From Erpobdella octoculata (lineage: Eukaryota; Annelida; Clitellata; Hirudinida; Erpobdellidae): 64,000 nt of DNA. The position numbers and the translations under genes are program-made. The stretch lies in contig OZ022240.1 in assembly GCA_963978895.1 (NCBI GenBank), positions 16,268,717-16,332,716 of the forward strand. Direction: 5' to 3'. Of the stretch, positions 1 through 64,000 are shown piece by piece (the first letter of the stretch is position 1; each line of letters opens with the position of its first letter). The notes under the pieces were generated by a model. It was not told the origin of the DNA. It searched no databases and saw only the letters and a list, made by a program, of their open reading frames with translations.

Positions 1-386
1 AAATTGATCGAAGAGTCGATCGGGTTAATCATGCCGTTAGAAATCAGTCACGTAACGTTTACGATTACTCTGGGCTTCGTAGAGAACGGTTTGGCAAATA
101 CGGAAACTCGTGTCAAACGTCTTATGGTCATTGCGGATACGTGGAAATGAATTTTAGACGATACTGTGACACAACTATTGTTTACCACAACGTTCGTCCA
201 AGTCGCTACTTTGGAAACGTTAAAATCGACCGCAGGCGAACGTCAGTCAAACATGAAGAATCAGCCGCAGACCTTGCCGACAACGAATACCGTCGTAGGC
301 TGAACGTCTTACGATCAGACAGAAAAATAGAAATAAACGAGAAGCGTTATGCGATGTTCAATCGACAGCGCGACTTTTCCAACTAA
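1..386 (+). CDS. Array protein, copy 0 (5' end outside window)
   Basis: Residues 150 to 276 of the array protein, starting two bases into the codon for K149 and ending at TAA 384-386. It is identical to the common sequence over this stretch and contains the third KIDRR motif. An internal ATG at 141-149 could be mistaken for a start, but it corresponds to M198 of the full protein. Confidence 0.8.
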   Translation, partial: IDRRVDRVNHAVRNQSRNVYDYSGLRRERFGKYGNSCQTSYGHCGYVEMNFRRYCDTTIVYHNVRPSRYFGNVKIDRRRTSVKHEESAADLADNEYRRRLNVLRSDRKIEINEKRYAMFNRQRDFSN

Positions 387-560
387 AATCCAATTAAAAC
401 TAGTCCTAATTTTGGAAAAAAAAACAAAACAAGAAACGGAGTTTCTGTGCTAAAAAACCGTACAAGTACAATAAAATGTGCATCAATTCTTCAAACAAAC
501 GGTTTTAAACAAAATGCAATAATTATTCAGCAACAAAGGAACATAATCCAACACAATAGA

Positions 561-951
561 GGCGCTGGTGGCAGAGCGGTAGAGCGTTCGCCTGTCGATC
601 GTCAGGTCGGCAGTTCGAGCCTCACCGGCGTCACCAGCGTAACTCCCTTAAGCAAGGTGTTCACTCGCATTGCTAAAGGGGTAAGCGCCTAAAAATTGTA
701 GAGGCGCTGGTGGCAGAGCGGTAGAGCGTTCGTCTGTCGATCGTTAGGCCGGCAGTTCGAACCTCACCGGCGTCACCAGCGTAACTCCCTTAAGCAAGGA
801 GTTCACTCGCATTGCTGAAGGGGTAGGCGCCTAAAGAGGCGCTGGTGGCAGAGCGTTAGAGCGTTCGCCTGTCGATCGTTAGGTCGGCAGTTCGAACCTC
901 ACCGGCGTCACCAGCGTAACACCCTTAAGCAAGGAGTTCACTCGCATTGCT
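561..951 (+). repeat. SINE-A cluster before copy 1: three tRNA-headed repeats (reference)
   Basis: Three direct copies start at 561, 703 and 838. Each begins with 76 nt of tRNA proportions. In the first, acceptor GGCGCTG (561-567) pairs fully with CGGCGTC (626-632), allowing two G-T pairs, followed by A and an encoded CCA (633-636). TGGCAGAGCGG (569-579) fits Pol III box A, and AGTTCGAGCC (612-621) is close to box B, with the T-loop in canonical position. The D-stem and T-stem have mismatches, so this is a tRNA-derived SINE head, not a working tRNA. The closest resemblance I see is to Gly(GCC) or Asp(GUC) tRNA. About 40 bp follow, with the core CCCTTAAGCAAGG and ATTGCT, similar to a central domain widespread in animal SINEs. 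Copies are joined by GTAGGCGCCTAAAG-type linkers. T to A at 921 is private to this unit. Confidence 0.75.
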
Positions 952-963
952 AAAAAAAGTTCT

Positions 964-1133
964 AACTCCGCCTTGCTTTTGCAAGCCAGTCCCAAGCCTG
1001 GAGAAAGGAGGAGGGGAAAGTTAAAAAGATCAAATTAAGATCCACGACAGGAAGTACTTAGGTGTTTCCAACATACAGCCATTTTAGTCTTAAAACACCT
1101 GGTGTAAAGGACTATAAACTATTACAATAAAAA
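964..1133 (+). mobile_element. SINE-B relic (reference copy)
   Basis: A 170-bp element running from AACTCCGCC to an A-rich end (ATTACAATAAAA). It is recognised by alignment with the young, A-tailed insertions at 42596 and 50484, which share most of its sequence (AGCCAGTCCCAAGCCTGG, AAAGGAGGAGG, CCACGACAGGAAGTACTTA, TGTAAAGGACTATAAACTAT). The relic has no intact A tail or target duplication, so it is older than the array. I see no clear Pol III boxes in it; it could be a truncated SINE or the tail of a longer element. One relic lies in every unit; positions are given with each promoter. Confidence 0.7.
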
Positions 1134-1258
1134 TGACGCTTTCTCGCAAAACTTGTCTTGGAAAAGGCGTGTGCTAAATCTCAGTGAAAAAAAACAATAA
1201 AAATTCAAGACTTTCACCTGATTCGATGCTGCGATGTGACACGTTAACTACGTAATTA

Positions 1259-1394
1259 GGCTTAAGTGCGGTAGCGAGCTTCATTCCTATTGGCTTAAGT
1301 GCGGTAGCGAGCTTCAATCTAATTGGCTGTTGGTCTCGACGACCCGCTTTGTCTCGTCTATAAAAGGCCGAACGGACGTACATTGAGTTCATTT
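1259..1394 (+). promoter_or_regulatory. Core promoter of copy 1 (reference)
   Basis: Two 33-bp direct repeats (1259-1291 and 1292-1324) start GGCTTAAGTGCGG and each ends so that ATTGG, an inverted CCAAT, is formed (1289-1293, 1322-1326). TATAAAA is at 1359-1365. TCATTT (1389-1394) fits the arthropod-type initiator TCAKTY, with A at 1391, 32 bp from the first T of TATA, which is the canonical distance. CCAAT elements then lie near -100 and -70. GGATC at 1417-1421 resembles a DPE but is one base off the expected position. The implied 5' UTR is 68 nt. The 120 bp between the SINE-B relic and the repeats (1134-1258) hold nothing I recognise. Confidence 0.75.
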
Positions 1395-1458
1395 CTCCTC
1401 AGCCTTCATACGGTTCGGATCATTCTTAGCTGCTCTCTGATTAAAAATAATCGAAAAC

Positions 1459-2289
1459 ATGGCCAGTCACTTAGACGTCGATAAGTTGACAACGATGATG
1501 AGATTCATGAACATGGAACCTCGTGATCGTTTCGATGACGATTTTGTAAACAATTTGTGTGTCTTTCTCAAGGAATTTGATTTAGGTAAAGATAATAAAT
1601 GTTGTTATCCTGAAGACTTTAACGAGGCCTTGTTGGACCTCGAAAAAACTCTACAGGAAACGCCGAACTCAGTTTCGACTGATCCATTGGAAACGATGAG
1701 CATCCAAGCGAAACCTTCGGAAGAAGTCGCTGTTAACGGCGAATATTTCGAAGCTAGTAGCCGAGAAAAACCTAAAGAAAATGAAAAAACACAATTTGGA
1801 TTTGTTTCGAGATATAAAATTGATCGAAGAAACAAACAAATGCGTCCGGCTAATTGCCTTGACGATATTGAAACAGTAGGTAGACGCTCACTTGGAAAGT
1901 ATAAAATTGATCGAAGAGTCGATCGGGTTAATCATGCCGTTAGAAATCAGTCACGTAACGTTTACGATTACTCTGGGCTTCGTAGAGAACGGTTTGGCAA
2001 ATACGGAAACTCGTGTCAAACGTCTTATGGTCATTGCGGATACGTGGAAATGAATTTTAGACGATACTGTGACACAACTATTGTTTACCACAACGTTCGT
2101 CCAAGTCGCTACTTTGGAAACGTTAAAATCGACCGCAGGCGAACGTCAGTCAAACATGAAGAATCAGCCGCAGACCTTGCCGACAACGAATACCGTCGTA
2201 GGCTGAACGTCTTACGATCAGACAGAAAAATAGAAATAAACGAGAAGCGTTATGCGATGTTCAATCGACAGCGCGACTTTTCCAACTAA
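1459..2289 (+). CDS. Unrecognised 276-residue array protein, copy 1 (reference copy)
   Basis: I do not recognise a family. Residues 1-110 are acidic (25 D/E against 13 K/R), have a hydrophobic, helix-prone stretch (about 5-65) and a C48-C49 pair. Residues 111-276 are basic, with 29 Arg and 9 Lys against 20 D/E, and are rich in Tyr and Asn. The motif KIDRR occurs three times, at 120-124, 149-153 and 223-227, preceded by RY, KY and NV. There are seven Cys (34, 48, 49, 133, 186, 193, 204). I see no signal peptide, membrane segment or known catalytic motif. The ATG at 1459 is chosen because it lies 68 nt after a well-placed initiator, in the context AAAACATGG. The gene is intronless, with AATAAA 84 nt past the stop. 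The charge layout would suit binding to nucleic acid or an acidic partner, but that is inference only. Confidence 0.8.
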   Translation: MASHLDVDKLTTMMRFMNMEPRDRFDDDFVNNLCVFLKEFDLGKDNKCCYPEDFNEALLDLEKTLQETPNSVSTDPLETMSIQAKPSEEVAVNGEYFEASSREKPKENEKTQFGFVSRYKIDRRNKQMRPANCLDDIETVGRRSLGKYKIDRRVDRVNHAVRNQSRNVYDYSGLRRERFGKYGNSCQTSYGHCGYVEMNFRRYCDTTIVYHNVRPSRYFGNVKIDRRRTSVKHEESAADLADNEYRRRLNVLRSDRKIEINEKRYAMFNRQRDFSN

Positions 2290-2334
2290 AATCCAATTAA
2301 AACTAGTCCTAATTTTGGAAAAAAAAACAAAACA

Positions 2335-2349
2335 AGAAACGGAGTTTCT
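2335..2349 (+). other. 3' UTR hairpin of the array gene
   Basis: AGAAAC-GGA-GTTTCT forms a perfect 6-bp stem with a 3-nt loop, 46-60 nt after the stop codon. It is present in every unit. Its position recalls the histone mRNA stem-loop, but the sequence does not match that consensus and an AATAAA follows, so it is recorded only as a conserved hairpin. Confidence 0.45.
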
Positions 2350-2372
2350 GTGCTAAAAAACCGTACAAGTAC

Positions 2373-2378
2373 AATAAA
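2373..2378 (+). terminator. AATAAA polyadenylation signal, copy 1
   Basis: AATAAA in the context ACAATAAAATGTG, followed by a T-rich stretch. It lies 84-89 nt after the stop in standard units and 99-104 nt after it in units with the 15-bp 3' UTR insert (after copies 5, 17, 18, 19, 21, 22, 23, 24, 27, 28 and 29). It supports a polyadenylated Pol II transcript that ends before the SINE-A cluster. Confidence 0.65.
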
Positions 2379-2447
2379 ATGTGCATCAATTTTTCAAACA
2401 AACGGTTTTAAACAAAATGCAATAATTATTCAGCAACAAAGGAACAT

Positions 2448-2956
2448 AAACTTAGACAGTTTCAAATCAATAGGCTCCAATCCATTCTCCGAGCAGCCGC
2501 TCGTCTTGTTCTTCAGCTGCCCGGCTGGTCTCCCGTATCAGATCTCATGTGGACGCAACTTCACTGGCTTCCTTTCCCGCAGAGAATTCAGTTCAAGTTG
2601 GGTCTGATGGTATACAAGTGCCTCCACCACACGGCTCCGGTCTACCTGCAGCAATTGTGTGTACCGATCTCAACGCTTGCTGGTCGGTCCCACCTTCGAT
2701 CGGCGGCTGCTGGCGACTTGTTCGTTCCATCGTCAAAGACAACGACTCTCGGCAGGCGCGGATTCTCCACTGCTGGTCCAGTTGTTTGGAACAGCCTATC
2801 TGCTGACCTGAGGAATCCAGCTTTGGACCTCGGCGGTTTCAGGAAGCTGCTTAAGACAGAACTTTATTCTTAAATTTATGATTTGACGCGACGCGCTTTT
2901 GTGACTTTTTAAAAAAAGCGCATTATAAATTTACATTTACATTACATTACATTTAC
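2448..2956 (+). mobile_element. 5'-truncated CR1/L2-like LINE end, first of four
   Basis: A 509-bp insertion relative to the standard spacer, placed after the polyadenylation signal. The frame from 2451 to the TAA at 2871-2873 (140 residues) reads as the extreme C-terminus of a non-LTR reverse transcriptase protein: AAARLVL, then TQLHWLPFPQRIQFKL, VYKCLHH, SLRSAA-like (HLRSAAAGDL), WNSLSADLRNPAL and FRKLLKTEL. This is the usual order in CR1/L2/Jockey-type LINEs. The catalytic region is absent. The 3' end is a short simple repeat of ATTAC/ATTTAC, as in CR1/L2 elements, with no poly(A) and no clear target duplication. This copy has TGG where the other three have CGG (residue before TQLHWL). Confidence 0.82.
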
Positions 2957-2972
2957 AATCCAACACAATAGA

Positions 2973-3363
2973 GGCGCTGGTGGCAGAGCGGTAGAGCGTT
3001 CGCCTGTCGATCGTCAGGTCGGCAGTTCGAGCCTCACCGGCGTCACCAGCGTAACTCCCTTAAGCAAGGTGTTCACTCGCATTGCTAAAGGGGTAAGCGC
3101 CTAAAAATTGTAGAGGCGCTGGTGGCAGAGCGGTAGAGCGTTCGTCTGTCGATCGTTAGGCCGGCAGTTCGAACCTCACCGGCGTCACCAGCGTAACTCC
3201 CTTAAGCAAGGAGTTCACTCGCATTGCTGAAGGGGTAGGCGCCTAAAGAGGCGCTGGTGGCAGAGCGTTAGAGCGTTCGCCTGTCGATCGTTAGGTCGGC
3301 AGTTCGAACCTCACCGGCGTCACCAGCGTAACTCCCTTAAGCAAGGAGTTCACTCGCATTGCT
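2973..3363 (+). repeat. SINE-A cluster before copy 2
   Basis: Three copies, starting at 2973, 3115 and 3250. The LINE fragment ends 16 bp upstream. Confidence 0.75.
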
Positions 3364-3669
3364 AAAAAAGTTCTAACTCCGCCTTGCTTTTGCAAGCCAG
3401 TCCCAAGCCTGGAGAAAGGAGGAGGGGAAAGTTAAAAAGATCAAATTAAGATCCACGACAGGAAGTACTTAGGTGTTTCCAACATACAGCCATTTTAGTC
3501 TTAAAACACCTGGTGTAAAGGACTATAAACTATTACAATAAAAATGACGCTTTCTCGCAAAACTTGTCTTGGAAAAGGCGTGTGCTAAATCTCAGTGAAA
3601 AAAAACAATAAAAATTCAAGACTTTCACCTGATTCGATGCTGCGATGTGACACGTTAACTACGTAATTA

Positions 3670-3805
3670 GGCTTAAGTGCGGTAGCGAGCTTCATTCCTA
3701 TTGGCTTAAGTGCGGTAGCGAGCTTCAATCTAATTGGCTGTTGGTCTCGACGACCCGCTTTGTCTCGTCTATAAAAGGCCGAACGGACGTACATTGAGTT
3801 CATTT
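3670..3805 (+). promoter_or_regulatory. Promoter of copy 2
   Basis: Two 33-bp repeats, TATA at 3770, predicted start A at 3802. SINE-B relic at 3375-3544. Confidence 0.7.
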
Positions 3806-3869
3806 CTCCTCAGCCTTCATACGGTTCGGATCATTCTTAGCTGCTCTCTGATTAAAAATAATCGAAAAC

Positions 3870-4700
3870 ATGGCCAGTCACTTAGACGTCGATAAGTTGA
3901 CAACGATGATGAGATTCATGAACATGGAACCTCGTGATCGTTTCGATGACGATTTTGTAAACAATTTGTGTGTCTTTCTCAAGGAATTTGATTTAGGTAA
4001 AGATAATAAATGTTGTTATCCTGAAGACTTTAACGAGGCCTTGTTGGACCTCGAAAAAACTCTACAGGAAACGCCGAACTCAGTTTCGACTGATCCATTG
4101 GAAACGATGAGCATCCAAGCGAAACCTTCGGAAGAAGTCGCTGTTAACGGCGAATATTTCGAAGCTAGTAGCCGAGAAAAACCTAAAGAAAATGAAAAAA
4201 CACAATTTGGATTTGTTTCGAGATATAAAATTGATCGAAGAAACAAACAAATGCGTCCGGCTAATTGCCTTGACGATATTGAAACAGTAGGTAGACGCTC
4301 ACTTGGAAAGTATAAAATTGATCGAAGAGTCGATCGGGTTAATCATGCCGTTAGAAATCAGTCACGTAACGTTTACGATTACTCTGGGCTTCGTAGAGAA
4401 CGGTTTGGCAAATACGGAAACTCGTGTCAAACGTCTTATGGTCATTGCGGATACGTGGAAATGAATTTTAGACGATACTGTGACACAACTATTGTTTACC
4501 ACAACGTTCGTCCAAGTCGCTACTTTGGAAACGTTAAAATCGACCGCAGGCGAACGTCAGTCAAACATGAAGAATCAGCCGCAGACCTTGCCGACAACGA
4601 ATACCGTCGTAGGCTGAACGTCTTACGATCAGACAGAAAAATAGAAATAAACGAGAAGCGTTATGCGATGTTCAATCGACAGCGCGACTTTTCCAACTAA
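3870..4700 (+). CDS. Array protein, copy 2
   Basis: Full length, 276 residues, same protein as the copy at 1459. The standard promoter lies directly upstream. The spacer in front of this unit carries a LINE fragment (2448-2956). Confidence 0.8.
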   Translation: MASHLDVDKLTTMMRFMNMEPRDRFDDDFVNNLCVFLKEFDLGKDNKCCYPEDFNEALLDLEKTLQETPNSVSTDPLETMSIQAKPSEEVAVNGEYFEASSREKPKENEKTQFGFVSRYKIDRRNKQMRPANCLDDIETVGRRSLGKYKIDRRVDRVNHAVRNQSRNVYDYSGLRRERFGKYGNSCQTSYGHCGYVEMNFRRYCDTTIVYHNVRPSRYFGNVKIDRRRTSVKHEESAADLADNEYRRRLNVLRSDRKIEINEKRYAMFNRQRDFSN

Positions 4701-4874
4701 AATCCAATTAAAACTAGTCCTAATTTTGGAAAAAAAAACAAAACAAGAAACGGAGTTTCTGTGCTAAAAAACCGTACAAGTACAATAAAATGTGCATCAA
4801 TTTTTCAAACAAACGGTTTTAAACAAAATGCAATAATTATTCAGCAACAAAGGAACATAATCCAACACAATAGA

Positions 4875-5265
4875 GGCGCTGGTGGCAGAGCGGTAGAGCG
4901 TTCGCCTGTCGATCGTCAGGTCGGCAGTTCGAGCCTCACCGGCGTCACCAGCGTAACTCCCTTAAGCAAGGTGTTCACTCGCATTGCTAAAGGGGTAAGC
5001 GCCTAAAAATTGTAGAGGCGCTGGTGGCAGAGCGGTAGAGCGTTCGTCTGTCGATCGTTAGGCCGGCAGTTCGAACCTCACCGGCGTCACCAGCGTAACT
5101 CCCTTAAGCAAGGAGTTCACTCGCATTGCTGAAGGGGTAGGCGCCTAAAGAGGCGCTGGTGGCAGAGCGTTAGAGCGTTCGCCTGTCGATCGTTAGGTCG
5201 GCAGTTCGAACCTCACCGGCGTCACCAGCGTAACTCCCTTAAGCAAGGAGTTCACTCGCATTGCT
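4875..5265 (+). repeat. SINE-A cluster before copy 3
   Basis: Three copies, starting at 4875, 5017 and 5152; standard sequence. Confidence 0.75.
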
Positions 5266-5571
5266 AAAAAAGTTCTAACTCCGCCTTGCTTTTGCAAGCC
5301 AGTCCCAAGCCTGGAGAAAGGAGGAGGGGAAAGTTAAAAAGATCAAATTAAGATCCACGACAGGAAGTACTTAGGTGTTTCCAACATACAGCCATTTTAG
5401 TCTTAAAACACCTGGTGTAAAGGACTATAAACTATTACAATAAAAATGACGCTTTCTCGCAAAACTTGTCTTGGAAAAGGCGTGTGCTAAATCTCAGTGA
5501 AAAAAAACAATAAAAATTCAAGACTTTCACCTGATTCGATGCTGCGATGTGACACGTTAACTACGTAATTA

Positions 5572-5707
5572 GGCTTAAGTGCGGTAGCGAGCTTCATTCC
5601 TATTGGCTTAAGTGCGGTAGCGAGCTTCAATCTAATTGGCTGTTGGTCTCGACGACCCGCTTTGTCTCGTCTATAAAAGGCCGAACGGACGTACATTGAG
5701 TTCATTT
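5572..5707 (+). promoter_or_regulatory. Promoter of copy 3
   Basis: Two 33-bp repeats, TATA at 5672, predicted start A at 5704. SINE-B relic at 5277-5446. Confidence 0.7.
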
Positions 5708-5771
5708 CTCCTCAGCCTTCATACGGTTCGGATCATTCTTAGCTGCTCTCTGATTAAAAATAATCGAAAAC

Positions 5772-6602
5772 ATGGCCAGTCACTTAGACGTCGATAAGTT
5801 GACAACGATGATGAGATTCATGAACATGGAACCTCGTGATCGTTTCGATGACGATTTTGTAAACAATTTGTGTGTCTTTCTCAAGGAATTTGATTTAGGT
5901 AAAGATAATAAATGTTGTTATCCTGAAGACTTTAACGAGGCCTTGTTGGACCTCGAAAAAACTCTACAGGAAACGCCGAACTCAGTTTCGACTGATCCAT
6001 TGGAAACGATGAGCATCCAAGCGAAACCTTCGGAAGAAGTCGCTGTTAACGGCGAATATTTCGAAGCTAGTAGCCGAGAAAAACCTAAAGAAAATGAAAA
6101 AACACAATTTGGATTTGTTTCGAGATATAAAATTGATCGAAGAAACAAACAAATGCGTCCGGCTAATTGCCTTGACGATATTGAAACAGTAGGTAGACGC
6201 TCACTTGGAAAGTATAAAATTGATCGAAGAGTCGATCGGGTTAATCATGCCGTTAGAAATCAGTCACGTAACGTTTACGATTACTCTGGGCTTCGTAGAG
6301 AACGGTTTGGCAAATACGGAAACTCGTGTCAAACGTCTTATGGTCATTGCGGATACGTGGAAATGAATTTTAGACGATACTGTGACACAACTATTGTTTA
6401 CCACAACGTTCGTCCAAGTCGCTACTTTGGAAACGTTAAAATCGACCGCAGGCGAACGTCAGTCAAACATGAAGAATCAGCCGCAGACCTTGCCGACAAC
6501 GAATACCGTCGTAGGCTGAACGTCTTACGATCAGACAGAAAAATAGAAATAAACGAGAAGCGTTATGCGATGTTCAATCGACAGCGCGACTTTTCCAACT
6601 AA
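5772..6602 (+). CDS. Array protein, copy 3
   Basis: Full length, common sequence. It is followed by a spacer that carries both a LINE fragment and, further on, the piggyBac-like element, so the next gene is 3.9 kb away. Confidence 0.8.
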   Translation: MASHLDVDKLTTMMRFMNMEPRDRFDDDFVNNLCVFLKEFDLGKDNKCCYPEDFNEALLDLEKTLQETPNSVSTDPLETMSIQAKPSEEVAVNGEYFEASSREKPKENEKTQFGFVSRYKIDRRNKQMRPANCLDDIETVGRRSLGKYKIDRRVDRVNHAVRNQSRNVYDYSGLRRERFGKYGNSCQTSYGHCGYVEMNFRRYCDTTIVYHNVRPSRYFGNVKIDRRRTSVKHEESAADLADNEYRRRLNVLRSDRKIEINEKRYAMFNRQRDFSN

Positions 6603-6760
6603 AATCCAATTAAAACTAGTCCTAATTTTGGAAAAAAAAACAAAACAAGAAACGGAGTTTCTGTGCTAAAAAACCGTACAAGTACAATAAAATGTGCATC
6701 AATTTTTCAAACAAACGGTTTTAAACAAAATGCAATAATTATTCAGCAACAAAGGAACAT

Positions 6761-7269
6761 AAACTTAGACAGTTTCAAATCAATAGGCTCCAATCCATTC
6801 TCCGAGCAGCCGCTCGTCTTGTTCTTCAGCTGCCCGGCTGGTCTCCCGTATCAGATCTCATGCGGACGCAACTTCACTGGCTTCCTTTCCCGCAGAGAAT
6901 TCAGTTCAAGTTGGGTCTGATGGTATACAAGTGCCTCCACCACACGGCTCCGGTCTACCTGCAGCAATTGTGTGTACCGATCTCAACGCTTGCTGGTCGG
7001 TCCCACCTTCGATCGGCGGCTGCTGGCGACTTGTTCGTTCCATCGTCAAAGACAACGACTCTCGGCAGGCGCGGATTCTCCACTGCTGGTCCAGTTGTTT
7101 GGAACAGCCTATCTGCTGACCTGAGGAATCCAGCTTTGGACCTCGGCGGTTTCAGGAAGCTGCTTAAGACAGAACTTTATTCTTAAATTTATGATTTGAC
7201 GCGACGCGCTTTTGTGACTTTTTAAAAAAAGCGCATTATAAATTTACATTTACATTACATTACATTTAC
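6761..7269 (+). mobile_element. CR1/L2-like LINE end, second copy
   Basis: Same 509 bp at the same unit position; open from 6764 to the stop at 7184-7186. It shares its unit with the piggyBac-like element. Confidence 0.82.
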
Positions 7270-7285
7270 AATCCAACACAATAGA

Positions 7286-7676
7286 GGCGCTGGTGGCAGA
7301 GCGGTAGAGCGTTCGCCTGTCGATCGTCAGGTCGGCAGTTCGAGCCTCACCGGCGTCACCAGCGTAACTCCCTTAAGCAAGGTGTTCACTCGCATTGCTA
7401 AAGGGGTAAGCGCCTAAAAATTGTAGAGGCGCTGGTGGCAGAGCGGTAGAGCGTTCGTCTGTCGATCGTTAGGCCGGCAGTTCGAACCTCACCGGCGTCA
7501 CCAGCGTAACTCCCTTAAGCAAGGAGTTCACTCGCATTGCTGAAGGGGTAGGCGCCTAAAGAGGCGCTGGTGGCAGAGCGTTAGAGCGTTCGCCTGTCGA
7601 TCGTTAGGTCGGCAGTTCGAACCTCACCGGCGTCACCAGCGTAACTCCCTTAAGCAAGGAGTTCACTCGCATTGCT
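7286..7676 (+). repeat. SINE-A cluster before copy 4
   Basis: Three copies, starting at 7286, 7428 and 7563, between the LINE fragment and the SINE-B relic of the piggyBac-bearing unit. Confidence 0.75.
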
Positions 7677-8555
7677 AAAAAAGTTCTAACTCCGCCTTGC
7701 TTTTGCAAGCCAGTCCCAAGCCTGGAGAAAGGAGGAGGGGAAAGTTAAAAAGATCAAATTAAGATCCACGACAGGAAGTACTTAGGTGTTTCCAACATAC
7801 AGCCATTTTAGTCTTAAAACACCTGGTGTAAAGGACTATAAACTATTACAATAAAAATGACGCTTTCTCGCAAAACTTGTCTTGGAAAAGGCGTGTGCTA
7901 AATCTCAGTGAAAAAAAACAATAAAAATTCAAGACTTTCACCTGATTCGATGCTGCGATGTGACACGTTAACTACGTAATTAGGCTTAACCCGTTTTAGA
8001 CCATCGTACGTTTTACGAACACACTTATTTTTGGCGTTGCATAAAATTAAGTCGTAATTTTTTTTCTGTTAAAAGTTTTTTTTATGTTAAGAAAGCTTCA
8101 ATACACTGTATAAAATTTTTTAAATAATTTTTTTATTTATATTAAGTAGTTTAATCTGGGTTAGAATATGAGCATTTTCAAGGTTTTCGACCGATATAAC
8201 TTTAAAAATGTATTATGCTAATTTCATGAGAGTTATCATAACAAAAGTTTGAAATATCGAAAGAAGATGTACTCAAAAGTAAACAGCAACGTTAATTAAA
8301 TTTTATTGTGTTTACACTAACCCACAATCTGAACATGTATGAGTCATGCTCGTTCTACGATCGTTGGGCGTATAGAGTACTGTATGCGAACGAGTCGAAA
8401 CTAGTTTATTCAGCTTATAGGTGTGCAGTGGTTGAATTGGTGATAGTGTTTTTTGCAAATTTCATTCTTCGAATGAAATGTTTGTAAAGTTTAAAAATGA
8501 AAGGCGTCAAACAGAACGTTTTTTCACGTTGAAAGAAGCTATGTAACTAATTCTT

Positions 8556-8702
8556 GATGATGATGATAGCATTGAGGTTGACATACTTGTCATTCTTCCG
8601 CCCGGCGCATCATAATACGTGACTGATGAATAAGCAAATGAGGAAGAAATGTTATTCTTTGTAATATCCGGGAAGGTAGAAGTTGATTATACTAATGATG
8701 GG
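8556..8702 (+). pseudogene. piggyBac transposase remnant, N-terminal part
   Basis: Read in one frame this gives DDDDSIEVDILVILPPG, then a stop, VTDE, another stop, and an acidic stretch. The sequence PP followed by (S/T)DE and acidic residues is typical of the N-terminal region of piggyBac-derived proteins. Two in-frame TAA codons and a TAA just upstream make it non-coding. Confidence 0.6.
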
Positions 8703-8908
8703 ATGGGATTAGACTGTGTCTGTTCTTTGGGTGAAGAAATGTAGGTCGCAAATACGGTCAGTTCAATGCCGCGGCAACCAAAACGCCAAAAACGATTGAA
8801 ATGCACTTGGACCAAAAAGAGTCATTTGAATAGCCACTTTTAAAACAGTCTATATATAGCGAGTTTGAAACACCACAATGGTGCTTTGCTTGAAAAACCC
8901 CATATAGG

Positions 8909-9134
8909 CTGTTTAGGTTGTTTTATACCGATGAAATGAATTCATGCACGGTTGAAGAAACAAAACGATAGGGAAGATTCAGCAAATGGCCATGGTCATG
9001 ATCTGGAAAAGGCGAAAACAGTAGGTCGCTACAAGCTGGAAAATTATGGCAAAACACTGTACATGTGGGCCAAGTGCGGCAAACGACTTCATCGGAATTG
9101 TTTTGGTGCTTTCCGCACACTCATCCGGTTCTGA
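8909..9134 (+). pseudogene. piggyBac transposase remnant, start of core fused to C-terminus
   Basis: 8909-8971 reads LFRLFYTDEMNSCTVEETKR then TAG. This is the conserved start of the transposase core (ELF.LFFTDE...VEET). From 8952 in another frame, ending at the TGA of 9132-9134, is RYKLENYGK, YMWAKCGKRLH, NCFGAFRT, which resembles the C-terminal cysteine-rich domain, with tyrosine where the paired cysteines are expected. The large internal deletion therefore falls near 8970 and removes the catalytic region. Confidence 0.7.
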
Positions 9135-9482
9135 AACGACTATCATGAACTGCTTGACTGATTTATTGAATGTTAATTTTTTGGATTTTATTGAACTGTG
9201 TTACTGATAAAGTCAGAAATGTGTTTTTAGCTTTTTTGTTTACAGCCTAAAATTTATATTATAATTGTTTGCGTTGAGAACAAAAAAATTGACTTTTAAA
9301 CATTTTGTCGTTTTCAGTAGTCTATACGACCATCGTTCGAAAAACGAGCATAGTGAATTTTCAAAGTTTTCTTTCAAATAAAAAATAATTAAAAATAAAT
9401 CTGTTAAAACATAAGCAAGTAACTTAGAAATAACAAAAAAAATAATAGAAATCTAATTAATAAAGTTTTGGACCTAAACGGG

Positions 9483-9615
9483 TTAAGTGCGGTAGCGAGC
9501 TTCATTCCTATTGGCTTAAGTGCGGTAGCGAGCTTCAATCTAATTGGCTGTTGGTCTCGACGACCCGCTTTGTCTCGTCTATAAAAGGCCGAACGGACGT
9601 ACATTGAGTTCATTT
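9483..9615 (+). promoter_or_regulatory. Promoter of copy 4, first repeat interrupted
   Basis: The piggyBac-like element is inserted at the TTAA of the first 33-bp repeat, leaving GGC (7983-7985) on its far side. Both ATTGG boxes, TATA (9580) and the start A (9612) are intact. SINE-B relic at 7688-7857, beyond the transposon. Confidence 0.7.
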
Positions 9616-9679
9616 CTCCTCAGCCTTCATACGGTTCGGATCATTCTTAGCTGCTCTCTGATTAAAAATAATCGAAAAC

Positions 9680-10510
9680 ATGGCCAGTCACTTAGACGTC
9701 GATAAGTTGACAACGATGATGAGATTCATGAACATGGAACCTCGTGATCGTTTCGATGACGATTTTGTAAACAATTTGTGTGTCTTTCTCAAGGAATTTG
9801 ATTTAGGTAAAGATAATAAATGTTGTTATCCTGAAGACTTTAACGAGGCCTTGTTGGACCTCGAAAAAACTCTACAGGAAACGCCGAACTCAGTTTCGAC
9901 TGATCCATTGGAAACGATGAGCATCCAAGCGAAACCTTCGGAAGAAGTCGCTGTTAACGGCGAATATTTCGAAGCTAGTAGCCGAGAAAAACCTAAAGAA
10001 AATGAAAAAACACAATTTGGATTTGTTTCGAGATATAAAATTGATCGAAGAAACAAACAAATGCGTCCGGCTAATTGCCTTGACGATATTGAAACAGTAG
10101 GTAGACGCTCACTTGGAAAGTATAAAATTGATCGAAGAGTCGATCGGGTTAATCATGCCGTTAGAAATCAGTCACGTAACGTTTACGATTACTCTGGGCT
10201 TCGTAGAGAACGGTTTGGCAAATACGGAAACTCGTGTCAAACGTCTTATGGTCATTGCGGATACGTGGAAATGAATTTTAGACGATACTGTGACACAACT
10301 ATTGTTTACCACAACGTTCGTCCAAGTCGCTACTTTGGAAACGTTAAAATCGACCGCAGGCGAACGTCAGTCAAACATGAAGAATCAGCCGCAGACCTTG
10401 CCGACAACGAATACCGTCGTAGGCTGAACGTCTTACGATCAGACAGAAAAATAGAAATAAACGAGAAGCGTTATGCGATGTTCAATCGACAGCGCGACTT
10501 TTCCAACTAA
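9680..10510 (+). CDS. Array protein, copy 4
   Basis: Full length, common sequence. A 1.5 kb piggyBac-like element sits 200 bp upstream, inside the first 33-bp promoter repeat. Both inverted CCAAT boxes, the TATA box and the initiator remain downstream of it, so the gene may still be transcribed. Confidence 0.78.
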   Translation: MASHLDVDKLTTMMRFMNMEPRDRFDDDFVNNLCVFLKEFDLGKDNKCCYPEDFNEALLDLEKTLQETPNSVSTDPLETMSIQAKPSEEVAVNGEYFEASSREKPKENEKTQFGFVSRYKIDRRNKQMRPANCLDDIETVGRRSLGKYKIDRRVDRVNHAVRNQSRNVYDYSGLRRERFGKYGNSCQTSYGHCGYVEMNFRRYCDTTIVYHNVRPSRYFGNVKIDRRRTSVKHEESAADLADNEYRRRLNVLRSDRKIEINEKRYAMFNRQRDFSN

Positions 10511-10684
10511 AATCCAATTAAAACTAGTCCTAATTTTGGAAAAAAAAACAAAACAAGAAACGGAGTTTCTGTGCTAAAAAACCGTACAAGTACAATAAAA
10601 TGTGCATCAATTTTTCAAACAAACGGTTTTAAACAAAATGCAATAATTATTCAGCAACAAAGGAACATAATCCAACACAATAGA

Positions 10685-11075
10685 GGCGCTGGTGGCAGAG
10701 CGGTAGAGCGTTCGCCTGTCGATCGTCAGGTCGGCAGTTCGAGCCTCACCGGCGTCACCAGCGTAACTCCCTTAAGCAAGGTGTTCACTCGCATTGCTAA
10801 AGGGGTAAGCGCCTAAAAATTGTAGAGGCGCTGGTGGCAGAGCGGTAGAGCGTTCGTCTGTCGATCGTTAGGCCGGCAGTTCGAACCTCACCGGCGTCAC
10901 CAGCGTAACTCCCTTAAGCAAGGAGTTCACTCGCATTGCTGAAGGGGTAGGCGCCTAAAGAGGCGCTGGTGGCAGAGCGTTAGAGCGTTCGCCTGTCGAT
11001 CGTTAGGTCGGCAGTTCGAACCTCACCGGCGTCACCAGCGTAACTCCCTTAAGCAAGGAGTTCACTCGCATTGCT
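10685..11075 (+). repeat. SINE-A cluster before copy 5
   Basis: Three copies, starting at 10685, 10827 and 10962; standard sequence. Confidence 0.75.
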
Positions 11076-11381
11076 AAAAAAGTTCTAACTCCGCCTTGCT
11101 TTTGCAAGCCAGTCCCAAGCCTGGAGAAAGGAGGAGGGGAAAGTTAAAAAGATCAAATTAAGATCCACGACAGGAAGTACTTAGGTGTTTCCAACATACA
11201 GCCATTTTAGTCTTAAAACACCTGGTGTAAAGGACTATAAACTATTACAATAAAAATGACGCTTTCTCGCAAAACTTGTCTTGGAAAAGGCGTGTGCTAA
11301 ATCTCAGTGAAAAAAAACAATAAAAATTCAAGACTTTCACCTGATTCGATGCTGCGATGTGACACGTTAACTACGTAATTA

Positions 11382-11517
11382 GGCTTAAGTGCGGTAGCGA
11401 GCTTCATTCCTATTGGCTTAAGTGCGGTAGCGAGCTTCAATCTAATTGGCTGTTGGTCTCGACGACCCGCTTTGTCTCGTCTATAAAAGGCCGAACGGAC
11501 GTACATTGAGTTCATTT
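11382..11517 (+). promoter_or_regulatory. Promoter of copy 5
   Basis: Two 33-bp repeats, TATA at 11482, predicted start A at 11514. SINE-B relic at 11087-11256. Confidence 0.7.
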
Positions 11518-11581
11518 CTCCTCAGCCTTCATACGGTTCGGATCATTCTTAGCTGCTCTCTGATTAAAAATAATCGAAAAC

Positions 11582-12412
11582 ATGGCCAGTCACTTAGACG
11601 TCGATAAGTTGACAACGATGATGAGATTCATGAACATGGAACCTCGTGATCGTTTCGATGACGATTTTGTAAACAATTTGTGTGTCTTTCTCAAGGAATT
11701 TGATTTAGGTAAAGATAATAAATGTTGTTATCCTGAAGACTTTAACGAGGCCTTGTTGGACCTCGAAAAAACTCTACAGGAAACGCCGAACTCAGTTTCG
11801 ACTGATCCATTGGAAACGATGAGCATCCAAGCGAAACCTTCGGAAGAAGTCGCTGTTAACGGCGAATATTTCGAAGCTAGTAGCCGAGAAAAACCTAAAG
11901 AAAATGAAAAAACACAATTTGGATTTGTTTCGAGATATAAAATTGATCGAAGAAACAAACAAATGCGTCCGGCTAATTGCCTTGACGATATTGAAACAGT
12001 AGGTAGACGCTCACTTGGAAAGTATAAAATTGATCGAAGAGTCGATCGGGTTAATCATGCCGTTAGAAATCAGTCACGTAACGTTTACGATTACTCTGGG
12101 CTTCGTAGAGAACGGTTTGGCAAATACGGAAACTCGTGTCAAACGTCTTATGGTCATTGCGGATACGTGGAAATGAATTTTAGACGATACTGTGACACAA
12201 CTATTGTTTACCACAACGTTCGTCCAAGTCGCTACTTTGGAAACGTTAAAATCGACCGCAGGCGAACGTCAGTCAAACATGAAGAATCAGCCGCAGACCT
12301 TGCCGACAACGAATACCGTCGTAGGCTGAACGTCTTACGATCAGACAGAAAAATAGAAATAAACGAGAAGCGTTATGCGATGTTCAATCGACAGCGCGAC
12401 TTTTCCAACTAA
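11582..12412 (+). CDS. Array protein, copy 5
   Basis: Full length, common sequence. Its 3' UTR has the 15-bp insert that adds a GACAGA-AA-TCTGTC hairpin, and the SINE-A cluster after it has only two copies. Confidence 0.8.
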   Translation: MASHLDVDKLTTMMRFMNMEPRDRFDDDFVNNLCVFLKEFDLGKDNKCCYPEDFNEALLDLEKTLQETPNSVSTDPLETMSIQAKPSEEVAVNGEYFEASSREKPKENEKTQFGFVSRYKIDRRNKQMRPANCLDDIETVGRRSLGKYKIDRRVDRVNHAVRNQSRNVYDYSGLRRERFGKYGNSCQTSYGHCGYVEMNFRRYCDTTIVYHNVRPSRYFGNVKIDRRRTSVKHEESAADLADNEYRRRLNVLRSDRKIEINEKRYAMFNRQRDFSN

Positions 12413-12601
12413 AATCCAATTAAAACTAGTACGACAGAAATCTGTCCTAATTTTGGAAAAAAAAACAAAACAAGAAACGGAGTTTCTGTGCTAAAAAACC
12501 GTACAAGTACAATAAAATGTGCATCAATTTTTCAAACAAACGGTTTTAAACAAAATGCAATAATTATTCAGCAACAAAGGAACATAATCCAACACAATAG
12601 A

Positions 12602-12856
12602 GGCGCTGGTGGCAGAGCGGTAGAGCGTTCGCCTGTCGATCGTCAGGTCGGAGTTCGAGCCTCACCGGCGTCACCAGCGTAACTCCCTTAAGCAAGGTGT
12701 TCACTCGCATTGCTAAAGGGGTAAGCGCCTAAAAATTGTAGAGGCGCTGGTGGCAGAGCGGTAGAGCGTTCGTCTGTCGATCGTTAGGCCGGCAGTTCGA
12801 ACCTCACCGGCGTCACCAGCGTAACTCCCTTAAGCAAGGAGTTCACTCGCATTGCT
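12602..12856 (+). repeat. SINE-A cluster before copy 6, two copies only
   Basis: Copies start at 12602 and 12743. One repeat (135 bp) is missing, as expected from unequal pairing of the direct repeats. The first copy also lacks one C before box B (GGAGTTC instead of GGCAGTTC), which shortens its tRNA-like part to 75 nt. Confidence 0.75.
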
Positions 12857-13163
12857 AAAAAAAGTTCTAACTCCGCCTTGCTTTTGCAAGCCAGTCCCAA
12901 GCCTGGAGAAAGGAGGAGGGGAAAGTTAAAAAGATCAAATTAAGATCCACGACAGGAAGTACTTAGGTGTTTCCAACATACAGCCATTTTAGTCTTAAAA
13001 CACCTGGTGTAAAGGACTATAAACTATTACAATAAAAATGACGCTTTCTCGCAAAACTTGTCTTGGAAAAGGCGTGTGCTAAATCTCAGTGAAAAAAAAC
13101 AAAAAAAATTCAAGACTTTCACCTGATTCGATGCTGCGATGTGACACGTTAACTACGTAATTA

Positions 13164-13299
13164 GGCTTAAGTGCGGTAGCGAGCTTCATTCCTATTGGCT
13201 TAAGTGCGGTAGCGAGCTTCAATCTAATTGGCTGTTGGTCTCGACGACCCGCTTTGTCTCGTCTATAAAAGGCCGAACGGACGTACATTGAGTTCATTT
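13164..13299 (+). promoter_or_regulatory. Promoter of copy 6
   Basis: Two 33-bp repeats, TATA at 13264, predicted start A at 13296. SINE-B relic at 12869-13038. The upstream A-rich tract reads AACAAAAAAAA, with T to A, only here. Confidence 0.7.
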
Positions 13300-13363
13300 C
13301 TCCTCAGCCTTCATACGGTTCGGATCATTCTTAGCTGCTCTCTGATTAAAAATAATCGAAAAC

Positions 13364-14197
13364 ATGGCCAGTCACTTAGACGTCGATAAGTTGACAACGA
13401 TGATGAGATTCATGAACATGGAACCTCGTGATCGTTTCGATGACGATTTTGTAAACAATTTGTGTGTCTTTCTCAAGGAATTTGATTTAGGTAAAGATAA
13501 TAAATGTTGTTATCCTGAAGACTTTAACGAGGCCTTGTTGGACCTCGAAAAAACTCTACAGGAAACGCCGAACTCAGTTTCGACTGATCCATTGGAAACG
13601 ATGAGCATCCAAGCGAAACCTTCGGAAGAAGTCGCTGTTAACGGCGAATATTTCGAAGCTAGTAGCCGAGAAAAACCTAAAGAAAATGAAAAAACACAAT
13701 TTGGATTTGTTTCGAGATATAAAATTGATCGAAGAAACAAACAAATGCGTCCGGCTAATTGCCTTGACGATATTGAAACAGTAGGTAGACGCTCACTTGG
13801 AAAGTATAAAATTGATCGAAGAGTCGATCGGGTTAATCATGCCGTTAGAAATCAGTCACGTAACGTTTACGATTACTCTGGGCTTCGTAGAGAACGGTTT
13901 GGCAAATACGGAAACTCGTGTCAAACGTCTTATGGTCATTGCGGATACGTGGAAATGAATTTTAGACGATACTGTGACACAACTATTGTTTACCACAACG
14001 TTCGTCCAAGTCGCTACTTTGGAAACGTTAAAATCGACCGCAGGCGAACGTCAGTCAAACATGAAGAATCAGCCGCAGACCTTGTTGCCGACAACGAATA
14101 CCGTCGTAGGCTGAACGTCTTACGATCAGACAGAAAAATAGAAATAAACGAGAAGCGTTATGCGATGTTCAATCGACAGCGCGACTTTTCCAACTAA
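13364..14197 (+). CDS. Array protein, copy 6, 277 residues
   Basis: One codon longer than the standard copy. A TTG duplication near 14082 inserts Val between L240 and A241 without breaking the frame. The same insertion occurs in copy 7 and nowhere else in the window, so one arose from the other by duplication or conversion. Confidence 0.8.
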   Translation: MASHLDVDKLTTMMRFMNMEPRDRFDDDFVNNLCVFLKEFDLGKDNKCCYPEDFNEALLDLEKTLQETPNSVSTDPLETMSIQAKPSEEVAVNGEYFEASSREKPKENEKTQFGFVSRYKIDRRNKQMRPANCLDDIETVGRRSLGKYKIDRRVDRVNHAVRNQSRNVYDYSGLRRERFGKYGNSCQTSYGHCGYVEMNFRRYCDTTIVYHNVRPSRYFGNVKIDRRRTSVKHEESAADLVADNEYRRRLNVLRSDRKIEINEKRYAMFNRQRDFSN

Positions 14198-14371
14198 AAT
14201 CCAATTAAAACTAGTCCTAATTTTGGAAAAAAAAACAAAACAAGAAACGGAGTTTCTGTGCTAAAAAACCGTACAAGTACAATAAACTGTGCATCAATTT
14301 TTCAAACAAACGGTTTTAAACAAAATGCAATAATTATTCAGCAACAAAGGAACATAATCCAACACAATAGA

Positions 14372-14762
14372 GGCGCTGGTGGCAGAGCGGTAGAGCGTTC
14401 GCCTGTCGATCGTCAGGTCGGCAGTTCGAGCCTCACCGGCGTCACCAGCGTAACTCCCTTAAGCAAGGTGTTCACTCGCATTGCTAAAGGGGTAAGCGCC
14501 TAAAAATTGTAGAGGCGCTGGTGGCAGAGCGGTAGAGCGTTCGTCTGTCGATCGTTAGGCCGGCAGTTCGAACCTCACCGGCGTCACCAGCGTAACTCCC
14601 TTAAGCAAGGAGTTCACTCGCATTGCTGAAGGGGTAGGCGCCTAAAGAGGCGCTGGTGGCAGAGCGTTAGAGCGTTCGCCTGTCGATCGTTAGGTCGGCA
14701 GTTCGAACCTCACCGGCGTCACCAGCGTAACTCCCTTAAGCAAGGAGTTCACTCGCATTGCT
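14372..14762 (+). repeat. SINE-A cluster before copy 7
   Basis: Three copies, starting at 14372, 14514 and 14649. The A run after the last copy is eight long, the longest in the window. Confidence 0.75.
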
Positions 14763-15070
14763 AAAAAAAAGTTCTAACTCCGCCTTGCTTTTGCAAGCCA
14801 GTCCCAAGCCTGGAGAAAGGAGGAGGGGAAAGTTAAAAAGATCAAATTAAGATCCACGACAGGAAGTACTTAGGTGTTTCCAACATACAGCCATTTTAGT
14901 CTTAAAACACCTGGTGTAAAGGACTATAAACTATTACAATAAAAATGACGCTTTCTCGCAAAACTTGTCTTGGAAAAGGCGTGTGCTAAATCTCAGTGAA
15001 AAAAAACAATAAAAATTCAAGACTTTCACCTGATTCGATGCTGCGATGTGACACGTTAACTACGTAATTA

Positions 15071-15239
15071 GGCTTAAGTGCGGTAGCGAGCTTCATTCCT
15101 ATTGGCTTAAGTGCGGTAGCGAGCTTCATTCCTATTGGCTTAAGTGCGGTAGCGAGCTTCAATCTAATTGGCTGTTGGTCTCGACGACCCGCTTTGTCTC
15201 GTCTATAAAAGGCCGAACGGACGTACATTGAGTTCATTT
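15071..15239 (+). promoter_or_regulatory. Promoter of copy 7, three CCAAT repeats
   Basis: Three 33-bp repeats (from 15071, 15104 and 15137) give three inverted CCAAT boxes. TATA at 15204, predicted start A at 15236. SINE-B relic at 14776-14945. Confidence 0.72.
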
Positions 15240-15303
15240 CTCCTCAGCCTTCATACGGTTCGGATCATTCTTAGCTGCTCTCTGATTAAAAATAATCGAA
15301 AAC

Positions 15304-16137
15304 ATGGCCAGTCACTTAGACGTCGATAAGTTGACAACGATGATGAGATTCATGAACATGGAACCTCGTGATCGTTTCGATGACGATTTTGTAAACAATT
15401 TGTGTGTCTTTCTCAAGGAATTTGATTTAGGTAAAGATAATAAATGTTGTTATCCTGAAGACTTTAACGAGGCCTTGTTGGACCTCGAAAAAACTCTACA
15501 GGAAACGCCGAACTCAGTTTCGACTGATCCATTGGAAACGATGAGCATCCAAGCGAAACCTTCGGAAGAAGTCGCTGTTAACGGCGAATATTTCGAAGCT
15601 AGTAGCCGAGAAAAACCTAAAGAAAATGAAAAAACACAATTTGGATTTGTTTCGAGATATAAAATTGATCGAAGAAACAAACAAATGCGTCCGGCTAATT
15701 GCCTTGACGATATTGAAACAGTAGGTAGACGCTCACTTGGAAAGTATAAAATTGATCGAAGAGTCGATCGGGTTAATCATGCCGTTAGAAATCAGTCACG
15801 TAACGTTTACGATTACTCTGGGCTTCGTAGAGAACGGTTTGGCAAATACGGAAACTCGTGTCAAACGTCTTATGGTCATTGCGGATACGTGGAAATGAAT
15901 TTTAGACGATACTGTGACACAACTATTGTTTACCACAACGTTCGTCCAAGTCGCTACTTTGGAAACGTTAAAATCGACCGCAGGCGAACGTCAGTCAAAC
16001 ATGAAGAATCAGCCGCAGACCTTGTTGCCGACAACGAATACCGTCGTAGGCTGAACGTCTTACGATCAGACAGAAAAATAGAAATAAACGAGAAGCGTTA
16101 TGCGATGTTCAATCGACAGCGCGACTTTTCCAACTAA
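15304..16137 (+). CDS. Array protein, copy 7, 277 residues
   Basis: Carries the same extra Val after L240 as copy 6. Its promoter has three 33-bp repeats instead of two. The next gene also has the tripled promoter but lacks the Val insertion. Confidence 0.8.
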   Translation: MASHLDVDKLTTMMRFMNMEPRDRFDDDFVNNLCVFLKEFDLGKDNKCCYPEDFNEALLDLEKTLQETPNSVSTDPLETMSIQAKPSEEVAVNGEYFEASSREKPKENEKTQFGFVSRYKIDRRNKQMRPANCLDDIETVGRRSLGKYKIDRRVDRVNHAVRNQSRNVYDYSGLRRERFGKYGNSCQTSYGHCGYVEMNFRRYCDTTIVYHNVRPSRYFGNVKIDRRRTSVKHEESAADLVADNEYRRRLNVLRSDRKIEINEKRYAMFNRQRDFSN

Positions 16138-16311
16138 AATCCAATTAAAACTAGTCCTAATTTTGGAAAAAAAAACAAAACAAGAAACGGAGTTTCTGTG
16201 CTAAAAAACCGTACAAGTACAATAAACTGTGCATCAATTTTTCAAACAAACGGTTTTAAACAAAATGCAATAATTATTCAGCAACAAAGGAACATAATCC
16301 AACACAATAGA

Positions 16312-16702
16312 GGCGCTGGTGGCAGAGCGGTAGAGCGTTCGCCTGTCGATCGTCAGGTCGGCAGTTCGAGCCTCACCGGCGTCACCAGCGTAACTCCCTT
16401 AAGCAAGGTGTTCACTCGCATTGCTAAAGGGGTAAGCGCCTAAAAATTGTAGAGGCGCTGGTGGCAGAGCGGTAGAGCGTTCGTCTGTCGATCGTTAGGC
16501 CGGCAGTTCGAACCTCACCGGCGTCACCAGCGTAACTCCCTTAAGCAAGGAGTTCACTCGCATTGCTGAAGGGGTAGGCGCCTAAAGAGGCGCTGGTGGC
16601 AGAGCGTTAGAGCGTTCGCCTGTCGATCGTTAGGTCGGCAGTTCGAACCTCACCGGCGTCACCAGCGTAACTCCCTTAAGCAAGGAGTTCACTCGCATTG
16701 CT
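16312..16702 (+). repeat. SINE-A cluster before copy 8
   Basis: Three copies, starting at 16312, 16454 and 16589. Like the cluster at 14372, it is preceded by the AATAAACTG variant of the polyadenylation region. Confidence 0.75.
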
Positions 16703-17009
16703 AAAAAAAGTTCTAACTCCGCCTTGCTTTTGCAAGCCAGTCCCAAGCCTGGAGAAAGGAGGAGGGGAAAGTTAAAAAGATCAAATTAAGATCCACGACA
16801 GGAAGTACTTAGGTGTTTCCAACATACAGCCATTTTAGTCTTAAAACACCTGGTGTAAAGGACTATAAACTATTACAATAAAAATGACGCTTTCTCGCAA
16901 AACTTGTCTTGGAAAAGGCGTGTGCTAAATCTCAGTGAAAAAAAACAATAAAAATTCAAGACTTTCACCTGATTCGATGCTGCGATGTGACACGTTAACT
17001 ACGTAATTA

Positions 17010-17178
17010 GGCTTAAGTGCGGTAGCGAGCTTCATTCCTATTGGCTTAAGTGCGGTAGCGAGCTTCATTCCTATTGGCTTAAGTGCGGTAGCGAGCTTCA
17101 ATCTAATTGGCTGTTGGTCTCGACGACCCGCTTTGTCTCGTCTATAAAAGGCCGAACGGACGTACATTGAGTTCATTT
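17010..17178 (+). promoter_or_regulatory. Promoter of copy 8, three CCAAT repeats
   Basis: Three 33-bp repeats as in copy 7, from 17010. TATA at 17143, predicted start A at 17175. SINE-B relic at 16715-16884. Confidence 0.72.
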
Positions 17179-17242
17179 CTCCTCAGCCTTCATACGGTTC
17201 GGATCATTCTTAGCTGCTCTCTGATTAAAAATAATCGAAAAC

Positions 17243-18073
17243 ATGGCCAGTCACTTAGACGTCGATAAGTTGACAACGATGATGAGATTCATGAACATGG
17301 AACCTCGTGATCGTTTCGATGACGATTTTGTAAACAATTTGTGTGTCTTTCTCAAGGAATTTGATTTAGGTAAAGATAATAAATGTTGTTATCCTGAAGA
17401 CTTTAACGAGGCCTTGTTGGACCTCGAAAAAACTCTACAGGAAACGCCGAACTCAGTTTCGACTGATCCATTGGAAACGATGAGCATCCAAGCGAAACCT
17501 TCGGAAGAAGTCGCTGTTAACGGCGAATATTTCGAAGCTAGTAGCCGAGAAAAACCTAAAGAAAATGAAAAAACACAATTTGGATTTGTTTCGAGATATA
17601 AAATTGATCGAAGAAACAAACAAATGCGTCCAGCTAATTGCCTTGACGATATTGAAACAGTAGGTAGACGCTCACTTGGAAAGTATAAAATTGATCGAAG
17701 AGTCGATCGGGTTAATCATGCCGTTAGAAATCAGTCACGTAACGTTTACGATTACTCTGGGCTTCGTAGAGAACGGTTTGGCAAATACGGAAACTCGTGT
17801 CAAACGTCTTATGGTCATTGCGGATACGTGGAAATGAATTTTAGACGATACTGTGACACAACTATTGTTTACCACAACGTTCGTCCAAGTCGCTACTTTG
17901 GAAACGTTAAAATCGACCGCAGGCGAACGTCAGTCAAACATGAAGAATCAGCCGCAGACCTTGCCGACAACGAATACCGTCGTAGGCTGAACGTCTTACG
18001 ATCAGACAGAAAAATAGAAATAAACGAGAAGCGTTATGCGATGTTCAATCGACAGCGCGACTTTTCCAACTAA
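17243..18073 (+). CDS. Array protein, copy 8
   Basis: Full length with the standard protein. I noticed one silent change, CCG to CCA at the P130 codon (about 17632). The promoter has three 33-bp repeats, as in copy 7. Confidence 0.8.
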   Translation: MASHLDVDKLTTMMRFMNMEPRDRFDDDFVNNLCVFLKEFDLGKDNKCCYPEDFNEALLDLEKTLQETPNSVSTDPLETMSIQAKPSEEVAVNGEYFEASSREKPKENEKTQFGFVSRYKIDRRNKQMRPANCLDDIETVGRRSLGKYKIDRRVDRVNHAVRNQSRNVYDYSGLRRERFGKYGNSCQTSYGHCGYVEMNFRRYCDTTIVYHNVRPSRYFGNVKIDRRRTSVKHEESAADLADNEYRRRLNVLRSDRKIEINEKRYAMFNRQRDFSN

Positions 18074-18247
18074 AATCCAATTAAAACTAGTCCTAATTTT
18101 GGAAAAAAAAACAAAACAAGAAACGGAGTTTCTGTGCTAAAAAACCGTACAAGTACAATAAAATGTGCATCAATTTTTCAAACAAACGGTTTTAAACAAA
18201 ATGCAATAATTATTCAGCAACAAAGGAACATAATCCAACACAATAGA

Positions 18248-18638
18248 GGCGCTGGTGGCAGAGCGGTAGAGCGTTCGCCTGTCGATCGTCAGGTCGGCAG
18301 TTCGAGCCTCACCGGCGTCACCAGCGTAACTCCCTTAAGCAAGGTGTTCACTCGCATTGCTAAAGGGGTAAGCGCCTAAAAATTGTAGAGGCGCTGGTGG
18401 CAGAGCGGTAGAGCGTTCGTCTGTCGATCGTTAGGCCGGCAGTTCGAACCTCACCGGCGTCACCAGCGTAACTCCCTTAAGCAAGGAGTTCACTCGCATT
18501 GCTGAAGGGGTAGGCGCCTAAAGAGGCGCTGGTGGCAGAGCGTTAGAGCGTTCGCCTGTCGATCGTTAGGTCGGCAGTTCGAACCTCACCGGCGTCACCA
18601 GCGTAACTCCCTTAAGCAAGGAGTTCACTCGCATTGCT
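18248..18638 (+). repeat. SINE-A cluster before copy 9
   Basis: Three copies, starting at 18248, 18390 and 18525; standard sequence. Confidence 0.75.
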
Positions 18639-18945
18639 AAAAAAAGTTCTAACTCCGCCTTGCTTTTGCAAGCCAGTCCCAAGCCTGGAGAAAGGAGGAG
18701 GGGAAAGTTAAAAAGATCAAATTAAGATCCACGACAGGAAGTACTTAGGTGTTTCCAACATACAGCCATTTTAGTCTTAAAACACCTGGTGTAAAGGACT
18801 ATAAACTATTACAATAAAAATGACGCTTTCTCGCAAAACTTGTCTTGGAAAAGGCGTGTGCTAAATCTCAGTGAAAAAAAACAATAAAAATTCAAGACTT
18901 TCACCTGATTCGATGCTGCGATGTGACACGTTAACTACGTAATTA

Positions 18946-19081
18946 GGCTTAAGTGCGGTAGCGAGCTTCATTCCTATTGGCTTAAGTGCGGTAGCGAGCT
19001 TCAATCTAATTGGCTGTTGGTCTCGACGACCCGCTTTGTCTCGTCTATAAAAGGCCGAACGGACGTACATTGAGTTCATTT
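18946..19081 (+). promoter_or_regulatory. Promoter of copy 9
   Basis: Two 33-bp repeats, TATA at 19046, predicted start A at 19078. SINE-B relic at 18651-18820. Confidence 0.7.
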
Positions 19082-19145
19082 CTCCTCAGCCTTCATACGG
19101 TTCGGATCATTCTTAGCTGCTCTCTGATTAAAAATAATCGAAAAC

Positions 19146-19976
19146 ATGGCCAGTCACTTAGACGTCGATAAGTTGACAACGATGATGAGATTCATGAACA
19201 TGGAACCTCGTGATCGTTTCGATGACGATTTTGTAAACAATTTGTGTGTCTTTCTCAAGGAATTTGATTTAGGTAAAGATAATAAATGTTGTTATCCTGA
19301 AGACTTTAACGAGGCCTTGTTGGACCTCGAAAAAACTCTACAGGAAACGCCGAACTCAGTTTCGACTGATCCATTGGAAACGATGAGCATCCAAGCGAAA
19401 CCTTCGGAAGAAGTCGCTGTTAACGGCGAATATTTCGAAGCTAGTAGCCGAGAAAAACCTAAAGAAAATGAAAAAACACAATTTGGATTTGTTTCGAGAT
19501 ATAAAATTGATCGAAGAAACAAACAAATGCGTCCGGCTAATTGCCTTGACGATATTGAAACAGTAGGTAGACGCTCACTTGGAAAGTATAAAATTGATCG
19601 AAGAGTCGATCGGGTTAATCATGCCGTTAGAAATCAGTCACGTAACGTTTACGATTACTCTGGGCTTCGTAGAGAACGGTTTGGCAAATACGGAAACTCG
19701 TGTCAAACGTCTTATGGTCATTGCGGATACGTGGAAATGAATTTTAGACGATACTGTGACACAACTATTGTTTACCACAACGTTCGTCCAAGTCGCTACT
19801 TTGGAAACGTTAAAATCGACCGCAGGCGAACGTCAGTCAAACATGAAGAATCAGCCGCAGACCTTGCCGACAACGAATACCGTCGTAGGCTGAACGTCTT
19901 ACGATCAGACAGAAAAATAGAAATAAACGAGAAGCGTTATGCGATGTTCAATCGACAGCGCGACTTTTCCAACTAA
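19146..19976 (+). CDS. Array protein, copy 9
   Basis: Full length, common 276-residue sequence, standard promoter and 3' UTR. Confidence 0.8.
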   Translation: MASHLDVDKLTTMMRFMNMEPRDRFDDDFVNNLCVFLKEFDLGKDNKCCYPEDFNEALLDLEKTLQETPNSVSTDPLETMSIQAKPSEEVAVNGEYFEASSREKPKENEKTQFGFVSRYKIDRRNKQMRPANCLDDIETVGRRSLGKYKIDRRVDRVNHAVRNQSRNVYDYSGLRRERFGKYGNSCQTSYGHCGYVEMNFRRYCDTTIVYHNVRPSRYFGNVKIDRRRTSVKHEESAADLADNEYRRRLNVLRSDRKIEINEKRYAMFNRQRDFSN

Positions 19977-20150
19977 AATCCAATTAAAACTAGTCCTAAT
20001 TTTGGAAAAAAAAACAAAACAAGAAACGGAGTTTCTGTGCTAAAAAACCGTACAAGTACAATAAAATGTGCATCAATTTTTCAAACAAACGGTTTTAAAC
20101 AAAATGCAATAATTATTCAGCAACAAAGGAACATAATCCAACACAATAGA

Positions 20151-20541
20151 GGCGCTGGTGGCAGAGCGGTAGAGCGTTCGCCTGTCGATCGTCAGGTCGG
20201 CAGTTCGAGCCTCACCGGCGTCACCAGCGTAACTCCCTTAAGCAAGGTGTTCACTCGCATTGCTAAAGGGGTAAGCGCCTAAAAATTGTAGAGGCGCTGG
20301 TGGCAGAGCGGTAGAGCGTTCGTCTGTCGATCGTTAGGCCGGCAGTTCGAACCTCACCGGCGTCACCAGCGTAACTCCCTTAAGCAAGGAGTTCACTCGC
20401 ATTGCTGAAGGGGTAGGCGCCTAAAGAGGCGCTGGTGGCAGAGCGTTAGAGCGTTCGCCTGTCGATCGTTAGGTCGGCAGTTCGAACCTCACCGGCGTCA
20501 CCAGCGTAACTCCCTTAAGCAAGGAGTTCACTCGCATTGCT
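20151..20541 (+). repeat. SINE-A cluster before copy 10
   Basis: Three copies, starting at 20151, 20293 and 20428; standard sequence. Confidence 0.75.
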
Positions 20542-20848
20542 AAAAAAAGTTCTAACTCCGCCTTGCTTTTGCAAGCCAGTCCCAAGCCTGGAGAAAGGAG
20601 GAGGGGAAAGTTAAAAAGATCAAATTAAGATCCACGACAGGAAGTACTTAGGTGTTTCCAACATACAGCCATTTTATTCTTAAAACACCTGGTGTAAAGG
20701 ACTATAAACTATTACAATAAAAATGACGCTTTCTCGCAAAACTTGTCTTGGAAAAGGCGTGTGCTAAATCTCAGTGAAAAAAAACAATAAAAATTCAAGA
20801 CTTTCACCTGATTCGATGCTGCGATGTGACACGTTAACTACGTAATTA

Positions 20849-20984
20849 GGCTTAAGTGCGGTAGCGAGCTTCATTCCTATTGGCTTAAGTGCGGTAGCGA
20901 GCTTCAATCTAATTGGCTGTTGGTCTCGACGACCCGCTTTGTCTCGTCTATAAAAGGCCGAACGGACGTACATTGAGTTCATTT
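20849..20984 (+). promoter_or_regulatory. Promoter of copy 10
   Basis: Two 33-bp repeats, TATA at 20949, predicted start A at 20981. SINE-B relic at 20554-20723, with a private G to T (TTTATTCTT). Confidence 0.7.
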
Positions 20985-21048
20985 CTCCTCAGCCTTCATA
21001 CGGTTCGGATCATTCTTAGCTGCTCTCTGATTAAAAATAATCGAAAAC

Positions 21049-21879
21049 ATGGCCAGTCACTTAGACGTCGATAAGTTGACAACGATGATGAGATTCATGA
21101 ACATGGAACCTCGTGATCGTTTCGATGACGATTTTGTAAACAATTTGTGTGTCTTTCTCAAGGAATTTGATTTAGGTAAAGATAATAAATGTTGTTATCC
21201 TGAAGACTTTAACGAGGCCTTGTTGGACCTCGAAAAAACTCTACAGGAAACGCCGAACTCAGTTTCGACTGATCCATTGGAAACGATGAGCATCCAAGCG
21301 AAACCTTCGGAAGAAGTCGCTGTTAACGGCGAATATTTCGAAGCTAGTAGCCGAGAAAAACCTAAAGAAAATGAAAAAACACAATTTGGATTTGTTTCGA
21401 GATATAAAATTGATCGAAGAAACAAACAAATGCGTCCGGCTAATTGCCTTGACGATATTGAAACAGTAGGTAGACGCTCACTTGGAAAGTATAAAATTGA
21501 TCGAAGAGTCGATCGGGTTAATCATGCCGTTAGAAATCAGTCACGTAACGTTTACGATTACTCTGGGCTTCGTAGAGAACGGTTTGGCAAATACGAAAAC
21601 TCGTGTCAAACGTCTTATGGTCATTGCGGATACGTGGAAATGAATTTTAGACGATACTGTGACACAACTATTGTTTACCACAACGTTCGTCCAAGTCGCT
21701 ACTTTGGAAACGTTAAAATCGACCGCAGGCGAACGTCAGTCAAACATGAAGAATCAGCCGCAGACCTTGCCGACAACGAATACCGTCGTAGGCTGAACGT
21801 CTTACGATCAGACAGAAAAATAGAAATAAACGAGAAGCGTTATGCGATGTTCAATCGACAGCGCGACTTTTCCAACTAA
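21049..21879 (+). CDS. Array protein, copy 10, G183E
   Basis: Full length, with one private replacement, Gly183 to Glu, in the Tyr/Gly-rich segment between the second and third KIDRR motifs. Confidence 0.8.
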   Translation: MASHLDVDKLTTMMRFMNMEPRDRFDDDFVNNLCVFLKEFDLGKDNKCCYPEDFNEALLDLEKTLQETPNSVSTDPLETMSIQAKPSEEVAVNGEYFEASSREKPKENEKTQFGFVSRYKIDRRNKQMRPANCLDDIETVGRRSLGKYKIDRRVDRVNHAVRNQSRNVYDYSGLRRERFGKYENSCQTSYGHCGYVEMNFRRYCDTTIVYHNVRPSRYFGNVKIDRRRTSVKHEESAADLADNEYRRRLNVLRSDRKIEINEKRYAMFNRQRDFSN

Positions 21880-22053
21880 AATCCAATTAAAACTAGTCCT
21901 AATTTTGGAAAAAAAAACAAAACAAGAAACGGAGTTTCTGTGCTAAAAAACCGTACAAGTACAATAAAATGTGCATCAATTTTTCAAACAAACGGTTTTA
22001 AACAAAATGCAATAATTATTCAGCAACAAAGGAACATAATCCAACACAATAGA

Positions 22054-22444
22054 GGCGCTGGTGGCAGAGCGGTAGAGCGTTCGCCTGTCGATCGTCAGGT
22101 CGGCAGTTCGAGCCTCACCGGCGTCACCAGCGTAACTCCCTTAAGCAAGGTGTTCACTCGCATTGCTAAAGGGGTAAGCGCCTAAAAATTGTAGAAGCGC
22201 TGGTGGCAGAGCGGTAGAGCGTTCGTCTGTCGATCGTTAGGCCGGCAGTTCGAACCTCACCGGCGTCACCAGCGTAACTCCCTTAAGCAAGGAGTTCACT
22301 CGCATTGCTGAAGGGGTAGGCGCCTAAAGAGGCGCTGGTGGCAGAGCGTTAGAGCGTTCGCCTGTCGATCGTTAGGTCGGCAGTTCGAACCTCACCGGCG
22401 TCACCAGCGTAACTCCCTTAAGCAAGGAGTTCACTCGCATTGCT
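22054..22444 (+). repeat. SINE-A cluster before copy 11
   Basis: Three copies, starting at 22054, 22196 and 22331. In the second copy the first acceptor base is A instead of G (22196), which removes the terminal pair of the acceptor stem. Confidence 0.75.
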
Positions 22445-22750
22445 AAAAAAGTTCTAACTCCGCCTTGCTTTTGCAAGCCAGTCCCAAGCCTGGAGAAAGG
22501 AGGAGGGGAAAGTTAAAAAGATCAAATTAAGATCCACGACAGGAAGTACTTAGGTGTTTCCAACATACAGCCATTTTAGTCTTAAAACACCTGGTGTAAA
22601 GGACTATAAACTATTACAATAAAAATGACGCTTTCTCGCAAAACTTGTCTTGGAAAAGGCGTGTGCTAAATCTCAGTGAAAAAAAACAATAAAAATTCAA
22701 GACTTTCACCTGATTCGATGCTGCGATGTGACACGTTAACTACGTAATTA

Positions 22751-22886
22751 GGCTTAAGTGCGGTAGCGAGCTTCATTCCTATTGGCTTAAGTGCGGTAGC
22801 GAGCTTCAATCTAATTGGCTGTTGGTCTCGACGACCCGCTTTGTCTCGTCTATAAAAGGCCGAACGGACGTACATTGAGTTCATTT
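22751..22886 (+). promoter_or_regulatory. Promoter of copy 11
   Basis: Two 33-bp repeats, TATA at 22851, predicted start A at 22883. SINE-B relic at 22456-22625. Confidence 0.7.
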
Positions 22887-22950
22887 CTCCTCAGCCTTCA
22901 TACGGTTCGGATCATTCTTAGCTGCTCTCTGATTAAAAATAATCGAAAAC

Positions 22951-23781
22951 ATGGCCAGTCACTTAGACGTCGATAAGTTGACAACGATGATGAGATTCAT
23001 GAACATGGAACCTCGTGATCGTTTCGATGACGATTTTGTAAACAATTTGTGTGTCTTTCTCAAGGAATTTGATTTAGGTAAAGATAATAAATGTTGTTAT
23101 CCTGAAGACTTTAACGAGGCCTTGTTGGACCTCGAAAAAACTCTACAGGAAACGCCGAACTCAGTTTCGACTGATCCATTGGAAACGATGAGCATCCAAG
23201 CGAAACCTTCGGAAGAAGTCGCTGTTAACGGCGAATATTTCGAAGCTAGTAGCCGAGAAAAACCTAAAGAAAATGAAAAAACACAATTTGGATTTGTTTC
23301 GAGATATAAAATTGATCGAAGAAACAAACAAATGCGTCCGGCTAATTGCCTTGACGATATTGAAACAGTAGGTAGACGCTCACTTGGAAAGTATAAAATT
23401 GATCGAAGAGTCGATCGGGTTAATCATGCCGTTAGAAATCAGTCACGTAACGTTTACGATTACTCTGGGCTTCGTAGAGAACGGTTTGGCAAATACGGAA
23501 ACTCGTGTCAAACGTCTTATGGTCATTGCGGATACGTGGAAATGAATTTTAGACGATACTGTGACACAACTATTGTTTACCACAACGTTCGTCCAAGTCG
23601 CTACTTTGGAAACGTTAAAATCGACCGCAGGCGAACGTCAGTCAAACATGAAGAATCAGCCGCAGACCTTGCCGACAACGAATACCGTCGTAGGATGAAC
23701 GTCTTACGATCAGACAGAAAAATAGAAATAAACGAGAAGCGTTATGCGATGTTCAATCGACAGCGCGACTTTTCCAACTAA
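22951..23781 (+). CDS. Array protein, copy 11, L249M
   Basis: Full length, with one private replacement, Leu249 to Met, directly after the RRR run at 246-248. Confidence 0.8.
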   Translation: MASHLDVDKLTTMMRFMNMEPRDRFDDDFVNNLCVFLKEFDLGKDNKCCYPEDFNEALLDLEKTLQETPNSVSTDPLETMSIQAKPSEEVAVNGEYFEASSREKPKENEKTQFGFVSRYKIDRRNKQMRPANCLDDIETVGRRSLGKYKIDRRVDRVNHAVRNQSRNVYDYSGLRRERFGKYGNSCQTSYGHCGYVEMNFRRYCDTTIVYHNVRPSRYFGNVKIDRRRTSVKHEESAADLADNEYRRRMNVLRSDRKIEINEKRYAMFNRQRDFSN

Positions 23782-23955
23782 AATCCAATTAAAACTAGTC
23801 CTAATTTTGGAAAAAAAAACAAAACAAGAAACGGAGTTTCTGTGCTAAAAAACCGTACAAGTACAATAAAATGTGCATCAATTTTTCAAACAAACGGTTT
23901 TAAACAAAATGCAATAATTATTCAGCAACAAAGGAACATAATCCAACACAATAGA

Positions 23956-24346
23956 GGCGCTGGTGGCAGAGCGGTAGAGCGTTCGCCTGTCGATCGTCAG
24001 GTCGGCAGTTCGAGCCTCACCGGCGTCACCAGCGTAACTCCCTTAAGCAAGGTGTTCACTCGCATTGCTAAAGGGGTAAGCGCCTAAAAATTGTAGAGGC
24101 GCTGGTGGCAGAGCGGTAGAGCGTTCGTCTGTCGATCGTTAGGCCGGCAGTTCGAACCTCACCGGCGTCACCAGCGTAACTCCCTTAAGCAAGGAGTTCA
24201 CTCGCATTGCTGAAGGGGTAGGCGCCTAAAGAGGCGCTGGTGGCAGAGCGTTAGAGCGTTCGCCTGTCGATCGTTAGGTCGGCAGTTCGAACCTCACCGG
24301 CGTCACCAGCGTAACTCCCTTAAGCAAGGAGTTCACTCGCATTGCT
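23956..24346 (+). repeat. SINE-A cluster before copy 12
   Basis: Three copies, starting at 23956, 24098 and 24233; standard sequence. Confidence 0.75.
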
Positions 24347-24652
24347 AAAAAAGTTCTAACTCCGCCTTGCTTTTGCAAGCCAGTCCCAAGCCTGGAGAAA
24401 GGAGGAGGGGAAAGTTAAAAAGATCAAATTAAGATCCACGACAGGAAGTACTTAGGTGTTTCCAACATACAGCCATTTTAGTCTTAAAACACCTGGTGTA
24501 AAGGACTATAAACTATTACAATAAAAATGACGCTTTCTCGCAAAACTTGTCTTGGAAAAGGCGTGTGCTAAATCTCAGTGAAAAAAAACAATAAAAATTC
24601 AAGACTTTCACCTGATTCGATGCTGCGATGTGACACGTTAACTACGTAATTA

Positions 24653-24788
24653 GGCTTAAGTGCGGTAGCGAGCTTCATTCCTATTGGCTTAAGTGCGGTA
24701 GCGAGCTTCAATCTAATTGGCTGTTGGTCTCGACGACCCGCTTTGTCTCGTCTATAAAAGGCCGAACGGACGTACATTGAGTTCATTT
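24653..24788 (+). promoter_or_regulatory. Promoter of copy 12
   Basis: Two 33-bp repeats, TATA at 24753, predicted start A at 24785. SINE-B relic at 24358-24527. Confidence 0.7.
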
Positions 24789-24852
24789 CTCCTCAGCCTT
24801 CATACGGTTCGGATCATTCTTAGCTGCTCTCTGATTAAAAATAATCGAAAAC

Positions 24853-25683
24853 ATGGCCAGTCACTTAGACGTCGATAAGTTGACAACGATGATGAGATTC
24901 ATGAACATGGAACCTCGTGATCGTTTCGATGACGATTTTGTAAACAATTTGTGTGTCTTTCTCAAGGAATTTGATTTAGGTAAAGATAATAAATGTTGTT
25001 ATCCTGAAGACTTTAACGAGGCCTTGTTGGACCTCGAAAAAACTCTACAGGAAACGCCGAACTCAGTTTCGACTGATCCATTGGAAACGATGAGCATCCA
25101 AGCGAAACCTTCGGAAGAAGTCGCTGTTAACGGCGAATATTTCGAAGCTAGTAGCCGAGAAAAACCTAAAGAAAATGAAAAAACACAATTTGGATTTGTT
25201 TCGAGATATAAAATTGATCGAAGAAACAAACAAATGCGTCCGGCTAATTGCCTTGACGATATTGAAACAGTAGGTAGACGCTCACTTGGAAAGTATAAAA
25301 TTGATCGAAGAGTCGATCGGGTTAATCATGCCGTTAGAAATCAGTCACGTAACGTTTACGATTACTCTGGGCTTCGTAGAGAACGGTTTGGCAAATACGG
25401 AAACTCGTGTCAAACGTCTTATGGTCATTGCGGATACGTGGAAATGAATTTTAGACGATACTGTGACACAACTATTGTTTACCACAACGTTCGTCCAAGT
25501 CGCTACTTTGGAAACGTTAAAATCGACCGCAGGCGAACGTCAGTCAAACATGAAGAATCAGCCGCAGACCTTGCCGACAACGAATACCGTCGTAGGCTGA
25601 ACGTCTTACGATCAGACAGAAAAATAGAAATAAACGAGAAGCGTTATGCGATGTTCAATCGACAGCGCGACTTTTCCAACTAA
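24853..25683 (+). CDS. Array protein, copy 12
   Basis: Full length, common sequence, standard promoter and 3' UTR. Confidence 0.8.
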   Translation: MASHLDVDKLTTMMRFMNMEPRDRFDDDFVNNLCVFLKEFDLGKDNKCCYPEDFNEALLDLEKTLQETPNSVSTDPLETMSIQAKPSEEVAVNGEYFEASSREKPKENEKTQFGFVSRYKIDRRNKQMRPANCLDDIETVGRRSLGKYKIDRRVDRVNHAVRNQSRNVYDYSGLRRERFGKYGNSCQTSYGHCGYVEMNFRRYCDTTIVYHNVRPSRYFGNVKIDRRRTSVKHEESAADLADNEYRRRLNVLRSDRKIEINEKRYAMFNRQRDFSN

Positions 25684-25857
25684 AATCCAATTAAAACTAG
25701 TCCTAATTTTGGAAAAAAAAACAAAACAAGAAACGGAGTTTCTGTGCTAAAAAACCGTACAAGTACAATAAAATGTGCATCAATTTTTCAAACAAACGGT
25801 TTTAAACAAAATGCAATAATTATTCAGCAACAAAGGAACATAATCCAACACAATAGA

Positions 25858-26248
25858 GGCGCTGGTGGCAGAGCGGTAGAGCGTTCGCCTGTCGATCGTC
25901 AGGTCGGCAGTTCGAGCCTCACCGGCGTCACCAGCGTAACTCCCTTAAGCAAGGTGTTCACTCGCATTGCTAAAGGGGTAAGCGCCTAAAAATTGTAGAG
26001 GCGCTGGTGGCAGAGCGGTAGAGCGTTCGTCTGTCGATCGTTAGGCCGGCAGTTCGAACCTCACCGGCGTCACCAGCGTAACTCCCTTAAGCAAGGAGTT
26101 CACTCGCATTGCTGAAGGGGTAGGCGCCTAAAGAGGCGCTGGTGGCAGAGCGTTAGAGCGTTCGCCTGTCGATCGTTAGGTCGGCAGTTCGAACCTCACC
26201 GGCGTCACCAGCGTAACTCCCTTAAGCAAGGAGTTCACTCGCATTGCT
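25858..26248 (+). repeat. SINE-A cluster before copy 13
   Basis: Three copies, starting at 25858, 26000 and 26135; standard sequence. Confidence 0.75.
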
Positions 26249-26554
26249 AAAAAAGTTCTAACTCCGCCTTGCTTTTGCAAGCCAGTCCCAAGCCTGGAGA
26301 AAGGAGGAGGGGAAAGTTAAAAAGATCAAATTAAGATCCACGACAGGAAGTACTTAGGTGTTTCCAACATACAGCCATTTTAGTCTTAAAACACCTGGTG
26401 TAAAGGACTATAAACTATTACAATAAAAATGACGCTTTCTCGCAAAACTTGTCTTGGAAAAGGCGTGTGCTAAATCTCAGTGAAAAAAAACAATAAAAAT
26501 TCAAGACTTTCACCTGATTCGATGCTGCGATGTGACACGTTAACTACGTAATTA

Positions 26555-26690
26555 GGCTTAAGTGCGGTAGCGAGCTTCATTCCTATTGGCTTAAGTGCGG
26601 TAGCGAGCTTCAATCTAATTGGCTGTTGGTCTCGACGACCCGCTTTGTCTCGTCTATAAAAGGCCGAACGGACGTACATTGAATTCATTT
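26555..26690 (+). promoter_or_regulatory. Promoter of copy 13, initiator-side variant
   Basis: Two 33-bp repeats, TATA at 26655, predicted start A at 26687. GAGTTC is changed to GAATTC just before the start, as in copy 16. SINE-B relic at 26260-26429. Confidence 0.7.
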
Positions 26691-26754
26691 CTCCTCAGCC
26701 TTCATACGGTTCGGATCATTCTTAGCTGCTCTCTGATTAAAAATAATCGAAAAC

Positions 26755-27585
26755 ATGGCCAGTCACTTAGACGTCGATAAGTTGACAACGATGATGAGAT
26801 TCATGAACATGGAACCTCGTGATCGTTTCGATGACGATTTTGTAAACAATTTGTGTGTCTTTCTCAAGGAATTTGATTTAGGTAAAGATAATAAATGTTG
26901 TTATCCTGAAGACTTTAACGAGGCCTTGTTGGACCTCGAAAAAACTCTACAGGAAACGCCGAACTCAGTTTCGACTGATCCATTGGAAACGATGAGCATC
27001 CAAGCGAAGCCTTCGGAAGAAGTCGCTGTTAACGGCGAATATTTCGAAGCTAGTAGCCGAGAAAAACCTAAAGAAAATAAAAAAACACAATTTGGATTTG
27101 TTTCGAGATATAAAATTGATCGAAGAAACAAACAAATGCGTCCGGCTAATTGCCTTGACGATATTGAAACAGTAGGTAGACGCTCACTTGGAAAGTATAA
27201 AATTGATCGAAGAGTCGATCGGGTTAATCATGCCGTTAGAAATCAGTCACGTAACGTTTACGATTACTCTGGGCTTCGTAGAGAACGGTTTGGCAAATAC
27301 GGAAACTCGTGTCAAACGTCTTATGGTCATTGCGGATACGTGGAAATGAATTTTAGACGATACTGTGACACAACTATTGTTTACCACAACGTTCGTCCAA
27401 GTCGCTACTTTGGAAACGTTAAAATCGACCGCAGGCGAACGTCAGTCAAACATGAAGAATCAGCCGCAGACCTTGCCGACAACGAATACCGTCATAGGCT
27501 GAACGTCTTACGATCAGACAGAAAAATAGAAATAAACGAGAAGCGTTATGCGATGTTCAATCGACAGCGCGACTTTTCCAACTAA
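26755..27585 (+). CDS. Array protein, copy 13, E109K and R247H
   Basis: Full length. It has Glu109 to Lys and Arg247 to His, and a silent AAA to AAG at K85. Both replacements recur together in copy 16, three units away; copy 17 has only E109K. The promoter carries GAATTC just before the initiator, a change also shared with copy 16. Confidence 0.8.
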   Translation: MASHLDVDKLTTMMRFMNMEPRDRFDDDFVNNLCVFLKEFDLGKDNKCCYPEDFNEALLDLEKTLQETPNSVSTDPLETMSIQAKPSEEVAVNGEYFEASSREKPKENKKTQFGFVSRYKIDRRNKQMRPANCLDDIETVGRRSLGKYKIDRRVDRVNHAVRNQSRNVYDYSGLRRERFGKYGNSCQTSYGHCGYVEMNFRRYCDTTIVYHNVRPSRYFGNVKIDRRRTSVKHEESAADLADNEYRHRLNVLRSDRKIEINEKRYAMFNRQRDFSN

Positions 27586-27759
27586 AATCCAATTAAAACT
27601 AGTCCTAATTTTGGAAAAAAAAACAAAACAAGAAACGGAGTTTCTGTGCTAAAAAACCGTACAAGTACAATAAAATGTGCATCAATTTTTCAAACAAACG
27701 GTTTTAAACAAAATGCAATAATTATTCAGCAACAAAGGAACATAATCCAACACAATAGA

Positions 27760-28285
27760 GGCGCTGGTGGCAGAGCGGTAGAGCGTTCGCCTGTCGATCG
27801 TCAGGTCGGCAGTTCGAGCCTCACCGGCGTCACCAGCGTAACTCCCTTAAGCAAGGTGTTCACTCGCATTGCTAAAGGGGTAAGCGCCTAAAAATTGTAG
27901 AGGCGCTGGTGGCAGAGCGGTAGAGCGTTCGTCTGTCGATCGTTAGGCCGGCAGTTCGAACCTCACCGGCGTCACCAGCGTAACTCCCTTAAGCAAGGAG
28001 TTCACTCGCATTGCTGAAGGGGTAGGCGCCTAAAGAGGCGCTGGTGGCAGAGCGTTAGAGCGTTCGCCTGTCGATCGTTAGGTCGGCAGTTCGAACCTCA
28101 CCGGCGTCACCAGCGTAACTCCCTTAAGCAAGGAGTTCACTCGCATTGCTGAAGGGGTAGGCGCCTAAAGAGGCGCTGGTGGCAGAGCGTTAGAGCGTTC
28201 GCCTGTCGATCGTTAGGTCGGCAGTTCGAACCTCACCGGCGTCACCAGCGTAACTCCCTTAAGCAAGGAGTTCACTCGCATTGCT
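27760..28285 (+). repeat. SINE-A cluster before copy 14, four copies
   Basis: Copies start at 27760, 27902, 28037 and 28172. The fourth is a duplicate of the third type (GCGTTAGAGCG in box A region), the reciprocal of the losses at 12602 and 58004. Confidence 0.78.
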
Positions 28286-28591
28286 AAAAAAGTTCTAACT
28301 CCGCCTTGCTTTTGCAAGCCAGTCCCAAGCCTGGAGAAAGGAGGAGGGGAAAGTTAAAAAGATCAAATTAAGATCCACGACAGGAAGTACTTAGGTGTTT
28401 CCAACATACAGCCATTTTAGTCTTAAAACACCTGGTGTAAAGGACTATAAACTATTACAATAAAAATGACGCTTTCTCGCAAAACTTGTCTTGGAAAAGG
28501 CGTGTGCTAAATCTCAGTGAAAAAAAACAATAAAAATTCAAGACTTTCACCTGATTCGATGCTGCGATGTGACACGTTAACTACGTAATTA

Positions 28592-28727
28592 GGCTTAAGT
28601 GCGGTAGCGAGCTTCATTCCTATTGGCTTAAGTGCGGTAGCGAGCTTCAATCTAATTGGCTGTTGGTCTCGACGACCCGCTTTGTCTCGTCTATAAAAGG
28701 CCGAACGGACGTACATTGAGTTCATTT
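28592..28727 (+). promoter_or_regulatory. Promoter of copy 14
   Basis: Two 33-bp repeats, TATA at 28692, predicted start A at 28724. SINE-B relic at 28297-28466. Confidence 0.7.
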
Positions 28728-28791
28728 CTCCTCAGCCTTCATACGGTTCGGATCATTCTTAGCTGCTCTCTGATTAAAAATAATCGAAAAC

Positions 28792-29622
28792 ATGGCCAGT
28801 CACTTAGACGTCGATAAGTTGACAACGATGATGAGATTCATGAACATGGAACCTCGTGATCGTTTCGATGACGATTTTGTAAACAATTTGTGTGTCTTTC
28901 TCAAGGAATTTGATTTAGGTAAAGATAATAAATGTTGTTATCCTGAAGACTTTAACGAGGCCTTGTTGGACCTCGAAAAAACTCTACAGGAAACGCCGAA
29001 CTCAGTTTCGACTGATCCATTGGAAACGATGAGCATCCAAGCGAAACCTTCGGAAGAAGTCGCTGTTAACGGCGAATATTTCGAAGCTAGTAGCCGAGAA
29101 AAACCTAAAGAAAATGAAAAAACACAATTTGGATTTGTTTCGAGATATAAAATTGATCGAAGAAACAAACAAATGCGTCCGGCTAATTGCCTTGACGATA
29201 TTGAAACAGTAGGTAGACGCTCACTTGGAAAGTATAAAATTGATCGAAGAGTCGATCGGGTTAATCATGCCGTTAGAAATCAGTCACGTAACGTTTACGA
29301 TTACTCTGGGCTTCGTAGAGAACGGTTTGGCAAATACGGAAACTCGTGTCAAACGTCTTATGGTCATTGCGGATACGTGGAAATGAATTTTAGACGATAC
29401 TGTGACACAACTATTGTTTACCACAACGTTCGTCCAAGTCGCTACTTTGGAAACGTTAAAATCGACCGCAGGCGAACGTCAGTCAAACATGAAGAATCAG
29501 CCGCAGACCTTGCCGACAACGAATACCGTCGTAGGCTGAACGTCTTACGATCAGACAGAAAAATAGAAATAAACGAGAAGCGTTATGCGATGTTCAATCG
29601 ACAGCGCGACTTTTCCAACTAA
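28792..29622 (+). CDS. Array protein, copy 14
   Basis: Full length, common sequence. It is preceded by the only four-copy SINE-A cluster in the window. Confidence 0.8.
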   Translation: MASHLDVDKLTTMMRFMNMEPRDRFDDDFVNNLCVFLKEFDLGKDNKCCYPEDFNEALLDLEKTLQETPNSVSTDPLETMSIQAKPSEEVAVNGEYFEASSREKPKENEKTQFGFVSRYKIDRRNKQMRPANCLDDIETVGRRSLGKYKIDRRVDRVNHAVRNQSRNVYDYSGLRRERFGKYGNSCQTSYGHCGYVEMNFRRYCDTTIVYHNVRPSRYFGNVKIDRRRTSVKHEESAADLADNEYRRRLNVLRSDRKIEINEKRYAMFNRQRDFSN

Positions 29623-29796
29623 AATCCAATTAAAACTAGTCCTAATTTTGGAAAAAAAAACAAAACAAGAAACGGAGTTTCTGTGCTAAAAAACCGTACA
29701 AGTACAATAAAATGTGCATCAATTTTTCAAACAAACGGTTTTAAACAAAATGCAATAATTATTCAGCAACAAAGGAACATAATCCAACACAATAGA

Positions 29797-30187
29797 GGCG
29801 CTGGTGGCAGAGCGGTAGAGCGTTCGCCTGTCGATCGTCAGGTCGGCAGTTCGAGCCTCACCGGCGTCACCAGCGTAACTCCCTTAAGCAAGGTGTTCAC
29901 TCGCATTGCTAAAGGGGTAAGCGCCTAAAAATTGTAGAGGCGCTGGTGGCAGAGCGGTAGAGCGTTCGTCTGTCGATCGTTAGGCCGGCAGTTCGAACCT
30001 CACCGGCGTCACCAGCGTAACTCCCTTAAGCAAGGAGTTCACTCGCATTGCTGAAGGGGTAGGCGCCTAAAGAGGCGCTGGTGGCAGAGCGTTAGAGCGT
30101 TCGCCTGTCGATCGTTAGGTCGGCAGTTCGAACCTCACCGGCGTCACCAGCGTAACTCCCTTAAGCAAGGAGTTCACTCGCATTGCT
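29797..30187 (+). repeat. SINE-A cluster before copy 15
   Basis: Three copies, starting at 29797, 29939 and 30074; standard sequence. Confidence 0.75.
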
Positions 30188-30494
30188 AAAAAAAGTTCTA
30201 ACTCCGCCTTGCTTTTGCAAGCCAGTCCCAAGCCTGGAGAAAGGAGGAGGGGAAAGTTAAAAAGATCAAATTAAGATCCACGACAGGAAGTACTTAGGTG
30301 TTTCCAACATACAGCCATTTTAGTCTTAAAACACCTGGTGTAAAGGACTATAAACTATTACAATAAAAATGACGCTTTCTCGCAAAACTTGTCTTGGAAA
30401 AGGCGTGTGCTAAATCTCAGTGAAAAAAAACAATAAAAATTCAAGACTTTCACCTGATTCGATGCTGCGATGTGACACGTTAACTACGTAATTA

Positions 30495-30630
30495 GGCTTA
30501 AGTGCGGTAGCGAGCTTCATTCCTATTGGCTTAAGTGCGGTAGCGAGCTTCAATCTAATTGGCTGTTGGTCTCGACGACCCGCTTTGTCTCGTCTATAAA
30601 AGGCCGAACGGACGTACATTGAGTTCATTT
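30495..30630 (+). promoter_or_regulatory. Promoter of copy 15
   Basis: Two 33-bp repeats, TATA at 30595, predicted start A at 30627. SINE-B relic at 30200-30369. Confidence 0.7.
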
Positions 30631-30694
30631 CTCCTCAGCCTTCATACGGTTCGGATCATTCTTAGCTGCTCTCTGATTAAAAATAATCGAAAAC

Positions 30695-31525
30695 ATGGCC
30701 AGTCACTTAGACGTCGATAAGTTGACAACGATGATGAGATTCATGAACATGGAACCTCGTGATCGTTTCGATGACGATTTTGTAAACAATTTGTGTGTCT
30801 TTCTCAAGGAATTTGATTTAGGTAAAGATAATAAATGTTGTTATCCTGAAGACTTTAACGAGGCCTTGTTGGACCTCGAAAAAACTCTACAGGAAACGCC
30901 GAACTCAGTTTCGACTGATCCATTGGAAACGATGAGCATCCAAGCGAAACCTTCGGAAGAAGTCGCTGTTAACGGCGAATATTTCGAAGCTAGTAGCCGA
31001 GAAAAACCTAAAGAAAATGAAAAAACACAATTTGGATTTGTTTCGAGATATAAAATTGATCGAAGAAACAAACAAATGCGTCCGGCTAATTGCCTTGACG
31101 ATATTGAAACAGTAGGTAGACGCTCACTTGGAAAGTATAAAATTGATCGAAGAGTCGATCGGGTTAATCATGCCGTTAGAAATCAGTCACGTAACGTTTA
31201 CGATTACTCTGGGCTTCGTAGAGAACGGTTTGGCAAATACGGAAACTCGTGTCAAACGTCTTATGGTCATTGCGGATACGTGGAAATGAATTTTAGACGA
31301 TACTGTGACACAACTATTGTTTACCACAACGTTCGTCCAAGTCGCTACTTTGGAAACGTTAAAATCGACCGCAGGCGAACGTCAGTCAAACATGAAGAAT
31401 CAGCCGCAGACCTTGCCGACAACGAATACCGTCGTAGGCTGAACGTCTTACGATCAGACAGAAAAATAGAAATAAACGAGAAGCGTTATGCGATGTTCAA
31501 TCGACAGCGCGACTTTTCCAACTAA
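30695..31525 (+). CDS. Array protein, copy 15
   Basis: Full length, common sequence. It separates the E109K/R247H copies 13 and 16 without carrying either change. Confidence 0.8.
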   Translation: MASHLDVDKLTTMMRFMNMEPRDRFDDDFVNNLCVFLKEFDLGKDNKCCYPEDFNEALLDLEKTLQETPNSVSTDPLETMSIQAKPSEEVAVNGEYFEASSREKPKENEKTQFGFVSRYKIDRRNKQMRPANCLDDIETVGRRSLGKYKIDRRVDRVNHAVRNQSRNVYDYSGLRRERFGKYGNSCQTSYGHCGYVEMNFRRYCDTTIVYHNVRPSRYFGNVKIDRRRTSVKHEESAADLADNEYRRRLNVLRSDRKIEINEKRYAMFNRQRDFSN

Positions 31526-31699
31526 AATCCAATTAAAACTAGTCCTAATTTTGGAAAAAAAAACAAAACAAGAAACGGAGTTTCTGTGCTAAAAAACCGT
31601 ACAAGTACAATAAAATGTGCATCAATTTTTCAAACAAACGGTTTTAAACAAAATGCAATAATTATTCAGCAACAAAGGAACATAATCCAACACAATAGA

Positions 31700-32090
31700 G
31701 GCGCTGGTGGCAGAGCGGTAGGGCGTTCGCCTGTCGATCGTCAGGTCGGCAGTTCGAGCCTCACCGGCGTCACCAGCGTAACTCCCTTAAGCAAGGTGTT
31801 CACTCGCATTGCTAAAGGGGTAAGCGCCTAAAAATTGTAGAGGCGCTGGTGGCAGAGCGGTAGAGCGTTCGTCTGTCGATCGTTAGGCCGGCAGTTCGAA
31901 CCTCACCGGCGTCACCAGCGTAACTCCCTTAAGCAAGGAGTTCACTCGCATTGCTGAAGGGGTAGGCGCCTAAAGAGGCGCTGGTGGCAGAGCGTTAGAG
32001 CGTTCGCCTGTCGATCGTTAGGTCGGCAGTTCGAACCTCACCGGCGTCACCAGCGTAACTCCCTTAAGCAAGGAGTTCACTCGCATTGCT
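31700..32090 (+). repeat. SINE-A cluster before copy 16
   Basis: Three copies, starting at 31700, 31842 and 31977. A to G at 31722 changes the D-arm side of the first copy. Confidence 0.75.
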
Positions 32091-32396
32091 AAAAAAGTTC
32101 TAACTCCGCCTTGCTTTTGCATGCCAGTCCCAAGCCTGGAGAAAGGAGGAGGGGAAAGTTAAAAAGATCAAATTAAGATCCACGACAGGAAGTACTTAGG
32201 TGTTTCCAACATACAGCCATTTTAGTCTTAAAACACCTGGTGTAAAGGACTATAAACTATTACAATAAAAATGACGCTTTCTCGCAAAACTTGTCTTGGA
32301 AAAGGCGTGTGCTAAATCTCAGTGAAAAAAAACAATAAAAATTCAAGACTTTCACCTGATTCGATGCTGCGATGTGACACGTTAACTACGTAATTA

Positions 32397-32532
32397 GGCT
32401 TAAGTGCGGTAGCGAGCTTCATTCCTATTGGCTTAAGTGCGGTAGCGAGCTTCAATCTAATTGGCTGTTGGTCTCGACGACCCGCTTTGTCTCGTCTATA
32501 AAAGGCCGAACGGACGTACATTGAATTCATTT
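32397..32532 (+). promoter_or_regulatory. Promoter of copy 16, initiator-side variant
   Basis: Two 33-bp repeats, TATA at 32497, predicted start A at 32529, with the GAATTC variant of copy 13. SINE-B relic at 32102-32271 has TGCATGCC for TGCAAGCC, shared with the units of copies 17 and 31. Confidence 0.7.
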
Positions 32533-32596
32533 CTCCTCAGCCTTCATACGGTTCGGATCATTCTTAGCTGCTCTCTGATTAAAAATAATCGAAAAC

Positions 32597-33427
32597 ATGG
32601 CCAGTCACTTAGACGTCGATAAGTTGACAACGATGATGAGATTCATGAACATGGAACCTCGTGATCGTTTCGATGACGATTTTGTAAACAATTTGTGTGT
32701 CTTTCTCAAGGAATTTGATTTAGGTAAAGATAATAAATGTTGTTATCCTGAAGACTTTAACGAGGCCTTGTTGGACCTCGAAAAAACTCTACAGGAAACG
32801 CCGAACTCAGTTTCGACTGATCCATTGGAAACGATGAGCATCCAAGCGAAACCTTCGGAAGAAGTCGCTGTTAACGGCGAATATTTCGAAGCTAGTAGCC
32901 GAGAAAAACCTAAAGAAAATAAAAAAACACAATTTGGATTTGTTTCGAGATATAAAATTGATCGAAGAAACAAACAAATGCGTCCGGCTAATTGCCTTGA
33001 CGATATTGAAACAGTAGGTAGACGCTCACTTGGAAAGTATAAAATTGATCGAAGAGTCGATCGGGTTAATCATGCCGTTAGAAATCAGTCACGTAACGTT
33101 TACGATTACTCTGGGCTTCGTAGAGAACGGTTTGGCAAATACGGAAACTCGTGTCAAACGTCTTATGGTCATTGCGGATACGTGGAAATGAATTTTAGAC
33201 GATACTGTGACACAACTATTGTTTACCACAACGTTCGTCCAAGTCGCTACTTTGGAAACGTTAAAATCGACCGCAGGCGAACGTCAGTCAAACATGAAGA
33301 ATCAGCCGCAGACCTTGCCGACAACGAATACCGTCATAGGCTGAACGTCTTACGATCAGACAGAAAAATAGAAATAAACGAGAAGCGTTATGCGATGTTC
33401 AATCGACAGCGCGACTTTTCCAACTAA
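32597..33427 (+). CDS. Array protein, copy 16, E109K and R247H
   Basis: Full length. It shares both replacements and the GAATTC promoter variant with copy 13, but keeps the common AAA codon at K85. It therefore looks like a mosaic or a sister lineage, not a direct copy. Confidence 0.8.
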   Translation: MASHLDVDKLTTMMRFMNMEPRDRFDDDFVNNLCVFLKEFDLGKDNKCCYPEDFNEALLDLEKTLQETPNSVSTDPLETMSIQAKPSEEVAVNGEYFEASSREKPKENKKTQFGFVSRYKIDRRNKQMRPANCLDDIETVGRRSLGKYKIDRRVDRVNHAVRNQSRNVYDYSGLRRERFGKYGNSCQTSYGHCGYVEMNFRRYCDTTIVYHNVRPSRYFGNVKIDRRRTSVKHEESAADLADNEYRHRLNVLRSDRKIEINEKRYAMFNRQRDFSN

Positions 33428-33601
33428 AATCCAATTAAAACTAGTCCTAATTTTGGAAAAAAAAACAAAACAAGAAACGGAGTTTCTGTGCTAAAAAACC
33501 GTACAAGTACAATAAAATGTGCATCAATTTTTCAAACAAACGGTTTTAAACAAAATGCAATAATTATTCAGCAACAAAGGAACATAATCCAACACAATAG
33601 A

Positions 33602-33992
33602 GGCGCTGGTGGCAGAGCGGTAGAGCGTTCGCCTGTCGATCGTCAGGTCGGCAGTTCGAGCCTCACCGGCGTCACCAGCGTAACTCCCTTAAGCAAGGTG
33701 TTCACTCGCATTGCTAAAGGGGTAAGCGCCTAAAAATTGTAGAGGCGCTGGTGGCAGAGCGGTAGAGCGTTCGTCTGTCGATCGTTAGGCCGGCAGTTCG
33801 AACCTCACCGGCGTCACCAGCGTAACTCCCTTAAGCAAGGAGTTCACTCGCATTGCTGAAGGGGTAGGCGCCTAAAGAGGCGCTGGTGGCAGAGCGTTAG
33901 AGCGTTCGCCTGTCGATCGTTAGGTCGGCAGTTCGAACCTCACCGGCGTCACCAGCGTAACTCCCTTAAGCAAGGAGTTCACTCGCATTGCT
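33602..33992 (+). repeat. SINE-A cluster before copy 17
   Basis: Three copies, starting at 33602, 33744 and 33879; standard sequence. Confidence 0.75.
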
Positions 33993-34298
33993 AAAAAAGT
34001 TCTAACTCCGCCTTGCTTTTGCATGCCAGTCCCAAGCCTGGAGAAAGGAGGAGGGGAAAGTTAAAAAGATCAAATTAAGATCCACGACAGGAAGTACTTA
34101 GGTGTTTCCAACATACAGCCATTTTAGTCTTAAAACACCTGGTGTAAAGGACTATAAACTATTACAATAAAAATGACGCTTTCTCGCAAAACTTGTCTTG
34201 GAAAAGGCGTGTGCTAAATCTCAGTGAAAAAAAACAATAAAAATTCAAGACTTTCACCTGATTCGATGCTGCGATGTGACACGTTAACTACGTAATTA

Positions 34299-34434
34299 GG
34301 CTTAAGTGCGGTAGCGAGCTTCATTCCTATTGGCTTAAGTGCGGTAGCGAGCTTCAATCTAATTGGCTGTTGGTCTCGACGACCCGCTTTGTCTCGTCTA
34401 TAAAAGGCCGAACGGACGTACATTGAGTTCATTT
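34299..34434 (+). promoter_or_regulatory. Promoter of copy 17
   Basis: Two 33-bp repeats, TATA at 34399, predicted start A at 34431, with the common GAGTTC. SINE-B relic at 34004-34173 has the TGCATGCC variant. Confidence 0.7.
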
Positions 34435-34498
34435 CTCCTCAGCCTTCATACGGTTCGGATCATTCTTAGCTGCTCTCTGATTAAAAATAATCGAAAAC

Positions 34499-35329
34499 AT
34501 GGCCAGTCACTTAGACGTCGATAAGTTGACAACGATGATGAGATTCATGAACATGGAACCTCGTGATCGTTTCGATGACGATTTTGTAAACAATTTGTGT
34601 GTCTTTCTCAAGGAATTTGATTTAGGTAAAGATAATAAATGTTGTTATCCTGAAGACTTTAACGAGGCCTTGTTGGACCTCGAAAAAACTCTACAGGAAA
34701 CGCCGAACTCAGTTTCGACTGATCCATTGGAAACGATGAGCATCCAAGCGAAACCTTCGGAAGAAGTCGCTGTTAACGGCGAATATTTCGAAGCTAGTAG
34801 CCGAGAAAAACCTAAAGAAAATAAAAAAACACAATTTGGATTTGTTTCGAGATATAAAATTGATCGAAGAAACAAACAAATGCGTCCGGCTAATTGCCTT
34901 GACGATATTGAAACAGTAGGTAGACGCTCACTTGGAAAGTATAAAATTGATCGAAGAGTCGATCGGGTTAATCATGCCGTTAGAAATCAGTCACGTAACG
35001 TTTACGATTACTCTGGGCTTCGTAGAGAACGGTTTGGCAAATACGGAAACTCGTGTCAAACGTCTTATGGTCATTGCGGATACGTGGAAATGAATTTTAG
35101 ACGATACTGTGACACAACTATTGTTTACCACAACGTTCGTCCAAGTCGCTACTTTGGAAACGTTAAAATCGACCGCAGGCGAACGTCAGTCAAACATGAA
35201 GAATCAGCCGCAGACCTTGCCGACAACGAATACCGTCGTAGGCTGAACGTCTTACGATCAGACAGAAAAATAGAAATAAACGAGAAGCGTTATGCGATGT
35301 TCAATCGACAGCGCGACTTTTCCAACTAA
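34499..35329 (+). CDS. Array protein, copy 17, E109K
   Basis: Full length. It has E109K but the common Arg247, which suggests a recombination junction between residues 109 and 247. It begins a run of three units (copies 17-19) with the 15-bp 3' UTR insert. Confidence 0.8.
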   Translation: MASHLDVDKLTTMMRFMNMEPRDRFDDDFVNNLCVFLKEFDLGKDNKCCYPEDFNEALLDLEKTLQETPNSVSTDPLETMSIQAKPSEEVAVNGEYFEASSREKPKENKKTQFGFVSRYKIDRRNKQMRPANCLDDIETVGRRSLGKYKIDRRVDRVNHAVRNQSRNVYDYSGLRRERFGKYGNSCQTSYGHCGYVEMNFRRYCDTTIVYHNVRPSRYFGNVKIDRRRTSVKHEESAADLADNEYRRRLNVLRSDRKIEINEKRYAMFNRQRDFSN

Positions 35330-35518
35330 AATCCAATTAAAACTAGTACGACAGAAATCTGTCCTAATTTTGGAAAAAAAAACAAAACAAGAAACGGAGT
35401 TTCTGTGCTAAAAAACCGTACAAGTACAATAAAATGTGCATCAATTTTTCAAACAAACGGTTTTAAACAAAATGCAATAATTATTCAGCAACAAAGGAAC
35501 ATAATCCAACACAATAGA

Positions 35519-35909
35519 GGCGCTGGTGGCAGAACGGTAGAGCGTTCGCCTGTCGATCGTCAGGTCGGCAGTTCGAGCCTCACCGGCGTCACCAGCGTAA
35601 CTCCCTTAAGCAAGGTGTTCACTCGCATTGCTAAAGGGGTAAGCGCCTAAAAATTGTAGAGGCGCTGGTGGCAGAGCGGTAGAGCGTTCGTCTGTCGATC
35701 GTTAGGCCGGCAGTTCGAACCTCACCGGCGTCACCAGCGTAACTCCCTTAAGCAAGGAGTTCACTCGCATTGCTGAAGGGGTAGGCGCCTAAAGAGGCGC
35801 TGGTGGCAGAGCGTTAGAGCGTTCGCCTGTCGATCGTTAGGTCGGCAGTTCGAACCTCACCGGCGTCACCAGCGTAACTCCCTTAAGCAAGGAGTTCACT
35901 CGCATTGCT
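35519..35909 (+). repeat. SINE-A cluster before copy 18
   Basis: Three copies, starting at 35519, 35661 and 35796. G to A at 35534 changes box A of the first copy (AGAACGG), a change also seen at 49667. Confidence 0.75.
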
Positions 35910-36215
35910 AAAAAAGTTCTAACTCCGCCTTGCTTTTGCAAGCCAGTCCCAAGCCTGGAGAAAGGAGGAGGGGAAAGTTAAAAAGATCAAATTAAGATCC
36001 ACGACAGGAAGTACTTAGGTGTTTCCAACATACAGCCATTTTAGTCTTAAAACACCTGGTGTAAAGGACTATAAACTATTACAATAAAAATGACGCTTTC
36101 TCGCAAAACTTGTCTTGGAAAAGGCGTGTGCTAAATCTCAGTGAAAAAAAACAATAAAAATTCAAGACTTTCACCTGATTCGATGCTGCGATGTGACACG
36201 TTAACTACGTAATTA

Positions 36216-36351
36216 GGCTTAAGTGCGGTAGCGAGCTTCATTCCTATTGGCTTAAGTGCGGTAGCGAGCTTCAATCTAATTGGCTGTTGGTCTCGACGAC
36301 CCGCTTTGTCTCGTCTATAAAAGGCCGAACGGACGTACATTGAGTTCATTT
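36216..36351 (+). promoter_or_regulatory. Promoter of copy 18
   Basis: Two 33-bp repeats, TATA at 36316, predicted start A at 36348. SINE-B relic at 35921-36090. Confidence 0.7.
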
Positions 36352-36415
36352 CTCCTCAGCCTTCATACGGTTCGGATCATTCTTAGCTGCTCTCTGATTA
36401 AAAATAATCGAAAAC

Positions 36416-37246
36416 ATGGCCAGTCACTTAGACGTCGATAAGTTGACAACGATGATGAGATTCATGAACATGGAACCTCGTGATCGTTTCGATGACGATT
36501 TTGTAAACAATTTGTGTGTCTTTCTCAAGGAATTTGATTTAGGTAAAGATAATAAATGTTGTTATCCTGAAGACTTTAACGAGGCCTTGTTGGACCTCGA
36601 AAAAACTCTACAGGAAACGCCGAACTCAGTTTCGACTGATCCATTGGAAACGATGAGCATCCAAGCGAAACCTTCGGAAGAAGTCGCTGTTAACGGCGAA
36701 TATTTCGAAGCTAGTAGCCGAGAAAAACCTAAAGAAAATGAAAAAACACAATTTGGATTTGTTTCGAGATATAAAATTGATCGAAGAAACAAACAAATGC
36801 GTCCGGCTAATTGCCTTGACGATATTGAAACAGTAGGTAGACGCTCACTTGGAAAGTATAAAATTGATCGAAGAGTCGATCGGGTTAATCATGCCGTTAG
36901 AAATCAGTCACGTAACGTTTACGATTACTCTGGGCTTCGTAGAGAACGGTTTGGCAAATACGGAAACTCGTGTCAAACGTCTTATGGTCATTGCGGATAC
37001 GTGGAAATGAATTTTAGACGATACTGTGACACAACTATTGTTTACCACAACGTTCGTCCAAGTCGCTACTTTGGAAACGTTAAAATCGACCGCAGGCGAA
37101 CGTCAGTCAAACATGAAGAATCAGCCGCAGACCTTGCCGACAACGAATACCGTCGTAGGCTGAACGTCTTACGATCAGACAGAAAAATAGAAATAAACGA
37201 GAAGCGTTATGCGATGTTCAATCGACAGCGCGACTTTTCCAACTAA
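36416..37246 (+). CDS. Array protein, copy 18
   Basis: Full length, common sequence, with the 15-bp 3' UTR insert. Confidence 0.8.
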   Translation: MASHLDVDKLTTMMRFMNMEPRDRFDDDFVNNLCVFLKEFDLGKDNKCCYPEDFNEALLDLEKTLQETPNSVSTDPLETMSIQAKPSEEVAVNGEYFEASSREKPKENEKTQFGFVSRYKIDRRNKQMRPANCLDDIETVGRRSLGKYKIDRRVDRVNHAVRNQSRNVYDYSGLRRERFGKYGNSCQTSYGHCGYVEMNFRRYCDTTIVYHNVRPSRYFGNVKIDRRRTSVKHEESAADLADNEYRRRLNVLRSDRKIEINEKRYAMFNRQRDFSN

Positions 37247-37435
37247 AATCCAATTAAAACTAGTACGACAGAAATCTGTCCTAATTTTGGAAAAAAAAAC
37301 AAAACAAGAAACGGAGTTTCTGTGCTAAAAAACCGTACAAGTACAATAAAATGTGCATCAATTTTTCAAACAAACGGTTTTAAACAAAATGCAATAATTA
37401 TTCAGCAACAAAGGAACATAATCCAACACAATAGA

Positions 37436-37826
37436 GGCGCTGGTGGCAGAGCGGTAGAGCGTTCGCCTGTCGATCGTCAGGTCGGCAGTTCGAGCCTCAC
37501 CGGCGTCACCAGCGTAACTCCCTTAAGCAAGGTGTTCACTCGCATTGCTAAAGGGGTAAGCGCCTAAAAATTGTAGAGGCGCTGGTGGCAGAGCGGTAGA
37601 GCGTTCGTCTGTCGATCGTTAGGCCGGCAGTTCGAACCTCACCGGCGTCACCAGCGTAACTCCCTTAAGCAAGGAGTTCACTCGCATTGCTGAAGGGGTA
37701 GGCGCCTAAAGAGGCGCTGGTGGCAGAGCGTTAGAGCGTTCGCCTGTCGATCGTTAGGTCGGCAGTTCGAACTTCACCGGCGTCACCAGCGTAACTCCCT
37801 TAAGCAAGGAGTTCACTCGCATTGCT
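37436..37826 (+). repeat. SINE-A cluster before copy 19
   Basis: Three copies, starting at 37436, 37578 and 37713. C to T at 37773 alters the T-stem side of box B in the third copy. Confidence 0.75.
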
Positions 37827-38132
37827 AAAAAAGTTCTAACTCCGCCTTGCTTTTGCAAGCCAGTCCCAAGCCTGGAGAAAGGAGGAGGGGAAAGTTAAAA
37901 AGATCAAATTAAGATCCACGACAGGAAGTACTTAGGTGTTTCCAACATACAGCCATTTTAGTCTTAAAACACCTGGTGTAAAGGACTATAAACTATTACA
38001 ATAAAAATGACGCTTTCTCGCAAAACTTGTCTTGGAAAAGGCGTGTGCTAAATCTCAGTGAAAAAAAACAATAAAAATTCAAGACTTTCACCTGATTCGA
38101 TGCTGCGATGTGACACGTTAACTACGTAATTA

Positions 38133-38268
38133 GGCTTAAGTGCGGTAGCGAGCTTCATTCCTATTGGCTTAAGTGCGGTAGCGAGCTTCAATCTAATTGG
38201 CTGTTGGTCTCGACGACCCGCTTTGTCTCGTCTATAAAAGGCCGAACGGACGTACATTGAGTTCATTT
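38133..38268 (+). promoter_or_regulatory. Promoter of copy 19
   Basis: Two 33-bp repeats, TATA at 38233, predicted start A at 38265. SINE-B relic at 37838-38007. Confidence 0.7.
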
Positions 38269-38332
38269 CTCCTCAGCCTTCATACGGTTCGGATCATTCT
38301 TAGCTGCTCTCTGATTAAAAATAATCGAAAAC

Positions 38333-39163
38333 ATGGCCAGTCACTTAGACGTCGATAAGTTGACAACGATGATGAGATTCATGAACATGGAACCTCGTGA
38401 TCGTTTCGATGACGATTTTGTAAACAATTTGTGTGTCTTTCTCAAGGAATTTGATTTAGGTAAAGATAATAAATGTTGTTATCCTGAAGACTTTAACGAG
38501 GCCTTGTTGGACCTCGAAAAAACTCTACAGGAAACGCCGAACTCAGTTTCGACTGATCCATTGGAAACGATGAGCATCCAAGCGAAACCTTCGGAAGAAG
38601 TCGCTGTTAACGGCGAATATTTCGAAGCTAGTAGCCGAGAAAAACCTAAAGAAAATGAAAAAACACAATTTGGATTTGTTTCGAGATATAAAATTGATCG
38701 AAGAAACAAACAAATGCGTCCGGCTAATTGCCTTGACGATATTGAAACAGTAGGTAGACGCTCACTTGGAAAGTATAAAATTGATCGAAGAGTCGATCGG
38801 GTTAATCATGCCGTTAGAAATCAGTCACGTAACGTTTACGATTACTCTGGGCTTCGTAGAGAACGGTTTGGCAAATACGGAAACTCGTGTCAAACGTCTT
38901 ATGGTCATTGCGGATACGTGGAAATGAATTTTAGACGATACTGTGACACAACTATTGTTTACCACAACGTTCGTCCAAGTCGCTACTTTGGAAACGTTAA
39001 AATCGACCGCAGGCGAACGTCAGTCAAACATGAAGAATCAGCCGCAGACCTTGCCGACAACGAATACCGTCGTAGGCTGAACGTCTTACGATCAGACAGA
39101 AAAATAGAAATAAACGAGAAGCGTTATGCGATGTTCAATCGACAGCGCGACTTTTCCAACTAA
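38333..39163 (+). CDS. Array protein, copy 19
   Basis: Full length, common sequence. It is the last of three consecutive units with the 15-bp 3' UTR insert. Confidence 0.8.
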   Translation: MASHLDVDKLTTMMRFMNMEPRDRFDDDFVNNLCVFLKEFDLGKDNKCCYPEDFNEALLDLEKTLQETPNSVSTDPLETMSIQAKPSEEVAVNGEYFEASSREKPKENEKTQFGFVSRYKIDRRNKQMRPANCLDDIETVGRRSLGKYKIDRRVDRVNHAVRNQSRNVYDYSGLRRERFGKYGNSCQTSYGHCGYVEMNFRRYCDTTIVYHNVRPSRYFGNVKIDRRRTSVKHEESAADLADNEYRRRLNVLRSDRKIEINEKRYAMFNRQRDFSN

Positions 39164-39352
39164 AATCCAATTAAAACTAGTACGACAGAAATCTGTCCTA
39201 ATTTTGGAAAAAAAAACAAAACAAGAAACGGAGTTTCTGTGCTAAAAAACCGTACAAGTACAATAAAATGTGCATCAATTTTTCAAACAAACGGTTTTAA
39301 ACAAAATGCAATAATTATTCAGCAACAAAGGAACATAATCCAACACAATAGA

Positions 39353-39743
39353 GGCGCTGGTGGCAGAGCGGTAGAGCGTTCACCTGTCGATCGTCAGGTC
39401 GGCAGTTCGAGCCTCACCGGCGTCACCAGCGTAACTCCCTTAAGCAAGGTGTTCACTCGCATTGCTAAAGGGGTAAGCGCCTAAAAATTGTAGAGGCGCT
39501 GGTGGCAGAGCGGTAGAGCGTTCGTCTGTCGATCGTTAGGCCGGCAGTTCGAACCTCACCGGCGTCACCAGCGTAACTCCCTTAAGCAAGTAGTTCACTC
39601 GCATTGCTGAAGGGGTAGGCGCCTAAAGAGGCGCTGGTGGCAGAGCGTTAGAGCGTTCGCCTGTCGATCGTTAGGTCGGCAGTTCGAACCTCACCGGCGT
39701 CACCAGCGTAACTCCCTTAAGCAAGGAGTTCACTCGCATTGCT
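39353..39743 (+). repeat. SINE-A cluster before copy 20
   Basis: Three copies, starting at 39353, 39495 and 39630. Private changes are G to A at 39382 in the first copy and G to T at 39591 in the second. Confidence 0.75.
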
Positions 39744-40049
39744 AAAAAAGTTCTAACTCCGCCTTGCTTTTGCAAGCCAGTCCCAAGCCTGGAGAAAGGA
39801 GGAGGGGAAAGTTAAAAAGATCAAATTAAGATCCACGACAGGAAGTACTTAGGTGTTTCCAACATACAGCCATTTTAGTCTTAAAACACCTGGTGTAAAG
39901 GACTATAAACTATTACAATAAAAATGACGCTTTCTCGCAAAACTTGTCTTGGAAAAGGCGTGTGCTAAATCTCAGTGAAAAAAAACAATAAAAATTCAAG
40001 ACTTTCACCTGATTCGATGCTGCGATGTGACACGTTAACTACGTAATTA

Positions 40050-40185
40050 GGCTTAAGTGCGGTAGCGAGCTTCATTCCTATTGGCTTAAGTGCGGTAGCG
40101 AGCTTCAATCTAATTGGCTGTTGGTCTCGACGACCCGCTTTGTCTCGTCTATAAAAGGCCGAACGGACGTACATTGAGTTCATTT
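40050..40185 (+). promoter_or_regulatory. Promoter of copy 20
   Basis: Two 33-bp repeats, TATA at 40150, predicted start A at 40182. SINE-B relic at 39755-39924. Confidence 0.7.
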
Positions 40186-40249
40186 CTCCTCAGCCTTCAT
40201 ACGGTTCGGATCATTCTTAGCTGCTCTCTGATTAAAAATAATCGAAAAC

Positions 40250-41080
40250 ATGGCCAGTCACTTAGACGTCGATAAGTTGACAACGATGATGAGATTCATG
40301 AACATGGAACCTCGTGATCGTTTCGATGACGATTTTGTAAACAATTTGTGTGTCTTTCTCAAGGAATTTGATTTAGGTAAAGATAATAAATGTTGTTATC
40401 CTGAAGACTTTAACGAGGCCTTGTTGGACCTCGAAAAAACTCTACAGGAAACGCCGAACTCAGTTTCGACTGATCCATTGGAAACGATGAGCATCCAAGC
40501 GAAACCTTCGGTAGAAGTCGCTGTTAACGGCGAATATTTCGAAGCTAGTAGCCGAGAAAAACCTAAAGAAAATGAAAAAACACAATTTGGATTTGTTTCG
40601 AGATATAAAATTGATCGAAGAAACAAACAAATGCGTCCGGCTAATTGCCTTGACGATATTGAAACAGTAGGTAGACGCTCACTTGGAAAGTATAAAATTG
40701 ATCGAAGAGTCGATCGGGTTAATCATGCCGTTAGAAATCAGTCACGTAACGTTTACGATTACTCTGGGCTTCGTAGAGAACGGTTTGGCAAATACGGAAA
40801 CTCGTGTCAAACGTCTTATGGTCATTGCGGATACGTGGAAATGAATTTTAGACGATACTGTGACACAACTATTGTTTACCACAACGTTCGTCCAAGTCGC
40901 TACTTTGGAAACGTTAAAATCGACCGCAGGCGAACGTCAGTCAAACATGAAGAATCAGCCGCAGACCTTGCCGACAACGAATACCGTCGTAGGCTGAACG
41001 TCTTACGATCAGACAGAAGAATAGAAATAAACGAGAAGCGTTATGCGATGTTCAATCGACAGCGCGACTTTTCCAACTAA
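40250..41080 (+). CDS. Array protein, copy 20, E88V and K257R
   Basis: Full length, with two private replacements, Glu88 to Val and Lys257 to Arg. A LINE fragment lies in the spacer after it. Confidence 0.8.
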   Translation: MASHLDVDKLTTMMRFMNMEPRDRFDDDFVNNLCVFLKEFDLGKDNKCCYPEDFNEALLDLEKTLQETPNSVSTDPLETMSIQAKPSVEVAVNGEYFEASSREKPKENEKTQFGFVSRYKIDRRNKQMRPANCLDDIETVGRRSLGKYKIDRRVDRVNHAVRNQSRNVYDYSGLRRERFGKYGNSCQTSYGHCGYVEMNFRRYCDTTIVYHNVRPSRYFGNVKIDRRRTSVKHEESAADLADNEYRRRLNVLRSDRRIEINEKRYAMFNRQRDFSN

Positions 41081-41238
41081 AATCCAATTAAAACTAGTCC
41101 TAATTTTGGAAAAAAAAACAAAACAAGAAACGGAGTTTCTGTGCTAAAAAACCGTACAAGTACAATAAAATGTGCATCAATTTTTCAAACAAACGGTTTT
41201 AAACAAAATGCAATAATTATTCAGCAACAAAGGAACAT

Positions 41239-41747
41239 AAACTTAGACAGTTTCAAATCAATAGGCTCCAATCCATTCTCCGAGCAGCCGCTCGTCTTGT
41301 TCTTCAGCTGCCCGGCTGGTCTCCCGTATCAGATCTCATGCGGACGCAACTTCACTGGCTTCCTTTCCCGCAGAAAATTCAGTTCAAGTTGGGTCTGATG
41401 GTATACAAGTGCCTCCACCACACGGCTCCGGTCTACCTGCAGCAATTGTGTGTACCGATCTCAACGCTTGCTGGTCGGTCCCACCTTCGATCGGCGGCTG
41501 CTGGCGACTTGTTCGTTCCATCGTCAAAGACAACGACTCTCGGCAGGCGCGGATTCTCCACTGCTGGTCCAGTTGTTTGGAACAGCCTATCTGCTGACCT
41601 GAGGAATCCAGCTTTGGACCTCGGCGGTTTCAGGAAGCTGCTTAAGACAGAACTTTATTCTTAAATTTATGATTTGACGCGACGCGCTTTTGTGACTTTT
41701 TAAAAAAAGCGCATTATAAATTTACATTTACAATACATTACATTTAC
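41239..41747 (+). mobile_element. CR1/L2-like LINE end, third copy
   Basis: Same 509 bp at the same unit position; open from 41242 to 41664. It has a private Arg to Lys (QKIQF) and a change in the tail repeat (ACAATACATT). Confidence 0.82.
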
Positions 41748-41763
41748 AATCCAACACAATAGA

Positions 41764-42154
41764 GGCGCTGGTGGCAGAGCGGTAGAGCGTTCGCCTGTCG
41801 ATCGTCAGGTCGGCAGTTCGAGCCTCACCGGCGTCACCAGCGTAACTCCCTTAAGCAAGGTGTTCACTCGCATTGCTAAAGGGGTAAGCGCCTAAAAATT
41901 GTAGAGGCGCTGGTGGCAGAGCGGTAGAGCGTTCGTCTGTCGATCGTTAGGCCGGCAGTTCGAACCTCACCGGCGTCACCAGCGTAACTCCCTTAAGCAA
42001 GGAGTTCACTCGCATTGCTGAAGGGGTAGGCGCCTAAAGAGGCGCTGGTGGCAGAGCGTTAGAGCGTTCGCCTGTCGATCGTTAGGTCGGCAGTTCGAAC
42101 CTCACCGGCGTCACCAGCGTAACTCCCTTAAGCAAGGAGTTCACTCGCATTGCT
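41764..42154 (+). repeat. SINE-A cluster before copy 21
   Basis: Three copies, starting at 41764, 41906 and 42041, just after the third LINE fragment. The following A run is interrupted by a T, giving TATAAAAA. Confidence 0.75.
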
Positions 42155-42462
42155 ATAAAAAGTTCTAACTCCGCCTTGCTTTTGCAAGCCAGTCCCAAGC
42201 CTGGAGAAAGGAGGAGGGGAAAGTTAAAAAGATCAAATTAAGATCCACGACAGGAAGTACTTAGGTGTTTCCAACATACAGCCATTTTAGTCTTAAAACA
42301 CCTGGTGTAAAGGACTATAAACTATTACAATAAAAATGACGCTTTCTCGCAAAACTTGTCTTGGAAAAGGCGTGTGCTAAATCTCAGTGAAAAAAAAACA
42401 ATAAAAATTCAAGACTTTCACCTGATTCGATGCTGCGATGTGACACGTTAACTACGTAATTA

Positions 42463-42791
42463 GGCTTAAGTGCGGTAGCGAGCTTCATTCCTATTGGCTT
42501 AAGTGCGGTAGCGAGCTTCAATCTAATTGGCTGTTGGTCTCGACGACCCGCTTTGTCTCGTCTATAAAAGGCCGAACGGACGTACATTGAGTTCAACTCC
42601 GCCTCGCCAATTGCGAGCCAGTCCCAAGCCTGGATAAAGGAGGAGGGACAGTTAAAAGGATCAAACTTTGATCCACGACAGGAAGTACTTATGTGCTTCC
42701 TATATACAGCCAATTCAGTCTTAAAACACTTGGTGTAAAGGACTATAAACTATCATAAAAAAAAAAAAAAAAAAATACATTGAGTTCATTT
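42463..42791 (+). promoter_or_regulatory. Promoter of copy 21, split by SINE
   Basis: The 33-bp repeats (42463-42528) and TATA (42563-42569) are separated from the original initiator (A at 42788) by the SINE and one copy of its target duplication, 193 bp in all. Downstream, the 5' UTR gains TATTGACTAG. SINE-B relic at 42167-42336. Confidence 0.75.
42596..42775 (+). mobile_element. Young SINE-B insertion in promoter of copy 21
   Basis: 180 bp ending in 19 A (42757-42775), flanked by a perfect 13-bp target duplication TACATTGAGTTCA (42583-42595 and 42776-42788). It is homologous over its full length to the SINE-B relic of the unit. It contains the hairpins CTCGC-CAATT-GCGAG, GGATCAA-ACT-TTGATCC and GGAAGTAC-TTAT-GTGCTTCC. 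A tail and target duplication of this quality indicate LINE-mediated retroposition. The 5' junction AGTTCAACTCC resembles the relic's own AGTTCTAACTCC, so the element may be 5'-truncated with microhomology. Confidence 0.88.
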
Positions 42792-42865
42792 CTCCTCAGC
42801 CTTCATACGGTTCGGATCATTCTTAGCTGCTCTCTGTATTGACTAGATTAAAAATAATCGAAAAC

Positions 42866-43696
42866 ATGGCCAGTCACTTAGACGTCGATAAGTTGACAAC
42901 GATGATGAGATTCATGAACATGGAACCTCGTGATCGTTTCGATGACGATTTTGTAAACAATTTGTGTGTCTTTCTCAAGGAATTTGATTTAGGTAAAGAT
43001 AATAAATGTTGTTATCCTGAAGACTTTAACGAGGCCTTGTTGGACCTCTAAAAAACTCTACAGGAAACGCCGAACTCAGTTTCGACTGATCCATTGGAAA
43101 CGATGAGCATCCAAGCGAAACCTTCGGAAGAAGTCGCTGTTAACGGCGAATATTTCGAAGCTAGTAGCCGAGAAAAACCTAAAGAAAATGAAAAAACACA
43201 ATTTGGATTTGTTTCGAGATATAAAATTGATCAAAGAAACAAACAAATGCGTCCGGCTAATTGCCTTGACGATATTGAAACAGTAGGTAGACGCTCACTT
43301 GGAAAGTATAAAATTGATCGAAGAGTCGATCGGGTTAATCATGCCGTTAGAAATCAGTCACGTAACGTTTACGATTACTCTGGGCTTCGTAGAGAACGGT
43401 TTGGCAAATACGGAAACTCGTGTCAAACGTCTTATGGTCATTGCGGATACGTGGAAATGAATTTTAGACGATACTGTGACACAACTATTGTTTACCACAA
43501 CGTTCGTCCAAGTCGCTACTTTGGAAACGTTAAAATCGACCGCAGGCGAACGTCAGTCAAACATGAAGAATCAGCCGCAGACCTTGCCGACAACGAATAC
43601 CGTCGTAGGCTGAACGTCTTACGATCAGACAGAAAAATAGAAATAAACGAGAAGCGTTATGCGATGTTCAATCGACAGCGCGACTTTTCCAACTAA
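42866..43696 (+). pseudogene. Array protein, copy 21, nonsense at codon 62
   Basis: GAA to TAA at 43049-43051 truncates the product to 61 residues; the rest of the frame stays open to 43696. It also carries R123Q, which breaks the first KIDRR motif. It is the only visibly inactivated copy in the window. Its promoter is also interrupted: a 180-bp SINE separates TATA from initiator, and the 5' UTR has a 10-bp insertion. A reinitiation product from the ATG at 43100 would lack the acidic first domain and is unlikely. Confidence 0.85.
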
Positions 43697-43886
43697 AATC
43701 CAATTAAAACTAGTACGACAGAAATCTGTCCTAATTTTGGAAAAAAAAAACAAAACAAGAAACGGAGTTTCTGTGCTAAAAAACCGTACAAGTACAATAA
43801 AATGTGCATCAATTTTTCAAACAAACGGTTTTAAACAAAATGCAATAATTATTCAGCAACAAAGGAACATAATCCAACACAATAGA

Positions 43887-44277
43887 GGCGCTGGTGGCAG
43901 AGCGGTAGAGCGTTCGCCTGTCGATCGTCAGGTCGGCAGTTCGAGCCTCACCGGCGTCACCAGCGTAACTCCCTTAAGCAAGGTGTTCACTCGCATTGCT
44001 AAAGGGGTAAGCGCCTAAAAATTGTAGAGGCGCTGGTGGCAGAGCGGTAGAGCGTTCGTCTGTCGATCGTTAGGCCGGCAGTTCGAACCTCACCGGCGTC
44101 ACCAGCGTAACTCCCTTAAGCAAGGAGTTCACTCGCATTGCTGAAGGGGTAGGCGCCTAAAGAGGCGCTGGTGGCAGAGCGTTAGAGCGTTCGCCTGTCG
44201 ATCGTTAGGTCGGCAGTTCGAACCTCACCGGCGTCACCAGCGTAACTCCCTTAAGCAAGGAGTTCACTCGCATTGCT
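43887..44277 (+). repeat. SINE-A cluster before copy 22
   Basis: Three copies, starting at 43887, 44029 and 44164; standard sequence. Confidence 0.75.
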
Positions 44278-44583
44278 AAAAAAGTTCTAACTCCGCCTTG
44301 CTTTTGCAAGCCAGTCCCAAGCCTGGAGAAAGGAGGAGGGGAAAGTTAAAAAGATCAAATTAAGATCCACGACAGGAAGTACTTAGGTGTTTCCAACATA
44401 CAGCCATTTTAGTCTTAAAACACCTGGTGTAAAGGACTATAAACTATTACAATAAAAATGACGCTTTCTCGCAAAACTTGTCTTGGAAAAGGCGTGTGCT
44501 AAATCTCAGTGAAAAAAAACAATAAAAATTCAAGACTTTCACCTGATTCGATGCTGCGATGTGACACGTTAACTACGTAATTA

Positions 44584-44719
44584 GGCTTAAGTGCGGTAGC
44601 GAGCTTCATTCCTATTGGCTTAAGTGCGGTAGCGAGCTTCAATCTAATTGGCTGTTGGTCTCGACGACCCGCTTTGTCTCGTCTATAAAAGGCCGAACGG
44701 ACGTACATTGAGTTCATTT
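44584..44719 (+). promoter_or_regulatory. Promoter of copy 22
   Basis: Two 33-bp repeats, TATA at 44684, predicted start A at 44716; not interrupted. The 10-bp 5' UTR insertion lengthens the leader to 78 nt. SINE-B relic at 44289-44458. Confidence 0.7.
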
Positions 44720-44793
44720 CTCCTCAGCCTTCATACGGTTCGGATCATTCTTAGCTGCTCTCTGTATTGACTAGATTAAAAATAATCGAAAAC

Positions 44794-45624
44794 ATGGCCA
44801 GTCACTTAGACGTCGATAAGTTGACAACGATGATGAGATTCATGAACATGGAACCTCGTGATCGTTTCGATGACGATTTTGTAAACAATTTGTGTGTCTT
44901 TCTCAAGGAATTTGATTTAGGTAAAGATAATAAATGTTGTTATCCTGAAGACTTTAACGAGGCCTTGTTGGACCTCGAAAAAACTCTACAGGAAACGCCG
45001 AACTCAGTTTCGACTGATCCATTGGAAACGATGAGCATCCAAGCGAAACCTTCGGAAGAAGTCGCTGTTAACGGCGAATATTTCGAAGCTAGTAGCCGAG
45101 AAAAACCTAAAGAAAATGAAAAAACACAATTTGGATTTGTTTCGAGATATAAAATTGATCGAAGAAACAAACAAATGCGTCCGGCTAATTGCCTTGACGA
45201 TATTGAAACAGTAGGTAGACGCTCACTTGGAAAGTATAAAATTGATCGAAGAGTCGATCGGGTTAATCATGCCGTTAGAAATCAGTCACGTAACGTTTAC
45301 GATTACTCTGGGCTTCGTAGAGAACGGTTTGGCAAATACGGAAACTCGTGTCAAACGTCTTATGGTCATTGCGGATACGTGGAAATGAATTTTAGACGAT
45401 ACTGTGACACAACTATTGTTTACCACAACGTTCGTCCAAGTCGCTACTTTGGAAACGTTAAAATCGACCGCAGGCGAACGTCAGTCAAACATGAAGAATC
45501 AGCCGCAGACCTTGCCGACAACGAATACCGTCGTAGGCTGAACGTCTTACGATCAGACAGAAAAATAGAAATAAACGAGAAGCGTTATGCGATGTTCAAT
45601 CGACAGCGCGACTTTTCCAACTAA
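44794..45624 (+). CDS. Array protein, copy 22
   Basis: Full length, common sequence. The 5' UTR contains a 10-bp insertion (TATTGACTAG) also found in copies 21 and 25. It opens the frame upstream to a TTG at 44767, but the ATG at 44794 with its conserved context is the start chosen. Confidence 0.8.
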   Translation: MASHLDVDKLTTMMRFMNMEPRDRFDDDFVNNLCVFLKEFDLGKDNKCCYPEDFNEALLDLEKTLQETPNSVSTDPLETMSIQAKPSEEVAVNGEYFEASSREKPKENEKTQFGFVSRYKIDRRNKQMRPANCLDDIETVGRRSLGKYKIDRRVDRVNHAVRNQSRNVYDYSGLRRERFGKYGNSCQTSYGHCGYVEMNFRRYCDTTIVYHNVRPSRYFGNVKIDRRRTSVKHEESAADLADNEYRRRLNVLRSDRKIEINEKRYAMFNRQRDFSN

Positions 45625-45813
45625 AATCCAATTAAAACTAGTACGACAGAAATCTGTCCTAATTTTGGAAAAAAAAACAAAACAAGAAACGGAGTTTCTG
45701 TGCTAAAAAACCGTACAAGTACAATAAAATGTGCATCAATTTTTCAAACAAACGGTTTTAAACAAAATGCAATAATTATTCAGCAACAAAGGAACATAAT
45801 CCAACACAATAGA

Positions 45814-46204
45814 GGCGCTGGTGGCAAAGCGGTAGAGCGTTCGCCTGTCGATCGTCAGGTCGGCAGTTCGAGCCTCACCGGCGTCACCAGCGTAACTCCC
45901 TTAAGCAAGGTGTTCACTCGCATTGCTAAAGGGGTAAGCGCCTAAAAATTGTAGAGGCGCTGGTGGCAGAGCGGTAGAGCGTTCGTCTGTCGATCGTTAG
46001 GCCGGCAGTTCGAACCTCACCGGCGTCACCAGCGTAACTCCCTTAAGCAAGGAGTTCACTCGCATTGCTGAAGGGGTAGGCGCCTAAAGAGGCGCTGGTG
46101 GCAGAGCGTTAGAGCGTTCGCCTGTCGATCGTTAGGTCGGCAGTTCGAACCTCACCGGCGTCACCAGCGTAACTCCCTTAAGCAAGGAGTTCACTCGCAT
46201 TGCT
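45814..46204 (+). repeat. SINE-A cluster before copy 23
   Basis: Three copies, starting at 45814, 45956 and 46091. G to A at 45827 in box A of the first copy (GGCAAAGCGG) is shared with the next cluster. Confidence 0.75.
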
Positions 46205-46511
46205 AAAAAAAGTTCTAACTCCGCCTTGCTTTTGCAAGCCAGTCCCAAGCCTGGAGAAAGGAGGAGGGGAAAGTTAAAAAGATCAAATTAAGATCCACGA
46301 CAGGAAGTACTTAGGTGTTTCCAACATACAGCCATTTTAGTCTTAAAACACCTGGTGTAAAGGACTATAAACTATTACAATAAAAATGACGCTTTCTCGC
46401 AAAACTTGTCTTGGAAAAGGCGTGTGCTAAATCTCAGTGAAAAAAAACAATAAAAATTCAAGACTTTCACCTGATTCGATGCTGCGATGTGACACGTTAA
46501 CTACGTAATTA

Positions 46512-46647
46512 GGCTTAAGTGCGGTAGCGAGCTTCATTCCTATTGGCTTAAGTGCGGTAGCGAGCTTCAATCTAATTGGCTGTTGGTCTCGACGACCCGC
46601 TTTGTCTCGTCTATAAAAGGCCGAACGGACGTACATTGAGTTCATTT
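46512..46647 (+). promoter_or_regulatory. Promoter of copy 23
   Basis: Two 33-bp repeats, TATA at 46612, predicted start A at 46644. SINE-B relic at 46217-46386. Confidence 0.7.
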
Positions 46648-46711
46648 CTCCTCAGCCTTCATACGGTTCGGATCATTCTTAGCTGCTCTCTGATTAAAAA
46701 TAATCGAAAAC

Positions 46712-47542
46712 ATGGCCAGTCACTTAGACGTCGATAAGTTGACAACGATGATGAGATTCATGAACATGGAACCTCGTGATCGTTTCGATGACGATTTTGT
46801 AAACAATTTGTGTGTCTTTCACAAGGAATTTGATTTAGGTAAAGATAATAAATGTTGTTATCCTGAAGACTTTAACGAGGCCTTGTTGGACCTCGAAAAA
46901 ACTCTACAGGAAACGCCGAACTCAGTTTCGACTGATCCATTGGAAACGATGAGCATCCAAGCGAAACCTTCGGAAGAAGTCGCTGTTAACGGCGAATATT
47001 TCGAAGCTAGTAGCCGAGAAAAACCTAAAGAAAATGAAAAAACACAATTTGGATTTGTTTCGAGATATAAAATTGATCGAAGAAACAAACAAATGCGTCC
47101 GGCTAATTGCCTTGACGATATTGAAACAGTAGGTAGACGCTCACTTGGAAAGTATAAAATTGATCGAAGAGTCGATCGGGTTAATCATGCCGTTAGAAAT
47201 CAGTCACGTAACGTTTACGATTACTCTGGGCTTCGTAGAGAACGGTTTGGCAAATACGGAAACTCGTGTCAAACGTCTTATGGTCATTGCGGATACGTGG
47301 AAATGAATTTTAGACGATACTGTGACACAACTATTGTTTACCACAACGTTCGTCCAAGTCGCTACTTTGGAAACGTTAAAATCGACCGCAGGCGAACGTC
47401 AGTCAAACATGAAGAATCAGCCGCAGACCTTGCCGACAACGAATACCGTCGTAGGCTGAACGTCTTACGATCAGACAGAAAAATAGAAATAAACGAGAAG
47501 CGTTATGCGATGTTCAATCGACAGCGCGACTTTTCCAACTAA
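46712..47542 (+). CDS. Array protein, copy 23, L37H
   Basis: Full length, with one private replacement, Leu37 to His, which puts a polar residue in the hydrophobic CVFL stretch of the N-terminal region. Confidence 0.8.
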   Translation: MASHLDVDKLTTMMRFMNMEPRDRFDDDFVNNLCVFHKEFDLGKDNKCCYPEDFNEALLDLEKTLQETPNSVSTDPLETMSIQAKPSEEVAVNGEYFEASSREKPKENEKTQFGFVSRYKIDRRNKQMRPANCLDDIETVGRRSLGKYKIDRRVDRVNHAVRNQSRNVYDYSGLRRERFGKYGNSCQTSYGHCGYVEMNFRRYCDTTIVYHNVRPSRYFGNVKIDRRRTSVKHEESAADLADNEYRRRLNVLRSDRKIEINEKRYAMFNRQRDFSN

Positions 47543-47732
47543 AATCCAATTAAAACTAGTACGACAGAAATCTGTCCTAATTTTGGAAAAAAAAAACAAA
47601 ACAAGAAACGGAGTTTCTGTGCTAAAAAACCGTACAAGTACAATAAAATGTGCATCAATTTTTCAAACAAACGGTTTTAAACAAAATGCAATAATTATTC
47701 AGCAACAAAGGAACATAATCCAACACAATAGA

Positions 47733-48123
47733 GGCGCTGGTGGCAAAGCGGTAGAGCGTTCGCCTGTCGATCGTCAGGTCGGCAGTTCGAGCCTCACCGG
47801 CGTCACCAGCGTAACTCCCTTAAGCAAGGTGTTCACTCGCATTGCTAAAGGGGTAAGCGCCTAAAAATTGTAGAGGCGCTGGTGGCAGAGCGGTAGAGCG
47901 TTCGTCTGTCGATCGTTAGGCCGGCAGTTCGAACCTCACCGGCGTCACCAGCGTAACTCCCTTAAGCAAGGAGTTCACTCGCATTGCTGAAGGGGTAGGC
48001 GCCTAAAGAGGCGCTGGTGGCAGAGCGTTAGAGCGTTCGCCTGTCGATCGTTAGGTCGGCAGTTCGAACCTCACCGGCGTCACCAGCGTAACTCCCTTAA
48101 GCAAGGAGTTCACTCGCATTGCT
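47733..48123 (+). repeat. SINE-A cluster before copy 24
   Basis: Three copies, starting at 47733, 47875 and 48010. It shares the box A change (47746) with the preceding cluster, which marks the two as neighbours by duplication or conversion. Confidence 0.75.
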
Positions 48124-48430
48124 AAAAAAAGTTCTAACTCCGCCTTGCTTTTGCAAGCCAGTCCCAAGCCTGGAGAAAGGAGGAGGGGAAAGTTAAAAAG
48201 ATCAAATTAAGATCCACGACAGGAAGTACTTAGGTGTTTCCAACATACAGCCATTTTAGTCTTAAAACACCTGGTGTAAAGGACTATAAACTATTACAAT
48301 AAAAATGACGCTTTCTCGCAAAACTTGTCTTGGAAAAGGCGTGTGCTAAATCTCAGTGAAAAAAAACAATAAAAATTCAAGACTTTCACCTGATTCGATG
48401 CTGCGATGTGACACGTTAACTACGTAATTA

Positions 48431-48566
48431 GGCTTAAGTGCGGTAGCGAGCTTCATTCCTATTGGCTTAAGTGCGGTAGCGAGCTTCAATCTAATTGGCT
48501 GTTGGTCTCGACGACCCGCTTTGTCTCGTCTATAAAAGGCCGAACGGACGTACATTGAGTTCATTT
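48431..48566 (+). promoter_or_regulatory. Promoter of copy 24
   Basis: Two 33-bp repeats, TATA at 48531, predicted start A at 48563. SINE-B relic at 48136-48305. Confidence 0.7.
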
Positions 48567-48630
48567 CTCCTCAGCCTTCATACGGTTCGGATCATTCTTA
48601 GCTGCTCTCTGATTAAAAATAATCGAAAAC

Positions 48631-49461
48631 ATGGCCAGTCACTTAGACGTCGATAAGTTGACAACGATGATGAGATTCATGAACATGGAACCTCGTGATC
48701 GTTTCGATGACGATTTTGTAAACAATTTGTGTGTCTTTCTCAAGGAATTTGATTTAGGTAAAGATAATAAATGTTGTTATCCTGAAGACTTTAACGAGGC
48801 CTTGTTGGACCTCGAAAAAACTCTACAGGAAACGCCGAACTCAGTTTCGACTGATCCATTGGAAACGATGAGCATCCAAGCGAAACCTTCGGAAGAAGTC
48901 GCTGTTAACGGCGAATATTTCGAAGCTAGTAGCCGAGAAAAACCTAAAGAAAATGAAAAAACACAATTTGGATTTGTTTCGAGATATAAAATTGATCGAA
49001 GAAACAAACAAATGCGTCCGGCTAATTGCCTTGACGATATTGAAACAGTAGGTAGACGCTCACTTGGAAAGTATAAAATTGATCGAAGAGTCGATCGGGT
49101 TAATCATGCCGTTAGAAATCAGTCACGTAACGTTTACGATTACTCTGGGCTTCGTAGAGAACGGTTTGGCAAATACGGAAACTCGTGTCAAACGTCTTAT
49201 GGTCATTGCGGATACGTGGAAATGAATTTTAGACGATACTGTGACACAACTATTGTTTACCACAACGTTCGTCCAAGTCGCTACTTTGGAAACGTTAAAA
49301 TCGACCGCAGGCGAACGTCAGTCAAACATGAAGAATCAGCCGCAGACCTTGCCGACAACGAATACCGTCGTAGGCTGAACGTCTTACGATCAGACAGAAA
49401 AATAGAAATAAACGAGAAGCGTTATGCGATGTTCAATCGACAGCGCGACTTTTCCAACTAA
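48631..49461 (+). CDS. Array protein, copy 24
   Basis: Full length, common sequence. The 3' UTR has the 15-bp insert and a longer A run (10), as after copies 21 and 23. Confidence 0.8.
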   Translation: MASHLDVDKLTTMMRFMNMEPRDRFDDDFVNNLCVFLKEFDLGKDNKCCYPEDFNEALLDLEKTLQETPNSVSTDPLETMSIQAKPSEEVAVNGEYFEASSREKPKENEKTQFGFVSRYKIDRRNKQMRPANCLDDIETVGRRSLGKYKIDRRVDRVNHAVRNQSRNVYDYSGLRRERFGKYGNSCQTSYGHCGYVEMNFRRYCDTTIVYHNVRPSRYFGNVKIDRRRTSVKHEESAADLADNEYRRRLNVLRSDRKIEINEKRYAMFNRQRDFSN

Positions 49462-49651
49462 AATCCAATTAAAACTAGTACGACAGAAATCTGTCCTAAT
49501 TTTGGAAAAAAAAAACAAAACAAGAAACGGAGTTTCTGTGCTAAAAAACCGTACAAGTACAATAAAATGTGCATCAATTTTTCAAACAAACGGTTTTAAA
49601 CAAAATGCAATAATTATTCAGCAACAAAGGAACATAATCCAACACAATAGA

Positions 49652-50042
49652 GGCGCTGGTGGCAGAACGGTAGAGCGTTCGCCTGTCGATCGTCAGGTCG
49701 GCAGTTCGAGCCTCACCGGCGTCACCAGCGTAACTCCCTTAAGCAAGGTGTTCACTCGCATTGCTAAAGGGGTAAGCGCCTAAAAATTGTAGAGGCGCTG
49801 GTGGCAGAGCGGTAGAGCGTTCGTCTGTCGATCGTTAGGCCGGCAGTTCGAACCTCACCGGCGTCACCAGCGTAACTCCCTTAAGCAAGGAGTTCACTCG
49901 CATTGCTGAAGGGGTAGGCGCCTAAAGAGGCGCTGGTGGCAGAGCGTTAGAGCGTTCGCCTGTCGATCGTTAGGTCGGCAGTTTGAACCTCACCGGCGTC
50001 ACCAGCGTAACTCCCTTAAGCAAGCAGTTCACTCGCATTGCT
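49652..50042 (+). repeat. SINE-A cluster before copy 25
   Basis: Three copies, starting at 49652, 49794 and 49929. Changes are G to A at 49667 (box A), C to T at 49984 (T-loop GTTTGAA) and G to C at 50025. Confidence 0.75.
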
Positions 50043-50350
50043 AAAAAAAGTTCTAACTCCGCCTTGCTTTTGCAAGCCAGTCCCAAGCCTGGAGAAAGGA
50101 GGAGGGGAAAGTTAAAAAGATCAAATTAAGATCCACGACAGGAAGTACTTAGGTGTTTCCAACATACAGCCATTTTAGTCTTAAAACACCTGGTGTAAAG
50201 GACTATAAACTATTACAATAAAAATGACGCTTTCTCGCAAAACTTGTCTTGGAAAAGGCGTGTGCTAAATCTCAGTGAAAAAAAAACAATAAAAATTCAA
50301 GACTTTCACCTGATTCGATGCTGCGATGTGACACGTTAACTACGTAATTA

Positions 50351-50679
50351 GGCTTAAGTGCGGTAGCGAGCTTCATTCCTATTGGCTTAAGTGCGGTAGC
50401 GAGCTTCAATCTAATTGGCTGTTGGTCTCGACGACCCGCTTTGTCTCGTCTATAAAAGGCCGAACGGACGTACATTGAGTTCAACTCCGCCTCGCCAATT
50501 GCGAGCCAGTCCCAAGCCTGGATAAAGGAGGAGGGACAGTTAAAAGGATCAAACTTTGATCCACGACAGGAAGTACTTATGTGCTTCCTATATACAGCCA
50601 ATTCAGTCTTAAAACACTTGGTGTAAAGGACTATAAACTATCATAAAAAAAAAAAAAAAAAAATACATTGAGTTCATTT
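50351..50679 (+). promoter_or_regulatory. Promoter of copy 25, split by SINE
   Basis: The 33-bp repeats (50351-50416) and TATA (50451-50457) are cut off from the original initiator (A at 50676) by the same SINE as in copy 21. The coding sequence here is intact, so this unit shows whether a split promoter still works. SINE-B relic at 50055-50224. Confidence 0.75.
50484..50663 (+). mobile_element. Young SINE-B insertion in promoter of copy 25
   Basis: Same 180 bp, same 19-A tail (50645-50663), same 13-bp target duplication (50471-50483, 50664-50676) as at 42596. Two independent insertions would not be identical in all three, so one is a copy of the other made with the unit. Confidence 0.88.
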
Positions 50680-50753
50680 CTCCTCAGCCTTCATACGGTT
50701 CGGATCATTCTTAGCTGCTCTCTGTATTGACTAGATTAAAAATAATCGAAAAC

Positions 50754-51584
50754 ATGGCCAGTCACTTAGACGTCGATAAGTTGACAACGATGATGAGATT
50801 CATGAACATGGAACCTCGTGATCGTTTCGATGACGATTTTGTAAACAATTTGTGTGTCTTTCTCAAGGAATTTGATTTAGGTAAAGATAATAAATGTTGT
50901 TATCCTGAAGACTTTAACGAGGCCTTGTTGGACCTCGAAAAAACTCTACAGGAAACGCCGAACTCAGTTTCGACTGATCCATTGGAAACGATGAGCATCC
51001 AAGCGAAACCTTCGGAAGAAGTCGCTGTTAACGGCGAATATTTCGAAGCTAGTAGCCGAGAAAAACCTAAAGAAAATGAAAAAACACAATTTGGATTTGT
51101 TTCGAGATATAAAATTGATCGAAGAAACAAACAAATGCGTCCGGCTAATTGCCTTGACGATATTGAAACAGTAGGTAGACGCTCACTTGGAAAGTATAAA
51201 ATTGATCGAAGAGTCGATCGGGTTAATCATGCCGTTAGAAATCAGTCACGTAACGTTTACGATTACTCTGGGCTTCGTAGAGAACGGTTTGGCAAATACG
51301 GAAACTCGTGTCAAACGTCTTATGGTCATTGCGGATACGTGGAAATGAATTTTAGACGATACTGTGACACAACTATTGTTTACCACAACGTTCGTCCAAG
51401 TCGCTACTTTGGAAACGTTAAAATCGACCGCAGGCGAACGTCAGTCAAACATGAAGAATCAGCCGCAGACCTTGCCGACAACGAATACCGTCGTAGGCTG
51501 AACGTCTTACGATCAGACAGAAAAATAGAAATAAACGAGAAGCGTTATGCGATGTTCAATCGACAGCGCGACTTTTCCAACTAA
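50754..51584 (+). CDS. Array protein, copy 25, promoter split by a SINE
   Basis: Coding sequence intact and of the common type. Upstream, a 180-bp SINE lies between TATA (50451) and the original initiator (A at 50676), and the 10-bp 5' UTR insertion is present, exactly as in copy 21. If transcription starts 30 bp from TATA, the 5' UTR would gain the SINE and its A tract. Confidence 0.75.
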   Translation: MASHLDVDKLTTMMRFMNMEPRDRFDDDFVNNLCVFLKEFDLGKDNKCCYPEDFNEALLDLEKTLQETPNSVSTDPLETMSIQAKPSEEVAVNGEYFEASSREKPKENEKTQFGFVSRYKIDRRNKQMRPANCLDDIETVGRRSLGKYKIDRRVDRVNHAVRNQSRNVYDYSGLRRERFGKYGNSCQTSYGHCGYVEMNFRRYCDTTIVYHNVRPSRYFGNVKIDRRRTSVKHEESAADLADNEYRRRLNVLRSDRKIEINEKRYAMFNRQRDFSN

Positions 51585-51742
51585 AATCCAATTAAAACTA
51601 GTCCTAATTTTGGAAAAAAAAACAAAACAAGAAACGGAGTTTCTGTGCTAAAAAACCGTACAAGTACAATAAAATGTGCATCAATTTTTCAAACAAACGG
51701 TTTTAAACAAAATGCAATAATTATTCAGCAACAAAGGAACAT

Positions 51743-52251
51743 AAACTTAGACAGTTTCAAATCAATAGGCTCCAATCCATTCTCCGAGCAGCCGCTCGTC
51801 TTGTTCTTCAGCTGCCCGGCTGGTCTCCCGTATCAGATCTCATGCGGACGCAACTTCACTGGCTTCCTTTCCCGCAGAGAATTCAGTTCAAGTTGGGTCT
51901 GATGGTATACAAGTGCCTCCACCACACGGCTCCGGTCTACCTGCAGCAATTGTGTGTACCGATCTCAACGCTTGCTGGTCGGTCCCACCTTCGATCGGCG
52001 GCTGCTGGCGACTTGTTCGTTCCATCGTCAAAGACAACGACTCTCGGCAGGCGCGGATTCTCCACTGCTGGTCCAGTTGTTTGGAACAGCCTATCTGCTG
52101 ACCTGAGGAATCCAGCTTTGGACCTCGGCGGTTTCAGGAAGCTGCTTAAGACAGAACTTTATTCTTAAATTTATGATTTGACGCGACGCGCTTTTGTGAC
52201 TTTTTAAAAAAAGCGCATTATAAATTTACATTTACATTACATTACATTTAC
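51743..52251 (+). mobile_element. CR1/L2-like LINE end, fourth copy
   Basis: Same 509 bp at the same unit position; open from 51746 to 52168, matching the second copy closely. Confidence 0.82.
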
Positions 52252-52267
52252 AATCCAACACAATAGA

Positions 52268-52658
52268 GGCGCTGGTGGCAGAGCGGTAGAGCGTTCGCCT
52301 GTCGATCGTCAGGTCGGCAGTTCGAGCCTCACCGGCGTCACCAGCGTAACTCCCTTAAGCAAGGTGTTCACTCGCATTGCTAAAGGGGTAAGCGCCTAAA
52401 AATTGTAGAGGCGCTGGTGGCAGAGCGGTAGAGCGTTCGTCTGTCGATCGTTAGGCCGGCAGTTCGAACCTCACCGGCGTCACCAGCGTAACTCCCTTAA
52501 GCAAGGAGTTCACTCGCATTGCTGAAGGGGTAGGCGCCTAAAGAGGCGCTGGTGGCAGAGCGTTAGAGCGTTCGCCTGTCGATCGTTAGGTCGGCAGTTC
52601 GAACCTCACCGGCGTCACCAGCGTAACTCCCTTAAGCAAGGAGTTCACTCGCATTGCT
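52268..52658 (+). repeat. SINE-A cluster before copy 26
   Basis: Three copies, starting at 52268, 52410 and 52545, just after the fourth LINE fragment; standard sequence. Confidence 0.75.
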
Positions 52659-52964
52659 AAAAAAGTTCTAACTCCGCCTTGCTTTTGCAAGCCAGTCCCA
52701 AGCCTGGAGAAAGGAGGAGGGGAAAGTTAAAAAGATCAAATTAAGATCCACGACAGGAAGTACTTAGGTGTTTCCAACATACAGCCATTTTAGTCTTAAA
52801 ACACCTGGTGTAAAGGACTATAAACTATTACAATAAAAATGACGCTTTCTCGCAAAACTTGTCTTGGAAAAGGCGTGTGCTAAATCTCAGTGAAAAAAAA
52901 CAATAAAAATTCAAGACTTTCACCTGATTCGATGCTGCGATGTGACACGTTAACTACGTAATTA

Positions 52965-53100
52965 GGCTTAAGTGCGGTAGCGAGCTTCATTCCTATTGGC
53001 TTAAGTGCGGTAGCGAGCTTCAATCTAATTGGCTGTTGGTCTCGACGACCCGCTTTGTCTCGTCTATAAAAGGCCGAACGGACGTACATTGAGTTCATTT
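52965..53100 (+). promoter_or_regulatory. Promoter of copy 26
   Basis: Two 33-bp repeats, TATA at 53065, predicted start A at 53097. SINE-B relic at 52670-52839. Confidence 0.7.
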
Positions 53101-53164
53101 CTCCTCAGCCTTCATACGGTTCGGATCATTCTTAGCTGCTCTCTGATTAAAAATAATCGAAAAC

Positions 53165-53995
53165 ATGGCCAGTCACTTAGACGTCGATAAGTTGACAACG
53201 ATGATGAGATTCATGAACATGGAACCTCGTGATCGTTTCGATGACGATTTTGTAAACAATTTGTGTGTCTTTCTCAAGGAATTTGATTTAGGTAAAGATA
53301 ATAAATGTTGTTATCCTGAAGACTTTAACGAGGCCTTGTTGGACCTCGAAAAAACTCTACAGGAAACGCCGAACTCAGTTTCGACTGATCCATTGGAAAC
53401 GATGAGCATCCAAGCGAAACCTTCGGAAGAAGTCGCTGTTAACGGCGAATATTTCGAAGCTAGTAGCCGAGAAAAACCTAAAGAAAATGAAAAAACACAA
53501 TTTGGATTTGTTTCGAGATATAAAATTGATCGAAGAAACAAACAAATGCGTCCGGCTAATTGCCTTGACGATATTGAAACAGTAGGTAGACGCTCACTTG
53601 GAAAGTATAAAATTGATCGAAGAGTCGATCGGGTTAATCATGCCGTTAGAAATCAGTCACGTAACGTTTACGATTACTCTGGGCTTCGTAGAGAACGGTT
53701 TGGCAAATACGGAAACTCGTGTCAAACGTCTTATGGTCATTGCGGATACGTGGAAATGAATTTTAGACGATACTGTGACACAACTATTGTTTACCACAAC
53801 GTTCGTCCAAGTCGCTACTTTGGAAACGTTAAAATCGACCGCAGGCGAACGTCAGTCAAACATGAAGAATCAGCCGCAGACCTTGCCGACAACGAATACC
53901 GTCGTAGGCTGAACGTCTTACGATCAGACAGAAAAATAGAAATAAACGAGAAGCGTTATGCGATGTTCAATCGACAGCGCGACTTTTCCAACTAA
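53165..53995 (+). CDS. Array protein, copy 26
   Basis: Full length, common sequence. The spacer in front of it holds the fourth LINE fragment; the promoter itself is standard. Confidence 0.8.
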   Translation: MASHLDVDKLTTMMRFMNMEPRDRFDDDFVNNLCVFLKEFDLGKDNKCCYPEDFNEALLDLEKTLQETPNSVSTDPLETMSIQAKPSEEVAVNGEYFEASSREKPKENEKTQFGFVSRYKIDRRNKQMRPANCLDDIETVGRRSLGKYKIDRRVDRVNHAVRNQSRNVYDYSGLRRERFGKYGNSCQTSYGHCGYVEMNFRRYCDTTIVYHNVRPSRYFGNVKIDRRRTSVKHEESAADLADNEYRRRLNVLRSDRKIEINEKRYAMFNRQRDFSN

Positions 53996-54169
53996 AATCC
54001 AATTAAAACTAGTCCTAATTTTGGAAAAAAAAACAAAACAAGAAACGGAGTTTCTGTGCTAAAAAACCGTACAAGTACAATAAAATGTGCATCAATTTTT
54101 CAAACAAACGGTTTTAAACAAAATGCAATAATTATTCAGCAACAAAGGAACATAATCCAACACAATAGA

Positions 54170-54560
54170 GGCGCTGGTGGCAGAGCGGTAGAGCGTTCGC
54201 CTGTCGATCGTCAGGTCGGCAGTTCGAGCCTCACCGGCGTCACCAGCGTAACTCCCTTAAGCAAGGTGTTCACTCGCATTGCTAAAGGGGTAAGCGCCTA
54301 AAAATTGTAGAGGCGCTGGTGGCAGAGCGGTAGAGCGTTCGTCTGTCGATCGTTAGGCCGGCAGTTCGAACCTCACCGGCGTCACCAGCGTAACTCCCTT
54401 AAGCAAGGAGTTCACTCGCATTGCTGAAGGGGTAGGCGCCTAAAGAGGCGCTGGTGGCAGAGCGTTAGAGCGTTCGCCTGTCGATCGTTAGGTCGGCAGT
54501 TCGAACCTCACCGGCGTCACCAGCGTAACTCCCTTAAGCAAGGAGTTCACTCGCATTGCT
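54170..54560 (+). repeat. SINE-A cluster before copy 27
   Basis: Three copies, starting at 54170, 54312 and 54447; standard sequence. Confidence 0.75.
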
Positions 54561-54866
54561 AAAAAAGTTCTAACTCCGCCTTGCTTTTGCAAGCCAGTCC
54601 CAAGCCTGGAGAAAGGAGGAGGGGAAAGTTAAAAAGATCAAATTAAGATCCACGACAGGAAGTACTTAGGTGTTTCCAACATACAGCCATTTTAGTCTTA
54701 AAACACCTGGTGTAAAGGACTATAAACTATTACAATAAAAATGACGCTTTCTCGCAAAACTTGTCTTGGAAAAGGCGTGTGCTAAATCTCAGTGAAAAAA
54801 AACAATAAAAATTCAAGACTTTCACCTGATTCGATGCTGCGATGTGACACGTTAACTACGTAATTA

Positions 54867-55002
54867 GGCTTAAGTGCGGTAGCGAGCTTCATTCCTATTG
54901 GCTTAAGTGCGGTAGCGAGCTTCAATCTAATTGGCTGTTGGTCTCGACGACCCGCTTTGTCTCGTCTATAAAAGGCCGAACGGACGTACATTGAGTTCAT
55001 TT
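54867..55002 (+). promoter_or_regulatory. Promoter of copy 27
   Basis: Two 33-bp repeats, TATA at 54967, predicted start A at 54999. SINE-B relic at 54572-54741. Confidence 0.7.
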
Positions 55003-55066
55003 CTCCTCAGCCTTCATACGGTTCGGATCATTCTTAGCTGCTCTCTGATTAAAAATAATCGAAAAC

Positions 55067-55897
55067 ATGGCCAGTCACTTAGACGTCGATAAGTTGACAA
55101 CGATGATGAGATTCATGAACATGGAACCTCGTGATCGTTTCGATGACGATTTTGTAAACAATTTGTGTGTCTTTCTCAAGGAATTTGATTTAGGTAAAGA
55201 TAATAAATGTTGTTATCCTGAAGACTTTAACGAGGCCTTGTTGGACCTCGAAAAAACTCTACAGGAAACGCCGAACTCAGTTTCGACTGATCCATTGGAA
55301 ACGATGAGCATCCAAGCGAAACCTTCGGAAGAAGTCGCTGTTAACGGCGAATATTTCGAAGCTAGTAGCCGAGAAAAACCTAAAGAAAATGAAAAAACAC
55401 AATTTGGATTTGTTTCGAGATATAAAATTGATCGAAGAAACAAACAAATGCGTCCGGCTAATTGCCTTGACGATATTGAAACAGTAGGTAGACGCTCACT
55501 TGGAAAGTATAAAATTGATCGAAGAGTCGATCGGGTTAATCATGCCGTTAGAAATCAGTCACGTAACGTTTACGATTACTCTGGGCTTCGTAGAGAACGG
55601 TTTGGCAAATACGGAAACTCGTGTCAAACGTCTTATGGTCATTGCGGATACGTGGAAATGAATTTTAGACGATACTGTGACACAACTATTGTTTACCACA
55701 ACGTTCGTCCAAGTCGCTACTTTGGAAACGTTAAAATCGACCGCAGGCGAACGTCAGTCAAACATGAAGAATCAGCCGCAGACCTTGCCGACAACGAATA
55801 CCGTCGTAGGCTGAACGTCTTACGATCAGACAGAAAAATAGAAATAAACGAGAAGCGTTATGCGATGTTCAATCGACAGCGCGACTTTTCCAACTAA
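55067..55897 (+). CDS. Array protein, copy 27
   Basis: Full length, common sequence, with the 15-bp 3' UTR insert. Confidence 0.8.
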   Translation: MASHLDVDKLTTMMRFMNMEPRDRFDDDFVNNLCVFLKEFDLGKDNKCCYPEDFNEALLDLEKTLQETPNSVSTDPLETMSIQAKPSEEVAVNGEYFEASSREKPKENEKTQFGFVSRYKIDRRNKQMRPANCLDDIETVGRRSLGKYKIDRRVDRVNHAVRNQSRNVYDYSGLRRERFGKYGNSCQTSYGHCGYVEMNFRRYCDTTIVYHNVRPSRYFGNVKIDRRRTSVKHEESAADLADNEYRRRLNVLRSDRKIEINEKRYAMFNRQRDFSN

Positions 55898-56086
55898 AAT
55901 CCAATTAAAACTAGTACGACAGAAATCTGTCCTAATTTTGGAAAAAAAAACAAAACAAGAAACGGAGTTTCTGTGCTAAAAAACCGTACAAGTACAATAA
56001 AATGTGCATCAATTTTTCAAACAAACGGTTTTAAACAAAATGCAATAATTATTCAGCAACAAAGGAACATAATCCAACACAATAGA

Positions 56087-56477
56087 GGCGCTGGTGGCAG
56101 AGCGGTAGAGCGTTCGCCTGTCGATCGTCAGGTCGGCAGTTCGAGCCTCACCGGCGTCACCAGCGTAACTCCCTTAAGCAAGGTGTTCACTCGCATTGCT
56201 AAAGGGGTAAGCGCCTAAAAATTGTAGAGGCGCTGGTGGCAGAGCGGTAGAGCGTTCGTCTGTCGATCGTTAGGCCGGCAGTTCGAACCTCACCGGCGTC
56301 ACCAGCGTAACTCCCTTAAGCAAGGAGTTCACTCGCATTGCTGAAGGGGTAGGCGCCTAAAGAGGCGCTGGTGGCAGAGCGTTAGAGCGTTCGCCTGTCG
56401 ATCGTTAGGTCGGCAGTTCGAACCTCACCGGCGTCACCAGCGTAACTCCCTTAAGCAAGGAGTTCACTCGCATTGCT
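56087..56477 (+). repeat. SINE-A cluster before copy 28
   Basis: Three copies, starting at 56087, 56229 and 56364; standard sequence. Confidence 0.75.
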
Positions 56478-56783
56478 AAAAAAGTTCTAACTCCGCCTTG
56501 CTTTTGCAAGCCAGTCCCAAGCCTGGAGAAAGGAGGAGGGGAAAGTTAAAAAGATCAAATTAAGATCCACGACAGGAAGTACTTAGGTGTTTCCAACATA
56601 CAGCCATTTTAGTCTTAAAACACCTGGTGTAAAGGACTATAAACTATTACAATAAAAATGACGCTTTCTCGCAAAACTTGTCTTGGAAAAGGCGTGTGCT
56701 AAATCTCAGTGAAAAAAAACAATAAAAATTCAAGACTTTCACCTGATTCGATGCTGCGATGTGACACGTTAACTACGTAATTA

Positions 56784-56919
56784 GGCTTAAGTGCGGTAGC
56801 GAGCTTCATTCCTATTGGCTTAAGTGCGGTAGCGAGCTTCAATCTAATTGGCTGTTGGTCTCGACGACCCGCTTTGTCTCGTCTATAAAAGGCCGAACGG
56901 ACGTACATTGAGTTCATTT
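56784..56919 (+). promoter_or_regulatory. Promoter of copy 28
   Basis: Two 33-bp repeats, TATA at 56884, predicted start A at 56916. SINE-B relic at 56489-56658. Confidence 0.7.
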
Positions 56920-56983
56920 CTCCTCAGCCTTCATACGGTTCGGATCATTCTTAGCTGCTCTCTGATTAAAAATAATCGAAAAC

Positions 56984-57814
56984 ATGGCCAGTCACTTAGA
57001 CGTCGATAAGTTGACAACGATGATGAGATTCATGAACATGGAACCTCGTGATCGTTTCGATGACGATTTTGTAAACAATTTGTGTGTCTTTCTCAAGGAA
57101 TTTGATTTAGGTAAAGATAATAAATGTTGTTATCCTGAAGACTTTAACGAGGCCTTGTTGGACCTCGAAAAAACTCTACAGGAAACGCCGAACTCAGTTT
57201 CGACTGATCCATTGGAAACGATGAGCATCCAAGCGAAACCTTCGGAAGAAGTCGCTGTTAACGGCGAATATTTCGAAGCTAGTAGCCGAGAAAAACCTAA
57301 AGAAAATGAAAAAACACAATTTGGATTTGTTTCGAGATATAAAATTGATCGAAGAAACAAACAAATGCGTCCGGCTAATTGCCTTGACGATATTGAAACA
57401 GTAGGTAGACGCTCACTTGGAAAGTATAAAATTGATCGAAGAGTCGATCGGGTTAATCATGCCGTTAGAAATCAGTCACGTAACGTTAACGATTACTCTG
57501 GGCTTCGTAGAGAACGGTTTGGCAAATACGGAAACTCGTGTCAAACGTCTTATGGTCATTGCGGATACGTGGAAATGAATTTTAGACGATACTGTGACAC
57601 AACTATTGTTTACCACAACGTTCGTCCAAGTCGCTACTTTGGAAACGTTAAAATCGACCGCAGGCGAACGTCAGTCAAACATGAAGAATCAGCCGCAGAC
57701 CTTGCCGACAACGAATACCGTCGTAGGCTGAACGTCTTACGATCAGACAGAAAAATAGAAATAAACGAGAAGCGTTATGCGATGTTCAATCGACAGCGCG
57801 ACTTTTCCAACTAA
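56984..57814 (+). CDS. Array protein, copy 28, Y169N
   Basis: Full length. Tyr169 to Asn is shared with the next copy only. The 15-bp 3' UTR insert is present. Confidence 0.8.
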   Translation: MASHLDVDKLTTMMRFMNMEPRDRFDDDFVNNLCVFLKEFDLGKDNKCCYPEDFNEALLDLEKTLQETPNSVSTDPLETMSIQAKPSEEVAVNGEYFEASSREKPKENEKTQFGFVSRYKIDRRNKQMRPANCLDDIETVGRRSLGKYKIDRRVDRVNHAVRNQSRNVNDYSGLRRERFGKYGNSCQTSYGHCGYVEMNFRRYCDTTIVYHNVRPSRYFGNVKIDRRRTSVKHEESAADLADNEYRRRLNVLRSDRKIEINEKRYAMFNRQRDFSN

Positions 57815-58003
57815 AATCCAATTAAAACTAGTACGACAGAAATCTGTCCTAATTTTGGAAAAAAAAACAAAACAAGAAACGGAGTTTCTGTGCTAAAAAA
57901 CCGTACAAGTACAATAAAATGTGCATCAATTTTTCAAACAAACGGTTTTAAACAAAATGCAATAATTATTCAGCAACAAAGGAACATAATCCAACACAAT
58001 AGA

Positions 58004-58259
58004 GGCGCTGGTGGCAGAGCGGTAGAGCGTTCGCCTGTCGATCGTCAGGTCGGCAGTTCGAGCCTCACCGGCGTCACCAGCGTAACTCCCTTAAGCAAGG
58101 TGTTCACTCGCATTGCTAAAGGGGTAAGCGCCTAAAAATTGTAGAGGCGCTGGTGGCAGAGCGGTAGAGCGTTCGTCTGTCGATCGTTAGGCCGGCAGTT
58201 CGAACCTCACCGGCGTAACCAGCGTAACTCCCTTAAGCAAGGAGTTCACTCGCATTGCT
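58004..58259 (+). repeat. SINE-A cluster before copy 29, two copies only
   Basis: Copies start at 58004 and 58146; one 135-bp repeat is missing. C to A at 58217 breaks the G1-C72 acceptor pair of the second copy. This loss is independent of the one at 12602, since neither shares the other's private changes. Confidence 0.75.
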
Positions 58260-58565
58260 AAAAAAGTTCTAACTCCGCCTTGCTTTTGCAAGCCAGTCCC
58301 AAGCCTGGAGAAAGGAGGAGGGGAAAGTTAAAAAGATCAAATTAAGATCCACGACAGGAAGTACTTAGGTGTTTCCAACATACAGCCATTTTAGTCTTAA
58401 AACACCTGGTGTAAAGGACTATAAACTATTACAATAAAAATGACGCTTTCTCGCAAAACTTGTCTTGGAAAAGGCGTGTGCTAAATCTCAGTGAAAAAAA
58501 ACAATAAAAATTCAAGACTTTCACCTGATTCGATGCTGCGATGTGACACGTTAACTACGTAATTA

Positions 58566-58701
58566 GGCTTAAGTGCGGTAGCGAGCTTCATTCCTATTGG
58601 CTTAAGTGCGGTAGCGAGCTTCAATCTAATTGGCTGTTGGTCTCGACGACCCGCTTTGTCTCGTCTATAAAAGGCCGAACGGACGTACATTGAGTTCATT
58701 T
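58566..58701 (+). promoter_or_regulatory. Promoter of copy 29
   Basis: Two 33-bp repeats, TATA at 58666, predicted start A at 58698. SINE-B relic at 58271-58440. Confidence 0.7.
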
Positions 58702-58765
58702 CTCCTCAGCCTTCATACGGTTCGGATCATTCTTAGCTGCTCTCTGATTAAAAATAATCGAAAAC

Positions 58766-59596
58766 ATGGCCAGTCACTTAGACGTCGATAAGTTGACAAC
58801 GATGAAGAGATTCATGAACATGGAACCTCGTGATCGTTTCGATGACGATTTTGTAAACAATTTGTGTGTCTTTCTCAAGGAATTTGATTTAGGTAAAGAT
58901 AATAAATGTTGTTATCCTGAAGACTTTAACGAGGCCTTGTTGGACCTCGAAAAAACTCTACAGGAAACGCCGAACTCAGTTTCGACTGATCCATTGGAAA
59001 CGATGAGCATCCAAGCGAAACCTTCGGAAGAAGTCGCTGTTAACGGCGAATATTTCGAAGCTAGTAGCCGAGAAAAACCTAAAGAAAATGAAAAAACACA
59101 ATTTGGATTTGTTTCGAGATATAAAATTGATCGAAGAAACAAAAAAATGCGTCCGGCTAATTGCCTTGACGATATTGAAACAGTAGGTAGACGCTCACTT
59201 GGAAAGTATAAAATTGATCGAAGAGTCGATCGGGTTAATCATGCCGTTAGAAATCAGTCACGTAACGTTAACGATTACTCTGGGCTTCGTAGAGAACGGT
59301 TTGGCAAATACGGAAACTCGTGTCAAACGTCTTATGGTCATTGCGGATACGTGGAAATGAATTTTAGACGATACTGTGACACAACTATTGTTTACCACAA
59401 CGTTCGTCCAAGTCGCTACTTTGGAAACGTTAAAATCGACCGCAGGCGAACGTCAGTCAAACATGAAGAATCAGCCGCAGACCTTGCCGACAACGAATAC
59501 CGTCGTAGGCTGAACGTCTTACGATCAGACAGAAAAATAGAAATAAACGAGAAGCGTTATGCGATGTTCAATCGACAGCGCGACTTTTCCAACTAA
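58766..59596 (+). CDS. Array protein, copy 29, M14K, Q127K and Y169N
   Basis: The most diverged intact copy. It has Met14 to Lys and Gln127 to Lys, both private, plus Y169N shared with copy 28. The SINE-A cluster before it has only two copies. Confidence 0.8.
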   Translation: MASHLDVDKLTTMKRFMNMEPRDRFDDDFVNNLCVFLKEFDLGKDNKCCYPEDFNEALLDLEKTLQETPNSVSTDPLETMSIQAKPSEEVAVNGEYFEASSREKPKENEKTQFGFVSRYKIDRRNKKMRPANCLDDIETVGRRSLGKYKIDRRVDRVNHAVRNQSRNVNDYSGLRRERFGKYGNSCQTSYGHCGYVEMNFRRYCDTTIVYHNVRPSRYFGNVKIDRRRTSVKHEESAADLADNEYRRRLNVLRSDRKIEINEKRYAMFNRQRDFSN

Positions 59597-59785
59597 AATC
59601 CAATTAAAACTAGTACGACAGAAATCTGTCCTAATTTTGGAAAAAAAAACAAAACAAGAAACGGAGTTTCTGTGCTAAAAAACCGTACAAGTACAATAAA
59701 ATGTGCATCAATTTTTCAAACAAACGGTTTTAAACAAAATGCAATAATTATTCAGCAACAAAGGAACATAATCCATCACAATAGA

Positions 59786-60176
59786 GGCGCTGGTGGCAGA
59801 GCGGTAGAGCGTTCGCCTGTCGATCGTCAGGTCGGCAGTTCGAGCCTCACCGGCGTCACCAGCGTAACTCCCTTAAGCAAGGTGTTCACTCGCATTGCTA
59901 AAGGGGTAAGCGCCTAAAAATTGTAGAGGCGCTGGTGGCAGAGCGGTAGAGCGTTCGTCTGTCGATCGTTAGGCCGGCAGTTCGAACCTCACCGGCGTCA
60001 CCAGCGTAACTCCCTTAAGCAAGGAGTTCACTCGCATTGCTGAAGGGGTAGGCGCCTAAAGAGGCGCTGGTGGCAGAGCGTTAGAGCGTTCGCCTGTCGA
60101 TCGTTAGGTCGGCAGTTCGAACCTCACCGGCGTCACCAGCGTAACTCCCTTAAGCAAGGAGTTCACTCGCATTGCT
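59786..60176 (+). repeat. SINE-A cluster before copy 30
   Basis: Three copies, starting at 59786, 59928 and 60063. The leader reads CCATCACAA instead of CCAACACAA. Confidence 0.75.
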
Positions 60177-60482
60177 AAAAAAGTTCTAACTCCGCCTTGC
60201 TTTTGCAAGCCAGTCCCAAGCCTGGAGAAAGGAGGAGGGGAAAGTTAAAAAGATCAAATTAAGATCCACGACAGGAAGTACTTAGGTGTTTCCAACATAC
60301 AGCCATTTTAGTCTTAAAACACCTGGTGTAAAGGACTATAAACTATTACAATAAAAATGACGCTTTCTCGCAAAACTTGTCTTGGAAAAGGCGTGTGCTA
60401 AATCTCAGTGAAAAAAAACAATAAAAATTCAAGACTTTCACCTGATTCGATGCTGCGATGTGACACGTTAACTACGTAATTA

Positions 60483-60618
60483 GGCTTAAGTGCGGTAGCG
60501 AGCTTCATTCCTATTGGCTTAAGTGCGGTAGCGAGCTTCAATCTAATTGGCTGTTGGTCTCGACGACCCGCTTTGTCTCGTCTATAAAAGGCCGAACGGA
60601 CGTACATTGAGTTCATTT
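60483..60618 (+). promoter_or_regulatory. Promoter of copy 30
   Basis: Two 33-bp repeats, TATA at 60583, predicted start A at 60615. SINE-B relic at 60188-60357. Confidence 0.7.
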
Positions 60619-60682
60619 CTCCTCAGCCTTCATACGGTTCGGATCATTCTTAGCTGCTCTCTGATTAAAAATAATCGAAAAC

Positions 60683-61513
60683 ATGGCCAGTCACTTAGAC
60701 GTCGATAAGTTGACAACGATGATGAGATTCATGAACATGGAACCTCGTGATCGTTTCGATGACGATTTTGTAAACAATTTGTGTGTCTTTCTCAAGGAAT
60801 TTGATTTAGGTAAAGATAATAAATGTTGTTATCCTGAAGACTTTAACGAGGCCTTGTTGGACCTCGAAAAAACTCTACAGGAAACGCCGAACTCAGTTTC
60901 GACTGATCCATTGGAAACGATGAGCATCCAAGCGAAACCTTCGGAAGAAGTCGCTGTTAACGGCGAATATTTCGAAGCTAGTAGCCGAGAAAAACCTAAA
61001 GAAAATGAAAAAACACAATTTGGATTTGTTTCGAGATATAAAATTGATCGAAGAAACAAACAAATGCGTCCGGCTAATTGCCTTGACGATATTGAAACAG
61101 TAGGTAGACGCTCACTTGGAAAGTATAAAATTGATCGAAGAGTCGATCGGGTTAATCATGCCGTTAGAAATCAGTCACGTAACGTTTACGATTACTCTGG
61201 GCTTCGTAGAGAACGGTTTGGCAAATACGGAAACTCGTGTCAAACGTCTTATGGTCATTGCGGATACGTGGAAATGAATTTTAGACGATACTGTGACACA
61301 ACTATTGTTTACCACAACGTTCGTCCAAGTCGCTACTTTGGAAACGTTAAAATCGACCGCAGGCGAACGTCAGTCAAACATGAAGAATCAGCCGCAGACC
61401 TTGCCGACAACGAATACCGTCGTAGGCTGAACGTCTTACGATCAGACAGAAAAATAGAAATAAACGAGAAGCGTTATGCGATGTTCAATCGACAGCGCGA
61501 CTTTTCCAACTAA
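60683..61513 (+). CDS. Array protein, copy 30
   Basis: Full length, common sequence, standard promoter. Confidence 0.8.
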   Translation: MASHLDVDKLTTMMRFMNMEPRDRFDDDFVNNLCVFLKEFDLGKDNKCCYPEDFNEALLDLEKTLQETPNSVSTDPLETMSIQAKPSEEVAVNGEYFEASSREKPKENEKTQFGFVSRYKIDRRNKQMRPANCLDDIETVGRRSLGKYKIDRRVDRVNHAVRNQSRNVYDYSGLRRERFGKYGNSCQTSYGHCGYVEMNFRRYCDTTIVYHNVRPSRYFGNVKIDRRRTSVKHEESAADLADNEYRRRLNVLRSDRKIEINEKRYAMFNRQRDFSN

Positions 61514-61687
61514 AATCCAATTAAAACTAGTCCTAATTTTAGAAAAAAAAACAAAACAAGAAACGGAGTTTCTGTGCTAAAAAACCGTACAAGTACAATA
61601 AAATGTGCATCAATTTTTCAAACAAACGGATTTAAACAAAATGCAATAATTATTCAGCAACAAAGGAACATAATCCAACACAATAGA

Positions 61688-62078
61688 GGCGCTGGTGGCA
61701 GAGCGGTAGAGCGTTCGCCTGTCGATCGTCAGGTCGGCAGTTCGAGCCTCACCGGCGTCACCAGCGTAACTCCCTTAAGCAAGGTGTTCACTCGCATTGC
61801 TAAAGGGGTAAGCGCCTAAAAATTGTAGAGGCGCTGGTGGCAGAGCGGTAGAGCGTTCGTCTGTCGATCGTTAGGCCGGCAGTTCGAACCTCACCGGCGT
61901 CACCAGCGTAACTCCCTTAAGCAAGGAGTTCACTCGCATTGCTGAAGGGGTAGGCGCCTAAAGAGGCGCTGGTGGCAGAGCGTTAGAGCGTTCGCCTGTC
62001 GATCGTTAGGTCGGCAGTTCGAACCTCACCGGCGTCACCAGCGTAACTCCCTTAAGCAAGGAGTTCACTCGCATTGCT
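61688..62078 (+). repeat. SINE-A cluster before copy 31
   Basis: Three copies, starting at 61688, 61830 and 61965; standard sequence. Confidence 0.75.
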
Positions 62079-62384
62079 AAAAAAGTTCTAACTCCGCCTT
62101 GCTTTTGCATGCCAGTCCCAAGCCTGGAGAAAGGAGGAGGGGAAAGTTAAAAAGATCAAATTAAGATCCACGACAGGAAGTACTTAGGTGTTTCCAACAT
62201 ACAGCCATTTTAGTCTTAAAACACCTGGTGTAAAGGACTATAAACTATTACAATAAAAATGACGCTTTCTCGCAAAACTTGTCTTGGAAAAGGCGTGTGC
62301 TAAATCTCAGTGAAAAAAAACAATAAAAATTCAAGACTTTCACCTGATTCGATGCTGCGATGTGACACGTTAACTACGTAATTA

Positions 62385-62520
62385 GGCTTAAGTGCGGTAG
62401 CGAGCTTCATTCCTATTGGCTTAAGTGCGGTAGCGAGCTTCAATCTAATTGGCTGTTGGTCTCGACGACCCGCTTTGTCTCGTCTATAAAAGGCCGAACG
62501 GACGTACATTGAGTTCATTT
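62385..62520 (+). promoter_or_regulatory. Promoter of copy 31
   Basis: Two 33-bp repeats, TATA at 62485, predicted start A at 62517. SINE-B relic at 62090-62259 has the TGCATGCC variant of copies 16 and 17. Confidence 0.7.
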
Positions 62521-62584
62521 CTCCTCAGCCTTCATACGGTTCGGATCATTCTTAGCTGCTCTCTGATTAAAAATAATCGAAAAC

Positions 62585-63415
62585 ATGGCCAGTCACTTAG
62601 ACGTCGATAAGTTGACAACGATGATGAGATTCATGAACATGGAACCTCGTGATCGTTTCGATGACGATTTTGTAAACAATTTGTGTGTCTTTCTCAAGGA
62701 ATTTGATTTAGGTAAAGATAATAAATGTTGTTATCCTGAAGACTTTAACGAGGCCTTGTTGGACCTCGAAAAAACTCTACAGGAAACGCCGAACTCAGTT
62801 TCGACTGATCCATTGGAAACGATGAGCATCCAAGCGAAACCTTCGGAAGAAGTCGCTGTTAACGGCGAATATTTCGAAGCTAGTAGCCGAGAAAAACCTA
62901 AAGAAAATGAAAAAACACAATTTGGATTTGTTTCGAGATATAAAATTGATCGAAGAAACAAACAAATGCGTCCGGCTAATTGCCTTGACGATATTGAAAC
63001 AGTAGGTAGACGCTCACTTGGAAAGTATAAAATTGATCGAAGAGTCGATCGGGTTAATCATGCCGTTAGAAATCAGTCACGTAACGTTTACGATTACTCT
63101 GGGCTTCGTAGAGAACGGTTTGGCAAATACGGAAACTCGTGTCAAACGTCTTATGGTCATTGCGGATACGTGGAAATGAATTTTAGACGATACTGTGACA
63201 CAACTATTGTTTACCACAACGTTCGTCCAAGTCGCTACTTTGGAAACGTTAAAATCGACCGCAGGCGAACGTCAGTCAAACATGAAGAATCAGCCGCAGA
63301 CCTTGCCGACAACGAATACCGTCGTAGGCTGAACGTCTTACGATCAGACAGAAAAATAGAAATAAACGAGAAGCGTTATGCGATGTTCAATCGACAGCGC
63401 GACTTTTCCAACTAA
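62585..63415 (+). CDS. Array protein, copy 31
   Basis: Full length, common sequence. It is the last complete gene; its unit runs past its SINE-A cluster and off the right edge in the SINE-B relic. Confidence 0.8.
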   Translation: MASHLDVDKLTTMMRFMNMEPRDRFDDDFVNNLCVFLKEFDLGKDNKCCYPEDFNEALLDLEKTLQETPNSVSTDPLETMSIQAKPSEEVAVNGEYFEASSREKPKENEKTQFGFVSRYKIDRRNKQMRPANCLDDIETVGRRSLGKYKIDRRVDRVNHAVRNQSRNVYDYSGLRRERFGKYGNSCQTSYGHCGYVEMNFRRYCDTTIVYHNVRPSRYFGNVKIDRRRTSVKHEESAADLADNEYRRRLNVLRSDRKIEINEKRYAMFNRQRDFSN

Positions 63416-63589
63416 AATCCAATTAAAACTAGTCCTAATTTTGGAAAAAAAAACAAAACAAGAAACGGAGTTTCTGTGCTAAAAAACCGTACAAGTACAA
63501 TAAAATGTGCATCAATTTTTCAAACAAACGGTTTTAAACAAAATGCAATAATTATTCAGCAACAAAGGAACATAATCCAACACAATAGA

Positions 63590-63980
63590 GGCGCTGGTGG
63601 CAGAGCGGTAGAGCGTTCGCCTGTCGATCGTCAGGTCGGCAGTTCGAGCCTCACCGGCGTCACCAGCGTAACTCCCTTAAGCAAGGTGTTCACTCGCATT
63701 GCTAAAGGGGTAAGCGCCTAAAAATTGTAGAGGCGCTGGTGGCAGAGCGGTAGAGCGTTCGTCTGTCGATCGTTAGGCCGGCAGTTCGAACCTCACCGGC
63801 GTCACCAGCGTAACTCCCTTAAGCAAGGAGTTCACTCGCATTGCTGAAGGGGTAGGCGCCTAAAGAGGCGCTGGTGGCAGAGCGTTAGAGCGTTCGCCTG
63901 TCGATCGTTAGGTCGGCAGTTCGAACCTCACCGGCGTCACCAGCGTAACTCCCTTAAGCAAGGAGTTCACTCGCATTGCT
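63590..63980 (+). repeat. SINE-A cluster at the right edge
   Basis: Three copies, starting at 63590, 63732 and 63867. The window ends 20 bp later, at the start of the next SINE-B relic. Confidence 0.75.
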
Positions 63981-63982
63981 AA

Positions 63983-64000
63983 AAAAGTTCTAACTCCGCC
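63983..64000 (+). mobile_element. SINE-B relic, cut by window edge
   Basis: The first bases of the next relic (TTCTAACTCCGCC) directly follow the last SINE-A cluster and run off the right edge. Confidence 0.6.

Follow-up and report, generated by a model that had tools for sequence, protein, structure and literature searches.

A homogenised tandem array of an orphan gene with a spacer that may contain a tRNA-headed, twister-bearing retroposon

What kind of locus repeats one protein-coding unit dozens of times with hardly a change, and what occupies the spacer between its genes? We analysed a stretch of 64,000 nt (the window) that consists of such repeats. The explanation that we favour, with a confidence somewhat above even, is a homogenised gene array whose spacer contains a tRNA-headed, twister-bearing retroposon, with retroposition defined by the ribozyme.

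The array and its gene

The array and the gene parts of its reference unit are as follows.
1..64000, + strand: tandem array, canonical unit 1,902 bp, 31 complete units and partial edge units
4686..6587, + strand: canonical unit (unit 3), zero differences from the consensus
4784..4789, + strand: AATAAA poly(A) signal, found in 31 of 31 units
5567..5641, + strand: two 33-bp promoter repeats of unit 3, both containing ATTGG, an inverted CCAAT box
5670..5704, + strand: TATA box TCTATAAAAGGCC; transcription is predicted to start about 32 bp further downstream, at an Inr-like TTCATTT
5772..6602, + strand: 276-codon single-exon ORF of unit 3, encoding an orphan protein
42866..43696, + strand: ORF of unit 21, the sole disrupted one of 31, with a nonsense change at codon 62

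A sequence-only reading of this DNA had described 32 genes head to tail. The start and stop anchors bear out the arrangement but not the count, which is 31 complete genes and one partial; the window holds 31 complete head-to-tail units and partial ones at its edges (start sites and TATA boxes number 31 each, stop-codon anchors and AATAAA contexts 32 each). The proposed unit length of about 1.9 kb agrees with our measurements, with 9 of the 31 units exactly 1,902 bp long, 26 between 1,782 and 2,037 bp, and the other five longer (2,123-3,908 bp) owing to insertions. The units had also been said to differ by few substitutions, and over 58,692 aligned bases they show 45 substitutions, an identity of 99.92% to the consensus. 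As that reading also proposed, the array continues past both edges, because base 1 falls within an ORF and the window stops just past a tRNA-like triplet. The units are thus over 1 kb long, highly alike and repeated head to tail many times, with an ORF in each that is open in 30 of 31.

A promoter, an ORF and a poly(A) signal had been assigned to each unit, and we find the TATA box and AATAAA in all 31 units and an open ORF in 30, two of these with one extra codon. Units 7 and 8 have the 33-bp promoter repeat three times. An 11-base string at the predicted start, GAGTTCATTTC, is found in 29/31 units, while units 13 and 16 differ by one base upstream of TTCATTT. When the unit was resampled 500 times with a first-order Markov model, no resampling gave an ORF as long (maximum 226 aa), and an identical 276-aa protein, with a basic C-terminal part and three copies of the motif [YV]KIDRR, is encoded by 19 of the 31 ORFs. 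The ORF variants comprise 12 nonsynonymous and 2 synonymous changes, where 79% of the possible changes are nonsynonymous. Variation within the array therefore looks neutral, and purifying selection on the ORF is unsupported. The locus is best read as a genuine array of tandem copies, recently homogenised, of an RNA polymerase II gene with a single exon, in an animal-type genome. Unequal exchange or gene conversion would keep the units alike and carry insertions from unit to unit.

tRNA-like monomers and a predicted twister in the spacer

The spacer upstream of the promoter in unit 3 contains the following parts.
4867..4872, + strand: ACAATA, possible 5' target-site duplication of a resident composite element
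4873..5266, + strand: three tandem tRNA-like monomers of about 142, 135 and 117 bp
5272..5332, + strand: resident type-P1 twister ribozyme
5333..5436, + strand: body downstream of the resident twister, common to a retroposed copy
5437..5442, + strand: ACAATA again, possibly the 3' target-site duplication

Complete units carry three tRNA-like monomers in 28 of 31 cases, two in two cases and four in one. In unit 3, a pol III A box is found in the first two monomers and a B box in all three. Across the window, 64 of 95 monomers have an A and a B box 44 bp apart, and 93 of 95 have a B box. The third monomer lacks the A box in 29/29 three-monomer tracts, as does the fourth monomer. The consensus unit contains two A/B-box pairs, compared with a mean of 0.012 in 1,000 resamplings. 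Genuine tRNA genes were rejected, with none called by ARAGORN (bacterial setting) and the Rfam tRNA model absent at E up to 1. Three monomers, each folded singly, give strongly stable structures (z -4.67 to -4.95) that are hairpin-like for the most part. Because the tRNA models fail yet the folds are of this kind, we call the monomers tRNA-like. A mascRNA match at E 0.31 was taken as chance.

Twister ribozymes are widespread, but to our knowledge their biology in animals is poorly known. All 31 units contain a type-P1 twister match (RF03160) in the same orientation, at 63.4-63.9 bits and E 3.8e-12 to 5.4e-12, spanning positions 1-68 of the 68 of the covariance model; all 33 twister places in the window score below the Rfam gathering score of 67.2 bits. 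The core strings UAA, GCC, GUCCCAAGCC, AAAGG and GAGGG are kept, and the resident copy departs from the consensus in three ways: a G replaces the U before AAAG, the P3 loop is shorter, and one outer position of P1 is unpaired. We take the predicted cleavage position to lie 5' of AAC at 5277. Minimum-energy folds of the twister stretches, by a method that cannot model pseudoknots, do not give the twister fold and are no better than shuffles (z 0.13 for the resident copy, -1.13 for an inserted copy described below).

These parts may together form one resident composite retroposon, made of 2-4 tRNA-like monomers, a type-P1 twister and a body of about 105 nt. The 6-bp match ACAATA adjoins both ends of the putative element; it is short and suggestive only. 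The first monomers would supply the pol III promoter boxes, and read-through RNA, whether begun at the pol III heads or in the upstream gene, would self-cut at the twister. The cut would part the body, as an RNA with a 5'-OH, from the RNA upstream and keep the transcripts of neighbouring genes separate. TTTT occurs within both the twister and the body, so an early pol III stop is expected. Searches with exact sequence patterns gave zero matches in viral and prokaryotic contigs, a search set that does not include the home genome.

The sequence-only reading had likened the locus to D4Z4/DUX4-type macrosatellites and histone gene arrays, which are long homogeneous head-to-tail gene arrays. The likeness holds for the tandem gene array, but the protein here lies outside the families tested, and the spacer carries tRNA-like repeats and a twister, which the comparison missed. 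The LINE, piggyBac-like and twister-retroposon insertions described below had also gone unnoticed.

An insertion that begins at the predicted cleavage point

Two units carry a further, diverged twister.
42583..42787, + strand: insertion at the predicted transcription start of unit 21, between 12-bp target-site duplications (TSDs) TACATTGAGTTC
50471..50675, + strand: the same insertion in unit 25; the compared 305-base stretches are identical to unit 21

In both units the TATA box is split from TTCATTT by the insertion, and the second twister copy lies in the 5'UTR (two inserted twisters, 55.4 bits, E 1.1e-9). The element in unit 21 (42595-42775, 181 bp) opens with AACTCC at the cleavage point and ends in 19 A. 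The one independent event seen, shared by units 21 and 25, thus combines a 5' end at the predicted cleavage site, a tail and a TSD. The bases before the insert start are target DNA, and in the cmscan register three of the four P1 pairs are broken. A different register, set by eye, would allow pairing between GTTC of the target and GGAC of the element. In addition, one P3 pair is changed on both sides in the insert, from U-A to C-G (by eye). The insert looks like the retroposed 3' product of the predicted self-cleavage and, together with the tRNA-headed twister tract, suggests that a relative of the resident twister cleaves in the living germline. The 3' product of such a diverged relative would have received a poly(A) tail, been reverse-transcribed by the machinery of a LINE that uses poly(A), and entered one unit at its start site, after which it passed to a second unit.

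Could the twister and the tRNA-like parts instead be two unrelated dead insertions, and the copy in units 21 and 25 an ordinary 5'-truncation that starts at the cleavage point by chance? We regard this as unlikely, though worth serious weight. The TTTT runs of the resident tract and the third monomers without an A box would suit dead sequence, and there is only a single event to judge by. The 5' junction is ambiguous by 1 nt, and a 5'-truncation with microhomology is conceivable because GTTC precedes the insert and the resident twister alike. However, chance would have to place the insert start within 1 nt of the cleavage point, and both the possible common TSD around the whole tract and the two-sided P3 change speak against two unrelated dead pieces.

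Ribozymes have been tied to retroposition in other elements. In the portions of PMC2770079 drawn on here, Sm-alpha and Sj-alpha of schistosomes are high-copy, SINE-like retroposons encoding a self-cleaving ribozyme, and tRNA-Gln-derived sequences of S. mansoni resemble Sm-alpha elements. The combination of a SINE-like retroposon with a ribozyme and tRNA-type sequence is alike, but their ribozyme, as those portions describe it, is a hammerhead, whereas here it is a twister, the location is a gene array and the tRNA-like head is tandemly repeated. R2 SIDEs, as excerpted from PMC3414825, are non-autonomous elements with a 5' ribozyme and a poly-A tail, and a 14-bp target duplication is given for the R2/R1 hybrid class. 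They share with the insert the non-autonomous form, the ribozyme at the 5' end, the poly-A tail and the target duplication; in that excerpt they have an HDV-like (R2) ribozyme, an rDNA target and no pol III promoter, whereas here the ribozyme is a twister, the resident tract has pol III boxes and the target is the start site of a pol II gene. RTE retrotransposons with a 5' twister appear in one sentence of the excerpted text of PMC7761336, as work 'in preparation'. By that description they too are retroposed elements headed by a twister, while the element here is a non-autonomous one of 181 bp. A literature search that covered few subscription journals returned no publication joining a twister ribozyme with a SINE retroposon. 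The tRNA-headed twister tract and the insertion that starts from the cleavage point would tie this ribozyme, as well, to retroposition.

The protein and the amplification of the gene

The protein had been reported as unrecognised, and our searches agree. A word-based search of 5.8 billion proteins gave one match, 99% identical, and whole-protein and region searches for distant homologues returned only that match. Pfam gave none above the cut-off (the best, Surp, reached E 0.042 and 14.3 bits where 21.1 are needed), NCBIfam and PDB no match, and PHROGs (best E 0.15) and PADLOC nothing usable. AlphaFold2 on five near-identical sequences gave a pLDDT of 32 and no usable structure model. A histone or another known tandem gene family was rejected, because the protein is in no recognisable family of Pfam, NCBIfam or PDB. 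The matched protein has three changes absent from the window. Its contig is 1,089 nt long, close to the length of about 1.0 kb that the start site and AATAAA predict for the mRNA, which is a weak hint of transcription. At a guess, the product is probably a nucleic-acid- or chromatin-associated bulk protein, and the array would multiply the dose of this lineage-restricted, partly basic protein.

Rather than for bulk product, the gene could have been amplified for its own transmission or against a rival, as a selfish or sex-linked amplicon, in the manner of ampliconic germline genes. The orphan status of the protein, the strong and recent homogenisation and the neutral look of the variants would all fit an arms-race amplicon. 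There is no positive evidence for it, however, and the protein searches gave no related single-copy gene; we consider it rather improbable.

It is very improbable, in our judgement, that the locus is a ribozyme-punctuated coding element, that is, a twister-built, protein-coding relative of retrozymes. Its twisters would cut multi-unit transcripts to pieces of 1.9 kb, each with the ORF and tRNA-like heads and perhaps made circular; ligation or retroposition of these pieces, or of the body that the cut frees, would then seed new copies. Animal non-LTR retrozymes, in excerpts of PMC7761336 and PMC7229834, carry a self-cleaving ribozyme once per tandem repeat, as the twister occurs here once per unit, in the same orientation in 31/31 units. 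In the model excerpted from PMC7761336, a host ligase can join the cut ends, which carry a 5'-OH and a cyclic phosphate. The retrozymes of these excerpts have hammerheads, repeats of 150-300 bp, no protein-coding region and no recognised promoter. The class was rejected here, where there is a twister rather than a hammerhead, a 276-codon ORF and a 1.9-kb unit; a TATA promoter and a poly(A) signal are also present in every unit. A circular unit RNA is more stable than 20 resamplings (z -3.4), but the tRNA-like monomers alone are already strongly stable (z about -4.7 to -4.9). An HDV-like or rod-like circular RNA was likewise rejected: no minus-strand ribozyme was found at E up to 1, and the circular unit has 36 hairpins and is 60% paired, compared with 59% in resamplings.

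It is hardly credible that an assembler multiplied one or a few units, because, although the units are 99.92% alike and part of their differences are single-base homopolymer lengths, the substitutions are mosaic, indels of 15, 10, 33 and 135 bp occur, and there are three kinds of transposon insertion (LINE, piggyBac-like and twister retroposon), two of them common to non-adjacent units. The array is a well-resolved example of gene amplification, with dozens of near-identical copies of a lineage-restricted gene. With a twister in every unit, it raises the question whether twisters insulate tandem genes from read-through RNA.

The two remaining insertion kinds are as follows.
7986..9486, + strand: 1,493-bp DNA-transposon remnant in unit 4, with a TTAA duplication and CCC...GGG termini
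2449..2957, + strand: 509-bp 3' end of a non-LTR retrotransposon in unit 2, ends approximate

We take the first to be piggyBac-like and the second to be CR1/L2-like. Both names are tentative: four pieces of the remnant had no Pfam family above the cut-off and, for one piece, only a PDB match at E 1.6, and Pfam on five relatives of the LINE gave no family above the cut-off. The LINE fragment matched 184 relatives, and the same 509-bp insertion is found in units 2, 4, 21 and 26.

The array and its repeated gene

The whole window is a tandem array, in which our anchor searches counted 31 ORF starts and as many TATA boxes, and 32 each of stop-codon anchors and AATAAA contexts. The sequence-only reading of 32 near-identical head-to-tail genes holds for the tandem arrangement and for the homogeneity (99.92% identity to the majority consensus; 45 differences in 58,692 aligned bases), but the number of complete units is 31. 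The array is an additional member of an already known kind. Nine of the 31 units have exactly the canonical 1,902 bp, and five exceed 2,100 bp, the excess being insertions. The following insertions were found:

Units 2 (2449-2957), 4, 21 and 26, identical site: 509-bp LINE 3' end
Units 6, 18-20, 22-25 and 28-30 (11 of 31), consensus position 32, immediately past the stop codon: 15-bp insertion GTACGACAGAAATCT
Units 21, 22 and 25: 10-bp insertion, unrelated to the 15-bp one
Units 21 and 25: twister insertion
Unit 4 (7986-9486): 1,493-bp element with a TTAA duplication and CCC...GGG ends

The LINE 3' end has 184 protein relatives, the best-scoring among the matches listed being about 70% identical, and its tail is a short ATTTAC-type repeat. 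The 1,493-bp element, a DNA-transposon remnant that we take to be piggyBac-like, lies between spacer and promoter, where the first promoter repeat begins; no Pfam family scores above the cut-off in it. The 15-bp and 10-bp insertions are possibly transposon footprints. Because non-adjacent units have insertions in common, the sequences point to unequal exchange or conversion within the array, and the same sharing argues against an assembler having copied one unit.

As the first reading had proposed, promoter, ORF and polyadenylation signal recur across the units. TATAAAA lies 32 bp upstream of an Inr-like TTCATTT. It is preceded by two 33-bp repeats, or by three in units 7 and 8, that contain ATTGG boxes. 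AATAAA follows the stop codon by about 84 bp, giving a predicted mRNA of about 1.0 kb. The ORF is open in 30 of the 31 units, two of them with an extra codon, and is stopped at codon 62 in the remaining one; 19 units encode exactly the same 276-aa protein. When the unit was resampled 500 times with a first-order Markov model, no ORF reached this length (maximum 226). With the two extra-codon units left out, 12 ORF variants are nonsynonymous, the stop included, and 2 are synonymous, near the 79% nonsynonymous share expected by chance, so selection on the ORF is not evident here.

The protein is as unfamiliar as first thought: Pfam, NCBIfam, PHROGs, PADLOC and PDB gave no usable match, and when 5.8 billion proteins were searched by a word-based method, a single relative was found, P0001, at 99% identity and with three changed residues that are absent from the window. 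The source contig of P0001 has 1,089 nt, close to the predicted mRNA length, which is a weak hint that the gene may be transcribed. The AlphaFold2 model has a mean pLDDT of 32. A [YV]KIDRR motif occurs three times, two copies sharing an exact 18-nt DNA repeat. From charge only (pI 8.8 for the whole protein, 10.2 for the last 166 residues), we would guess at a role in a nucleic-acid or chromatin context.

tRNA-like monomers and the resident twister

The stretch from the poly(A) signal to the following promoter contains tandem tRNA-like monomers. The window has 95 of them, with three in each of 28 complete units, two in two units and four in one. tRNA searches did not identify them as tRNAs. A pol III A box is present in 64 of the 95 and a B box in 93, spaced 44 bp apart, and the A box is missing from the third monomer in all 29 three-monomer tracts. 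The consensus unit has two A-B pairs, compared to a mean of 0.012 in 1,000 resamplings. In the monomers (4873-5266 in unit 3), each tail starts with TAACTCC or similar, resembling the twister start, and by eye AACTCC...GGAGTT can pair; no ribozyme match was found in these tails.

Directly 3' of the monomers, all 31 units carry a predicted type-P1 twister (full-length match, E 3.8e-12 to 5.4e-12), with scores of 63.4-63.9 bits, which in every unit fall short of the 67.2 that Rfam sets as gathering score. They retain the core strings UAA, GCC, GUCCCAAGCC, AAAGG and GAGGG; the departures are G for U before AAAG, a shorter P3 loop and one unpaired outer P1 position. Plain folding, which cannot model pseudoknots, did not recover the twister fold (z 0.13). 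The twisters are identical in 28 units, and the other three have the same single change in the P3 hairpin. The 6-bp ACAATA adjoins the tract of monomers, twister and downstream body on either side (unit 3: 4867-4872, 5437-5442). This suggests, short of proof, that the tract was inserted together as one composite retroposon.

A second twister copy in units 21 and 25

The twister insertion, 193 bp at the predicted transcription start, consists of a 12-bp duplication, TACATTGAGTTC, and a 181-bp element whose last 19 bases are A. Aligned to the resident twister and body, it shows 153 identities, 20 mismatches and 3 gaps. By eye, one P3 pair reads C-G in place of the resident U-A, a change on both sides of the pair. 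The U before AAAG that the residents lost is still present. The element opens with AACTCC, the first bases past the expected cleavage point, and the bases upstream of it are target DNA. Three of the four P1 pairs are broken in the cmscan register; in an alternative register, by eye, target GTTC could pair with element GGAC. The simplest account of these sequences is that the insert represents the 3' product of twister self-cleavage, reverse-transcribed, as judged from one event common to two units. The 5' junction is ambiguous by one base, and since GTTC precedes insert and resident twister alike, microhomology at a truncated end is possible. The first base of the 181-bp element lies at the predicted transcription start (42595, 50483), and transcripts from that TATA box would start nearly exactly at the ribozyme cleavage point, perhaps by chance.

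A hammerhead is present in the Sm-alpha SINE-like elements of schistosomes, which S. mansoni tRNA-Gln-derived sequences resemble (PMC2770079). In R2 SIDEs the 5' end is an R2 ribozyme (PMC3414825), and one sentence of PMC7761336 mentions, as work in preparation, RTE retrotransposons with a twister at the 5' end. By analogy with these accounts, the present element would work like all three, with a predicted twister as the ribozyme. The twister-bearing, tRNA-headed tract with its cleavage-point insertion is a new variation on known ribozyme-bearing retroposons.

Transcription and RNA processing

Most likely, the TATA promoter of each unit would drive transcription of that unit, and the dose would depend on the size of the array. 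Any transcript running through the spacer would be cut at its twister; should the pol III heads be active, this cut would part them from the body. TTTT runs occur within the resident twister and body, so pol III might stop before the cut; the retroposed copy has none. The array might instead make twister-defined unit-length or circular RNA, but the evidence speaks against this: every unit has promoter and poly(A) signals, a minus-strand ribozyme was not found, and the circular fold of the unit is branched, with 36 hairpins and 60% pairing, the same as in 20 resamplings. The energy of this fold is lower than in 20 resamplings (z -3.4).
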